Notes under the pieces: generated by a model
The model's input: the letters and a program-made list of their open reading frames with translations, nothing else
What the model was told of the DNA's origin: nothing
The model's database searches: none
DNA from: Echinarachnius parma
Taxonomy: Eukaryota; Echinodermata; Echinoidea; Clypeasteroida; Echinarachniidae
Assembly: GCA_037951105.1 (NCBI GenBank)
Contig: JBAMJV010007150.1
Coordinates: 1 to 64,000 of the forward strand
DNA: 64,000 bases
Reading direction: 5' to 3'
In this document: positions 1 through 64,000 of the stretch, piece by piece
Layout of the letters: the number at the start of each line of letters is the position of its first letter
Position numbering within the stretch: position 1 is the stretch's first letter
Translations under genes and position numbers: made by a program

Positions 1-610
1 GAGCCCATAACTAGACAATAGAGTCAATACGAAAGTGCTGAAAACGGCTTGGTACGAACAGTCACGTCACGTTCACGTTAACGTCACGTAAACGGTTCTG
101 TACCTTTTGTGAAACAGGTCACCCAAATCTACGAAGTGTAGGGTAAAGTGACCCAACAATTTGTCGTTTTCCATGCCGGTAAAACTCGAAGTGTCGCGTT
201 AACCAAATCGTGACGTGAGCGTTTAATCAAGATTTGTAAATTGCAAACGCTTGTTACTAAGACTAGACATACACGCACAAAGAGATTTAAAAATATCGAC
301 GAAAATGCCGATACCCCCTTATCAAATCTTTTCAATCATTATGTTTATAATATGTACGTGCATAATTCAGAGTAATCTGAGACGATAATATGCAGTTCTG
401 TCATTTAGGTAATGTACAACCATACCACTTGCATTATTTGTCTTGTTATTGGAGTATTTCTAAAGACGTGTCGTGCGTGGATTTTGGCAAATGTTGATTT
501 CCAGCTGAATTGCTACACGCAGCGGACAATTCAGTTCGCATACGCCTGAAGTTCCCGTGCTCGACGTCTGAGCGTACTGGCCCTTAACGGCGTTGTATGC
601 CTGTGAAAGT

Positions 611-634
611 GAGTGAGTGAGTGAGTGAGTGAGT
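611..634. repeat. (GAGT)n microsatellite
   Basis: Six perfect GAGT units inside the interior of the first foldback element. Confidence 0.9.
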
Positions 635-824
635 TGCAGTGATCAATGAGTTTAAAAGTAATACAACAATGATTTGATTAATAGTGTTTATTTATGGTTA
701 TTGAATCGAGTCAATCTATCAATTAATCAGTCAATCATTATAATGAAACAATCACACCAACCAATCAATATTAAATAAATCAATTCATGTATTTGACATT
801 CGAACTAGCTACTTGTAGGCAGGT

Positions 825-1075
825 GGCGTACCCAGGATTTTTTCAAGGGGTGGGTGTAGGGGGGGGGGGGATATTTCGTCAGACATATTGAAGTAAGCGG
901 GGGGAGTGTGGGTAGGGGGTGTCCGTAGAAAATGACCGCAGCCGAGGACGAGACCAGGACCGGTCACAAATTTCGAGGCCGAGACCAAGACATTTCTTGA
1001 ATTATGTAAGGGGGGTGGGGATGGGGTAAGGGGGTGTCCATCCCCCTGCCCCCAGGCCTGTGTACGCCTATACTT
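825..1075 (+). repeat. G-run dispersed repeat ('gcgtacccagg' family)
   Basis: It opens with GGCGTACCCAGGATTTTTT, continues through G homopolymers, then has a CGAGGACGAGACCAGGACC-type stretch, and closes with GTGTACGCCTA. The same order occurs at 26417-26645, and a relative lies at 41607-41770. No coding content is seen. Confidence 0.65.
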
Positions 1076-1621
1076 GGTATAAACAGTATAGGTAGGACGG
1101 GTTCGTTCACGATTAAATTTACCAAGAATTAGTCTCTTCTCAACGACAATTTACATTAATTTGTTTTACGCAAGCGCCATTTACGTGAGCTTTCATGAAT
1201 TGCATATAGTATATCTACAAACTGTTGGGTCACGTAACCCAACACTTCGTAGATTTGGGTGACCTGTTTCACAAAAGGTACAGAACCTTCACGTGACGTG
1301 ACGTGAACGTGACGTGACTGTTCGTACCAAGCCCTGAAAACTGTTATTTTTGCTTCTAACAACAACAAAAAAACAAACAGTTTTCAGCACTTTTGTGTTG
1401 ACTCTATTGTCTAGTTTCCTATCGTCGCCTATTGTGTATGGGCTCAACTTCCTATTTTGTCCCATATATATACAACATCACTACATGTATTTGGTTCTTG
1501 ATAACAATCCAAAAGTTTCCATTATCCCTCGACCCTCTGACCCCCCGATGGTGAGAACTCGACACCGTATGATCATGACGACACGCATTCACGGGATTTG
1601 CAGATTCATTCCAGTACTATA

Positions 1622-1858
1622 CAGGGTGGCCCACAAATAACGGAACGGGGTGCTTGCTATAATGAAGACACATGATGCCCGTCATAGCAACTAGTAACGT
1701 TCAATGCGTGCGCCATTGTTAGTACCCTTTCTTCTCTATACACAGCTGAACGCACACTCACAATGGCGCACGGTTGATCGTTACTCGATGCAGTATGGCG
1801 GGCATCATGAGTCTTTAGTATGGCAAGTACCCCGTTCCGTTATTTGTGGGCCACCCTG
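1622..1858. mobile_element. TA-flanked MITE (CAGGGTGGCCC family), 237 bp
   Basis: Terminal inverted repeats begin CAGGGTGGCCCACAAATAAC and end with the exact complement. TA dinucleotides flank both ends (1620-1621, 1859-1860). TA duplication and CAGGG ends are typical of Tc1/mariner-superfamily non-autonomous elements. A longer relative lies at 7278-7817. Confidence 0.8.
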
Positions 1859-2098
1859 TATACAGCACAGGGAACCTAGGCATGGAGATTGCAAAATCCC
1901 GCAGTAAGGAACGGGCACTTACTTATTGACACTGGTGTCCCACAGTCCCAACCTAATATACAGTAGTAGCCTGGCCCCTTATTCATGAAACCCCGATAGC
2001 TTAGTTCCTTGCTTAGTGTATTTTAAATGTGCAGTTTATTGAGCAACAAACCATTTTCCAAGTCCCCAACTAAGGTCAGCTGGGTATAAAGCCTTATA

Positions 2099-2850
2099 CA
2101 CTACTCACAACAAGTAAGTACCCCCTAGCATTTTGTCATATATCTCAAAAAGTATTTCACCGATTTTGATCATTCAAACAATAATGGATGCGCAATTTTC
2201 TTACGCACAATGTGAGTGGTAAATAGTTGCCATAGCCTTACGTTTTCATCAAAAAAATGAATTTTCTAAAACAAAGTGCCAACAAAAAAAGTTGCACTTT
2301 CAGTTTTATTTGGCATAGTGGGTACATTTTGTACACGAGTAAGCTTTTGAAACTGGTTCCACTGTGAACAATGCAGCATTAGTACTGAATTACATAACAG
2401 ATTAGTGAATTAGGCCAACTCCAATAAGATGAAAACAGGACATGACTTCGGCCATTCTAATCCCCAGCAATTTCATATTGAAAGGCCTATTGTTTTAGAA
2501 AAAATGCATGCTTTTGAAAAATGGTGTCACTAAGAACAATGCAGCAGTAGTAGTGGATTACATAATAGATTTGTGTGTCGGGTAATCTTCAATAAAGATG
2601 TTTACTCGTATACAAAATGTACCCACTATGCCAAATAAAACTGAAAGTATTTTTTTTTTGGCACTTTGTTTTAGAAAATTCATTTTTTCATGATGAAAAC
2701 ATAAGGCTATGGCAACCATTTACCATTCACATTGTGCGTAAGAAAATTGCGCATCCATTACCGTTTGAATGATCAAAATCGGTGAAATATTTTTTGAGAT
2801 ACATGTATATGAAAAAATGCTAGGGGGGTACTTACTTGTTGTGAGTAGTG
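2099..2850. mobile_element. TA-flanked foldback MITE, 752 bp
   Basis: The ends are perfect inverted copies of CACTACTCACAACAAGTAAG, with TA on both sides. The inverted repeats extend about 300 bases inward, including the paired stretches ACTCGTATACAAAATGTACC and TTTTAGAAAATTCATTTTTT. There is no transposase. The form fits a mariner-type non-autonomous element. Confidence 0.8.
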
Positions 2851-3099
2851 TATACCCACTAAGTTAACCCTAGTAAGCAACTAAAATAGCATAATTATGT
2901 GCTTAATTCGTAGCCATGTCATCCAAAATAGACTTCGCAAGTAACTAGCAGGATTTCATGAATATGGGCCCGGTTTTTTTAGACAACATGGCGACTATAT
3001 GGGTCCGGCGAGGGGCATGCGGCCAATTCCCCTCTCTATACATTAAACTAGTCACCTCAACTGTTTTTTTGTCCACTTTTTTCACCCCTCCCCCACCCC

Positions 3100-3260
3100 C
3101 CGCTTGTCTCGGTCTCGTTCAAGATCGCCCCACTCACACACCTTAACCAGTGGTCTCAAATCTATATTCATCTACTTCCTTCAGAAAGGTCCAATTTTTG
3201 TTGTTCGGGGGGGGGGGGGGGGGGGAAATTACGCACCCCCCTTGGAAACTCGTGTCTGCG
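3100..3260. repeat. C- and G-homopolymer tracts
   Basis: A C-rich stretch (about 3090-3105) and a G run (about 3208-3225) sit in unassigned sequence. The short reading frames across them are composition artefacts. Confidence 0.7.
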
Positions 3261-3368
3261 GGCCTGCGTCCAAACCTACAACGGTATTCGGATGAATTAG
3301 CGTCCGGCGTAGAGCGACGGGGACAGTCCATACTTCAATGGGTCACCCAGAGGTCAGTGCATGGTCAG

Positions 3369-3503
3369 CCAATCAGCGCGCCTGTTCTCTCGAGCAAGGA
3401 CACGTTCCCATCGTATCGATGCCAGGGGGGGGTAAACTCAGCCGCCATGATGGTTATGTATGTATGCGATTAGAAGCAGTTTAGCTACGTCACAAAACGT
3501 CAT
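3369..3503 (+). promoter_or_regulatory. Promoter-like cluster: CCAAT, YY1-type and CRE-like sites
   Basis: Three kinds of proximal-promoter motif lie within 135 bases: AGCCAATCAGCGCG with CCAAT at 3369-3373, GCCGCCATGATGG at 3441-3453 (YY1-type), and TACGTCA at 3486-3492 followed by ACGTCAT at 3497-3503 (CRE-like). Local GC is higher than in the flanks. No transcription start evidence is available. The possible exon at 3893 lies 390 bases downstream. Motif clustering by chance cannot be excluded. Confidence 0.35.
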
Positions 3504-3892
3504 CAAAAGTATGACAGGCTGTATATTTCGAAATTGATTTGGAATTTAATAATAAAATACATCCCATTGAGCAGTGAAATATTCACCACCTCTTTATCTA
3601 GCGTAATCAATTTGTGTTACCCTTTTCTACCCCATTAATAAGAGCACTTTTTTAGTTACATTTTGTGTTAAATACTGTTTATGATTGCTCAATATTTGCA
3701 GAAGAGTCGCTCTTCATACACGGATCATTGTCTCAGCCAAGGGCAAAAATTGTTTACAAATTCATCGCGCGCAAAATCACAAATGTACGCGCTAATGACA
3801 TCTTTGCCATAGAAAATGTACAGTGTGAGTGCGCTTGGTAAAGTGCGCGCCTTACGCATATTCTTATTGTTTCGTCATATTATTTCCCCACA

Positions 3893-4133
3893 ATGCAGTT
3901 TTGTGACGAACTTCCTCCGTTCAATACTGCTCGTAAACAAGACCGTCAGCCCACCATTGTTTTATGTACAAAGTGTATGGGGTACGGTACCTACGGACAA
4001 TACAGTTTACCTTCTAGTTCTACAACGGCAGTGTTGGAGTCATACTTCTATGATCGATGCACGTTCCCCGTGTTCTTCACTGCGAAACTGCAGATAGATC
4101 GCGACGGTAGCCAGAGTACGGAGACGGTCACAG
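3893..4133 (+). CDS. Possible coding exon of an unrecognised protein
   Basis: An open frame starts at ATG 3893 and runs 80 codons to a splice-donor-like CACAG|GTAATT, ending in phase 1. Alternatively it begins after the acceptor-like CCCCACAATGCAG at 3897. The translation has a normal mixed composition rather than low complexity, with a C-x-x-C pair (LCTKCMGYGTYGQY) and no signal peptide or membrane segment. I do not recognise the family. An ATG in another frame lies upstream at 3816, which weakens the start choice. The promoter-like cluster upstream is the main contextual support. No later exon was found before the repeats begin at 4190, so this may be a lone frame or a pseudogene piece. Confidence 0.3.
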
Positions 4134-4191
4134 GTAATTTAAATCCCCCGTCCTAGCACTTGCGTCGCAAAGCGAAAAGACGCTATTATAT

Positions 4192-4594
4192 CCCGGGGGG
4201 GGGGGGGGGGGGGGGGGTACTCAGATTACAGTCGGACGGGGGTGTTCGGCTGAGACCTCCGAACCCATACCCACATCTATAGGGTCCTTTTGCTGTAAAT
4301 AGGTACCCATGTCTAAGGATTTTTGTGAAAAATGGACCCATGTCTAAGGATTTTTTTTCGCATGTTCGCTGTGTATTTCCTGCAAATGTTGTGGTCTTTT
4401 TAGCGAGCGTAGCGAGCTTGAACATTTTTGCAATTTCACATCGGCAAATCCCAAAATCCCGGATAAAAGAGGGGAAATTAATAAATGAAAAAAGGGACCC
4501 ATGTCTAAGGATCTTTCTTGAAAAAGTCACCCTTCCCAGCGGCACATCCCCGTATACCCAATATACGTGAGTACCCCCCCCCCCCCCCCCCGGG
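4192..4594. mobile_element. G/C-tract-ended element ('gtactcagatta' family), full copy
   Basis: The left end is CCCGGG followed by a long G run and GTACTCAGATTACAGTCGGA. The right end is GTGAGTAC followed by a long C run and CGGG, so the ends are inverted repeats containing homopolymers. The phrase CCATGTCTAAGGAT occurs three times inside (near 4307, 4337, 4498). A deleted copy lies at 50805-50990. Confidence 0.65.
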
Positions 4595-4624
4595 CATTAT
4601 ACAATTAGAATAATTAGGTTATGT

Positions 4625-4812
4625 ATGTTAGTTTATTCTATTTTATGTCATTTTATTTTTTTTATTTATTAATACATTTATTTTATTTTTTATTTTTTAT
4701 TATTATGATATATATATATATTTTTTGTTTATTTCTATTTTTATTCATCTATTTATTACTATTATTATTATCATTATTATTATTTTTGGGGGAGGGGGGG
4801 GGGGGGGGGGGT
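4625..4812. repeat. T/A-rich low-complexity tract ending in a G run
   Basis: Successive TTTATT/TATTATT units with an AT dinucleotide stretch lead into a G run at about 4788-4811. Non-coding. Confidence 0.8.
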
Positions 4813-5194
4813 GGGAGAGGGATACTGACCAGCTCTGACCAAAAATTTAAAACTAAATGATTTGTACCTGTATATTTTTGCCACTTGATACAGTTAGCAT
4901 AATGTTACATGTTATTCTATTTAATTTTTATTTAATTGTATTTTATTTAATATTAATTCATTCTACAATTGTTTTTTAGTGGGTCACGTTTGTGCAATGT
5001 TCTCATGTAGTATATTGGCGTTTGTAAATATATAGATGGAGATCTAAGAAATAAATTAACTTTCTGATGGACTAACAAGAAGACAGAAAATACAACTTTG
5101 TGTTAGTCTCCATATGTACGTCCTATATTGATCATACACAAATGTCCCCATGTTGCTACTATACAAATTAAAGTGTGTTTAAAATTCCACATGA

Positions 5195-5345
5195 TTTCAC
5201 ACACACACACACTCAAACGCAAGGCATTATAACTCATCCACTCACAAAACTCACACACACACACAAAAAAATAAACACTCCCACCACCCCCCCCCCCCCC
5301 CCCCCCCCCTGCCCGCAGACACAAACACACACATCCCCAATTGAT
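5195..5345. repeat. CA-rich microsatellite with C run
   Basis: Imperfect CA repeats at 5200-5275 are followed by a C homopolymer at about 5287-5309 and more CA-rich sequence. Reading frames here are artefacts. Confidence 0.85.
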
Positions 5346-5349
5346 ACAC

Positions 5350-6630
5350 ATATAAGTATGTGTACAAATAGTAAACACAGATTCATTCTCTCAACGTAAC
5401 ATTCATAAACAAAAAAACATTTTACACTCACACAACATACTGAGTGGTAAGAAAGAGGAAGCATTTAAAAAAAAAAACATTTTAACGGCTGGTTCAAAAT
5501 TATCAAATAATTGTCGGGCCCCACAATTATTACAAATGGTTTCTGGATATTTCAGCCATTTCTGAACCGAATTAGACACTTAGTTTTTCATTATCTCACA
5601 AAAAATTTATTTTGTGTAGCGCCCTCTCTACCAAAGCTGAACTATTCCTTTATGACAAATAATTGTCATCCATTATCATAAGGGTATTTGCCGGTGGTGT
5701 AGCTTGGTCTGATTGGTTGGGAGGCACACCTTGTGCATTTCTTTATTTTTCCAAAAATCTTCCCCTAATGTTTTGTAAAAAATATTATTGGGGGGGGGGG
5801 GGGGAGGCAGGTGCCCCCCACCCACCCCCCTGTGGCAATGTGCGCCACTTGGTATTAGCACATAACACATGAAAATTACAACAATAATTGAATTCAACAA
5901 GTAATTTCATAGTCAATCTATCGTTATAAATTTGTATTTCGTAATACAATGTTATATCATTTTCGGACAATGTGAGAATAAATAATATTAACAAAGCCCA
6001 GAGAAATTACTATATTATGCTGCAATATTTAACATAGATATTCGCTATTAAAAGTATTTCTTTAAAATCATTTTCCACCTCATTATCTTGTTAACAAGAA
6101 AGTTTACAATATTTTATTCTTTATATCTTTTCATTAAATTTAAAAAAAAATCAAATAATTTACATCAGAATCACAGAAAAATTACACAGATTTTCAAAGT
6201 AAAGATTATATCATGAAATGTCTTGTATTTGTCTTTGATTTACAAAGTACATGTCAATATATGTCCCACCATTGGCAGGAACTTGTGTGATACAAAATGA
6301 TAATGAATATAATATATTCAAATATCATCAATTGGTTTATTGATTCACATTCAAGGGTACATGTATGAACTTGGGACATGGATGTAATATAAATAACATG
6401 ATGGTGTGAAATGTGAAGGCACAAATGTACTTAGTACTTTGTCTTATGAACATGATAGTACATGTAGTTATAGTAATACAGTCAAGATCTTCATGATGAC
6501 AATGGACAACTAGGGTAATTCAAGTTACAGGTATCATTGTATAATCGCGATATTCTGATTTATCATAGCAATACTATTTACTGCAATCATAAAAGGGATC
6601 TAATATCATTGTCAAAATACACCAAATGTA
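5350..6630. other. AT-rich intergenic DNA with one G-run repeat
   Basis: No gene is seen. A G-run repeat at about 5690-5850 has the same style as the others (GGTGTAGCTTGGTCTG at one side, TGTGGCAATGTGCGCCA at the other). The rest is AT-rich and unassigned. Confidence 0.6.
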
Positions 6631-6631
6631 C

Positions 6632-6722
6632 TTAACTCCTAACGTGCCAAGCTCGCATTTTTGCGAGTTACAATACACACAAATGCCATAGAGCATTAAA
6701 ATCCCTGGCACGTTAAGAGTTA
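6632..6722. mobile_element. Short inverted-repeat element (91 bp)
   Basis: TTAACTCCTAACGTGCCA at the left pairs with TGGCACGTTAAGAGTTAA at the right (a few mismatches), giving a hairpin. Probably a miniature transposon relic. Confidence 0.55.
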
Positions 6723-6769
6723 AACCTCTAGCTATTCTCACACACTCGTCATATTCGTATTACCAAAAT

Positions 6770-7190
6770 AATCATGGAACAGGTTTTGGTTTTCCAAATT
6801 TTTCTTTCATTGTAAAGATATGTATGAAAGAAGTGTTTGGATTTAAAATTCTCTAGTGGAGAAGTTCAACTGTGTACAAAGTATTTGCAATGAGTAAAGT
6901 GAATATCACTTTGCATATTTGCTCATTACTCGATCGTAAACTCTCATTTACCATGATGGAATTTAATTTTCACATATCATTCTGTAAACATGTCAGATTA
7001 CAGAAATACATAGGCGTCGATTTGTCATTGATACCCATTCATCAGGGGGGGATGATCTATTCATTCATATTTCATCCCCCCCCTGATGAATAGGTATTAC
7101 GTAAGTATCGACGCCCATGCAGAAATACACATTTTAACAGCCCTTCGTCAGTTTTTGCAAATGGCAACAAAGTTACAAGATCTGTGCCAG
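6770..7190 (-). mobile_element. Non-LTR retroelement 3' tail (antisense), interrupted
   Basis: It shares ordered stretches with 45860-46190 (+), 51640-51895 (+) and 63425-63845 (-): GTGAATATCACTTTGCAT, then TTGCTCAT, a TCACACATNA-like block, and GCAACAAAGTTAC near the coding side. The 7013-7113 hairpin is inserted in it. The link to a retroelement comes from the copy at 45860, which directly follows reverse-transcriptase remnants. Confidence 0.55.
7013..7113. mobile_element. Small foldback ('ggcgtcgat' ends), about 100 bp
   Basis: TAGGCGTCGAT at the left and ATCGACGCCCA at the right enclose the inner pair ATTCATCAGGGGGGGATGA / TCATCCCCCCCTGATGAAT. The same kind of ends bound the larger element at 54283-55091. 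Confidence 0.65.
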
Positions 7191-7277
7191 TCACGTTACC
7201 AATGATATACGTGTGTAGCTTACATCAGGATATATAAAGATCAAATGAGCAGAAACATGCAGTACAACCTGTGTATA

Positions 7278-7817
7278 CAGGGTGGCCCAGAAATAACGGA
7301 ACGGGGCACTTCCCAAAATAAAGCAACAAAATGAACATGTCCATCGGATAGGGTGTCCTTTCCAATGAACAACGATACCAAGAAAAGTAATTTTGGACAT
7401 GTAGTTTTTGTTTTAGGGCGCTTTGAGTGAGACCATGTCAGGTTCCTATTTTTGTCAATTTTTACCAAGTCAGTGTCTGATATTTGAGACTTACTGCCCG
7501 CCATAATTATGTCCATTCTCTCGGCACCGCTCGGCACACAGCTGAATGCACACTGACAATGGCGCGCGGAATACTCGCGTGTTCAGTGGTATGTAGGGCA
7601 ATAAGTCTCATTTATCAGGCACTGACTTGGTAAAAAATGACAAAAATAGGGACCTGACATGGTCTCACTCAAAGCGCCCTAAAACAAAAACTACACGTCC
7701 AAAATTACTTTTCTTGGTTTCGTTGTTCATTGGAAAGGACACCCTATCCGATGGACATGTTCATTTTGTTACTTTATTTTGGGAAGTGCCCCGTTCCGTT
7801 ATTTCTGGGCCACCCTG
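7278..7817. mobile_element. TA-flanked MITE (CAGGGTGGCCC family), 540 bp
   Basis: The ends CAGGGTGGCCCAGAAATAAC and complement are flanked by TA (7276-7277, 7818-7819). The arms are inverted over about 200 bases each: the block with AAGCGCCCTAAAACAAAAAC and TTGGAAAGGACACCCTATCC occurs in both orientations. A longer relative of the 237-bp element at 1622. Confidence 0.8.
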
Positions 7818-7819
7818 TA

Positions 7820-7905
7820 TAGTGACCACCGACCTACTAAAGGAAACAAGAACAGTGACCACTGTAGACAGGTGACCTCTAGACAGGTTCCATAACGTTA
7901 GTTTT
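7820..7905. repeat. 'tagtgaccac' element fragment
   Basis: It carries TAGTGACCACC, AAGGAAACAAGAA and ACTGTAGACAGGTGACCTCT, shared with the fuller copies at 11214-11358 and 13314-13457. Confidence 0.55.
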
Positions 7906-7945
7906 CACTTTTATTACAGGGTTCATACACTTATTTTCAAGTTTA

Positions 7946-9140
7946 ATTCCATGACTTTTATACCAAGAATTCCATGGTGTCATGACTTTCCATGACTTTT
8001 ATACCAAGAATTCCATGGTGTCATGACTTTCCATGACTTTTATACCAAGAATTCCATGGTGTCATGACTTTCCATGACTTTTATACCAAGAATTCCATGG
8101 TGTCATGACTTTCCATGACTTTTATACCAAGAATTCCATGGTGTCATGACTTTCCATGACTTTTATACCAAGAATTCCATGGTGTCATGACTTTCCATGA
8201 CTTTTATACCAAGAATTCCATGGTGTCATGACTTTCCATGACTTTTATACCAAGAATTCCATGGTGTCATGACTTTCCATGACTTTTATACCAAGAATTC
8301 CATGGTGTCATGACTTTCCATGACTTTTATACCAAGAATTCCATGGTGTCATGACTTTCCATGACTTTTATACTAAGAATTCCATGGTGTCATGACTTTC
8401 CATGACTTTTATACTAAGAATTCCATGGTGTCATGACTTTCCATGACTTTTATACTAAGAATTCCATGGTGTCATGCCTTTCCATGACTTTTATACCAAA
8501 AATTCCATGGTGTCATGACTTTCCATGACTTTTATACTAAGAATTCCATGGTGTCATGACTTTCCATGACTTTTATACTAAGAATTCCATGGTGTCATGA
8601 CTTTCCATGACTTTTATACTAAGAATTCCATGGTGTCATGCCTTTCCATGACTTTTATACCAAAAATTCCATGGTGTCATGACTTTCCATGACTTTTATA
8701 CTAAGAATTCCATGGTGTCATGACTTTCCATGACTTTTATACTAAGAATTCCATGGTGTCATGACTTTCCATGACTTTTATACCAAGAATTCCATGGTGT
8801 CATGACTTTCCATGACTTTTATACTAATAATTCCATGGTGTCATGACTTTCCATGACTTTTATACTAAGAATTCCATGGTGTCATGCCTTTCCATGACTT
8901 TTATACCAAGAATTCCATGGTGTCATGACTTTCCATGACTTTTAAACTAAGAATTCCATGGTGTCATGACTTTCCATGACTTTTATACTAAGAATTCCAT
9001 GGTGTCATGCCTTTCCATGACTTTTATACCAAGAATTCCATGGTGTCATGACTTTCCATGACTTTTATACCAAGTATTCCATGATTTCATGAGTTTCCAC
9101 TTTTATGCCAAGAATTCCATGATTTCATGACTTTTCACCA
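7946..9140. repeat. 41-bp tandem satellite, about 29 copies
   Basis: The unit contains CCATGACTTTTATACC then AAGAATTCCATGGTGTCATG. Spacing between units is exactly 41 bases. The first ten or so copies are almost identical. Later copies form sub-variants (TATACC versus TATACT; GACTTT versus GCCTTT) that recur in a regular order, suggesting block duplication. The last two copies are degenerate. There are no spacers, so this is not a CRISPR array. Confidence 0.97.
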
Positions 9141-9499
9141 CAGTACTTTGACTTCTTTGTCTTAAAAAAAAGAAAAAAAAGAAGAAGTTTGAAAAAAATC
9201 TTAATTGGTATTTCAGTGCGTATGATAAAATAAAATTAGGGGGCTACTTTTCCAATCTGATGGATATCCAGAAATTGTTCACATAATACCCTATGGTAAT
9301 GTTACTGGGCTATTTTGAAAATAAGGGGGCAAAATCGCCCTCAGCCCTGTATATTTCCTACCCTTATTAGTTACTGACCATATACCCCAATTTATGTATA
9401 TGGTCATGTGTCATGAACTCGCCTCCCAAATAGGGTGGCACCGTTACATTTTGGGATTTTTTTCAAACATTTTCTTAATTTTTTTCAAAACTACAAAAC

Positions 9500-10010
9500 C
9501 TTTCCTAACAAATTTGGTATCATTTTAAAGAACTACCAGAATGCTATCTGTATGCAAAGTTTCAAAGGTATACCTCTTTCCAAAATGGAGATACAACTAT
9601 TTGAAGGTTGGAGCAAGAGGGTGGCACAGGAAGCGGCGCCGCAGGAAGCGGCGCCCGTGTACAAAGTCTATGGGAAAATGCCTCTCAAAGTGCAATTTTT
9701 CCTAAAACGTCAATAACTTTGTGAAAACTGGATGTATAGCAACAATGTTGGTATCAAATGAAAGCTAAAACATTGAACTTCAATGTCAAATGATTGAAAA
9801 GTGTCTTTGCCAAATCAAATTTTTATTAAATCAACACAACAAAGAAAATTGGGGGTTTCCTGTACAGACTCAATGGAGGCACAATCTTGACCGATACATT
9901 TGGTGAATTCTTGGTAAAAACGTTAATATCTTTAAAAATAGAAGGTTTCAGAAAACAAGTTTGGTATCAAATGAAAGCTTACTTATCAAACTGTATTATG
10001 GCTCATCATA
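9500..10010. repeat. Degenerate ~230-bp tandem repeat
   Basis: TTGGTATCAAATGAAAGCT occurs at about 9750 and 9962, with a weaker match (TTGGTATCATTTTAAAG) at about 9512. Each is preceded by a '-acgt-aata-cttt-' stretch. No coding support is seen. Confidence 0.5.
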
Positions 10011-10099
10011 TTTAGGCTTTACTCTATATTCCATTCATCTAGTGACTCCTACTTACTGAAAATTAATGATTATTAAAAATTTTTGTTAATAAAGTATGA

Positions 10100-11210
10100 A
10101 TGAAAAAATCTCTTGTAAAATAATAATTTACCCCATACAATATTATATTGCTGTAAAGGTCTAAGTCTGCTCTGCAAGAAAACATTATAATTTCTTGTCT
10201 AGAGCTACTTTAGAAAAAGTTATCAGGAAATTGTTGACCTCTAAAACTGTAAACAAAATTTAATGTTTTGGTTAATATGAATAATGTCCTGTACACCCAG
10301 TGTTAATTCTGAGTGTATATTTGGGTTCCTTGGAAAATTTCCTTTCAGAAAATGTATAGTTTTGATAGGGTAGGGGGTCTTCCTCAGAAAATATTTGCTC
10401 TCAACTGTAACATTGTCCCGCAGAAGCCCAAAATGGCATGTAACGCAAAAGGAGGCGACCTCACGACGCATGACCATATATATATGATGCACACTATCTA
10501 AATAATCTAATTATACTTATTGTAGGCATTGCCAACTATGTCAAAGTGGCAGAACATGATTCAAAAGTACAAATATATGTACCCAAGAATTATTTGGACA
10601 CCTTGAACAAATCACTTTAATTTAAATGATGCTAGAACAAATTTTGAAGAAAATGTTTGGTAAAGAGCTGCCTAAAATTCATTTTATGTGTTTATTAGAT
10701 GTTGCTTTGTTGAAATCAAGATAAAATATAAGACCATTTTTGAAAAATTATCAAAATAGTTTCCTTTTTTTCAGGGTGTCCAACTAATTGTTGGTTACAT
10801 ACGTACTGCTTATTGGAGTCACTGCAAAACAATAATATTCATAATAATATATGCAAATTATGAGTAGCAATATTGGATATGTTTCACATATATTATACAT
10901 TAATGCAAATGAGTGCCACTGTGCCAGTAATGGATAACTTACCACTAGACAACTCTCAATATTTTACCTTTCCCAATATAAAAAATTGACCCCTTACCTT
11001 TTTTCATAAAATAGGCAAATTAGCTTCTACTTATTATTATCCCACAACATAAATATATATACACATTTTTATAAAAAAGGTTGCCCAAGTGGCTTGCTAA
11101 CTCTTAGTTAATACCCATGGATATAGGAAACAAACCAATAAGAAACCTCGGACTAATAAAACCAGGTACTGTTTATAAAAAGTTAAGTATACTGACATGA
11201 TTTCCTAGTA
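10100..11210. other. AT-rich intergenic DNA, nothing recognised
   Basis: No splice-flanked open frame, RNA gene or clear repeat boundary is visible. Confidence 0.5.
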
Positions 11211-11213
11211 CAT

Positions 11214-11358
11214 TCAAACCTGTGTATATATAGTGACCACCCAAAGGAAACAAGAAAAGTGGTTGCTTTAGACATGTATGTGACCTCTATAGACAGTTTC
11301 TATAACATTAAATTCCTTTGCAGTGGATCACTTTTGGTGGCCACTATAAACAGGTTTA
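11214..11358. mobile_element. 'caaacctgt...tagtgaccac' inverted-repeat element
   Basis: The ends CAAACCTGTGTATATATAGT and its near-complement ACTATAAACAGGTTT bound 145 bases. The same element is at 13314-13457. Confidence 0.6.
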
Positions 11359-11365
11359 TACAAAA

Positions 11366-12537
11366 TGTATTTTTGTACAAAAAAAAGAGTAAACATTAGG
11401 ATATATTTCAGAAAGATCATTTAACTCAAAGTGAATCCATGGGTTAAAAAGGCATTATGGCCCTATTTAAGCACTTTAAGTCGTAATGATGTGTAGCATA
11501 CACAGTATACACTTCCCAAGCAAAATATACAATATATTTGTTTCTTAGTATTTGTAATATGTATAGATTTGAAATACCCCAATAAATATGACTGTATTAT
11601 TCCCCTGAGTCTCTTTAAGTCGTTCTAGTCAAGTGCTATCAGAGCTACCAACATTGAAATTCAACAATCAGGAAGATTGGCTATCCGATACAGTAATCTT
11701 GGTCTATTTTCAGGAAGTCTTCTGCGAAATCAAGAAGACTTGGCAGCTCTGTGCCATGCATCTGTGTGTCTGTTTACCCATCAAGTATTATTAACCCTTT
11801 AGAGACTGGGCTTTTTTGGACGTTAGAAAAAAAAGCGAATAATATAAAATCTGAGACAATTTTCGGACCTTCAAAAGACTGGGGGAGGGGGGCTCAAAGC
11901 AATGCAGTGTGAACATTTCCTAGTTTCAGGATAATTGCTAAAATCTAGCAGGGGGGGGGGGGTGGGGGGGGGGACACACAAATTAGCCCTCTCCCCCAGT
12001 CCTTTTAAGGGCCAAGTGTACAAGGAGAAAGAACACAAATGTCTATTATTGCAGCCCTATTTATTTGTTAAATATACAGGTCTGCTTTTATTATCGTTTG
12101 AATGATTTATATTAGTGCGTAGATTGCTATAATTTAGAAAAAATCTTTAAATTGGCAACGCATCGTTATTTAAAAAAAAAATCAAATATTGTTGTTCAAA
12201 TTGGCAACTTCATGGCAAACCAGTAAATGTTTTTCTTAAATTTTAATAACTAAACATTTTCCACTTTAGAAGCTCAAAATTAGGAGTTGCCACTTTGATG
12301 AGGGAATAATGATCAAATTTACCTTGAAATATCTCCGATCATCAGGAATTTCACACAGCATGTGAATTGCACAAATAAATTTAAAAAAGCATTTTACATA
12401 TATATAAATAGTCTGTACACCCATTTTTATAAAAAATCTATCATATTCATTTAACATGTATGCAAACACTTGCTTGTCATAACATCTAGCCAGCTATATT
12501 CTATCACTAGAAAAAAGAAACACCCCATCTCATAATA
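11366..12537. other. Intergenic DNA with a G-run inverted repeat
   Basis: A G-run repeat lies at about 11800-12015, with CCTTTAGAGACTGGGC on the left and CCCCCAGTCCTTTTAAGG on the right. Otherwise AT-rich; no gene seen. Confidence 0.5.
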
Positions 12538-13294
12538 CAGTGGAACCTCGTTATAAAGAGCTCTGATATTTCAGGAAAAAATCCCTCTTATAACAAGATC
12601 ATTTTGCTGGCTAACTCTACAGAGCGCCAGCGCTTGCGCTCTACGACCACCTACAGAAGTCCCCAAACTTGCACTTTTGTGTGCACAACATTTTGGGGAA
12701 ATATATTACATACATTGTATGATACGATACTTACCAATTTCTCATTCACAAATATGTGATGTAACTTGCCGCTAGATGAAAATGATGATTTGTAGCTCAT
12801 TTTTCCATGTAAAATCCGTGACTTCTTTCCTTGACGTAGCGCGAGGTTTTGAACGAAAGATGATCGCGCTTTGGACTCCATTCAAGTCGCCCGATTCCAA
12901 TTAAACGGCAGGTTATCTGACCGTACCACTAAACGTGTCAGCCGTTTAATTGTAATCGGGTGACTTGAATGGAGACCAAAGCGCGATCATCTTTCATTCA
13001 AAATCTCGCGCTACGACGCGGAAAGAAGTCGGGCTGGTGCCGAAATCACAAATTTTACATGAGAAATGAGCTACAAATCATCATTTTCATCTAGCGGCAG
13101 GTTACATCACATATTTGTGAATGAGAAATTGGTAAGTATAGTATCAAATAATATATTTCCCCAAAATATCGTGCACACAAAAGTGCAAGATTGGGGGCTT
13201 CTGTAGGTGGTTGTAGAGCGCCAGCGCAAGCACTGGCTACATATCAAGGTAATTTTCATGGCTACAAGCTCCTCATTATAACGGGGTTCTACTG
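12538..13294. mobile_element. Near-perfect palindromic MITE, 757 bp
   Basis: The outer ends are CAGTGGAACCTCGTTATAA and the complement of CAGTAGAACCCCGTTATAA. The arms (about 12610-12908 and 12940-13235) are inverted copies, meeting near 12925. Paired stretches include ATTCACAAATATGTGATGTA, ATGAAAATGATGATTTGTAG and AAAGCGCGATCAT. The end sequence is shared with the smaller elements at 25182 and 25808. Confidence 0.85.
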
Positions 13295-13313
13295 TTTTAT
13301 CAAATATAAACAA

Positions 13314-13457
13314 TCAAACCTGTTTATAGTGACCACCTAAGGGAAATAAGAAAAGTGGCCACTGTAGACAGGTGGCCTCTACAGACAGGTTACCGTTACA
13401 TAACACTGTTTTTCTCTGAAGGGGATCACTTTTGGTGGCCACTAAAACAGGTTTGAC
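13314..13457. mobile_element. 'caaacctgt...tagtgaccac' inverted-repeat element
   Basis: TCAAACCTGTTTATAGTGAC at the left and GGCCACTAAAACAGGTTTGA at the right bound the element. Same family as 11214-11358. It lies just past the stop codon of the sulfurtransferase gene, so it may be part of its 3' untranslated region. Confidence 0.6.
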
Positions 13458-13499
13458 TGTATAAATTGCATATAGATATGTACCAACCTACGCAGTTTA

Positions 13500-13816
13500 T
13501 CACCCACTCGGATCTTTTGGCTTGCACACGACCATCTGTTCAGGCGTGGCCGTCAGCCCATACTCCTCCCACGATCCATCGAACACGGCCACGTCTTTCT
13601 TGCCCGCCTCGTGAGCAGCGAGAGCGAGGACGCACGCGGTGACCCCAGACCCGCAGGTCGCGGTCAAAGGTCGCGAGTAGTCAATGCCCTTTGCTGCAAA
13701 GATCTGCTTGAGCTCCTCCGGGGACTTCATGAGGCCGTGGTCTTCCGATTCCTCGCAGTGCAGGAGGGTGGTGTAAGGCAGGCTGGTGGATTTTGGGATG
13801 TGGCCCCTCGGGATAG
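13500..13816 (-). CDS. MPST: MPST exon 2 (catalytic domain, stop at 13500)
   Basis: The acceptor is CAATTGAAG|CTATCC; two bases complete the split codon. The frame runs through RGHIP, TATCGSGVTAC and VFDGSWEEYG to a stop. The open frame continues past the acceptor into a duplicated copy of the exon start, so the acceptor rather than the frame defines the boundary. Confidence 0.92.
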
Positions 13817-16800
13817 CTTCAATTGAGGAAAAATAATTAGAACAAACAAAATAGGGTTGAAAAATAATTTGTACAAACAAAATAGGGTTAGAATGAGGAA
13901 AACATACTATATTACGTATTAAAATATCTTCCGATTCCTCGCAGTGCAGGAGGGTGGTGTAGGGCACAGGCTAGTGTATTTGAGGATGTGGCCCCCCTGG
14001 GATACCTTCAATTGAGGAAAAATAATTTGGACAAACAAACTAGAGTTATGAGGAAAACATACTACATGTATATTATTATTCAAATACTCCTTGCAGTGCA
14101 GGAGGGTGGTGTAAACTAAAGCAAGCTGGTGGATGTGGGGATGTGGCCAAGCTCCTAATACCTTCCAATTGAGGAGAATTATTTATGATTAACAAAGAGT
14201 TAAAAGAAGGAAATCAATGTCATTGGGCAAGTCCAAGATAACGCGCGCGTTACGTATGGGACATTTCAGAGACTTTCACTCCAAAAAAAATAATGTAGAG
14301 GGACTTTGATTTTATTCTTTTACCATCTCCATTACTGGTATCTATAAGAAGAATAACCTTGGTAAAGATGGTGACCTTTGACCTTTGCAATAATATTTTA
14401 TTATATAAAATGTATGGCGTTACGTATGGGACCAGAAGAAATGAGGTTTTTATAAATAATTTTTAAGTTGAAAACTCTGTGTAAGTAATTTAGAGGACAG
14501 GTTGTAATTCAATGTGGTAGAGGGTACATTGCTCAGGTTTATTGAGGCAAAGTTTCATTTCATTCCGAAGAACGCTTTTCTTACAGGCTCTAATTAATTT
14601 TGGTAAAGACGTGTTACGTATGGGACAGTTACGTATGGGACATTTTGTCCCCATTCGTTTAATGTAGGTAAATCAATATTTAAGGCAAATTGAGGGTATT
14701 TGGTAAAAATAACGAGTTTCCATGGTGATTTGTGTAAATAAGTATCAGAAATGGTTATGTCACCCCTTAAAACCCTATAAAAGAGGTATCACTCATTAGT
14801 TTAGCGTTCCTAGATCAGAATTTATACAATTTTACAGGAATTTGGGAATATGCAAATTAGGTAAATATCTTAATTATGCAAATCATATGCTTTGAATAAT
14901 GTTTTTGGAGTCAAAGTAAGTTAAGAAATCTTAAATACATAATAGGACATGATTAAATCAAATTAGTACATTTTGTGGGTTTGTAAGCCACTGTTTAACA
15001 GTAATATTCATAAATATGCAAATTAGGGGCAGCCATCTTGGATTTCAGGGCTTTGCTCAAGTGATACATGCCAATGAGGAGCAGAAATGGCTTAATTTGC
15101 CCCCAAATACCTTAAATGAAATGTTGGAACATTTTACACTACATTCCTGATTACAAATAGACATCTTGCTCTAATTCATGAATATGCAAATTAGCTAATT
15201 ATCTTTCAAAATGGCTGCCGATCATAAATTATTGTTTTACTTAATTGGCTTCACTTCTAAAAAAAAGTTTATGGACCTAATTACCTTCTCTATACTCATT
15301 TAACATTGATATATCATGACAATATCACTCCAAAATAAATATTTGCCTATCTGCCACAAAGGCTCCCAGCAGCTACATTGACTTTGTACATGAATTATGT
15401 CCCATACGTAACACATTGTCCCATACGTAACACTTTCTATAAATTCTAATTTTCTTATAAAACAAAGGGTTAATACAAATTTCCCGGCTTATTATAGTAT
15501 TTTAGTTTTAAAATGCATAAATTAGAACTTCCCAAAGTTGCACTAGAATAAGTATTAAATTATTTGAAAAAAATGAAAAAAGGTTCCTCATTTTGTTACG
15601 TATGGGACATTTCATGCTAAGACATGACCTAATTTGCATAATTAATTAGGTCATGACTTAATATTTATGCAAAATTTATATGGATGATTGAGTGGTCATG
15701 TCTGTATATGAATGAAATATCATATCATTCCCTTTGATTTTTTATGAATTTTTATAATTGTCCCATACGTAACACTCTATTTCACATTTATGCAAATGAG
15801 GCCCTTCAAATTTGCATAAATTTACATAAATTTGAATTTCTTTTTATGGAATTCAAACTTCAACTCATGGGCTTCAATATGATGTGAAACATGTCATCGG
15901 TAAATCAAGATGAAATTTCAACAGCTAGGTTGACGTTATCTTGGACTTGCCCCATTATATGTTACTTACAAACATGTATGTTTTTTTTTCAAAGCCAATA
16001 TAAAAGTCTGTTTCATTTCTGTGGCTGTTTTATTTCTGTTTTCACATTCTTTTCAAATTTTTGATCCATGTGAACTCCATTTGATATCGTTTTGATCTCT
16101 ATCTTTGACATATTTTGTTTAATTTGTAAAAAAAAATACAAAGATATATACTTTCAAAAATCATTACAGCATGTAAGATGAGGACAGTCTATATTCTATG
16201 AACCTTCAACAAGATTTCCTTATATCCCCCCTAGCAGAATTGTGCGCATGTATGGGCAAAATCTAACCATAGCCACCACATTTTGGGGTAGGGTTAGCGT
16301 TAGTATGGGGGTACAGAGAGAAGTCTTTCAATACCTTCTCTTGGTTCTGGTGCTTGGCCGTAGAACCTCGCCTCCGACCGTGCGTCCATCACATGGAACT
16401 TCTCCGTCTTCAGGTTGCTGACCATGTCGTCAAACCCTTTGAGCAAGTCTGGTTGCAGGACGGCCTCAAACTTCTTCTTCTCCACCTCACTGGGATGACT
16501 GCTGCTTGCTACTATATTGCCCTCCTTCACCCAACGAGAGAAACCGCCGTTGAGGACCGACACGTCGTTGTGGCCGAACACGCGGAACATCCACCACACG
16601 CGCGGGGCCGCAAACATGCCAACCTCTGGTTGATTCTCGTAGATCACCACGTGCGTGTCGTTGTCGATGCCCAGGTTCCCGACGTACTCGGCAAAATGTT
16701 CCGGCTTCGGGAGGGTGTGTGAAAACTTTGAGATAGGCAGAGAACACTTTTCGATGTCGAAGAACTCGGCACTTGGGATGTGCCGCCTGGTGAACTGTAC

Positions 16801-16923
16801 CTTTTCCTCGATTTCACTGCCAGGTAGGTTCCATGATGCATCGAGTACCCGCAGGAACTGTGGCTGTAAAGACAGGATGCGGGACAGCCAGTTGCTGCTG
16901 ACTAAGGCACCGATTGGCGGCAT
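13500..16923 (-). CDS. MPST: 3-mercaptopyruvate / thiosulfate sulfurtransferase (two coding exons)
   Basis: The gene encodes a tandem-rhodanese sulfurtransferase that moves sulfur from 3-mercaptopyruvate to a thiol acceptor (cysteine catabolism, H2S production). Exon 1 is 16923-16335 and exon 2 is 13816-13500. They join in phase 1 to 301 codons, close to the usual ~297 residues. The N-terminal inactive rhodanese domain (about 20-150) shows RRHIPSAEFFDI and PRVWWMFRVFGH...VLNGGF. The C-terminal domain (about 170-300) shows DARSEARFYG, PEPRE and GHIP. The catalytic loop is CGSGVTAC with Cys near 251. CGSG favours MPST over thiosulfate sulfurtransferase (CRKG), but the single invertebrate gene may serve both roles. 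Exon 2 gives LPYT where vertebrates usually have VPF. An acceptor just upstream of the start implies a 5' non-coding exon. Confidence 0.92.
13737..14200 (-). repeat. Threefold tandem copy of MPST exon 2 start plus flanking intron
   Basis: The exon 2 piece encoding LPYTTLLHCEESED, its acceptor and about 80 bases of adjacent intron appear three times in a row: the real copy (about 13737-13920), a second (about 13928-14085) and a third, more decayed one (about 14090-14200). CGCAGTGCAGGAGGGTGGTG marks copies one and two; the third has TGCAGTGCAGGAGGGTGGTG. Copies two and three cannot replace the exon because they lack the catalytic part. Confidence 0.85.
14225..15952. mobile_element. 1.73-kb element in the MPST intron with internal GTTACGTATGGGACA repeats
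   Basis: The ends are inverted copies of GGGCAAGTCCAAGATAACG, flanked by CATT on both sides (14221-14224, 15953-15956). The motif GTTACGTATGGGAC(A) occurs about eight times, direct in the left part and mostly inverted in the right (for example two adjacent copies at 14614-14645 and two at 15400-15433). ATGCAAATTAG-type stretches recur. No transposase frame is visible. Superfamily unassigned. Confidence 0.75.
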
Positions 16924-16942
16924 CTTGTCTCACTGTCTCGGT
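16335..16942 (-). CDS. MPST: MPST exon 1 (start codon at 16923) with short 5' untranslated part
   Basis: The start ATG at 16923 gives MPPIGALVSS. The donor is AGAGAAG|GTATTG at 16334. Upstream, TTTTTCTCAG|ACCGAGAC gives an acceptor at 16943, so 16942-16924 is untranslated and an earlier exon should exist. Residues 1-196, covering the N-terminal rhodanese domain and the start of the catalytic one. Confidence 0.9.
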
Positions 16943-17212
16943 CTGAGAAAAATGAGGAAAAGAAACAAGAAATTTTGAATCAATAATGACATGAATGATG
17001 TAAGTAAATAAAAACACTGTGTAGTGTGTGAGTGTGAGTGACTGTGAGCTGCACTAATTGCAATTATATTTTGCTCATTATTCCTACAATTAATTAGAAA
17101 TAGACATTCTCATTAGGGTCATTCCATGTCGAATCACCCAATGCAATGGATTTCATTGCACCCTCTTCAAATAGCGTGAATACTACCACGTTAACGTAAG
17201 TAACATTATTGA

Positions 17213-18248
17213 TTAACCACTAGTGCTGTCGATTTCGGGAGTATTTCCCTCCCGGGACTCGCGATAATTTTTCGGGCTAGTCACAGGTACCCAAAATTTA
17301 CCCATTGTTGATTTCGCTATCGGCATGTCACACCGCTGGGAAAACATGTTCATTCAAGTGACAAAAATTGAGCGCATTTATGACAATAAATCATCTTCTA
17401 AAATACAGCAAAATTGTAAATGAATTATATTTTTAGCATTTCTGACATGATTTTAACGGAATTATGTTAACATGATGTTCAAATTTACCTTGATTACGAC
17501 ATTTCTGACGAGAATAGGACATTAATGATCTCAGTGACCGATCGTATCTTCAACACACTTCACTGAATATGATTGTCATCGCGCCACTATTTTGGGCTAT
17601 TATCTACCAACAAGCGATTATCATTTAGTAGATCCAATAAATCGATGACTCCCAATACAATTTTATGTTCCATTCGTATTACGTACAGTAGTTCAGGCGA
17701 AGCAGCGAAAACCTGTCGCGGTTTCGCAAACCAAAAACTGCAACACCTGTGTCTGGTTTTCGCTGCTTTGCCTGAACTACGTTATACGAATATAACATGA
17801 AATTGTATTGGGAGTCATCGATTTATTAGATCTACTAAATGATAATCGCTTGTTGGTAGATAATAGCCCAAAATAGTGGCGCGATGACAATCATATTCAG
17901 TGAAGTGTGTTGAAGATATGATCGGTCACCAAGACCATTAATGTCCTATTCCCATCAGAATGTCGTAATCAAGGTAAATTTGAACAGTATGTTGCCATAA
18001 TTCCGTTAAAATCATGTCAGAAATGCTAAAACTATAATTTATTTACGAATTTGCTGTATTTTAGAAGATGATTTATCGTCATAAATGCGCTCAATTTTTG
18101 TCACTTGAATGAACATGAGAACTCTTGCGTTCAATGAGGGGACTTCCCCTTTTTTTCGGGATATCGAGTATCGACTTTTGCGCCCGGGACTCAACATTTT
18201 TCGGCGGGACCCTGGTACCCGTGACTCGTCAACAGCCTTATTAACCAC
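17213..18248. mobile_element. hAT-like foldback element with 8-bp target duplication
   Basis: The element is 17221-18240 (1020 bp), flanked by perfect TTAACCAC copies at 17213-17220 and 18241-18248. An 8-bp duplication is typical of hAT transposons. The ends TAGTGCTGTCGA and TAAGGCTGTTGA (complement) are related. Most of the element is a long inverted repeat meeting near 17730; paired stretches include GACTCCCAATACAATTT, GTAGATAATAGCCCAAAATA and GCGATGACAATCATATTCAG. No transposase. Confidence 0.87.
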
Positions 18249-18462
18249 TAAACCAGGTCCAGGAAGAGAGAGAGGGAAAAAATAAAATAAAAATAGACAA
18301 AATGGATAAGAAAATAAGAGCAGGCCCTGGCCGCCCTTGGCTTTAATTCAATTCATTCACATTTGCATCTTATAAAAAAACAAGTTATTATTAAAACTTT
18401 AAAGCCTCATTTTTAATCTTGAATTGCCAAGCCTATACAAAATATGACAATATAATTGACTA

Positions 18463-18675
18463 CCGTAAACCAGGGTGACTTTGGCCGCTTTTTGAGACGG
18501 ATGTATTTTCATCAAGTCCAACTCTTTAGAACTAATTTTGGATTCTATACATTATGCTCTATGAATATATTTGAAGCAATAAGAAATTTGTTCGAAAAAA
18601 GTGAGACTTGATGAAAATACATTCATCTAAAAAAATGGCAAAAAGGTGGCCAAATTAAGTCACCCCGGTTTACGG
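18463..18675. mobile_element. TA-flanked MITE (CCGTAAACC family), 213 bp
   Basis: The ends CCGTAAACCAGGGTGACTT and the complement of CCGTAAACCGGGGTGACTTA are flanked by TA. An inner pair around GATGAAAATACATYCATCT also folds back. Confidence 0.8.
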
Positions 18676-18922
18676 TATGGTCTTTGTCTTCAACATATAG
18701 AAGTACCGCGCCGTACGTGTACATTCTCTATTCTACGACTACATTACAAACAAACTATACACGCCATAAACATGATTATGAATGTTCTACCTGCCTGAGG
18801 CTGAATTGCTAGCCGAGTCTAGTCCCAAAGTCAAATCTTAATGTTCTTCAACTTTCAAGTTCAAATGCAATATTTACTTCAACTTATCAACATCACTCAT
18901 GTAAATCAATCATCAATGTCTA

Positions 18923-20579
18923 TTAAAGGGAGAAATCCACTTTTGCAAGCCAAAATTCAAAAGTTGCGAGGTTATTGTCAGTTATATGAAAGGAAATGTC
19001 ATTTATAATAGCAATTTTAGCATGCCTGAAAAAATTAGGGCTTGAAATCTCTTTTTCGTGGAGTTATAGACCTAAAACTGAATAAACTGAGGGACGTCGG
19101 TTAATTAGGTACGTATACGTATTTTCGGCCGGTGAGTAAGTTTGTACATAGATTTCACGGAGTGCCATTTCGGTATGCATGACCCCTAGTGACCCGCGCT
19201 AGCTACGTGACTCGCTCATAAGTACTAATGTGTGAGCGTTTACCAAGCAAAATACCCAAACATCGCTTAAACCACGCCTGCGTTGCGATGTACACTAGCG
19301 AATGGGAAACTGTATGGCCAAGTATGCCCAAGTATGCCCAAAAGTCACACTGCCGTATAGCAGTAGTGACTTCACTAACCCCCGTTTTTTTTTGTAGGAC
19401 TGTATATGACGTTAAATTAATCACTGTGTGTTTTTTTATTTTCTCACCTAACTTTGCAGATCGTGCTAGATGACAGGTTTAAAATCCTCCATTTGGAGGC
19501 GTCACGTTGCCCCTAGCTAAATTGAAATGGGCTACAATTTTGTTCGTTGGTCCTGAACTGCACGTCAATCCAGCATCACCGCACACGTAATAATGGCGTT
19601 CACCGTGTAGCTTGCGCAAATTGTATTACGTCATCAATCATACGAACTTGTTTTGGTCGGAAGCAAGGCTCATCATCAACTGTTAAAACTGCAAAGTAAA
19701 AATGTATAATTTAATTTAATGTGTGTACGTTTTTTCATAAAAAATAAATATATTCCATCGTATTTTATTTAATTCTATTCAAAAATCAGTCGTTACAATT
19801 TTTAAATCCATATTCTTTGAAAGTTTGAAAAACAACAATTCGCAAGCAAAATACGGTAGTTTCATCTCAAGCGCACTCAGTGGCACACACTTTATTTCCG
19901 ATTTGACAGGCATACAATAATGTGCGTAAGTAATTTACAACGTATCAATTCATGGCTGGACGAAGACTACCTAACGAAAGGTCATTTCAGCAACACACTT
20001 TTCACGGTACTTTTGTCGCAAGCGTGTGCGATGATCAGCGCTCGACGCGACTGCATGGCAAATGAACGTGAAATATTGGCCGATTCATAGCAAGAAAAGT
20101 GGGTAAGTATCAAAAACACATCTTTCAATGATTTAATTTCACCTTATAGATTACAAATGTCATGTCATAAGTGGAATGAATGAACGGGGAGAAACCCTAC
20201 CTTACGTTTTGATGTAGCTGGGGATGTGGGTACCTGTATAGGTACCCACATGTAATGGGGATGGCTTAAACTGACTACATGTAATTATATATTCTTTCTT
20301 TTTGAGATCTTTTTCCGTGACATACGTTAACAAATGTCGGCTTCACATTCACAATACCTTTACGAGAATTAGTACTATTGTTGTAATATTATGCTAAATC
20401 AGTTGAACTCCTTTATTGACCGAAATATAGTTTAAATGGAGGGACGCATTCGTTTTTCATTCGTAGAATCCAAATTAGAGGGCTGTTCGCTCTGATTTTT
20501 TTTTTGCGTATTACGTTGATCCCCATCCGTCAACTGAAAGCTGTTCAGTCGTTTTGTAAAAGTGGACCTGTCCCTTTAA
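18923..20579. mobile_element. TTAA-flanked DNA element, 1649 bp
   Basis: TTAA (18923-18926 and 20576-20579) flanks AGGGAGAAATCC... and ...GGACCTGTCCCT. TTAA duplication is typical of piggyBac and Kolobok elements; I cannot choose between them. A 573-bp internally deleted copy in the opposite orientation is at 40577-41149, and a right-end fragment is at 27893-28200. Short frames inside show no recognisable transposase. Confidence 0.78.
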
Positions 20580-21640
20580 TAATGTCAATGACAATAAGTC
20601 TTCACTATTCTTCAGTCTTCACTTCACTTGTTTATCTTAATAATACTTACAAGTTATAAAAGAAATCGTTGTGTTCGATTACTAGAGTTTTCTGAAGTCG
20701 CGCACTCCACCATACAACCAAGTACCAGCCTAGTACCTCCTTGATTCATCCAGCATATCCAGATAAATTAAGGGTCACCTAGTCCTAGCTCGGCTCAGAT
20801 CGCTCATGCATGTACGAATTCGGCTACTCTGAAACTGCACGTAGCTCACGGCGGTTTCATGCGTTTGATAAGTAAAACGGACGCGTATCAAAAGAACCCG
20901 GATGTGATCAACAACTTCGTGAAAAAACTCACTGCTTTGCTCCACTTGACGGTCCGGTGAGAATGACATGACGCAACTCTGGCCAAATGTTTGTCTTAAT
21001 GGGGTATGTAAACCCTGACTTCTCTTATATTTGTGTTTAAAACAATACCACTTCTTGATTATTTATAGTGTTATATTACGAAACGATTGAAACATGCAAT
21101 TTTGAACCATATTTGAATAGCTTACTTTTCTGTTTTAAATTTGTCCCGTTTTTTACTTTGGACCATTTAATACCGAATCGTGCAAGATTTCGACATTAGG
21201 ATTTTCTAATTTTATATTGTTATGGAAGTATAGTATTTCTTATACATGAAAATGTTAACCATATTCTGACCCACCGCTAGATTTTGTGCAATCGCTCTTC
21301 AAAGTTGGGCGAGATTTGCTGCGGTTTTATGCTGCTTTTGTGGGGGTAGCAGATGGTCCCACTTTCCCTGCCTGTTCTACCGGCCTAGTCTGGACTGAGC
21401 GGTCGGTAGTGAGGGTTGAAGTTAACTCGCGCTTTTTCGATTTTCACCCAACGTTGCCAGATCTGGCATAATTATGCTTTCTGGCATAAGTTTGACCCTT
21501 TTAGCATCTGGAATTATGCCTGGCATTATTTGACCGTTTTTAGCTAAATTCTTGCATAATTTGACTCTTTTTTGCATAATTCTGGCAGAATTTGGAGAAG
21601 AAAAAAAAGGTCTAAAATTAGTAAAAAATCATCACTAAAC
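20580..21640. other. Intergenic DNA, no gene recognised
   Basis: It contains a moderately GC-rich patch at about 21280-21470 and the 19-base inverted match (21269-21287) discussed under findings. No splice-supported coding exon is seen. Confidence 0.45.
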
Positions 21641-22085
21641 TAAAGTAATGACAATGTCATGATCTCGACCAGAACTTTTTTCTAAGATGCTCGCCTCGGC
21701 CTGGGAATTTGTGTCCTGGTCGAATTTGGGACTGGACCTGGTCTTGGTCTAAAAAACGTTGAACACCCCTGTCTTGGCTTTGAAAATGTTCTACAACTAC
21801 CCCCTCCCCCCCCCCCCTCCCCGCAGGGCCAGGGGCAGGGGCTTAGGTTACCCCCCCCCCCCCCCCAGGATTCCCAACCAGTGTGTCGAAAATTTGGGAC
21901 TGAAGACCTGGTCTAGGGCTCGAAATGTTGTGATGGGACCTGGTCTCTGCTTCGAAAATTTCTATGACTACCCCCACCCCCCCCCCCCCCCCCCCTCGCT
22001 TACAGGATTCCCAACTAATTGGTCAACTGAAGACCTCAACATTTTGGACCTGCTCCCGGTTTCGAAAATTTTCTACGACTAGCCG
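21640..22085. repeat. Tandem C-run repeat ('cgaaaatttc-acgact')
   Basis: About three units, each with a 'gggac-tgg-cctggtct' part, then CGAAAATTTCTAYGACTA-type sequence, a C homopolymer and GGATTCCCAACYA. It resembles the complement of the G-run repeats elsewhere. Confidence 0.6.
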
Positions 22086-22309
22086 ACAGTGATAAATAAG
22101 AATAATGTCAAAGAGACCTTGAAAGTGATAGATTTGTCGATCTAGTAGTCATACTTCTAGTCCACTGTCTTCTGCCTGATAATATTTTCATGGAGAAAAC
22201 ATGTCATTACATTTTCATAATATAACAATATTAGAAAATTATATTTTGGAATTAATTGAAATATTTTGACATTATAATTAATAATTCTTTTTCCTTTTGT
22301 ATGCTGATG

Positions 22310-23410
22310 CCTGTAGGTATATATGAAGTCACTGGAAAGATCCACCAATCAAGCTTCTCCACTCTGGCTCTGCTGGAGCTGAATGTGGTACCTGACCGGC
22401 TGGTTACCCAACCAGTGTCAAATAGTTCTACACGTCTTAATTGGCTCTGCTGAACCCCATCCGTTAACCGCTGACTCTCTGGCCTTCCATGCAGTCTGTT
22501 CTTGGCCCCTGGGTGCAAGCTCATCATTTTATGGTAATTTTTTGTTTGTACAATTTTAAGAAATTGGTTGATTGGATGCTTAAATGTGTACAATATTATT
22601 GTGCGGGTCTGAACTGTACCAAGTGACCAGGGATAATAATAAGCGCTTTGAGCACCTTATATTAGGTGGATATTGCGCAATATAAATATCCTATATTATT
22701 ATTATTATTATTATTATTAAATTGTTAAGTTTACGTAACCATGGATTTAACACCTTAACTGTATTAAGGCTAGCCCACATCAGCAATAGACTTGGGCTAC
22801 CCGACTAGTCCTATTGCCTAGTACTAGTACTAGGGCTAGCCGGGTAGCCCAAGCTCGGCCTAGTACAGTAATATTTATGTTCAAAACGATACCACTGAAT
22901 AGTTATTCTTCTTGTTTTATTTTTTTATTATGACATTTATTATTTATTGTGAAATGGTGGGAAAGTCAAATTTTTAACAATTTTAAGACTCCATTGAATA
23001 TGTTCCAAGTTGACATTCGTGTAATTTCATAGAGAAAACGTTGCCTTAAAAAAAAATCTAATCGAAAATAGTAATTTTTTTTTTAAATGTTACTTGTAAA
23101 CATATTTGTTTTTCTTTGTTCTACTTGCTGTAGGAATTAGACACTGGCTCTGCTGAGTGCTGTACTTGCCTGGGTTAGCCCAACCAGTGTAAACTAGTTC
23201 TACATCTTACTCCGTCTGACTCTGGCCTTCCCTGCCAGTCTGTTCATGGGTGCCCCAATGGTTCTAGTGCTGGCTTATCTTTTCATGGTAATTGTTCTTG
23301 CAATTTTCAGAGATATGCAAAGTTGGTTGATTGGAGTGGTTAAAGTCCAGCTTTATGTTACCGTGAATCTAACAATTTATTTTTAGGCTAGCCCTCATCA
23401 GCAATGTAAC
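22310..23410 (+). repeat. Tandem duplication of an exon-like block (candidate non-coding exons)
   Basis: Blocks at about 22310-22790 and 23130-23410 are diverged copies. Both have CTGTAG just before a 150-200 base conserved segment (CTGGCTCTGCTG, CCCAACCAGTGT, AGTTCTACA, GGCCTTCC, CAGTCTGTTC) that ends at TGGTAAT, so an acceptor and a donor are kept in both. Neither has a convincing reading frame. Confidence 0.5.
22620..22717 (+). repeat. LINE/SINE-type 3' tail with (ATT)n
   Basis: AATAATAAGCGCTTTGAGCA, then GCGCAATATAAATATCC and a run of ATT units. This is the look of a retroelement 3' tail common in marine invertebrates. A related piece in the other orientation is at about 28765-28830. Confidence 0.5.
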
Positions 23411-24028
23411 ATGGTTTAAGCATGGGCTATATCTGGCTATTCATAGTAGGCCTAGCCAGGTAGCACAGGGCCCACCAAGTACAATCACAATTTATTTTCC
23501 TCGTTAATGCCTAATGGAAATGGGTAGGCTAGAGTGCTCGGCCTCTTAACTCATTATTTGAAATGTTATCCAGTAATTCATTTTTGAAATAATATAGACC
23601 TACCAGGTAGCAGTAGTAATATTACTAGTGCCATTACCACTTGGTTATATAGAATAATAATAAATTGGTTACTGTTGTACTTGATCTGTCACACCCTGGC
23701 GAGGATGGGGATAACCGATAACAGCTTTACTGCAGGGTATGTTTTTTAATTTTGAATTTAAGATCAAAATACATTGTATGTGCTGGGGCATTAAAACAAA
23801 TTCTTATCTTGATTGCATGTCTGCATTAATTGCATTTTGTTGGTACAATACTATTGGTATCTTGAGCTTGAGCTATATGCAAGGTTGAATAACCCTTTTG
23901 AAGCTTGCCGGATTATGAAATGTAGTATCTTATTTAATTTTGGTGTGTTACCCATGTCCATTATTATCTTTAAATTGAGTTCACTTGATAATAAAATCGT
24001 TGTTATTTTCTCTTTTCTCATAAAAACA

Positions 24029-25180
24029 GGACTAAGGCAAGATCATGGAGCATGTGACATGAGATCAGTTCTTTGGTGCGTCAGTGGAGCAGAAGTACAA
24101 TAACATTAATAAGGTATGACTGAAACATTTGATCTGGTGACAGCTGATCAAAAATATGTTGTTGCATTAATATTACTGTTAGGTTTAGTGCTAGGAATAA
24201 TGATGTTTTTTTTTAAGGATTTGTTGTATTGATTTGAGAAAAATCAATAGTAAAGCAAGCAATTAAGGACAGTTTAGTTGAATTAAATATTATACAATTT
24301 GGAGGTATCAATCTAAATGGAATGAAAAAAAAATTTCCAGTTATACTCTATGATAGTATTCATCAATTACATTTTTTGTGCATACTTACAGGCAATCTGT
24401 ATTACACCCGAACACTCATAAAGAGGAAGGGTGGGGGGGGGGGGGGGGGGGGCGGAGTGGAGAGTACAGAGTACTATTCACAGAGATTTGGTTACCTTGT
24501 CTGACTTAACAAGTGATTTAAATTGATGTCAACCACTCACTCTGAAACTTGTATTCTAGTTACATAGGGAGGGGAGGGATGTGTAATTATTATAATTATT
24601 TTGTAATTGTTATTATTTTTTTGACATTAAATTTGTTAAAAGCTCATTATGATAGGACACACACTTAGCCCCCAATATAACTACCCCACTGTAATACCAA
24701 TTTTGACATTTTAAATGTAAAAGGCAATTTTAAACACAAATTCTAGTAAATGTTTATTTCTTGCATTAATTCCTACAGGTGGGATCAGCATGTTCTTAGA
24801 GCCGATGACATCCCTCATCACTACCAAAAGCACATCATACTAGTGACAACTTGGGTGGCAAGAGAGAGATGCAACTTCACACACATTCCTTTACAATTTC
24901 ATGCCACTAAGTTGCAATACTCGGTTCAACAGGAATACACTCCAACTAGACTGAAGTAAAATCTGTAACTGAAAGGGACACAGTTGTATAGCCAACTAAT
25001 CATGCGCATTCAATGTAAAATGTCTCGATATTAAATGGACCAGCATGTAACCATGAAGCAGCACCTGGAGAACATTTGCAAATCGACCATGAGAGCCATC
25101 ATATTGTTTGGACAGATTAGACAGACAATATCTTACAGCATCAGCAACTAAACCATACACCCAGGCCCAAAACAGTTAAT
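24029..25180 (+). ncRNA. Candidate spliced non-coding transcript (later exons)
   Basis: TAAAAACAG|GACTAAGG...AATAAG|GTATGA bounds an 85-base exon-like segment (24029-24113), and TCCTACAG|GTGGGATC (24778) starts a longer one that could be terminal. With the duplicated blocks at 22310 and 23130 they would form a plus-strand transcript. No frame is conserved and no poly(A) site is assigned, so this is inference from splice-like motifs only. Confidence 0.2.
24432..24455. repeat. G homopolymer
   Basis: A run of G with one T interruption. No inverted-repeat partner is seen nearby. Confidence 0.9.
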
Positions 25181-25181
25181 A

Positions 25182-25368
25182 CAGTGAAACCCTGTTATAA
25201 CGAGCTCGCTTAGTACGAGGTACCGTTTATAATGAAGAGAATCCTTTGGTCCCAATTGTTCCAATGGCATAATGCTCCACTTATAATGAGCTCGGTTATA
25301 GCGAGATTCTGGTTATAATGAGGTAAAATCATTAGTCCCGACTACCTCGTTATAACAGGGTTTCCCTG
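25182..25368. mobile_element. TA-flanked MITE (CAGTGAAACCCTGTTATAA), 187 bp
   Basis: The ends CAGTGAAACCCTGTTATAAC and the complement of CAGGGAAACCCTGTTATAAC are flanked by TA. Internal 'ttataatgag' units are repeated. Same end type as 12538-13294. The flanking phrase TACACCCAGGCCCA occurs on both sides (about 25155 and 25369). Confidence 0.8.
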
Positions 25369-25499
25369 TACACCCAGGCCCATTCTATCTGATCTAATGC
25401 ACGTGATATTTTAAATGATCATTTTTTCATTTAACTTGTATGTATATTTTTTCACTGGTGTAATTAATATCTTTCAGCCCAATGGGAGGGAGGGGGATT

Positions 25500-25530
25500 T
25501 TTTCCATATACCCCCCCCCCCCAAAAAAAA
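25500..25530. repeat. C/A homopolymer tract
   Basis: A C run followed by an A run within otherwise unassigned DNA. Confidence 0.85.
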
Positions 25531-25807
25531 GTGAATGTATTTCAGAGGACAAATTTTCATTGGCTGGGACACAGTGAAATTTCAATTTCTGTCCTATATG
25601 TCTGTGTACTTATGATGTGATGTGAGGATTATGATATTCAGTAAAATAATAAGAATCCTACAAAATATATACACAGCCTTTTGTTTTATTTGGATTTTAT
25701 TATGATAGCTTGAATGATGTGGAATATTCACAGTATGAATTACAACTGTCTAAACCATCAAACATAAATTAAAATATCTCTGTCAAATATTTATTGTAAA
25801 CCTTGAA

Positions 25808-25990
25808 CAGTGGAACCTTGTTAAAGAGAGCTCTGATGTAACTAAACGTAAACCCTCTTATAACAAGATCATTGTGCTGGTCCCAGCTCTTTATAATCTG
25901 TTTGTTTTATGACCCTGGTATAAAGGGATACTATATATAACAAAGTTGTTCATGGTCCCAAGGACCTCACTTTAAAGAGTTTTCACTAAT
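25808..25990. mobile_element. Decayed copy of the 'cagtggaacctcgttata' MITE
   Basis: It begins CAGTGGAACCTTGTTAAAGA and contains CCCTCTTATAACAAGATCATT, shared with 12538-13294. The right end is eroded (CTCACTTTAAAGAG). Confidence 0.55.
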
Positions 25991-26416
25991 TGCAACATGT
26001 ATGATGGATTGCATTTGAATGTCTGTAATTTGTGTGTACTGTGCCATATGTGTGTATTTGTGATACTGTGTTTTGAAATGCTTGTGTGTATGTGAGTTTG
26101 TATGAATTTGGTGAGTATGACTCTGTCACATGTGTGTAGTCGTTTCTACAACATCCTTACCTAAAATAGATTCAAAGTTGGAAAACTTTTAATCTAAGTT
26201 TACTTAGTCATCATCACAGGAAACAATACATCACATACATTTAATAAATTAAAAACATTTTGATTGTGGAGCAATAATTATAACTCTTATAATAATCACC
26301 ATCTGTCAAAGTAAATAATGCCACTTGTAACTGAACAAATCCCCTGCCGCAATTGTAGTGAAGATACACCAAATATTAAACAGTAATAACTGTAGGTGTG
26401 TGGTGGTGGTTAGGGG

Positions 26417-26665
26417 CATTGGCGTACCCAGGATTTTGTAGAGGGGGAGGGGGTTTAATTTCTTCTGAAGAAAAATTTCTGTCAGGGGGAGGGGGGGGGG
26501 GGGCGGGGGGTTGTGGTCATAGAAAAAAAAAAGTTTTCGAGGACGAGACCATGGTTTTTCGAGGCCGAGACCATGGTTTTTCGCACTTTTCGAGGACGAG
26601 ACCATGGAAAATGACGGTCGAGACCGCTAAAATTTGAGTACGCCTATGTGGGGGGGGGGGGGGGG
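26417..26665 (+). repeat. G-run dispersed repeat ('gcgtacccagg' family)
   Basis: Opens with TTGGCGTACCCAGGATTTTG, contains two G runs and three CGAGRCCGAGACCATGG-like phrases, closes with TACGCCTATG and a further G run. Same plan as 825-1075. Confidence 0.7.
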
Positions 26666-26789
26666 GGGGACCGTAACAAGTGTGTTTTCCTCGGAGTTTG
26701 GTCTATAATTATTACTAAGAGAACATGCAAGCCTTTATATGCATTAGTCTTATACAAACAAAATAAAACACATTGAAGACAAATATTGG

Positions 26790-26900
26790 AAGGTCTAAAT
26801 ACTGGGGGAAATATTTATTAAAACAAAAAAGTATATAATAACAAAAAAAATATTGGAAGGTCTAAATACTGGGGGAAATATTTATTAAAACAAAAAAGAA
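26790..26900 (+). repeat. Short tandem duplication (~66-bp period)
   Basis: AATATTGGAAGGTCTAAATA...ATTTATTAAAACAAAAAAG occurs twice in a row (about 26783-26831 and 26849-26897). Confidence 0.85.
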
Positions 26901-27890
26901 AACTGACCAGAAAAAAAAATAAGAAACGAATAAAACAACCTTTTTTTTTGTTAGTGTCGGTTGCTCTAAGTAACTTGCGTTGGATCAATTGGAATCAACG
27001 CCGCAAATACGCGATGGTGATTGGTTCCCGGGAATGGCTTGTCGTGCAACGGGTCCCTTGTGCAATGTCAACAAACACGCAACACACACAACACAGTCAT
27101 GCTAGGCGAAAAGAGACAAAACATTGCTGTACAAAAACATACTTTTCTCCAAATCTAGCGGTGGGTCAGCGAGTTCTCAACGGATTACTGAAGCCAAATA
27201 AATTGCGGATTCACACTCATTTTCAGTTTGGAATCCTAATGTAGAACTTTGTTGCTATTTTAGTGTAAATTTACGTAACTTTCGTCAGGTATTATGGCTT
27301 AAATCAGTTCACAAATTAACGCTTAATTTCCTTTTTATTTCACTTTTTCTTTATGACATGTAAGTTTGTGTTTATGAACGTGTTTTGCATATTTGTTTCA
27401 TACACCTGTGTAAATTACAAGACTTGACGTGGGAAACTTAAACATTAATCGCCATTTGTAGAGCAATTCATCGTGAATTAATTCTGGCCACTTGTGATTG
27501 AACTTCGTGGTGAAATTGTTGAGTTCACGTGAACGCGCGGAAATCCGTGCGTGTGCGCTGGCTACCCTTTTTAAGTACATGGCCTATGGGAGTGAAACCG
27601 CCGTGGTGTGTGTTTGTGTGTAGGTGTGTGTCATGATTGTGTGCGGGAGGAAATTACTAATAATTATATGAGGCAGATAAACATGTCACATTAATGACGT
27701 CGTTGTGAACGCGCGTTGACTAAAAGCGAAAATGGTTCAAAGGTATTGAACAGGACGGGTCAACAACAGTCAATTTGCATTATCAAAAGACGAGAACGGC
27801 GTCGTCGTCCACACATGCGAAAAAACCTTATTGTGTTCGAACAACGGCGTATAAAGCGAATACCAAACAAAATAACTACGACTCGTAAAA
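26901..27890. other. Intergenic DNA, no gene recognised
   Basis: Slightly higher GC than its surroundings (for example 26950-27060 and 27460-27620), with GTGTGT-rich sequence near 27600-27640. No splice-supported frame is seen. Confidence 0.45.
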
Positions 27891-27892
27891 CT

Positions 27893-28200
27893 GACTATGT
27901 AATTGTTTATTCTCCATTTTCGAGACCTTTTTTGTGTGTATACCTTTAAAAAGATGTCGTCTATACAATACCTTTACAAGAATAACCACAATATTGTTGT
28001 AATATTATGCTATATCAGTAAAACACATTTATTGGCCGATATGTAGTTCGATAAAGTGATGATTTCTACACATTCGTTTTTTTTGTAGAATCCAAATTAC
28101 AGGTTTGTTCGATCTGAAATGATTGTATGTGAGTGTTACATCCATCCTCATTCGTCTACTGGAAACTGTTGAGACGATTTGTAAAATGCGAACACTCCCT
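27893..28200. mobile_element. Right-end fragment of the TTAA element family
   Basis: Matches 20276-20575 in order (TGTAATT, CAATACCTTTACRAGAAT, TTGTTGTAATATTATGCTA, AATCCAAATTA), ending CTCCCT followed by TTAA at 28201-28204. The left end of this copy was not found. Confidence 0.65.
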
Positions 28201-28204
28201 TTAA

Positions 28205-29490
28205 GGCTGGAGGGTGCATCTAGAAGGGCCATCCCTGTAAAAGAAAATATATATATAAATATACATGTTTCAATCATTTATGATTATTCTTTGCAATATT
28301 GCTATATTTGAATATAGGAAGAAACCAAAGCTGTATGTATTAGTTCACTTTTCGCTTGTATATACATGTATATTATATATACGTTTGTTTTGTTTTCTAA
28401 AAAAAAACTTCAGCAGTAGATATCAAAAACACGCTCATATGTTAACACATATGTGTACATTTTCTAATTAAATATTATATCGGTGATGTCGGGAATAACA
28501 TTCAAATGTAGCGTCTACGACCTGTATTCCATTGATGTTTTTATATTGTAGATAACAATACGGTGTTTTATATGCTTTTTAAATGCCTACACTCGAATTA
28601 TCTTTACATCATGACTTAATTTTAAAGCGTCCTCTTTGGCTTAAACCATAAACACGTCCAGAACACATATTAGTCACATGTGCTTTCAAATACATATATA
28701 CCAGACTTTCAGCACGGATATTTTAAAATGATGAATATTTGGCAAAAAACCTACATCTAAGATAATATTACTAATAAGAATAGCTTGCATTTATGTAGCG
28801 CTTAATGCAGGGTTTCTAAGCGCAAGATATTGAATTCATTTTCATGTTAACAGAAGTTGAATGTATTTTCTTTCAATATTTTTCAATTTTCATTGTAGGA
28901 TCTGGAGGTCAAAATCGCTCGATATCCGACCCTGGCATTTCTCTCCTTCTATAAGTCTAGACTTTAAATTCTGATTGTTGTTTTCTAATATACTCACAAG
29001 TAAAAAATATATGTATTGCCTGGAATTTATTAGCCTCAAGATGCGCGTATAAAGTTGTTAGTATTTCGCATGCTCACCATGCTCACCCGGGGGTTGACAA
29101 GGCGTGCAAAATAGTAATACGGATTTGAATGTTTGAACTATTCTTAAAATGATCGAGCTAATAGAGCCATGTATCAATCTCTTATCCAGGCATAAGACTA
29201 TACCACGTAGTTTAGACAAAGATATAGGCCCTATGATACTTTCGAAAGCTCCGATGAAAGTGTGTGTTTGTTATTACGGTTTTGTTATGTTTATAATTGA
29301 GGTAAATACAGAAAAGGGTTACAGGACGAAGAGAAGCAGCTTCCGAGAACATATTTAACGAACGCGTATTTTTTTGGCAAAAGAACTGGTCACTTTCTTC
29401 GTAAACTACATGTTCGCGGCACTGATTTCCCAGATCGGATAAATGGGACATGTTGTTCATTTGCTTCCAGATGTACACAAACACTGTGTC
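28205..29490. other. Region upstream of receptor gene A
   Basis: AT-rich. It includes a retroelement-tail-like stretch on the minus strand (about 28765-28830, TTGCATTTATGTAGCGCTTA). GTATAAACTC at about 29493 could be a TATA-like element for gene A. No other gene seen. Confidence 0.4.
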
Positions 29491-29571
29491 CTCTGTATAA
29501 ACTCTGCATGATCTGAGCTGAGGAACTTACCGTGAACATTTAGAAAGAATCTGGATATATATGAACCAAGT

Positions 29572-29623
29572 ATGATGGTAGTTATTGCCTCAAATCTAAT
29601 TGTGGTGGTATCATTTGCTTTAC
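29572..29623 (+). CDS. Gene A exon 1: signal peptide
   Basis: MMVVIASNLIVVVSFAL is hydrophobic and ends at TTAC|GTAAGT in phase 1. An ATG at 29561 opens a four-codon upstream frame that stops at TGA overlapping the real start, so 29572 is preferred. Confidence 0.75.
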
Positions 29624-32600
29624 GTAAGTATTAACCAGTGCAGTGGTATAACAATGCAGCTATTAATTGTATCAGATAATAATGTCCTTAATTCCTCAAG
29701 GAATAAAAACAATACAAATAAGATTGACTTATACTTAGTCGCTACATACAATTGATGAGCGGCAATAAACACATAAAATGAGAAAGTTCTTCTTGGAATT
29801 TAAATATCGTTATGAATAGAAATGTGTGAACTTATACTTATTATGAATTCAATAACAAATTTTCGTAATGCCTCCGTCTTATTTTTGAGGTAATTTTAAT
29901 AATTTATGTATGTGATGATATTTTACCGAACCTTTCTGTTACCTTAATTACCTCACTTTTTAAAAGGTTGTTCGGGAGAAAAAGAAAATTGTGATTGTAG
30001 GTTGTATGTTTCATTTCCCGGATAAGGAATAATAATAATAACGGGAAAGCAATTTGGAAAAGCCGAGAGCTGTTTTATGCTTCTATTGGTAATCTTAATA
30101 CAACAAGGTTTGTGATAACAACAAGGTTTTTCTAAGTAGATCGCAATTTCTCATTCAGCTTGGTCAACGGCGAGGAAAAAGTGACCGCCCTGATCATTCT
30201 CTGATCTCATACCTCTTTATATAGCAATGCAAACTATGTCTTAAAAAAGAAAGAATATGACATACTGTGTACTGATGTAATAATTTTTCAAATGTGCGCT
30301 ACATTCCATTACAGACCAAATTAATGTCAACGGTGAAGATAGCTCAAACAGCATCACCTTGGTGAATGGGATTACTGGAGACAATGTATCTCTCACCTGT
30401 ACCCTGCATCCAGATATAGTACATCTCAGCCAGGTACTCTCGGTAGAATGGAGACGAAACAATACCCAATTTTTTTCATGCCCAAATATTTCGGAGTGTA
30501 TTGGATCAAGAAGAATAAGCAATCGGTTTCGTCACATTTTTGAGACATCGGTTCCATTCAAAAGTTCTGTGTTGATATACAACTCATCAATTCCAGACGA
30601 AGGGAACTATTCATGTGGTATCTTTGCCAAGGGACGCGCTACTTCAAAAAGGTTTATGCTGTATATTGAAGGTACGAATCACTTTGCACTTGTCGAATAA
30701 ATTAGTGCTTGTTTACTTTCATAGCCATTAGAACAAACAACTGTCTATCAACAAAAATATGTTTTATTTAGCAGGAATCAATTTGCCTTGCAGAGAATTT
30801 TGAAACCGTTTTATATTTACCACTTCATATGTTACTTACCATATCCTAGCCATACGGGATTGTTCATTGAACAGTAATGCTAATTCTAAACTTTCATGAC
30901 GTCTTTCCTAAATGTACTTTTGCAAGGACTCAATTGTCTTCGCAAATTATATATGTAACAGCAAGTATGAAAACACAATCCACTCTTTACGGAAAACTAT
31001 TATTTATCCAAATATGCATAAAACAATAACACGTTGTTCATTTCATTATCTTTCCGTAATTGCTCGTCCTTTTATATAGAAATTAGTGTTGGACTATAAT
31101 CACAATTAAAATGATGATAACATCACTTTTCATTTTGTAGTTCTGGTGATACTGCACAAATTATGTTACAATCCTTGTGTAAGAAATGTATGGTATCTGG
31201 GTATTAAATCTTATCCTCCATTTCCCGATATTTATTTTACATCGAAGAGACATGGGCACACATCGGCAGTGATCACGGTGATGACACAAAATGATGTTTT
31301 GTTAGCGGGTAAAATGAAATAAGCTTAAGTACATAGGTAGGAAAATAACTATGTTCTAATCGCTTGATTGGGTGAGAAGGTAAGGTTGTCTGAATATACA
31401 TATTGTGTGTATGTGAGGGGTATCTAAAATGAGCCGTTGATAGTCTGCACAGGGAAGACTGTCATGACTGTTAGGCATGTTTTCAGATATCTACACTTAA
31501 TCGCTGCCCATATATTGAAATGTTCACATTTTATTTGAAATAAATCCTACGGAGAGGGGGCTGAAGCTCCCAGCTAACCCTAACCCTAACCCACCCCCTT
31601 CCCCGCCCGCTATATCCTATAGGGCGGCATGCTTTAATAATAAACCTACATATTGCACAAAGCGTTCGTCGATCGTAAGTGGCGGTACGCCAATAAACAT
31701 ACAAACTTTCAAGAGAGTTATCCCGCAATGAAACTACATCTGTTAACAAGGGTGACATCGTTTCGCAATACCGTGCGTCCCAAAAAAAACTATACACTTT
31801 TGAAATGGCTGCCGAATAAAAAATATATGATTCTGGGGAAAAGGTTTTATATGTATGGAAAGCTCATAAACTCAACTTTCATATGACACCAAAAAGTACG
31901 AAAGTAATTCATGCTTGGGTGAGCACTGCTCACTTTTGTAAAGGGTATGACAATTAGGTTGCGCAGGAATTAGCCTTCCAATGTGTGAGAGGTAAGTCCT
32001 TTGGAGCTTACAAAATTGAGGGTGATATGATAAATTCATGATCAATTGCGATCAGTTTGGGTTTGCTGAGTGAATTTTATGGTTTATTAAACCAAACTTT
32101 TATGCATGAGTGTACAGTAATTGCATTTTTTTATTGTAGCATTGTAACTTTCCCTGGTAGTCTCAGTGCTGTGTTCATGGGAGTCAGGATGGGGTGATGG
32201 TACATGTACCGATTGACTGATACATTGTTGATTAAGTGATTGATAGCTGAATGTTGATTGTCTAATTCACGGTATTGATTGATTGACTGATAGATTGTGA
32301 TTGATTTCAGGTGTCAATGGATAATAGCAACCAGTCCAATTTGGGAAATGTAGGTAGAATTCGGGTTAAGGGAAGGTGGTCTGGATATTTTGGAGTGGAG
32401 ACCAACGAATATGAATTGTCGAGATATGCACAAGCACACCCAGGAAGAGAGAGAGAGAAAGGGAGAGGGGGGGGGAGGGTCATACATGTCCTCTTGACCC
32501 GTATCCCATCTACCCAACAAAGTCCTACCCTACATTTCACCTCCCCTGCACCATGTACCATCACCCCGTCCTGACTCCCATGAACACACCACTGAGTCTA

Positions 32601-35600
32601 CCAGGGAAAGTTACAATGCTACGATAATAAATGCAATTCCTGTTCACTCATGCATACAATGTTAATCCCATAAACCACAAATTTCACTCAGCAAACCCAA
32701 ACTCATCGCAATTGATCATAAATTGGTCATATCATCCTCAATTCCGTAAGCTCCAAAGGATTTACCTCTCACAAATTGGAAGGCTAATTCCTGCGCAACC
32801 TAATTTTCATACCCTTTACAAAAAAGAGCAGTGCTCACCCAAGCATTAATTATTTTCGGACTTTTTGGTGTCATATGAAAGTTGAGTTTATGAGCTTTCT
32901 ATACATATAAAACTCTCCCCCAGAATCATATATTTTTTATTCGGCAGCCATTTCAAAAGTGTATATTTTTTTTGGGACGCACGGTATATGCTGTAGAACA
33001 TTATGCGGAAGACACTGCGGTTGCTAAGATGTTTTAATGGCGCTGGTTGTTTCTAATTTCAATAATCATGTTATGTTGTGTTGTGATAGCGATTTGTGCA
33101 ATCATTGCTTTGCGTAAATAGTATTTGATTAAAGCTGTCTTCGAAAAAATGTATTCTACTTTTGCTGGTGACTCTTATAATTTCGAATGTTTACATAAAA
33201 TTATAAATATATATTTTCATGCGTATTTTATCAAATCTATTACAGTTAACTTATCACGTTATACATATTTTTCCTTATTTTTACTCCTATATTTTTAAAA
33301 TTTGCATACGATTTTTCGGGGAAAAAAATAATTGATCTGTTTGATTTTTTTCCATTTTGAGCTGAGCGTATTACCCAATATCTTATAATCTTAAGAATCA
33401 CGCTCTCTTATAAATCAAGCAACAGCCATCAGTGAGGACATTGTAAATACCGTGGTGAACATGAATGCTGGAGACAATGTGTCGCTCACCTGTACCCTGC
33501 CTGCGGGAGCCGGAGATCCCAGCCGGATACTAAGGGCCCGAGACCATTCTATCATCTTTAGTTGCACAAGAGTGTCAAGATGCATCCAACCTAGTATAAT
33601 TGCTAATAGGTTTCTACACTTGTTTTCGAGTATTTTGATGGGCAGTTGCAAAGCGTTCTGCAGATATTTCACTCATCAATATCGGACGGAGGGAACTATA
33701 CGTGTGATATTGAAACATTTCCACAGTCGACTCACAAGCGTTTCATGTTGAATATGATAGGTAAGCATAATTTTGCGCGCTCATTTTACTTACTTCCACA
33801 CTGCAAATGGTAATTATGACAATCTTTAGTCGATATGCAGCATGTACGATATATGCGAAGAAAATAAATTCCTGATGAATTTCTTGAGTATCTTCCTACA
33901 TCGGGCAGACATGAGAAAACATCGCCGATATAACAAAATGAGTCTGTAAGGAGAAAATAACAGTTTAAAAATAACTACATACATATCAATAATCTTTTAG
34001 TTGCCTAATTTGGATGTGAGAGCATGTATACTTGTATACGTGTGTTTATGTTTGTTTGCAATGTACCGCGAATGCAGAAACGACTGTTAGACCAGCAATT
34101 TTAAGAGAATGTTAATTTTGTTCAGAGTTTATAGGCCTACAAGTGGTCTCATAACTATATTGGTGTGTAAATAGTTATATTTTTAAGCTGAAATTTTTGG
34201 GGGGAAGGGGTAGCAGCCCCCAGCACAACTACGTACCCCACCTACCAAGGCGCACGGCTGTTCGCCTATAACCTGACATGATCAGCCCTTGCAAAGTTAT
34301 CTCAGTACGTTCCGCATTGAACTGTTGAAGCTCATTCTGTTCGGACGGGTCATACCTTTACGCGATGCATGCTTTGTGGCATTGTTTATAAGGACATTGC
34401 GATTTTAAACATGATTTACTGATGCTGGTTGTTTTTTAATTTAAATCATCATGTTAAGTTTTGTTGTAATGGTGATTTGTGTTATATCTGCAATTTGTAA
34501 GTAGTATTTAATTGTAAATATAAGTTATATATAAGTTTTGGAAACAGAAATAAAATCAATGATGATGTTATTTATAATTTGTTTAAATGATCATAATAAT
34601 TATAATGCTTAAAATGTCGGACATTATTGAGACAAAAATCATCTTAAAGGGATAGTTGAGTTTTGGTTAAACTGAATTTTAATCGAATTGGGAAAGATTT
34701 AAAGGGTACTACCACCCAAAAATAATATTCTTATAAATGAAAGGTAACATCTTTAGTATTCCATTCCATCAACAAGTTCACAAAAATATGATTCCAGAAA
34801 AAAAATATATAATTGGAAAACGCATCACCATTCTAAAGCATGCGTTTATGGGTCTGCATGTACGAGACTACTTTGTCCAGAGCGAACGAATCGCCCGGGA
34901 TTCTATTGTCTCCAAATGTACATGTACGTTTGAACAGCATTGGCGCACTCGCAAATTTTTGGCCCGTACGTATGGCAAGCCGTTTTAACATTTATTCCTA
35001 TTTCTTGATATCAAGAATTCAATTCTTGATATCAAGAATTCGACTTCTTGATATCAAGAATTCATTTCTTGATATCAAGAATTCAATTCTTGATATCAAA
35101 AAATAGAATTCATGATATCAAGAATTCAATTCGTATTTCGAACGCAAGACTATTGCAATGATTATTTTAATATCGAGCGCAAAAGTAATGCAAAAATTCA
35201 CAATTGATTTCGAGCGCAAAAGTAATGCAGAAATCCACTCTGATTTCGTGCTCGAAAGTTGTGCACAAATTCATTGTGATTTGATTTCGAACGCAAAAGT
35301 TGAGCACGAATTCATCCTGCCTGAGCGGTGCGGTGTCGAAAGTCAATGTATCGCGAGAATTCAACTAATGCAAGAATGCATGTTGCCAGCTTGCAGTGCA
35401 TTGACTGTCCCGGTGATTTTCCTTGTATTAGATTTTCATTTCATACTGTTCAATCATATGTTTATTTAGACCATTGATTAATGTTCCATTGATAATGTTG
35501 GATGTGATTCTTTCTAGTTTAATTACTTGTAAAAAAAAAAACATACAAAAACGCGTCTTTGAAAAACGTAAAACGGCAACATATCAAGAAATCTTTTCGT

Positions 35601-38600
35601 GATATGTTGCCAATATACAATGCGCAAACCTGTAGCAAAGATTACCACGTGTGTAATGATATATTCACATTTTTACTGCGCAATTCATTTCAAAATAATA
35701 TTGATCACGTCAGTTAACATAATACTGTCAGATTTGATCATTTTTAGCAAAAAGACATCTAAATGGACTCACAAAACACGCATTGTAAACATAACAAATT
35801 GGCAACATATCATGAATTCATGCGGAACTAATGAATTTGTGATATGTTGCCAAACTGTGCATTTACAATGCGTATTTTGTAAGTCTTTTTAGAAGTTATT
35901 TTGCTTTAAAAATATCATATCTGACGTTACTATTTCAACTAAAATACAAGTAATATTTTACAATTGATCATTCAGAAAAACACATGGACATATTTATTGC
36001 ACAAGGGAGAATCATTACAACAGGTTTGTGCACGTTTATTGGCAGCATATCACGAAATAAACGCACGTGGCCGATATATGGGCTCAGATACTCGCAGTTT
36101 TGTTTACTTTGGCTCTAGTGAGAGTCGTATAGCGTGGTGTGTACACGTGTGTGTGTGTGTCCAAGGAGGTACTATCCTCCTTGGTGTGTCATAGAGCTCT
36201 TTCCCATACAGCTCTATGGTGTGTGTTCATAAAGCACGTCCTGAATCTAGACTAGACACCGCACCGTTCAGGATGAATTCGTGCAATACTTTTGCGTTCC
36301 AAATCAGAATGTATTCCTGCTCAAAGTTTGCGTTCGAAATCAAATTGTATTCCTGCTCAAAGTTTGCGTTCGAAATCAAATTGTATTCCTGCTCAAAGTT
36401 TGCGTTCGAAATCAAATTGTATTCCTGCTCAAAGTTTGCGTTCGAAATCAAATTGTATTCCTGCTCAAATCTTGCGTTCGATATCCAAATGATTTCTTGA
36501 TATCAAGAAATCGAATTCTTGATATCAAAAAATAAATTCTTGATATCAGGATATGAATTCTTGATATCAAGAATTCATTTCTTGCTATCAAGAATTCATT
36601 TCTTGATATCAAGAAATCAATTCTTGATATCAAGAATTCATTTCTTGTTATCAATAATTCAATTCTTGATATCAAGAATTCATTTCTTGATATCAAGAAT
36701 TCGAATTCTTGATATCAAGAATTCGAATTCTTGATATCAAGATTGACCATTGCTTAACAACAGAAAATTATTTCTTGATATCAAGAATTCGAATTCTTGA
36801 TATCAAGAATTCGAATTCTTGATATCAAGAAATGAATTCTTGATATCAAGAATTGAATTCTTGATAACAAGAAATGAATTCTTGATATCAAGAATTGATT
36901 TCTTGATATCAAGAAATGAATTCTTGATATCAAGAAATGATTTTCTGTTGTAAAGCAATGGTAATTCTTGATATCAAGAATTGAATTCTTGATATCAAGA
37001 AATGAATTCTTGATATCAAGAAGTCGAATTCTTGATATCAAGAGTCGAATTCTTGATATCAAGAAATAGGAATAAATGTTAAAACGGCTTGCCATACGTA
37101 CGGAACAAGGAAATAGTAGTGGTTCCGTAAGTGGTCGAAATTAATTTCTTTGTTTGTGAATTACATAACCCTTTGCAAAATGTTGGGTATCTATTATTTT
37201 GATATCACAAAACGGTACCAAAGCATATTGTTATGTGTTGCTCTTTGCCTGGTAGTCCCCTTTAATGTACTGAAATAACCTTCTCTGAAGTAGTTTCCGT
37301 CAGTAGTCAGTCAAATGACATAACGACAGAGGTGCATGGACGAGAGGGAGAAGCTGTGTCACTTGAGTGTAACGGACACGTATATACAACAAAAGGTGAA
37401 TTATTCAAATGGATGCTATGGACGCGGAACAACTCTAGATTGATATTGTGTCATGGAATTGAAAAATGTGAAAATACAACTACCCCATCGAGGAATAGCC
37501 AGCATATATTTGAGTATTCGTCAAACCACTATAACAGTTCCGTAAAGATATTTAATGCATCCATCTCCGACGAAGGAACATACACATGCGTCATTTTTGT
37601 CGCGGTAGACGTGAGAAATACAATCATCGTCTTGAGTATCGAAGGTATGAAGGTTAATGCAAAGTTATTAGAATGAATCAGTAGTTTCATCTTCCAAGAT
37701 ATATTCAAGACAACATATTGGCATTTAATTTGAATTAATTAAATTTAATTAAACAAAAGACTAAAAACAAAATGTTCATCCAACAGAAAACAAATTTAAA
37801 TAAACATATTTAGGAAATAAATGTTGGTGTAAACGTCTTACCAACAATTTCGCTGTTATAGGCAGTGTTGCATATTTAATGTATGTGTTAGCCTTAATTA
37901 TAATAACACAGGTTTATTTGTATGTAATTTGATGTTATTGATTATTGATGATAGTTATAACTACAAAACATTTAATTAGTAGGCATAATGTAACGTGAAG
38001 GATAATATATTTATGCTCAAACCAATGCTTCTCATTTATCTACTTTGTCCATTTAGTTCCGCCTAGGGAGCTTACCATCTGGGACATGGACACCAATACA
38101 ACTTATGAAGATGGAGACACTATAACAGCTATGGCGGGGATGAAAAAGACTTTGAGATGTGAGACGGACGCCCCTGTGAAGCCTGCAGTAACACTGGAAT
38201 GGCAAACAGGCTTCAATCAGTCAGACATGATCCAGATGTACAACATGAAGAGAAATGAGGGAGAACCTGATTCAAGTCTAGTCACCAGCTACACAACAAT
38301 GACGTTCACTGCGATCAAAGAGAGGATTGGAGCAAACATCACATGTTTCGTTAAAAACAACAGTGATGTCCAGCTAAGTTTGAACATACTAGTTAATGGT
38401 AAGTGCGATGTAATTATCCTTGATTAATTCAGGAACTCGGTTTAATTAATTCTTGTCACCGGGTTCCATTCTTTACTGTAAATTATGCAGTCAAGAAAGT
38501 GACTGGTGGGGTTTGTATAGTGGTATTATTACTAACATTTGTATGGCAAAATATATGTTATCCAATAACAATTTCGGGCTCTTTCAATAGGTTTATGAAA

Positions 38601-39734
38601 GTTAAAATGTATTTTTATCATAACAATTTTAATTTCAGTATAATCATGCGAACATATGAAAACAAGATGCAATATCCAATTTAAAAAAAAAATAAGTTCC
38701 GTTTGTCGAAGTTGGGAGATGTTTTGTTGTTGGTTATTGTTAATTCACCTCTTCCTATATATGTTTCGATTGATTTAATATATTTTGCACCAAAATTTTA
38801 ATTCTCTTAGTTCCGATGACTACTACCAGCATGATGACTATCCTTCCTGCATCTGAGAGTGTTGTGCCTTTTTCAGGTCAAACCAGCGCAGGCGAGAGTA
38901 ATGCAACATTGACGTCAGGTCCGGTAAGTTTAAATAGATCGTTGTGAATATAGTTTCTGATAATTAACTTGTTAAGATTGCCTCTGTCGCTAATTTACGG
39001 ATAATTCACGGATAATGGTGGGTAGAGAGACGAGGAAATTACTCTTTACACCTTTTACCAAGTCCAAGTCCAAGTGATTGATTTATCGATTTTGATGATT
39101 TGAAAGGTTTCCCAGCATCTTTTCAGGAAAGTTCTGTCTGTCTGTAGTCAGCATTGTATTGTCTTATTACAGAGTTTTGGTTTAGATTTTCTTTCATAAT
39201 TTATTGTCAAGCACATCGTTACCTTAAAAATAAAACCTTTGAGTTGAAATTCAAATATGGAAACTATCTACACTCGTTCCCTCCTACGCTCTCCAATGTC
39301 CAAAAGAGTGAGTATTCGGCAATATATCATATGAATGCAAATGTATTTATTATCAACTTGACACGAAAGCGAAATGAGAAATAAAAATTCGAATAATTAT
39401 GTGCAAGGGATCAATGAAGTGATGAACTCTGTATAGATTATTTCGAACATGGAAACTACCGGTAATCAGAAATAACAATATAAACACAAATAAGAAAAAA
39501 AAATGTGGCATCCCCACTGCATATTCTCTTATATGATTAAATGTACATTATTTTTTTACAGTTTCCTCCAATGTTCTATCATATTTGTCGGATGATAAGT
39601 TTCATCGCTCTTTGTGTGGCAGTTGTGACTTCATTTGGCATAGGCCTCATCTCCCGAAGGGCGTTTTCTAAGCTGATGAAGAAGCGAAGTTATGGTAACC
39701 GTTAGAACATTGTATGTGTATGTATGCATGAGTT

Positions 39735-39799
<65 letters not shown>

Positions 39800-42700
39800 G
39801 TGCGTGTGCGCATGTGTGTCGGTGTGTGTGCACGCGCATGCGTGTGTATGCGTGTGTGTGTGTGTGTATGTGTGCATGTGTACATAGCACATGTATGTGT
39901 GTATGTATGTGCGTCGTGAGTGCGTGTATGTGCGTGTGTGTGTGTGGGTGTGTGTGTGTGTGTGTGTGCTTGTGTGAGTACACGTGTATGCGCGTGAAGT
40001 TGTGCGTGTATTTATGTATGTATGTGCTTGTGGTTAAATCGAACCTTAGGTTCCACATCCCTGTCAAAAGGGAAGCACTAGTGTAGACAATACAACAGTA
40101 ATTTTCATTATAATGCATTTCAAAATTAGGTTGAACAAATACAAATAAATTATTTATGTGTGGGTTTGTGAGTGCCCGTGTGATCAACAATGTGCTGGTT
40201 TTTATACCGTATGTCCCCAAACAAATTACAATCGGACTTTCTGCAACGATAACTAAAGCTAGTAGACCAATCAGAATGCTATTTCAGGATATGAAACTAT
40301 AACGTATTACCTACAAACTGTATAGTTGTGCTCTGCTTCCATGTATACTTTCTGTCAGCATGACCCGTACTGACTATGTAGGCAATTTTTCCTATTTCCT
40401 TTTCATAGATGCCCCAGGCTCTCATCCCGACAAAAACAAACGATCTTCGCAACGAGACACTAGCACCTTACAACTGGCTCAAGTAGGTGAACCTGTCTGC
40501 AAATTGTCCAAATCTTGCATTTATTCCAGTATGTTCTTGTGATTCGTTGTTCTCGTATGCCTAAATTACCTATTAAAGGGACAGTTCCTCTTTAACAAAA
40601 CGTCTAAACAGTTTCCAGTTGACGGATGGGGATGAATGTAACACACACACACAAAATCAGATCGAACAGCCCTTTAATTTGGATTCTACGAATGAAAAAC
40701 GAATGCGTCCCTCCATCAAACTATACAATATCGGTCAATAAAGGAGTTTAACTGATTTAGCATAATATTACAACAATATTGTACTTATTCTTGTAAAGTT
40801 ATTGTGAAGCCGATATTTGTAAAGGTATGTCACTGAAAAAGATCTTTAAAAAAAAGAATATATAATTACATGTAGTCAGTTTAAGCGAGGTCTGGTTATT
40901 TTGTTTAGTAATCGCTTACCCATTGTTACCCATTTGTTCGCGGGTCACGGGTGAATACACGTACAATGCACAATTAACCGTTGGACGATGGTTTATTAGA
41001 TCATTTTGTCTATAACTCCACGAAAAATAGATTTCAAGCCCTAATTTGTTCAGGCATGCTATTAAATGACATTTTCTTTCAAATAAGACAATAACATCGC
41101 AACTGTTAAAATTTGGCTTGCAAAAGAGGAACTGTCCCTTTAAATACTGTACGCTGATAACTTTACAAAATGTCTTTTGTTGGGCATATGTGTAAAATAT
41201 TTTGAAAGTTCTTTAAAAACGTGGGTGTGTTGAAACTTTGATATTTGTATCTAGAATAAGTCAACTATATTTAGTTAAGATTATACGATGACAATTTTTA
41301 CAAAGCACTTTCATGATTATGGCACACAGTCATCAATCAATCTAGGTTATAAATTAGGCATCTTAAGTGGCTGAAACTTAGCAATGTACGCGTGGTATCG
41401 AATAGTGCTAGTCACTTGAGAACATATTTGTTGATATAATTAGTATTTGTTTGCATAAAAACATAAAACATATTGGTTTCATACAATTGACAAACGTAAA
41501 TATAAGAAGCGATACCATAACAGTGTATTACTGGCGCGCCGAAAGCAGTATTGAATTGAGGAGGGGGGGGGGGGGGGGGCGGGGGCAAAGACATAATAAG
41601 GGACAGGCACGTAGCCAGGATTTTTTACGGGAGGGTACTTAATTTACAAAAACGGGACCGTCGCCAAATTCTTTCCCGGCCAAGACTGCCTCCCAAAAAC
41701 TGTAGAGACCAAGACAATTGATTGAAAGTGCTCTCAGTGGGGGGGAGGGGGGGTTCGTCGCCAAATTTAAATACCATTTGGAGCTGTACGTTATTGGTGT
41801 ACTATAATAATGACTACGTATAATAACAAAACAAATTAAGTATGTTAATATTATGTCGACTCAACGGAACATAATTGTCACTATGTATGTATTGAGGAGA
41901 ATTCAAAATTAATTAGGTCCAATATTAGTTTGTCAATGTAATCATCAGTTATATCATCATGGAATAATATCAAAATATGTCTATGATTTAAATTTATAGA
42001 AATAAATATTTAATTCTCTGAGTTTTAAATTAATATCTAATCTGAAAAAAAAAATTAGACATTTCCCATTTGTCTTTCAACAGCAGGCTGACATTACTGA
42101 CGTATACTCTGAAATCAGCGATATTTGCTCGGACACCGTAACCAAATCAGAAGTCAAGACATCCGGCAGATCAGTGACCACGACATCCGCTGCTTCCGTG
42201 CCAATACAGGGTGGCAATGAACATGCGTATTCCTCGAGGATATACCAAGATGCTGGTGCGACCAATGTAGTATCTGAGCTGCACGTGCCAACTGACCGTA
42301 GTGATGAACGTGCATTATCTTCAAGGCTACACCAAGAGGCTGATTTTGCGGCCACTGAGGACTCTTTCTATATGCCTTTGGATCTGAGTGATGACATGAT
42401 GAATGAACCTTCTGTATCTTCCGGGATACCGCAAGACACCGTTTCGAACACTGCGGACTCTTTCTACATGCCCTTGAATGGTAATGATGGGCCTTCTAAC
42501 ACGTCTAAGGTACACCAAGGCACTATTGCGACCGCATCAGGAGGGTCTTCCTACACGCCAATGGAGCGCAGTGGGCCTAATGAACCTTCTTCATCTTCAA
42601 TATATTTGAAATACACTGGTGCAAGTATAAGAGGAGATGATGAGGTTGAATACGTCAATGTTGCCTCTGAGATCGCTGATCTAGGTAATGTAGACAGACC

Positions 42701-42809
42701 TCATTTATACCAGAATTATAGAGACACGTGTGGATACGTTACTGACGACAAGTTACAAAACATAGATGAAGTAGATGAATATGATGATGTTGTAACAACA
42801 TACTTGTGA
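29572..42809 (+). CDS. Receptor gene A: three-Ig-domain type I membrane receptor with tyrosine-motif tail
   Basis: Eight exons join in frame to 716 codons: 29572-29623, 30315-30671, 37291-37644, 38057-38398, 38811-38923, 39562-39694, 40409-40482, 42084-42809. Product: signal peptide (1-17), two V-like Ig domains (about 18-136 and 137-254), a third Ig domain (255-368), Ser/Thr-rich stalk (369-406), membrane helix (about 417-436), basic juxtamembrane part and a long acidic tail (476-716). Ig exons are phase 1-1, as usual for this superfamily. The role is inferred: cell-surface recognition with phosphotyrosine signalling (SFYMPL twice, VEYVNV, YQNY). Its ligand is unknown. Gene D is a close tandem copy. 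A skipped degenerate Ig exon lies at 33420-33760. Confidence 0.85.
30315..30671 (+). CDS. Gene A exon 2: V-like Ig domain 1
   Basis: 119 codons, phase 1-1 (TTACAG|ACCAAA to TTGAAG|GTACGA). Ig landmarks: GDNVSLTC, VEWRR, DEGNYSC. An extra Cys pair, CPNISEC, sits after the Trp. Several N-glycosylation sequons are present. Confidence 0.88.
31771..32984. mobile_element. TA-flanked foldback element in gene A intron 2, 1214 bp
   Basis: CCGTGCGTCCCAAAAAAA at the left and its complement at the right are each flanked by TA. The arms are inverted over hundreds of bases: GGCTGCCGAATAAAAAATAT, AACTCAACTTTCATATGACA and TAGGTTGCGCAGGAATTAGC each have a complement on the other side. Inner pairs (GGGAGTCAGGA / TCCTGACTCCC) continue toward the centre near 32380. 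There is a G run in the right half. No transposase. Confidence 0.85.
33420..33760 (+). pseudogene. Degenerate Ig exon inside gene A
   Basis: Clearly related to exon 2 of gene A (GDNVSLTCTLP, the Cys pair CTRVSRC, then a GGNYTC-like strand), with acceptor- and donor-like ends. Its length is 341 bases instead of a multiple of three, a one-base loss near 33637 shifts the frame, and the segment that should carry the core Trp is deleted. Inclusion would break the receptor, so it should be skipped. Confidence 0.8.
34703..37261. mobile_element. TTAA-flanked 2.56-kb foldback built of palindromic satellite arrays
   Basis: TTAA at 34699-34702 and 37262-37265; the ends are AGGGTACTACCA and TGGTAGTCCCCT. 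The arms pair over GTACGTATGGCAAGCCGTTT and TAACATTTATTCCTATTTC. Inside are arrays of TTCTTGATATCAAGAA (about 35005-35130, 36490-36745, 36770-36945, 36965-37070), a 36-bp array with GTTTGCGTTCGAAATCAAAT (about 36300-36480), its diverged inverted counterpart (about 35135-35350), and hairpins around GCAACATATCA (about 35575-35615 and 35800-35855). No coding support. Confidence 0.82.
37291..37644 (+). CDS. Gene A exon 3: V-like Ig domain 2
   Basis: 118 codons, phase 1-1 (CTGAAG|TAGTTT to TCGAAG|GTATGA). Landmarks: AVSLEC, FKWMLW, the extra pair CHGIEKC, and DEGTYTC. Its orthologous exon in gene D is 59437-59787. It begins only 26 bases after the right TTAA of the 2.56-kb element. Confidence 0.87.
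38057..38398 (+). CDS. Gene A exon 4: membrane-proximal Ig domain
   Basis: 114 codons, phase 1-1 (ATTTAG|TTCCGC to TTAATG|GTAAGT). Landmarks: KTLRCETD, VTLEW, GANITCFV. Near-identical exons occur in gene B (49189) and gene D (60323). Gene A has Gly (QTGFNQ) where B and D have Cys (HTCFNQ). Confidence 0.9.
38811..38923 (+). CDS. Gene A exon 5: Ser/Thr-rich stalk
   Basis: CTCTTAG|TTCCGATG to GGTCCG|GTAAGT, phase 1 to 0. PMTTTSMMTILPASES and GESNATLTSGP suit an O-glycosylated stalk. Its counterpart in gene D is 61090-61199. Confidence 0.82.
39562..39694 (+). CDS. Gene A exon 6: transmembrane segment
   Basis: TTTTACAG|TTTCCT to AGTTATG|GTAACC, phase 0 to 1. The helix MISFIALCVAVVTSFGIGLI is followed by basic SRRAFSKLMKKR, placing the C-terminus in the cytosol. 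Gene D's exon (61629) keeps the same VAVVTSF core. Confidence 0.88.
39735..40032. repeat. (TG)n microsatellite in gene A intron 6
   Basis: Nearly pure TG at about 39735-39795, then imperfect GTGTGCG/GTATG sequence to about 40030. Gene D has TG-rich sequence at the same intron position (61776-61855, 62050-62425). Confidence 0.9.
40409..40482 (+). CDS. Gene A exon 7: cytoplasmic juxtamembrane
   Basis: TTCATAG|ATGCCC to GCTCAA|GTAGGT, phase 1 to 0. It encodes DAPGSHPDKNKRSSQRDTST. The gene D counterpart is 62674-62747. Confidence 0.82.
40573..41153. mobile_element. TTAA-flanked element in gene A intron 7, 573 bp
   Basis: TTAA at 40573-40576 and 41150-41153. The ends AGGGACAGTTCCTCTTT and its complement bound an inverted, internally deleted copy of 18927-20575. 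It is absent at the same place in gene D, so it inserted after the duplication or was lost from D. Confidence 0.82.
41560..41775 (+). repeat. G-run dispersed repeat in gene A intron 7
   Basis: A G run at about 41562-41585, then GGCACGTAGCCAGGATTTTTT, a 'ccaagac' phrase and another G run. Related to 825-1075. Confidence 0.6.
42084..42809 (+). CDS. Gene A exon 8: cytoplasmic tail with tyrosine-motif repeats, stop
   Basis: TTCAACAG|CAGGCTG opens 241 codons in phase 0, ending at TGA 42807-42809. About five diverged units of 29-33 residues repeat a plan of Ser-rich start, 'hQ-(D/E/G)', then a SFYMPLD-like core. Motifs: YSEI (Tyr 483), SFYMPL (Tyr 571, Tyr 603; ITIM-like S-x-Y-x-x-L), SSYTPM (Tyr 632), VEYVNV (Tyr 665; fits both ITIM and the Grb2 pYxN pattern), YQNY (Tyr 684). 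The first unit has HVP in place of the YMP. Acidic end. The start of the exon is almost the same in gene D at 63892. Confidence 0.87.
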   Translation, partial: QADITDVYSEISDICSDTVTKSEVKTSGRSVTTTSAASVPIQGGNEHAYSSRIYQDAGATNVVSELHVPTDRSDERALSSRLHQEADFAATEDSFYMPLDLSDDMMNEPSVSSGIPQDTVSNTADSFYMPLNGNDGPSNTSKVHQGTIATASGGSSYTPMERSGPNEPSSSSIYLKYTGASIRGDDEVEYVNVASEIADLGNVDRPHLYQNYRDTCGYVTDDKLQNIDEVDEYDDVVTTYL

Positions 42810-42839
42810 AACTAAATTGATTGATACAATTTCAATTCA

Positions 42840-43340
42840 CCGGTGCAATTAAGAGAGAAGGTGCCATTAAATGCGCCAATTTGGTACCCCCCCCCCCCCC
42901 TCCCCCCGCAAAAAAGCAAACAAAAATTAATACAAAAATATCTAGCCGATAATGAAAGAGCATGCTGATAAGGTTTCGACATCTTGTAGAGAATTACAAG
43001 ACAGGCCTTATGTTTATCAAAATTATGAACACAGGTGTGTCTACATGACTATAAATACTTTAGGTAGCATATTGTGCTCTGCTCCTGCTGCTGCTGATAA
43101 TGGTGATGGTGACTTTGAGCCAATATGGTTGTAAATACGAATTAATTACAATTTATGTCATGTAATTAACTTGAATTAAGCCCGATAAGATCCAAAGACC
43201 TGCTCAGCAGGGACAGATACAGACATGTATCATGTTAAACATAACTATGGGGGCAATGTGGCTACGTGAATGAAGACAGAATGATTTTAAATGGTCACGA
43301 TGATGATGATGATGATGATGACGGCAACGCTGATGATTAT
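42840..43340 (+). pseudogene. Two decayed copies of the gene A tail end
   Basis: At about 42845-43090 a frame reads DRPYVYQNYEHRCVYMT, matching the real tail's DRPHLYQNYRDTCGYVT. At about 43185-43340 a second, more broken copy has RDRYRHVSC-like sequence, CGYVNED and an Asp-rich end, now a (GATGAT)n tract at about 43299-43320. A C run splits the first copy (about 42887-42907). Both lie after the stop codon, possibly in the 3' untranslated region. Confidence 0.6.
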
Positions 43341-43866
43341 GATTTTGAAAGGCTTTCTTTTCTTACCTCTTCCTCTCTCCATCATGTTTGCTTTCTCTTT
43401 CGCCTTCTCTCCCCTTCTCTCCTTTGTTACCCTCTCCTTCGCATCCTCTCTTTCTTTCTTAGTTCTTATTTTCTTTCTAAATCTCCTTTTTTCATCCCCT
43501 TCTTTTTTGTTATGATTTGTTATTGAATTTATGCTGTGTGCATATAACACATGAAAATTTTTACCCCTCTGAATTACCAATGATCCGTCATTTTGTGAAG
43601 TATAATTTGAACATTGTAACAATACTAGACTGAAAAGGGAAATTTAAAAGGGAAAGCAGGATTATGATGGTGATTACTATATAAGCAGATATCATTTTTA
43701 ACTTCTGTGTCTAAAATTTTAGAAAAGATTGTATATTCTTGAGTCACACATTTTTTGTGATTTTTTAATGATTTATAATTTGATTATTGTCAGAAGCATT
43801 GTACTACTCATGCAGTTTAAAATATCACAATCTTTTGAATGTTTATCACATACTTTTTATATTTTC

Positions 43867-44394
43867 CTGGACTTCTCTGGCCTTCGATGCTATAAACCAT
43901 GATATTCTTCTATAAAAGCGTCATGATTATGGTAGCAGAGGCAAGGCCTTACAGTGGTTCAGGGAATACCTTACTGGCTGGAATCAATTTGTTCTTGGTA
44001 ATGGTTGTATAAGTATCATCTTTGATACCTGGCGTTAGTGGAGTCCCACGAGCCAGTCTGGTTGGCCCCCTTTTGGCCCATCCGTTATTTTATCTCACTC
44101 CCAGTTGATTTTCTACCTCTTATTATTCTTCTCTTTTTTCATCCCTTTTTCTTTTCTTTATTGATTGTGTAAAGTTAATTAAGCATTTTTATTTGTTTGT
44201 GTTGTGTAGATGTATTTAATTGTTTGTTTGTTATATATGTTGACTTTAGTTTGTACGTAGCTTATTTATTATGCCAATTGTAATTGTTTTGTATCTGTAT
44301 ACAGGGCGCACCTGTAAAGCAGTTTTTTAACTGAGGTTGCCTACCCTGTATTTTTAAAGAAGACGTGAATAAATCAATAAATAATAAATCTACA
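43867..44394 (+). mobile_element. Non-LTR retrotransposon fragment (reverse transcriptase palm plus 3' tail)
   Basis: The translation, with frameshifts and stops, shows AFDAINHDILL, then YGSRGKALQWF, QFVLGNG and a GVP-x-S-LxGPL-like end, the order of a LINE reverse transcriptase. An internal deletion then leads to a 3' tail with GTTGCCTACCCTGTAT and repeated AATAAAT (44365-44394). Inactive. Confidence 0.75.
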
Positions 44395-44639
44395 TAATTT
44401 GTTTTTATATATCATTTGCAGACGTTTCCAACTTGTTTTTCTTTCATATCCCGATTCACATGTTGTATTGTCTATTGTAAATAAAGAATTGTAAATAATG
44501 AATAATTGAATGTAAGTGATTGGATTAGGGAAAATAATTTTCCTTCAATATAGATTTTTAAAATTATATGATTTCTAGTAAAACACTAATGGACTTACCC
44601 GGAGATGTTGTATTTAATGGAAACGTTATATAAATGGTA

Positions 44640-46190
44640 TCTACTCTGACATTTTTTGGACTCTTTATTCATGATAGTTTTACTTGGAAAGACCAAATAC
44701 ATTATAAATATAATAAGAAAAATATTTCCACGTAATATTGGTGTTTTAAATAAATAAGTAACTCTTTTCCACCATCTATTCTTAATATTATACTCTACAA
44801 TAATTGTACCCTACTTAAACTATGGTATTCTTGCCCGGAGGAGCGCTGCTGCATGTCATGTTGAGAAATTGTTAGTGTTAAGAAAGCAGGCAGTACGAAT
44901 AATAGTTGATGTGGATTTCCTTGTCCATACAATAATATGTTTAAGAACAAACATTTTTAAATTTGTTTTTATTTATATAATTACGATATTGGTCAGTTTA
45001 TTTAGTGTGATAACAGCGGTGAAATTCCTATCATTTTAACACACGACTCAACAAGAACGTTTTCGGTTAAATGCCCCAAAATTTGGAATTCCATGGACAA
45101 ATCTTTGAGAGAAAGTGCTACATTGGGCCGTATGCATACAAACAAGCAATTGCTTGTGCTAGCCTTTTGCTTGAATCGGTATGCACACAAACAAGCAATT
45201 GCTTGCAAGCACTTACAAGCACAAGCAATTGCTTACTGCTCATAAGAATTGCTAACCAAACAAGCAATTGCTTAAAACCGTATGCATAAAACGAACCTTT
45301 TACTTGTGTTGATAAGCAATTGCTTGTGTTTTTTCAAGCACCTCCAGACCAGCTTGAGCTCTTGCTTACTAAGGACATTCGCGTTTTAGAATAAAGTTTT
45401 CATACCGTTTCAGAATGATTTAGAACTCCTGGTTCCAGAGGTTATGTTGTGATTACATATTTAATCAAATGGCTGTTATTTTAGACATTTATATCAATGT
45501 AGGCAATTTTGTTCATGATTTGAAAATATTTGCGTTAGAAAAATACTGTTGCCAGGTCGGGCACGACCAGGGAAAGCTGCTATGCAAGGGACTACACGAC
45601 GTTTGCATACACTACGAATCCCCTTTGTTGTCATGCAGTGCGATGTTCGCACAACCGTAACGATGCTTTGTTCAACACGTAAGCAATTGCTTAGGCAGTG
45701 TAAGCAAAAGGTTTCAGCACAAGCAAAAGCTTATGCATACGAAATTAATCAATTGCTTGAACTTGATCTTTTGCTTGACAAGCTCTTGCTTGTGCTTGAA
45801 GCAATTGCTTATAAGCAATTGCTACGTTTTATGCATACGGCCCATTGGGTGCGGTTTAAAGGGATCTAGTAACTTTGTTGACATGTGCAAAAAGTGATGA
45901 ATGGTTGATGCAATGTATATTGTGGTTATCTCATATGTCCACAGGGTATTGTGTGAAAATTTCAAGTCAAATGGACATTGCATGGCCAAGTTATGAGCAA
46001 AAATGCAAAGTGATATTCACTAACTCACTGCACTCACTTTGTACACGGTAAGAAAAACTCCGGGCAGTTTTTCTTATCATGAATACTTTGATCGCACATA
46101 TCTTTGTAACGAAAGGGAAATTTGAAAAACCGAAACCTGTCCCATGATTTTATTGTTAATACGAATACAACAAGCTATGAGGGAACCGCT
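44640..46190 (+). mobile_element. Second LINE fragment: RT C-terminal region and 3' untranslated part
   Basis: Broken translation shows FTWKDQIHY, LYSTIIVPYLNYG, RKQAVRIIVD and finally VKCPKIWNSMDKSLRES, matching the order seen at the C-terminus of Jockey/CR1-like LINE proteins. The coding part is split by the 717-bp element at 45126-45842; a stop follows just after it. The 3' untranslated part (45860-46190) is shared with 6770-7190, 51640-51895 and 63425-63845. Confidence 0.72.
45121..45847. mobile_element. Foldback MITE with CATTG duplication, rich in AAGCAATTGCTT
   Basis: The element is 45126-45842 (717 bp) with ends GGCCGTATGCATA and complement, flanked by CATTG (45121-45125 and 45843-45847). 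The palindrome AAGCAATTGCTT occurs many times inside. It interrupts the LINE frame between its ATLG and following codons. Confidence 0.8.
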
Positions 46191-46499
46191 AGAATGAAAA
46201 TTTTATTGAAAATGAAAATTGCTAGTAATTATGGTATTCTAATTTTTTATTTTATGTTTAAATTGTTGAATTAAAACAATAATGCACAGGTTATGTTAAT
46301 GGGCATTTACATGTGTGTAAGTATAGCACGTGAAATGTAATTTTACATTGGATTGAAGTTGTTTGTACTCCGACGGTATACTACTATTAATTACAATAAA
46401 ACATTTCCCTAGCAAATACATTGGTCTCACTGTGTTCTTACTTGTATCCCTTTTTCTATTCTCGTATTCTCGTAAAGGACTGATCTGTATAATTGTTTG

Positions 46500-46790
46500 C
46501 AACGTCACTCATACGTTATGTATGTTTTGTTTACGCTGAAGAAAAATTGTGCTTTCCAAGAAAAATTGTGCTAACCCGCGCCAGTCCTAATAAAGACAAA
46601 GACTGCGGCTACAGTTGAAAGGCCCCTGGATGGTTCTATAATTAACATGATTAACATAACATAACATTTCAATAATGCATACAGCACGCATTTTACATTA
46701 CATTAATATGTTGCATATGGAAAGCACAATTTTTCCGCAACGTAAACAAAAAAATACGTCACGTATTATATGAGTGACGTTACGAAACAA
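46500..46790. mobile_element. Inverted-repeat element, about 290 bp
   Basis: The left arm (CGTCACTCATACGT, TTGTTTACGCTGAAGAAAAA, TTGTGCTTTCC) pairs with the right arm (GGAAAGCACAA, TTTTTCCGCAACGTAAACAA, ATGAGTGACG). Confidence 0.6.
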
Positions 46791-46974
46791 GAAGAACTAA
46801 GCAAATAATACAGAGCGCCATCAGCATTCAAGTGGAAATGCAGTATACCTATTTTTGTGGAAAAGGGTTCTGTGCAATATCACCGTATTCTCCATCATCA
46901 GTGGTACGACGTCGTGCTCCCAAATAATTTGATACAAACGAAACAATATGAAAGAGGGAAATGGTTTTAAACAA

Positions 46975-47015
46975 TCAGAAAAACAAAGATGTGCCCCCCC
47001 CCCACCCCCCCCCCC
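46975..47015. repeat. C homopolymer tract
   Basis: CCCC runs with one A interruption, upstream of gene B. Confidence 0.9.
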
Positions 47016-47260
47016 CTAACAATGTGTCTGCCCTCAATCGTTCCTACCACCTTACACCCCTGTTCAGCAATAATTGTAATAATGAAAGTCGGTGTGCACT
47101 TACGGTTTCAATCAATCGGGTAAAATACATAGCCTACTCTCGCTTGCCTTTATCAACTACAACACCATACTAACTTGACTCACATCCAGTTTATAGGCGC
47201 TATATGTATCATCTATATCTGGCTTCCGCGCTCTCTGGACAGGTGTTTGATCTCTTGAAT

Positions 47261-47330
47261 ATGGAGTTCATAGCAATTTTTATCTTCATCAAATTTACAT
47301 ACGCACTTGGACATGAGGATTTGTTTAGTG
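47261..47330 (+). CDS. Gene B exon 1: signal peptide
   Basis: MEFIAIFIFIKFTYALGHED is strongly hydrophobic at its start and ends at TTTAGTG|GTAAGA in phase 1. An in-frame upstream ATG at 47204 exists; 47261 is chosen because the hydrophobic core follows it directly. Confidence 0.7.
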
Positions 47331-47954
47331 GTAAGAAATATGTTTTATCACAATGTTTGCGCTTTTTCGTAATGAAAACAATGCTTTTATATAATCATAT
47401 TGCCTAGATTAATAAAAGCTTCAAAGTTGCTAATACGGACAACCCCTACAAAGTCACGTTTTGAAACGTCAATATCATTTAACCGTAAAATTCAATTTCA
47501 ATTTCGAGTCAGGTTTAGTGCAAATCACATGCACCATTAAAAAGGTAGTTTTGACATTTTTGGAAATGTTTGTAAAGAATACAAAAAGGTACAGTGTACA
47601 AGTGTACATTATGGAATAACATGCAAGATGTCAAGACAAAAAAAACACACACATTGCAATGACTTATTGAAATGATATCATTATAGTAATCTAAGTTGAC
47701 AGTCTGTATTCGACTTGTGAAATACAAAACAACACTGGATGTGAGATGTTTTGTTGAAACGTTTAGTTTAATGCTAATAAAATTGTTGATCGATAAATGG
47801 TCAATATAATTGCATGACTATTGTTAATGAACAGCGTAAGGCAAAATTTCATTATGTATTATTGGACTCAATTTTATTTTGTTTTTATATAAACGTGTTT
47901 GTAAAATGTATTTTTAACTTTATTTGCAATGTTGTATTTCCACGTTCACTGTAG

Positions 47955-48306
47955 ATCCAAGGGAATCATGGGAATATGTTTCTGCTTTTGAAGGCGACGA
48001 CATCTCTCTCAAATGTGTGAACATTTCAGGAATTCCATATGAGGTGTTGACCATGCGATGGTATTTTCAGTCGAATACTATGAGACGGGAGTTAATTGTT
48101 TCTGATACGTGTACATCAAACGCTTGTAAAGTACATTTGGTGTCAAGGAAACATGACAAACTACCAACTCGAAAATTGCGATCTCAAAATATATAACCTA
48201 GCAGTTGATGATGAAGGCGTCTATGACTACGAGGTATATTTAAGGACAGCCTCTGAAATAGCCGTATCATCATATGCTGAGGGAAATGAATCTGTTTTTG
48301 TAAAAG
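47955..48306 (+). pseudogene. Gene B exon 2: frameshifted V-like Ig domain
   Basis: CACTGTAG|ATCCAA to AAAAG|GTAAAG. The first half gives EGDDISLKC and MRWYFQ with a CTSNAC pair. The second half, in another frame, gives LKIYNLAVDDEGVYDYEVYL. The shift lies between about 48100 and 48170. Confidence 0.75.
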
Positions 48307-48751
48307 GTAAAGCTAGTCTATTTGATTCTTCTAATTCAAAATAATCATGGTTTTAGACAACCATTTCAAACTAATGAATAATTTCCTGACCCATATTTCA
48401 TTTTTTAAACATAAATGATCAACGAGTAAAGGAATGATCCTCAAAAACCTATTACGTCACCGGTGCACTAATATGTGTTTCTGGTGAAAACCAGCGTAAG
48501 CCAATCTACTAAGCAAGTCATTCATGAAATTAAAAGTACATGTATATGAATTCCTTATTGTCTTCATATTTCCTCGCTACAAATACACATATCAAAATTA
48601 ACAATATTATGTAAAATATTAATGTAAAAAAGAACAGTTCTTTCTAAAAAGTTAATTGTGTACAGTGAATATAGTATTGTTTATTGTGGTTAATAACAAC
48701 CGTTTATACTATAAATAAATTGATATAATGTATGCACATCATTCATGAACA

Positions 48752-49022
48752 GTGGCGGATCTACGGGGGGGGGGGGGGTTAGGGGGTTTAACCCCCCCCC
48801 CCCCCCCCCTCCTTGGGCTGCCAAGTGAAAATGTGATGTGGAAAACATCACTTACGGGGGTTCAAAATAGCAAAAAAATCGCCGCTTCGCGGCTCGTGAA
48901 TGGGTCAAGACCCCCCTTAGCAAAAGGACATCACTAACGGGGGTTCAAAATAGCACAAAAGAAAACGGGTCAAAGCCCCCCCCCCCCCCTCCCCTTAGCA
49001 AAAAGCTAGATTCGCCCCTGAT
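48752..49022. repeat. G/C-run repeat with 'ggcgaatct' ends
   Basis: AGTGGCGGATCTACG plus a G run at the left and CTAGATTCGCCCCTGA at the right form imperfect inverted ends. Inside, ACATCACTWACGGGGGTTCA...AAATAGCA occurs twice. It lies between exons 2 and 3 of gene B. Confidence 0.6.
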
Positions 49023-49188
49023 GAAATGATTATACGCTTGTTTTCAGTGCACTCGTTTGTATTTGTACACATTTTCAGATGATTTTTTTTTTTTAACTGT
49101 AAAACATATACGTAAAAGAAGGAAATCATGCAAAAACAACATCTGACCAATAGTATTAATGCTACTTGTCATTACATGTTTTACACAG

Positions 49189-49530
49189 TCCCTCCAAGGG
49201 GGCTTTTCATCCGGGACATGAACACGAATACAACTTATGAAGATGGCGACACTATAACAGCTATGGTTGGAGTGAACAAGACTTTGAGATGCGAGACGGA
49301 CGCCCATGTGAAGCCTGCAGTAACACTGGAATGGCATACATGCTTCAATCAGCCAGACATGAACCAGGTGTACAAAATGACCAGTAATGAGGCAGAACCT
49401 GATTCAAGTCTAGTCACCAGCTACACCACTTTGATTTTTACGGCTATTGAAGAAGAAAATGGAGCGAACATCACGTGCTTCGTCAGAAACAACAGTAATG
49501 TGCGGCTCACCTTGAAACTAAAGATCAATG
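49189..49530 (+). CDS. Gene B exon 3: membrane-proximal Ig domain
   Basis: 114 codons, phase 1-1 (TACACAG|TCCCTC to TCAATG|GTAAGT), fully open and very similar to the gene A and D exons: KTLRCETDA, VTLEWHTCF, GANITCFVRN. That this exon is intact while its neighbour is broken suggests recent decay or use in another transcript. Confidence 0.85.
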
Positions 49531-49619
49531 GTAAGTATGATTTTGAAAACATATAAATACCAATGAGATATGACAGTAAGTATATTATTAAATTTCACAG
49601 ATACCCAGGTTGCATATAT

Positions 49620-50470
49620 ATCGCGGACAAACCCATTTAATGTACAATATGAATAGGAATTTGAATGTGCACATGCATGGCATCGTTATAAGAGGAAGGT
49701 AATATTTTTACTATTCATATAATGCGGATGAATACCTTTTTTTTTTACTTTTTTAAAGATTATTTTGTCATGCCAATTCTAAATCGAAGAGTCAGCCAAT
49801 CAAACCTTGAATATTTCATTGCAATCCGAAATCCATAATGGCCACCAGAACAGTGAAATTTGCCTCTTTCGCCCCCAAAATAAAATTACCTCAATTTAAA
49901 TGACTTTTTACACAAATACATTGAATTGGATTCTGCTCCTTGGGATAATATTATACAAATAAAACTGCACAATGTAAAATCAAAATGGCCGCGAAACACA
50001 TTTTATGTATAGTATACATTTCAAATAATATACACATGGAATCAGTAATACAAAAATAAGCCAAATCTATTTATGGCGGTGTAAATATGAATTTTAATTG
50101 AATTTAATGTATTTAACATAATGTATGTACTGTATAAGGCTTTTGTGATGGTTACTACTCATTTCGGGGGTGCTAATCCCAAACCTGCCAGGGGCAAGAC
50201 AAAACTCCGAGAAGGTGTTTTTGAAAATGCAAACAATCTAAATTGGCCGTCGAATCATGGACATTTGCCTCTCTCAGCCCCCAAATTGATATAACCTCAA
50301 TTTCAATGACATTTTACATGAATAAATAAAACAGTATTTTATCCATTGAACTAAATATGTTCTATAAATTGTTTATCATTAAGTTCGGGCCACAATTTGA
50401 ATTCAAAGTGGCCGGGAAACCCATTAATATGTACAATATGAAAGGGTATTTTAATGCACCCATGGAATAG
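49620..50470. repeat. Diverged ~400-bp tandem repeat
   Basis: The stretches TTTGCCTCTYTCRGCCCCCA and ACCTCAATTTAAATGAC occur near 49857 and 50263. An 'aatggccg-gaaac-cattta-atgta-aatatgaa' stretch occurs near 49625, 49985 and 50410. Period about 390-420 bases. It occupies the place where gene B's missing exons would be expected. Confidence 0.6.
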
Positions 50471-50804
50471 ACGCTCCTCTCCTTTGCCACCCTGGTCCGT
50501 TCGCCCTGTTGTGCTAGACAACAGGTTTACAACCCCCACCTCGAGTAGGTGGACCAGGACGATTACCTATAATCTCACAAGTCGGTCATCTCCTCACATT
50601 TTGCATATTAAGACAAGGTGCTACCGGGGATGGTCTCCTCCTTGTATGGTCAGCCATTTGGCAAGAGATACAGGTTTCGGGGGTAAAAAAACAACAATAA
50701 AAATGGATTGGGCAGCTATTTTGAATGCCCTTAATCAATGATAAACAATTTGTAGAACATATCAGATTCGTTTACAAGTTAGCAAAATTAAAGGGGCTTT
50801 GTAA

Positions 50805-50990
50805 CCCGGGGGAGGGAGGGGGGGGGGGGGGGGGGCGGGTACTCAGATTATAGTCGGACGGGGGGTGTGCGGCTGAGACTTTCAAACCCATTGAAAATGT
50901 TTGCAATTTCACATCGGCAAATCCCAAAATCCTGTATAAAAAAGTGGAAATATAAAAAAGGGAACCATGTCTAAGGATTACCAGGGTAGC
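50805..50990. mobile_element. Deleted copy of the 'gtactcagatta' G-run element
   Basis: CCCGGGGGAGGG, a long G run, then GGGTACTCAGATTATAGTCG, CACATCGGCAAATCCCAAAA and CCATGTCTAAGGATT, matching 4192-4594 with the middle and right end missing. It abuts the stop codon of gene C, so it lies in that gene's 3' untranslated region. Confidence 0.7.
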
Positions 50991-50998
50991 AACGCTCT

Positions 50999-51075
50999 TT
51001 AGGCATGACCATTCCGATTCAGTGGAGTGACAGATTCTTCGTTTGTTGAAGGAGTCGTCACCATTCCATTAGCTC
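50999..51075 (-). CDS. Gene C exon 6: end of cytoplasmic tail, stop
   Basis: TTTCACAG|GAGCTAAT to TAA at 51001-50999, reading ANGMVTTPSTNEESVTPLNR. Thr/Ser-rich, no tyrosine. Confidence 0.65.
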
Positions 51076-54000
51076 CTGTGAAACATACATAAATATAACA
51101 TGGATACATTGATACAATCATTCCACAATGAATATGCAATTTTTTCCTTTAAAACATTTGAATGTTTTTGAGCTTTATGCATAAGTAAAGATATTGAGAA
51201 TCACAATTACCAACAACAATGCAGTGTTTCGAGAAAAACAGAACAAGTGTCTATACAACAATGATCATTCAACAGTTCAAATTGTAAATTGTTTCATGTA
51301 AATATGACGTACATAAAGGTGTAAAAACTAAAGGGATCCAACACCCAAAAATATCCTATTCCACCAAACAGTTAAGAAAAAAAGGTTTACAAAAGTTATT
51401 TTAATTTGAAAACCTATCATCATACTAACAGAAACAAAGTATGTGTCGATTGGTCTACAGAAGATGTATAGTCTGAGACCAACGCGTTATATTGTCTCTT
51501 AATTTGCCCTTATTGCGAAGTAACTTGCTTGCATCACGGGCACGATTAAGGAATCATCTTTGATAATACATCATTAAAATATGAATGAAGCTTTAAACCT
51601 TTAAGATTTTTCTACAGACTACAGACCACCCTCAGATCAACTTTTATATGAGAACACAATCTCGGTTGAATTGCCTGCCAGAGCCGTGTGGTGAGGGATC
51701 TAGTAACTTTATAATCAAGTGCAAATAGTAATGAGCGATTACAATGTGTATGGGAGTGGTCTGATATGTCACAAATTAATGTGTGAAAAAATTCCTTTGA
51801 ATTGTTTTTGGGCTGAGATATGAGCAAAAATGCAACGTGATATTTACTAACTCATTGTACGTCAATGAAACCTAATAGAAAAATACTTTAAAAAGAGATA
51901 CTTACTTTTCTTATGTGCATTGCCATCTCTTTTACAAAGCTGTTTGATATCTGGAAAAGAAATAGAGGAATAGTTTAACAGTCAGCGGGGAATGGTGACT
52001 TCTTTTCCGAAGTCCTTTAGGGTGATGTGATAATTGCTTTAAGCACAACAATCATGTAAACTAGTTGTTCAAGACCGAGTATAATAGGTTTGTCAAGCTT
52101 CTAGAGCAGTAAATAAAGTCACTAATTAATATTAGTTTAGAAATAATTGTATTTTAATTAACGATTTTCACTGGAGTATCATAGCGCTTAAAACAAAGTT
52201 ATTAATACAAATTCCCAGTTTAATCCTATAATAATGTATTTGTTGATTTGTTCCTACCTCCTCGAACTGCTTCATACTTCATCTGGAAGAGGAACACCCA
52301 AAGAGCTGATGTTACCAATATCACGCAAACATATCCAATGACATGTCCAGCTACCTGTCCATTTATCTGATAATCACTGCATTCTGGAAATGAAAATAAT
52401 ATTCATGAATTTCCTGACAGGCATATATTGTTCTATATAGTTATTATGGTAATGATATCTGCCTGTCTCTACTTATCTCCACAGAGTCCTCTACTAACAC
52501 TTTTACCATCGGGACAGAGCAGTGGATAAATATCGGTACACGGGATGGAGGTGTTAATTTAAGCAAGGATGTAAGGCTAATTTGTGGACAGGGACTGATA
52601 CAAATACATGGGCATTTATGTATTAGTCATGTAACGTCATCATATTTTTAACGCAAAGTATCATGTATAAACATAATGTAAGACAAATGTATATTAAAAA
52701 AGAAAACTTACCACAGATTTTAGGACGAGGCGGTGAACTTACCATTTCAGTATAATACTCTTGCGTCGTTATGATGGACGCTGGAGCTGTCGTTAATTCA
52801 TCAGGAGCCTCTGAGGCATTAACTGCAAATTTCAATATATAAGTGATAATATATTGATATTAAGCAATGTCGAAAATATGTATCCTGTAATCTAAATTTC
52901 CGGCGAAGAGAGTTCGATTGTATGGCCTAGAATATGTAGAAGTTGATCTAATTATATTTACATAATTATAACTATTGTTTTTCGTATACTGTGTATTTTC
53001 ATCATATGAATGGTCATTTTGCCTTTATACAGCGTCATAATGCATGGAATATGGTTCGATGAATGATTTTGTTTATTCGTTGTTATAATACATTATATCA
53101 AAACGTTTTCTTTAAATATTTACGTTTTAAAAATGGTATCTTGACCTTTTCAGAAAATGTATATCTTATATAAAATATTGCAGTTCAAATATGATTTTGT
53201 TTTCATGTTTTATACACCACACAAATTATAAAACATGTTCCATAAAACAAGCAAATTTTGAAGATGAACACATGAGTCCTGAAATTGGAAAATGTTTACT
53301 AACCTAATATGAGGCGTACGTCAGAATGATATAATCATTCTGTCCAATAAACGATACACCTGTAGATCCCCGCTTCATTATGTGAAACATGTGGTATCAT
53401 CAGCGAAAAGTCTGATGAGATGTCAAGTCCTGTCCCAGGTGGATATATTGCTCCTTTGCTCCATGACAGAATAATAGGGCCGCCATTCACATACACACTT
53501 TCATTCGTACTTTTATACCAATCAATCGAGAGGATACTGCCCACGTTAGATTGGTTTATTGGTGCACATGGCAATTTTCCTGTTGAATATTCCAGAACAG
53601 TTGTGTCCAGAATCTGATCACTTGCTGCAGCTGAAATTAAACAGATAATAAAGTAAAATTAACATTAATGGATATGTCTTGTTTAATACAATCGTCATGT
53701 TTATTTATTGTAATAAAACCATAAAGTATTCTATATAATGAATTAGCAATTAATCATATACATAGCTAAATGCTAAATTATGTAGCTGACTGGAGCCTGT
53801 TTGACTCAGTCATACACAAGTTTATCTTGGTTTTAAAACAGAGAAGATCAGTTGTAAGCGCCGCATTATATCATCCAGGTTCATGCATGCAAAAAGGATA
53901 ATACGTGGCTACTTAAAGATGGTTGGCTCATCATTAAAATCTAACACTCAGTTTTTCATTATTTCACAAATCAAAACTTAATTACCCCCTTATGAGAGTG

Positions 54001-55257
54001 ATATACGGTATACAGTAGAAGGAAAGGGGTCCGCTCGCTAGTCATACGGACCGCTGGTCATAAGGACAGCTAGTCATAAGGACCGCTATTCATAACGTGT
54101 AACTTCCTATACCTTTAGCCTTTATGAACAGTGACCCCCTTTTCGTTTTATGAATAGCAGTCCTTCATGATATAGGAAGTTACACGTTATGAATAGCGGC
54201 TCTTATGACTAGTGGTCCTTATGACTAGCAGTCCTTATGACTAGCGAGGTTACCCCGAAGGAGAACTAATGGATCAGGGGCGTCGATCCGTTTTTTGATA
54301 TTGGGGGGGGGGGCAAATTCGAAAAAAAAGTGACCACTGAGAGATCTAAAAGGCCCACATTGGCATGCCAAGACATTTTATTATGCGCTCATTAAAAGTG
54401 TCTTGATGGCTCAAAGACCTGATTTTGGGAAGCACCCACATTTGGGGACAATAATGGGGGTACAGGTGACGAAACCCCGGAAGCTTTTAGATTTCAGACA
54501 AGTCATTCGCAACTCCTTTCATGGGTGTTAAAATTGTATAAAATAGTGAACATATACTCGTAATTTATTTTTAAAGGGCATAGCGAGGACATGATTGAGC
54601 ATTGCATGAGATGTTGGGGGACATGGACATTATTCTAATATGAGTTACGTTCAGCGCATATGGACTGAATTGACTGAAAGTTATATTTCAGATTTTTGTC
54701 TTCTGTGACGGTGGGCTATATAGATGAGGGTTTAATTAACTTCGTTTGAGAAATGACATTGCTCAACACATTTTGAAATATGAGTTCCCGCAACCAGGAT
54801 GAAACTTGAAATATGAGTAACTGTATGCGCGCGAAGCGCGCGGCGAAAACAGAGACTTACAGTCCTTTTCAAACAAGAAAACGGCTATTTTGAAGATTAA
54901 TTATTGATAAATGTGTTTTACCCCTCTTTGGCATTATATCACTTGATTTTTTTCTTCCTCATTTTCGTAATTATTGGGGGGGGGGGGGGTGGGGGAGGGC
55001 GAAATGATATGTTAACCCCCCCCCCCCCCCCCCCCAATATTTCCATGGGGGGGGGGCGACCGCCCCCTGCCCCCAGGATCGACGCCCCTGCAATGGATAT
55101 AGGTGTATATCATACAAGATTGTCCGTAAGGTAGGACGCAGTCAGGGGCAAATTATATAAAATACTCGCAATGTTACATACCCATAATAACTGAACTCCA
55201 ACTGATGGAGTACAACGCCAAGCATGTAAGCCAACGGGCATCGCACCACGAAAACAT
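50999..55257 (-). CDS. Receptor gene C: single-Ig membrane protein with in-frame TGA
   Basis: Six minus-strand exons in matching phases: 55257-55182, 53630-53304, 52822-52712, 52383-52258, 51950-51906, 51075-50999 (762 bases, 253 residues if the TGA is ignored). Order: signal peptide, V-like Ig domain, Thr-rich stalk, membrane helix, about 45-residue cytosolic tail without clear tyrosine motifs. The Ig exon has TGA at 53337-53335, right after the core YRC strand, so translation as written stops before the stalk: a null allele, a very short secreted form, or a sequence error. It lies between genes B and D on the opposite strand. Likely a partner or decoy type of receptor, but function is unknown. 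Confidence 0.72.
51640..51895 (+). mobile_element. LINE 3' end in gene C intron 5
   Basis: GAGGGATCTAGTAACTTT, then AGATATGAGCAAAAATGCAA and GTGATATTTACTAACTCATT, matching 45860-46060 in order. The bases just before may be the last codons of the element's protein. Confidence 0.65.
51906..51950 (-). CDS. Gene C exon 5: cytoplasmic
   Basis: TTTTCCAG|ATATCAAA to AAGAAAA|GTAAGT, 45 bases, phase 1-1: DIKQLCKRDGNAHKK, basic. Confidence 0.6.
52258..52383 (-). CDS. Gene C exon 4: transmembrane segment
   Basis: TTTCCAG|AATGCAG to GAGGAG|GTAGGA, phase 1-1. CSDYQINGQ leads into the helix VAGHVIGYVCVILVTSALWV, then FLFQMKYEAVRG. Confidence 0.72.
52712..52822 (-). CDS. Gene C exon 3: Thr-rich stalk, two donor choices
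   Basis: ATTTGCAG|TTAATGCC starts NASEAPDELTTAPASIITTQ. Two good donors exist: TGAAATG|GTAAGT (after 52743) and ATCTGTG|GTAAGT (after 52712). Only the second keeps phase 1 with the next exon, so it is chosen. Use of the first would shift the frame and remove the membrane segment. Confidence 0.68.
53304..53630 (-). CDS. Gene C exon 2: V-like Ig domain with in-frame stop
   Basis: AATTTCAG|CTGCAGC to TATTAG|GTTAGT, 327 bases, phase 1-1. Landmarks: KLPC, IDWYK, FSLMIPHVSHNEAGIYRC. After CIVYWTE comes TGA (53337-53335), then LYHSDVRLIL, which looks like the missing final strand. It lacks the extra Cys pair of the gene A/D type. Confidence refers to the exon, not to its function. Confidence 0.75.
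54030..54245. mobile_element. Foldback of repeated 'tagtcataaggaccgct' units
   Basis: CTAGTCATAMGGACCGCT-type units occur about four times on the left, and their complement about four times on the right. The inner pair TTCATAACGTGTAACTTCCT / AGGAAGTTACACGTTATGAA is perfect. The centre is near 54140. Confidence 0.75.
54283..55091. mobile_element. G-run element with 'ggggcgtcgatcc' inverted ends
   Basis: AGGGGCGTCGATCC at the left pairs with GGATCGACGCCCCT at the right, with G/C runs just inside each end. It contains GCGCGAAGCGCGCGGCG (about 54828). Ends are related to the hairpin at 7013-7113. It lies in gene C intron 1. Confidence 0.65.
55182..55257 (-). CDS. Gene C exon 1: signal peptide
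   Basis: ATG at 55257: MFSWCDARWLTCLALYSIS, then WSSVIM, ending ATTATGG|GTATGT in phase 1, which fits the next exon. The frame is open further upstream; this ATG is chosen because it puts the hydrophobic stretch near the N-terminus. Confidence 0.6.
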
Positions 55258-55259
55258 TC

Positions 55260-56590
55260 TCTCAACGAAGCAAAATGTTTCGGTGAAAGAATACCATGTT
55301 CTCACACCGAAGCAGATATGCAGAGATTCAATCTGGTCACAGAAACGATCCTTTGCATTTGTAGTTTGTTTTAATATAATCCAGAATTCAATTTCGAAGG
55401 TTGCTGTATATAATGTTGTGAAATATGTCCATTTACGTTCCGCTAGTGAATGTAAGCATATTTGTAAACCAAATACTAGTAAATAGTTCCGACGTATATG
55501 CATATGCAAATATATATGCATAACTATTGATTTATGTTAGCTAACAAGCATTCTCATTCGACGCTTGGTATGGGCGTATACATGCGATAGCGCTCTTAGT
55601 GATTGGTCCAAATTGAATGACGCCGATTCTTCAGGCACTGACTGTCTAAATCTTCCGGAGCCAGTTTGTATCGGTCGCTGACCCCGTGCTCTCTCACAGC
55701 TAGCTTGCTCGCGATCGCATAGAGAATCTCACTAAAGGCTATGACCGTATCTGCATTTCTGTGGAACCTGCCATTGTGTCACAAACGACGCCCTACAGGC
55801 AAAATGCTGTACATGATATAATGAGGCTAAAACGCTTGTCTTATTCAGGTTCCACAGATCGTACTTTCTTCCCGAGCATCATGAGTATCACTCATATTTT
55901 TGACAAAGACAAAAATATGAAAATCAAGTGTAATAACTAGACTTTTTTGGTGAAGTTTTGTTCATTCTGCTTAAAATATCACAAAATGCAATTGCGTCTC
56001 CTTCATATTTATACCATATGAAAGGCGATTAATACACCTTATGAAATATGCTAATGTTGTACCTGTTTATTTCATAACCGGGTCAGAAGCCAACAAAGAC
56101 CAGCAAAGGACAGAAACAAAATATCAAATACTTGGCATTCCTTGGCAATTGGTTGGTTGTATCAAGGAGGTTATAATTTTGAAATTAAACCTCCTTGGTT
56201 TTATCAGTATCACGCAGATTTTTTCATTTCAGGTGATTCCCCGTGATGAAGAGAGAGCAGGAGAGAAATTTTCTCTTTCACGCATAGCGTGTTGTTCCTA
56301 GGGGGAGTGTGGCATTGCATTATTTAAATTCAGCTAATCACCGTCTCGCTACAAACACACCCCTCGATCTGTATCATCCAATAGGAATGCTCGTTCGCAT
56401 TTTAGCTGTTCTTAATTTGTACTCGAGCGGTATTTTCTTTGCCTCGGACCCCATTATCAAGGTAGCAGAATAAAATCTACATATCCTGAAAGAATATGAA
56501 AAGTGCTTTACAATGACTATAAAATCAATGAGACGCTAGAAGTATAAACTGTTATGTTTAGTTTTGGTAGAGAGGGCGCTGCACATCACA
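55260..56590. other. Region upstream of gene C, no further gene recognised
   Basis: Includes moderately GC-rich stretches near 55570-55780 and 56330-56470, with ATTGGTCC (about 55600) and ATCCAATAGG (about 56377) CCAAT-like sites. Promoter function is not shown. Confidence 0.35.
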
Positions 56591-56604
56591 TTTTTTTCAT
56601 TCTA

Positions 56605-57185
56605 GGACTACTACCCCGTGGACAACCACCCCCCGGACGATTACCCCCCGGACAACTACCCCCCTAGGACAATTACCCCCCCCCCCCCCCTCCCCCCCCC
56701 CCCCCGAAAACTACCCCCCTAGGACAATTACCCCCCAAGACAATTACCCCCCAAGACAACTACCCCCCAAGACAACTACTCCCCAAGACAACTACCCCCG
56801 AGACAATTACCCCCCAAGACAACTACCCCCAAGACAACTACCCCCGGACAACTACCCCCCGGACTACTACCCCGCGGACAACTACCCCCGGCCAACTACC
56901 CCCCGGCGAACTACGCCCCAAGACAACTACCCCCCGGACAACTATCCCCGGACATTACCCCCCGGACAACTATCCCCCAGCCAACTACCTCCCCGGATAA
57001 CTACCCCCCGGATTATTAGCCCCCAAGACAACTACCCCCGGACAACTACCCCCCGGACTACTACCCCGCGGACAACTACTCCCCGGCCAACTACCCCCCG
57101 GACAACTACCCCCCGGAATATTACCCCCCTAGACTAACCCCCAGATAGTTACTCCCGGACGATTACCCCCTGGACAATTAGCCAA
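56605..57185. repeat. Minisatellite of 'gacaactaccccccg' units (~15 bp)
   Basis: About 35 imperfect units with GACAACTACCCCC, AGACAATTACCCCCC and GGACTACTACCCCGC variants; one C-run interruption at about 56677-56705. Unit lengths vary (14-17), so no frame is kept. Confidence 0.92.
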
Positions 57186-57194
57186 ATTCATCTG

Positions 57195-57440
57195 ACCAGT
57201 GGCGGAGCGAGGGTTAATGGGGCGGGGCGGGGGGGGGGGGGGGGGGGCACAGCTGGTAGTTGAGCGATTTTGGTCCATATGATCCTATAGACAGTAATAT
57301 TATAATATGATATGTAGTTCAAGCTATGGAATCAAACATACATAATTTATGCATGATAGTGGGAGAGATAATCACCTCCACTTTCAAATGTATGGGTGGG
57401 GGGATGGGGGTGGGGGGGGGGGGGGGGGGGTGCATATCCT
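57195..57440. repeat. G-run repeat
   Basis: AGTGGCGGAGCGAGGG followed by a G run (about 57223-57247) and a second G run (about 57400-57430). Confidence 0.7.
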
Positions 57441-57533
57441 AGACAGTAGTGTATATTATAATAGGAGGGCGGTCTTTTTGTCTGTCGCCAGGTTTCGTGT
57501 CTGTCGCCAGGATTCGTGTCTGTGAGTCCCCTA

Positions 57534-58195
57534 ACCAAAATGGCGTTACTTTTTGACAAACTTGTTTTGATTATAATAACTCGGCAGGATTGTTCCTATA
57601 TACTTTGTGACTAATTTACTTCTGAGTAAAAAAGAAGTTGGTGCATTGAGTCACGCATGAGTGAGCACATAAAGTGGCAATCTTGCCTTTGATGTGTGCT
57701 CACTCATGCATGACTCGATGGACCAATTTCATTTTCACGCAGAAGTTAGTCAATAAGTGTAGGAGCAATCCTGCCAAGTTATTTTGCTCAAAACATTTTT
57801 GTTAAAAAGTTGTGTTATTCTAATCACGAGGAGACTTACTTTTTTGTTGAGTTTATTCCAACAATGCTGATCAATTAAACTCAACACAAAAATAATTCCC
57901 CCTTAATCAAATAACATAACTTTTTAACGAAAAGGTGTTGAGCAAAATAACTCAGCAAGATTGTTCCTACATTTATTGACTAACTTATGTGTGAAAATGA
58001 AATTGGTCTGTCCAGTCATGGATGAGTGACCACACATCAAAGGCAGAATTTTCACTTTTTGACTCTTGTGACTTTTGAAAAGTGACATGAGTGGGTTCTC
58101 ACTCATGCATGGCATGGCCGATCATTTTACAGACATTCTTGCCAAGTTATGTTGCTCAGACCCAATTTGTTAAAAAGTTTCGCCATTTTGCTTTT
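57534..58195. mobile_element. Compound foldback: two hairpins inside one inverted repeat
   Basis: AAAATGGCGTTACTTTTTGACAAA at the left pairs with the complement of TTTGTTAAAAAGTTTCGCCATTTT at the right. Between them a unit (arms with GGCAGGATTGTTCCTA / AGGAGCAATCCTGCC around CATGAGTGAGCACA) is followed by a second diverged unit (CAGCAAGATTGTTCCTACAT / ACATTCTTGCCAAGTTAT). CTCACTCATGCATG occurs in both. Confidence 0.7.
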
Positions 58196-58823
58196 TTTTT
58201 TGGGGGGGGAGTTACTTTTTTTTTTACTGTGTTTACAATTCAATGAAAAGTGAATCGGGTCGTAGGCCTATTATGGTTTTAGTTTATGGTGGGCTTTTGT
58301 AAATAATTGATGATGCCACTTTAAAGCCAATGACAGCAGTGGTCAAATAATGAATCAATTATTTCACATAAGTTACGTCAGATTTGATTGTATGCAATAC
58401 CCATGTGCAAGATGCATGTCAAATTTAGTGTGTAAACATGATTTCCATTAAATTGTGCTACTCAGTACAACTGAGGGCGCCATTTACGTTTTACATTGTT
58501 GCACCATTGCACATGCTAAATACTGCATTTATAAATTTGAAGAAAGTTTTAATGATAAAGGATACTTTTACATACAATAGAAGTGCTCTTTTTCTCAAAA
58601 CTTAATGTCGATATGATACCGAAATCGAAACTTGCGAAAATATCCAGTGTGTCGCCTTCAAAGTATTTACCACTGATTATGGTTTTGTTTATAATATGAA
58701 TTGTTAGGGTAAGCCCAATTTAAATAACAATCATCTTCGCAAGATTCGTTCGGTCTAACAGGAATTGTCTCTTTATAGTTCTAAATTATTGTTAAGACAA
58801 ACGTGACGTTCTAAATATTAGGC
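58196..58823. other. Region upstream of gene D
   Basis: AT-rich. TCTTTATAGTT at about 58770 could be a TATA-like site about 55 bases before the start codon. Nothing else is assigned. Confidence 0.35.
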
Positions 58824-58866
58824 ATGATTTTGATCATAATGCTGATGTTGGGGGCCTCTAATTTTG
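58824..58866 (+). CDS. Gene D exon 1: signal peptide
   Basis: MILIIMLMLGASNF ends at TTTTG|GTAAGT in phase 1. Short but strongly hydrophobic. Confidence 0.7.
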
Positions 58867-61800
58867 GTAAGTTTTATCAATTGCCAGATATATTATTTAC
58901 TGTATAATTCTAGTTTCCATTGCACTTTTCTAGTTTAATTGTACATGATATGTACAATATATTCGTGTTGTACAATGTTACATATTTGAATTAACAATAT
59001 AAAATAAACTGAACTGAACTGTAGTCTAAGCTTCTACCTTTACTCTCGTTTAAGTCAGTTTTAAAAAAAGAAACCTACACCGCTGACACCTGCCTTGATT
59101 TGGTTAGTAACTGTTTTTCCCAGATACATTGCCATTGCATTTGTAAACATATATACAGCAGCTGCCTATCCTAATTATATTGGCAGGGGTGAACTCGTCG
59201 ATATCCACTGAGCTCAGACTAGCACATGAATTACAAATGGTATCTATGAAGTAAACATCTAATAGGGTCTTTGTTTGTGAAGGTATCGGTATTCCCGAAG
59301 ATCTTGGGAGCGATATCCAACTATGCCAACGAAGCCCTAAATCCTGTTCATTATCATGTTATTTTTTCCTCGTGTTTTTCCTTGTACTCGAAAAGGGCAA
59401 TTTTGAATGTTCCTAAATTATGTTTTCTTTATCAAGTTTCTGTGAATAGTCAGCCGGATATCACAAGGAAAGAGGTCCGTGGAAGAGAGGGGGAAAATGT
59501 CATACTCGAGTGTGAAGGGCATTTAGATACAGCAAATGGACAATCGTTTGGTTGGATGCGATGGGAGCGGCACAAACTTAACTTCCTACTTTGTACTGAT
59601 ATTGATGAATGTGAAAATAAAACCCTCACTTTAAAACGGATTAGCGAGCATACTTTTAAGTCCTCGTCAGAATTCTTCAGCAGTTCTATGAAGATAGTGA
59701 ATGCATCTATCTCCGACGAAGGAACGTATACATGTGTCATTCATGTCACGTATGCGATAACAACAACCATCGTGCTGGTTATCGAAGGTAATTATAAAAA
59801 TCGTAATGGAATCTTGAAATTAATCAATACCAGGCATTGTTGCCAATCCGAAACTAATATTTTGTAGAATTCAGCATTCGTATTCCAATACAATGAAGTG
59901 GTACGCAATATTTTGGTCTGTTAATATGTTTATACGTACAAATAATCAAACGTATACGGCATTTAACATTCCCTTCCCACATCAAAACAATCATATCAAT
60001 TAATATAAAATAACAAAATCATAGAAGATGTAAGTATTAAGTATGTACAGGCTGATATATCCCTGTTATTAAATGTGATCCATGATGATAGTCCCTGGCG
60101 CTCTGTTGTTTTAATGTAGATGTATGTGCTAGCACTAATCATGTTGGCAAAGTGATCGGGGCATATTATATAATGCACATGTACGTTAATATTTTAATTA
60201 GGATGTATCAAGGAAACATTTTCTACAACAATCTTAAGACAAATGAAGCTCATGATGATCGTTCCCATAATAAATTATGTGTGTCGTTCCATCCATGTGT
60301 GTCGTGTATGTCGTTCATGTAGTGCCGCCAAAGGGACTTATCATCCGGGACATGGACACGAATATAACTTATGCAGAAGACTGTACTATAGCAGATATGG
60401 CGGGGATGAACAAGACTCTGAGGTGCGAGACGGACGCCCATGTGAAGCCTGCAGTAACACTGGAATGGCATACATGCTTCAATCAGCCAGACATGATCCA
60501 GATGTACAACATGACCAGAAATGAGGCAAAACCTGATTCAAGTCTAGTCATCAGCTACAGCACAATGATGTTTACGGCGACCGAAGAGAGAAATGGAGCG
60601 AACATCACATGTTTCGTCAAAAACAACAGTGATGTACGGCTCAGCTTGAAACTATTGATCAATGGTCAGTGCGATGTAATTGTCCTTGATTCATTTAGGA
60701 CCTCAGTTTTTATTAATTCGTGTCACTGGGTTACAGTCATTAATTAGTGTGAATGATCCAGTCAAGAAAGTGACTGCTGTGGGTTTTATGGTAATAATTA
60801 TTATAGCAAACGTCTGTATTGTGAAATTTACATACCCATCAGGCCCTATTGATAAATTGTCTGCAACTTAAATGTATTGTCATCATACATTTGTCATAGG
60901 GTGTTAATTTGAGTATAATCATGCGAAACAAATGAAAACAAGATGTAATATCCAATCAAAGACTATGTTTGAGTTTTGTTTGTTAAAGTTAGGTGGTGTT
61001 TTAGTTGTTTGTTATTGTCAATTTAGCCTCTTCTGATCTATGTTTGAATTGATTCAATATATTTTGCATCAACAACTTAATTCTGTTAGTTCCGATGCCT
61101 ACTACAATCATGACGACTATCCTTCCCACATCTGAGAGTTATGTGCCTAAGCCAGGTCGAACCAGCGCTGGCGAGAGTAGTGCAACGGTATCGGGTTCGG
61201 TTAGTTTAAATTGATCATTGTGAATAGTTGCTGATAATTAACCTGTTAAGATTGCCACTGTCACTAATTATATATCACGGACAATGGTGGGTAGAGAGAT
61301 GAAGAAATTACTGACTATTTAAAAATCTTACCAAGTTGAAGACATTGATGATTTGTGAAACCTTTCAAATCACTCAAAAAGTAAAAAGTTTTCCCGAAAG
61401 ATCTGTTTGTCACAATTTGGTATATGTTGTCTTTTTTCGAGAAGGTTTCGGTTAAGATTCTCTTTTATCATTTTCAAGCACTTCATAATCTCGAAACAAA
61501 ACTAAACATTTTAGGATGTAAACTCAAATATATAAACTATAAACTAATCCCCTCCACGCTCTCCAATGTGTGTATGTATGAATATTATTTTCAATGTTTA
61601 TAATTAAATTTATTTACTTTTATTTCAGCTTTCTTGTCGGAAGATAATCATGATCGCTGTTTCTGTGGCAGTTGTGACTTCTTTTGTCATAGGCTTCATC
61701 TCCGGAGCGGCCTTTGCGAAGCTGACGAGGAAGCAAAGTTATGGTAACAATAACACAAATTGTATTTTTGTGTGCAGTGTGTGTGTGTGTGTGCGTATGT

Positions 61801-64000
61801 TATGTATATATTATGTGTGTGGGTGTAGTATACATGTGTGTGAGTGCGCGCGCGGGGATACACCATAGAAGTAGTATATAAATAAGTTTAAACACCGGCA
61901 AACGGGGATATTCCGGAAACCGGGCATATCCCCGGTTTCCGAACAGCTCCGTATAGTGCTTCAGGGATCGTCTTAAGGGCTGTACTGTATGTTCTTTTGA
62001 TTTTTTAAGAATATCCCTTATGTGCCCGTTTTGCATGTTTTTAGACATAGTGGGTGTATAAGTGTGTGTATGTGTGTGTATTTTTAAACCCGCCAATTGT
62101 GCATATTGCCATGTTTACACACCAGCAAACCGGGGACAAGCCAAAAATAATTGAACAAACGGGCATATCCTCGTTTGAAGTTGTTTATAACATTGAAAAA
62201 ACATATCCCCGATTGAAGGCTCTTACAAGTATGTTTGTGTGTGTGCTTGTGTTTGAATCGAAGCTTTGGTTTCGAATCCCTTCCAAAAGATTGTGTAGAA
62301 GTATATTTTCATGTAGGGATATGTTTTGCATTACCTCATAATCAAAATAAAAACAAAAAGTATACGTGTGTGAGTATGTATGTGTGTGTGCGTTCGTTTA
62401 TGTGTGTGTGTGTGTGTGTGATTAAATGTTTGGTTCTACATGTATAACTTAATTTGTAATGACCAATCAGAACAAATTTCGCAGAACAATAATTATACAC
62501 GGAAAATAGTCAAGATAAGTAAATCAATAGTAGCACAGTATCGTCTTCGAAAGTACGAAAGTAAGGTAAGATTGAGTTCGTAAATATGTTAACGTATATA
62601 TTTTTTCAAGTAGCTTTTAATTATGATGACCATTATTTCTACATTCTGAACTATGTTTATGTCTTAATTATAGATGTCCAAGGCTCTCATTCCGATAAAG
62701 ACATACAATCATCTCAACCAGACATGATCACCTTACAACTGACTCAGGTAGGTCTACAAGACAGGACGTGGTCCTAATCTTGGATTTGTTTTAAATTTTG
62801 TTTCCTGACACTTCTGTTCTTGTTTAATGTACACCGATCCGTTTCCAAAATTGTATTTTGGGGCCAAACGTTTTAGGTAAACATTAAATCGTCAATGTTC
62901 TCCAAAATCCTGAGTGTATTGAAACTTTGATTTTTTTTTGATTTTTTTTTTATTAATGAAATTCGAACTTTTTCGTTAAGTGAACTTTAAATATTTAGTT
63001 AAGATAATACACTATTTATAATATTAAAGAAATGCATTCATAATTATGAAATATAGTGATCAATCAATCAAGATTTATTTTACGGAATGGTTATGAATTG
63101 GTCATCCTAAGTGACTGAAACTTAACAATGGACGCGTGGTATCGAGTAGTACTAATCACTTCCGTAAATAGTCTTTGTTATAATAAGTATTTGTTTGGAT
63201 ACAAACAAAAGGCACATAGGTTTCATAAAATTGACATACGATAGCATAGTTGAACACAAATTAACTATGTTTACATTGTGTCAACGGATCTTAATAGTCG
63301 CTATATGGGTACTGAGGAGAATACAAAATAACATAGACCTAATATTCTGTTTTTTAGTTTATAAATTACATAATTCTGAAAGAATATTAAAGGAACTTAG
63401 TAACATTGTCCATATCCTCAAAACTTAATTAGAACTCTAGTTGTTCTCTCATACCTTTTCATATTCATATTAACAATAAAAGCACGGGACAGGTTTCGTT
63501 TTTTTCAAATTTCCATTTCGTTCAAAAGATATTTACGATTGAAGAGTTCAGATATGAAATTGTCTACGGGATCATTTCATGCCGTGTACAAAGTAAGTAG
63601 AATGAGTTCGTGGATATCACTTTGCATTTCTGCTCATATCTCAGCCCAGAAAGCATCCAATTAACGTGAAATCTTCACACATCACTTTGTGTACATATCA
63701 GATCACTCCACTACACATTTTATTAATCACTCATCACTTTTTGCACTTGCCAACAAAGTTAATAGATTCCTTTAAAATATATCGAACATATGATTTTGAT
63801 TTTTTGGCAAGAAATACTTCATTCCCCGAGTCCAAAATTGTTAACTAATCTGAACAAAAATATGAGACATGTCCCATTTGTCTTCAAACAGCAGACTGGC
63901 ATTACTGACCTGTACTCTGAAATCGGCGATATTCGCTCGGACACCGTGTCCAAATCAGAAGTCAAGACATCCGGCAGAACAGTGACCACGACATCCGCTG
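58824..64000 (+). CDS. Receptor gene D: two-Ig paralogue of gene A, runs off the window
   Basis: Visible exons: 58824-58866, 59437-59787, 60323-60664, 61090-61199, 61629-61743, 62674-62747 and 63892 to the window end, all in matching phases (381 residues seen). Order: signal peptide, one V-like Ig domain, membrane-proximal Ig domain, stalk, membrane helix, juxtamembrane part and the start of the tyrosine-motif tail. Compared with gene A it lacks a counterpart of gene A's first Ig exon. The Ig exons, the start of the tail and intron 6 flanks are clearly homologous to gene A, so the two arose by tandem duplication. Extra Cys appear in the second Ig domain (AEDC, WHTC). Role inferred as for gene A. 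Confidence 0.85.
59437..59787 (+). CDS. Gene D exon 2: V-like Ig domain
   Basis: TTATCAAG|TTTCTG to TCGAAG|GTAATT, 117 codons, phase 1-1. Landmarks: NVILEC, GWMRW, the extra pair CTDIDEC, and DEGTYTC. Orthologous to gene A exon 3. The frame is also open upstream into the intron, so the acceptor sets the boundary. Confidence 0.87.
60323..60664 (+). CDS. Gene D exon 3: membrane-proximal Ig domain
   Basis: TTCATGTAG|TGCCGC to TCAATG|GTCAGT, 114 codons, phase 1-1. KTLRCETDA, VTLEWHTCF, GANITCFVKN. It has an added Cys in YAEDCTIAD where gene A has YEDGDTITA, giving four Cys that could form a second disulfide. Confidence 0.88.
61090..61199 (+). CDS. Gene D exon 4: stalk
   Basis: CTGTTAG|TTCCGATG to GGTTCG|GTTAGT, phase 1 to 0, one codon shorter than in gene A. 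PMPTTIMTTILPTSES and GESSATVSGS. Confidence 0.8.
61629..61743 (+). CDS. Gene D exon 5: transmembrane segment
   Basis: TTATTTCAG|CTTTCT to AGTTATG|GTAACA, phase 0 to 1. CRKIIMIAVSVAVVTSFVIG continues FISGAAFAK and basic LTRKQ. Six codons shorter at the start than gene A. Confidence 0.86.
61776..62425. repeat. TG-rich microsatellites and 'gggcatatcc' repeats in gene D intron 5
   Basis: TG-rich at 61776-61855, 62050-62082, 62230-62260 and 62365-62420. Between them CGGGGATAT/CCGGGCATATCCCCGG phrases recur in both orientations (61900-61945, 62130-62215). Confidence 0.75.
62674..62747 (+). CDS. Gene D exon 6: cytoplasmic juxtamembrane
   Basis: TAATTATAG|ATGTCC to ACTCAG|GTAGGT, phase 1 to 0, same length as in gene A. 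It encodes DVQGSHSDKDIQSSQPDMIT. Confidence 0.8.
63425..63845 (-). mobile_element. LINE 3' tail in gene D intron 6 (antisense)
   Basis: Reverse complement of the 45860-46190 type: ACAGGTTTCGTTTTTTTCAA, GATATCACTTTGCATTTCTG, CACATCACTTT, GCCAACAAAGTTAATAGATT. Not present at this place in gene A. Confidence 0.7.
63892..64000 (+). CDS. Gene D exon 7: start of cytoplasmic tail (cut by window end)
   Basis: CTTCAAACAG|CAGACTGG opens TDLYSEIGDIRSDTVSKSEV, nearly the same as gene A's VYSEISDICSDTVTKSEV. The YSEI motif is kept. The rest lies outside the window. Confidence 0.85.

Follow-up and report, generated by a model that had tools for sequence, protein, structure and literature searches.

A candidate cluster of ITIM-type immunoglobulin receptor genes with complete, partial and broken members

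The locus described here raises the question of whether a group of complete, partial and broken immunoglobulin (Ig) receptor genes represents a cluster of recognition receptors, a single receptor gene with alternative or additional 5′ parts, or a set of ordinary adhesion proteins. The window (the whole stretch of DNA analysed, 64,000 bases with an N count of 0) looks like animal DNA, with split genes, dispersed repeats and microsatellites. For the most part, the locus resolves into one complete receptor gene (A), a second gene running past the window end (D), and several partial or broken relatives (Table 1), with a common receptor plan in which two antibody-like domains face outwards and the inner tail bears tyrosines. 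Our best explanation, held with a probability of about 0.6, is a tandem cluster of ITIM-type recognition receptors that would be evolving through duplication, decay and exchange between copies. A sequence-only reading had proposed rapid birth and death among Ig receptor genes, some of them with inhibitory-type tails; for A and its relatives, such turnover and a tail of this type are supported. The invertebrate origin that it suggested is plausible.

Six V-type exons were recognized, of which three are intact (U, A and D), two are broken (B and X) and one carries a stop (C). All V and C2 exons, as read, have phase 1-1, so that any V could be joined to any C2; an extra CX5C pair, located by script, is common to the V exons of U, B, A and D. 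Candidate signal exons were seen for all five plus-strand units (U, B, A, X and D). A whole-window signal-exon scan at strict thresholds returned three rows, all of them from X (two starts with a single donor) or D; the signal exons of U and A were detected at laxer thresholds. The 3′ halves were sought with the A and D exons by tblastn in all six frames (rows below E 1 printed), a search that could overlook short exons (24-44 aa) once they have diverged. The profiles of V and C2 were run by hmmsearch --max against all six frames of the window. Stalk, transmembrane (TM) and juxtamembrane exons were matched in A and D alone, with other tblastn rows at E 0.07-0.8; tail matches below E 1 fell in A, in D, and in tail-like stretches behind A's stop.

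Table 1. Coordinates of the exons and exon-like features assigned to the receptor units of the window
Unit	Feature	Position	Strand	Remarks
U	Candidate signal-peptide exon (MMVVIASNLIVVVSFAL)	29572..29623	+	Phase-1 donor GTAAGTAT, donor score 2.6
U	Intact V-type Ig exon	30315..30671	+	Phase 1-1; CX5C pair; V-set 24.3 bits
B	Signal-like exon	33068..33113	+	In stretch 75% identical over 121 bp to A's signal-exon stretch
B	Dead V exon	33426..33760	+	Frameshift; Trp lost
A	Candidate signal-peptide exon (MLSFVVMVICVISAI)	34451..34496	+	Phase-1 donor GTAAGTAG, score 1.7; mainly homology with B
A	V-type Ig exon	37294..37644	+	
A	C2-type Ig exon	38057..38398	+	
A	Ser/Thr-rich stalk exon	38811..38923	+	
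A	Transmembrane exon	39562..39694	+	
A	Juxtamembrane exon	40409..40482	+	
A	Cytoplasmic tail exon	42084..42809	+	Three strict ITIMs; YxN sites; ~32-aa repeats; stop included
	Tail-like stretches behind A's stop	42985..43330	+	YQNY, E 0.002; CGYV, E 0.81
X	Candidate signal-peptide exon (MEFIAIFIFIKFTYALGHEDLFS)	47261..47330	+	Phase-1 donor, score 4.4
X	Dead V-like exon	47955..48306	+	Frameshift; second Cys to Tyr; weak identification
X	Intact C2 exon	49189..49530	+	Phase 1-1; homology to A/D ends at exon edges
C	Single V-type Ig exon	53304..53630	-	In-frame TGA at 53337-53335
C	Stalk exon	52712..52822	-	
C	Transmembrane exon	52258..52383	-	
C	Juxtamembrane exon	51906..51950	-	Later exons not found
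D	Candidate signal-peptide exon (MILIIMLMLGASNF)	58824..58866	+	Phase-1 donor GTAAGTTT, score 5.0
D	V-type Ig exon	59437..59787	+	
D	C2-type Ig exon	60323..60664	+	
D	Stalk exon	61090..61199	+	
D	Transmembrane exon	61629..61743	+	
D	Juxtamembrane exon	62674..62747	+	
D	Start of tail exon	63892..64000	+	Cut by window end

Genes A and D and the tyrosine-bearing tail

Genes A and D each comprise six exons with an open frame throughout, canonical splice sites and matching phases, and both carry V-set (37.6 and 38.1 bits, respectively; Pfam cut-off 26) and C2-set_2 (CD80-like; 25.9 and 26.7 bits; cut-off 21) domains, in agreement with the earlier claim of two related receptors. Including its signal exon, gene A has a summed exon length of 1785 bases, equal to 594 residues and a stop. 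One alignment of the two genes spans 1298 nucleotide columns, 76% of them identical, with a reported E of 0.0; protein identities are 52% for V and 74% for C2. Both domains are constrained between A and D, with dN/dS values of 0.50 for V (bootstrap 0.28-0.81) and 0.36 for C2 (0.20-0.68); the V exon appears to be under purifying selection on average, and the classic arms-race signature is absent from this comparison. The four shorter pieces, of 24-38 codons each, gave estimates with broad intervals spanning 1 (stalk 0.88, TM 1.47, juxtamembrane 0.66, visible tail 1.23) and are uninformative. Per exon, dS was 0.68 for V, 0.35 for C2, 0.30 for stalk, 0.16 for TM, 0.33 for juxtamembrane and 0.08 for the visible tail, a fall from V to tail that is read as suggestive because the drop is uneven and the short pieces hold 2 to 7 synonymous differences each. 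As judged from these alignments, the V of the pair is older than the C2.

That A and D might be unresolved alleles or an assembly artefact, which the sequence-only reading had named as a possible refutation, is suggested by nothing but their likeness and is hardly credible. Both copies lie within one window free of N, about 22 kb apart, and at 52-74% protein identity; their introns, at 77% (C2-stalk), 71% (stalk-TM) and 54% (V-C2, with no alignable homology in a local test) identity, were judged far beyond allelic. The two genes are thus taken to be paralogues. A dense patch in the C2 of D at 60374-60395 (+) differs from both A and X (YEDGDTITA to YAEDCTIAD, with a Cys gained), and two compensating small indels could be its source. 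Structure prediction for V and C2 from three-row alignments gave mean pLDDT values of 43.0 and 45.5, too poor for use.

In a cytoplasmic tail behind a TM helix, the ITIM consensus is [S/I/V/L]xYxx[I/V/L], and three sites in A satisfy it. The inner part of A contains 15 Tyr among its 270 residues and three strict ITIMs (SFYMPL twice, VEYVNV) versus 0.70 expected, a modest excess reached by 2.98% of 20,000 shuffles; it also contains five Yxx[ILV] (6.6% of shuffles), two YxN (15.6%, i.e., no excess) and no ITAM. The 36 codons of the D tail visible before the window end show YSEI as their one Yxx[ILV] site and contain no strict ITIM; the class of this tail is predicted from the start of A's tail, with which it is 81% identical. 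Tyrosine motifs, previously claimed for both receptors, are therefore present as a full set in A and as this one site in the visible part of D.

Four modules of about 32 residues in the A tail (modules 0-3, with boundaries drawn by eye and 2-5 residues of overlap) align mutually at z 2.5 to 12.1 over the six pairs, suggesting that the tail has probably grown by repetition of a tyrosine module; a fifth module (z -0.1 to 3.3 versus the others) is not convincingly joined to them. Two plus-strand stretches behind A's stop resemble its last tail module, and may perhaps be an alternative last exon or the remains of a lost longer tail. The short-tail forms noted previously were not borne out: the tail of C lies out of view, since its last visible exon ends in a splice donor, and that of D is cut by the window end.

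An A-type protein would be a type I receptor with a signal peptide, V-set Ig, C2-set Ig, Ser/Thr stalk, one TM helix and a long tyrosine tail. Its V domain would bind a ligand on another cell, upon which a Src-type kinase would phosphorylate the tail; the ITIMs would recruit SH2 phosphatases and the YxN sites could recruit Grb2-type adaptors, so that the net output would most likely be inhibitory gating of a blood or epithelial cell. An immune role, like the resemblance of D's unseen tail to A's, is presumptive; the matches among PDB sequences span adhesion and immune proteins alike.

Partial and broken relatives

Unit U looks live but lacks a 3′ half. Its V exon falls slightly under the Pfam cut-off of 26 bits, and its frame stayed open in 8.9% of neutral simulations with 61 substitutions and in 17.8% with 40; between D and U, V dN/dS was 0.36 (0.17-0.68), with synonymous sites near saturation. 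Neither tblastn (rows below E 1) nor the V and C2 profiles (hmmsearch --max) detected A/D-like C2, stalk, TM, juxtamembrane or tail exons in the gaps at 30.7-33.0 and 33.8-34.4 kb. A hydrophobicity scan of the plus strand was negative from 29869 to 33050, leaving U with no evident TM exon of its own; at 34010, behind B, it picked up a hydrophobic stretch unlike the TM exon of A. The V exon of B was recognized by profile in two frames (E 1.2e-8 and 2.5e-8), and the dead Ig exon reported earlier is indeed present here. What had been described as a stray dead exon and a broken sister both exist, but neither is stray: they are parts of incomplete units with candidate signal exons. Between U and B lies an inverted repeat (31768-32206 / 32552-32987; 439 alignment columns, 91% identity) that looks like a fold-back mobile element.

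For the broken sister at 47.3-49.5 kb (X), the C2 exon is clear, whereas the V-like exon is a weak match and hence less certain. The latter is matched by profile at E 0.023 in one frame and E 0.41 in another, and at the nucleotide level it resembles neither A nor D (z -0.5 and -0.4); its position and a CX4C pair, seen by eye in the chosen frame, support its identification. No recognizable TM or tail exon was found for X upstream of D (tblastn, rows below E 1), and a plus-strand scan showed several hydrophobic stretches between X and D.

The X C2 exon is 87% identical to that of D and 83% to that of A, while its flanks match D at chance level (z -1.0 to 0.6) and the V of X, unlike the C2, cannot be aligned with that of D at all. 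Selection alone is unlikely to account for this exon-limited homology, since dS between the D and X C2 exons is merely 0.23 yet the flanks are at chance; a better fit than plain divergence would be exon insertion, or a gene conversion confined by the diverged introns. A mosaic pattern in the X C2 (runs test, P 0.008; A-like early, with 13 of 17 A-like sites in the first 104 bases, and D-like later) was not accepted as proof of conversion because a D-private patch at C2 positions 51-61 accounts for six of the 13 early A-like sites. C2 dN/dS was 0.53 (0.30-1.07) for D-X and 0.30 (0.17-0.55) for A-X, and branch counts of synonymous and nonsynonymous changes (X 9/16, D 4/13, A or ancestor 13/19) give no indication that the X C2 is freer than that of D. 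Its open frame is no sign of function, since 43% of neutral simulations with 25 substitutions remain open.

On the minus strand, the single-Ig gene proposed previously was confirmed to include stalk, TM and inner exons, which can be joined with the Ig exon in phase. That C is live was not borne out: the in-frame TGA lies ten codons ahead of the donor, and the window scan gave no convincing candidate signal exon, suggesting that C is probably dead or truncated. Its Ig exon matches none of the other V exons of the locus, has a V-set score of 23.9 bits, under the Pfam cut-off, and finds one weak match among PDB sequences (MXRA8, E 0.0015).

Competing readings and likeness to known systems

The partial units invite other readings of the 5′ half of the locus. 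U, and formerly B, could be alternative cassettes of signal and V exons that splice onto the C2-stalk-TM-tail part shared with A, as in clustered protocadherins or sDscam, a reading that we regard as possible but rather unlikely. It draws on the uniform 1-1 phases, the candidate signal exon of each plus-strand unit, the gaps after U and B that lack recognizable 3′ exons (and any hydrophobic stretch at 29869-33050), the similar position of X as a 5′ unit upstream of D without recognizable TM and tail, and a U V that is open and constrained relative to D while its sister B is dead. Decay by truncation, however, would yield an equal layout; two of the three incomplete units (B and X) are broken, the neutral open-frame rate of U is weak evidence, and the hydrophobic stretch at 34010 or diverged short exons might conceal missing parts. 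If true, this reading would show how the germline can equip a single inhibitory stem with several V domains. A more specific and doubtful version holds that signal-V cassettes (U, formerly B, and A) are used by alternative promoters on one C2-TM-ITIM part, with V diversifying while exon-limited gene conversion from locus to locus keeps C2 and tail alike; an ITIM receptor would then be split into V and C parts at the germline level, with somatic recombination playing no part. Alternatively, U could supply the first Ig of a three-Ig receptor A (signal 29572, V 30315, V 37294, C2 38057 and onward) with dead B in an intron, possibly the model intended by the sequence-only reading, whose range starts at 29572. 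The phases are compatible, no other gene was recognized in between, and the donor of U's signal exon scores above that of A; this reading is nonetheless unlikely, given that gene D has a single V directly after its signal exon and that A has a signal-like exon of its own at 34451, in a stretch homologous to that of B.

There is an appreciable, if minority, chance that the genes instead encode nectin/IgLON-like proteins of ordinary cell adhesion or neural wiring, whose tail serves for docking and which have no immune role. The PDB matches include neurotrimin, OBCAM, NEGR1, contactins, CAR and NCAM, but such matches are typical of V-set domains generally, and in our judgement it would be unusual for single-copy adhesion genes to have decaying sister units, homology confined to exons and an ITIM tail built from repeats. 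Among 60 of 114 PDB matches to the V profile, CD226 was best (E 6e-9), followed by neurotrimin, the IgE receptor alpha chain, contactin, NCAM, PVR and TIM proteins; the C2 profile had no PDB match up to E 0.1. At E <= 0.01, the protein of gene A matched 16 PDB sequences (CD276 first) and that of D matched 11 (contactin-1 first), all weakly. Thus, the likeness to CD226/PVR-type receptors reads as generic V-set similarity rather than orthology, and the clear orthology to a single-copy adhesion protein that would have spoken against a receptor cluster was not seen among PDB sequences, in which the predicted V-set receptor has no named orthologue.

The cluster of ITIM-type recognition receptors favoured here has a design akin to fast-changing receptor clusters for immune or self/non-self recognition in other animals, and clustered ITIM-type Ig receptors are already known from several phyla; vertebrates too have Ig-ectodomain receptors with ITIM tails. 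KIR/LILR and NITR genes are likewise clustered receptors with inhibitory tails and dead members, and NITR V domains carry an FGxG joining motif. To our knowledge, KIR/LILR have C2-type Ig domains only and no V domain. The earlier comparison with these families stands for lifestyle (birth and death) but not for membership: A and D have V-set as their top Pfam match, the FGxG motif occurs in none of the three intact V exons (U, A and D), and V exons of the locus carry an extra CX4-5C pair. Whereas sDscam carries FNIII domains, no FNIII match was found at the locus at E up to 1, and it offers only one candidate live extra cassette. Chelicerate sDscam has tandem 5′ Ig cassettes upstream of shared exons (PMC4835542), a 5′ cassette logic that the locus would share should U serve as a cassette.

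Among the matches listed from open-licence papers, no description fits this locus, and the closest systems are tunicate FcoRs and cnidarian Alr genes; Ig-ectodomain receptors with ITIM tails are reported from cnidarian and tunicate allorecognition loci (PMC12065747). The Hydractinia Alr family comprises 41 clustered IgSF genes for receptors with V-set and I-set domains (PMC11999971) and ITIM/ITAM motifs (PMC12065747); by description alone, both are clustered IgSF receptors with ITIMs, the locus differing in its combination of V and C2-set_2 and in the lack of an ITAM in A. Botryllus FcoR is described as a type I protein 520-610 aa long that combines V-type and C2 Ig domains, a TM and a long tail, sometimes with ITIMs (PMC12065747); it has two C2 domains, and a sushi domain placed between these and the V. 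Gene A resembles it in length (594 aa), in its V, C2 and TM, and in a long tail with three strict ITIMs. Membership fails on sushi and C2 number, as no sushi domain was matched in A or D at E up to 1 and each gene has one C2 exon instead of two. A further cluster whose V and constant exons seemingly age at different rates would offer a test of whether such receptors recur wherever self/non-self discrimination is needed. Searches farther afield produced three stretches fitting the tail pattern in viral contigs and 58 fitting the C2 alignment in prokaryote genomes, none confirmed in either set.

Surrounding sequence

Rfam and ARAGORN returned 0 matches and 0 genes, respectively, on the window. 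Pfam was run on ten further open reading frames (ORFs), seven of them without a match and two with Rhodanese; the low-complexity ORF at 43290-43643 had five matches (RIFIN best), all under cut-offs, and was dismissed. The two rhodanese-domain exons belong to a sulfurtransferase-like gene left of the cluster at 13500-16929 (-), near the end of which the stretch PYTTLLHCEESED occurs twice in one ORF. A's signal-to-V intron holds a palindromic 21-base minisatellite of the TTCTTGATATCAAGAATTCAA type (35000-35132 and 36490-37065) and a 36-base array (36291-36490). A dispersed repeat, with copies 72-78% alike, occurs at 6720-6926, 45855-46193, 51694-51860 and 63436-63776, one copy lying directly upstream of D's tail exon, and a tandem array of 29 copies of a 41-base unit (96% matches) occupies 7947-9134.
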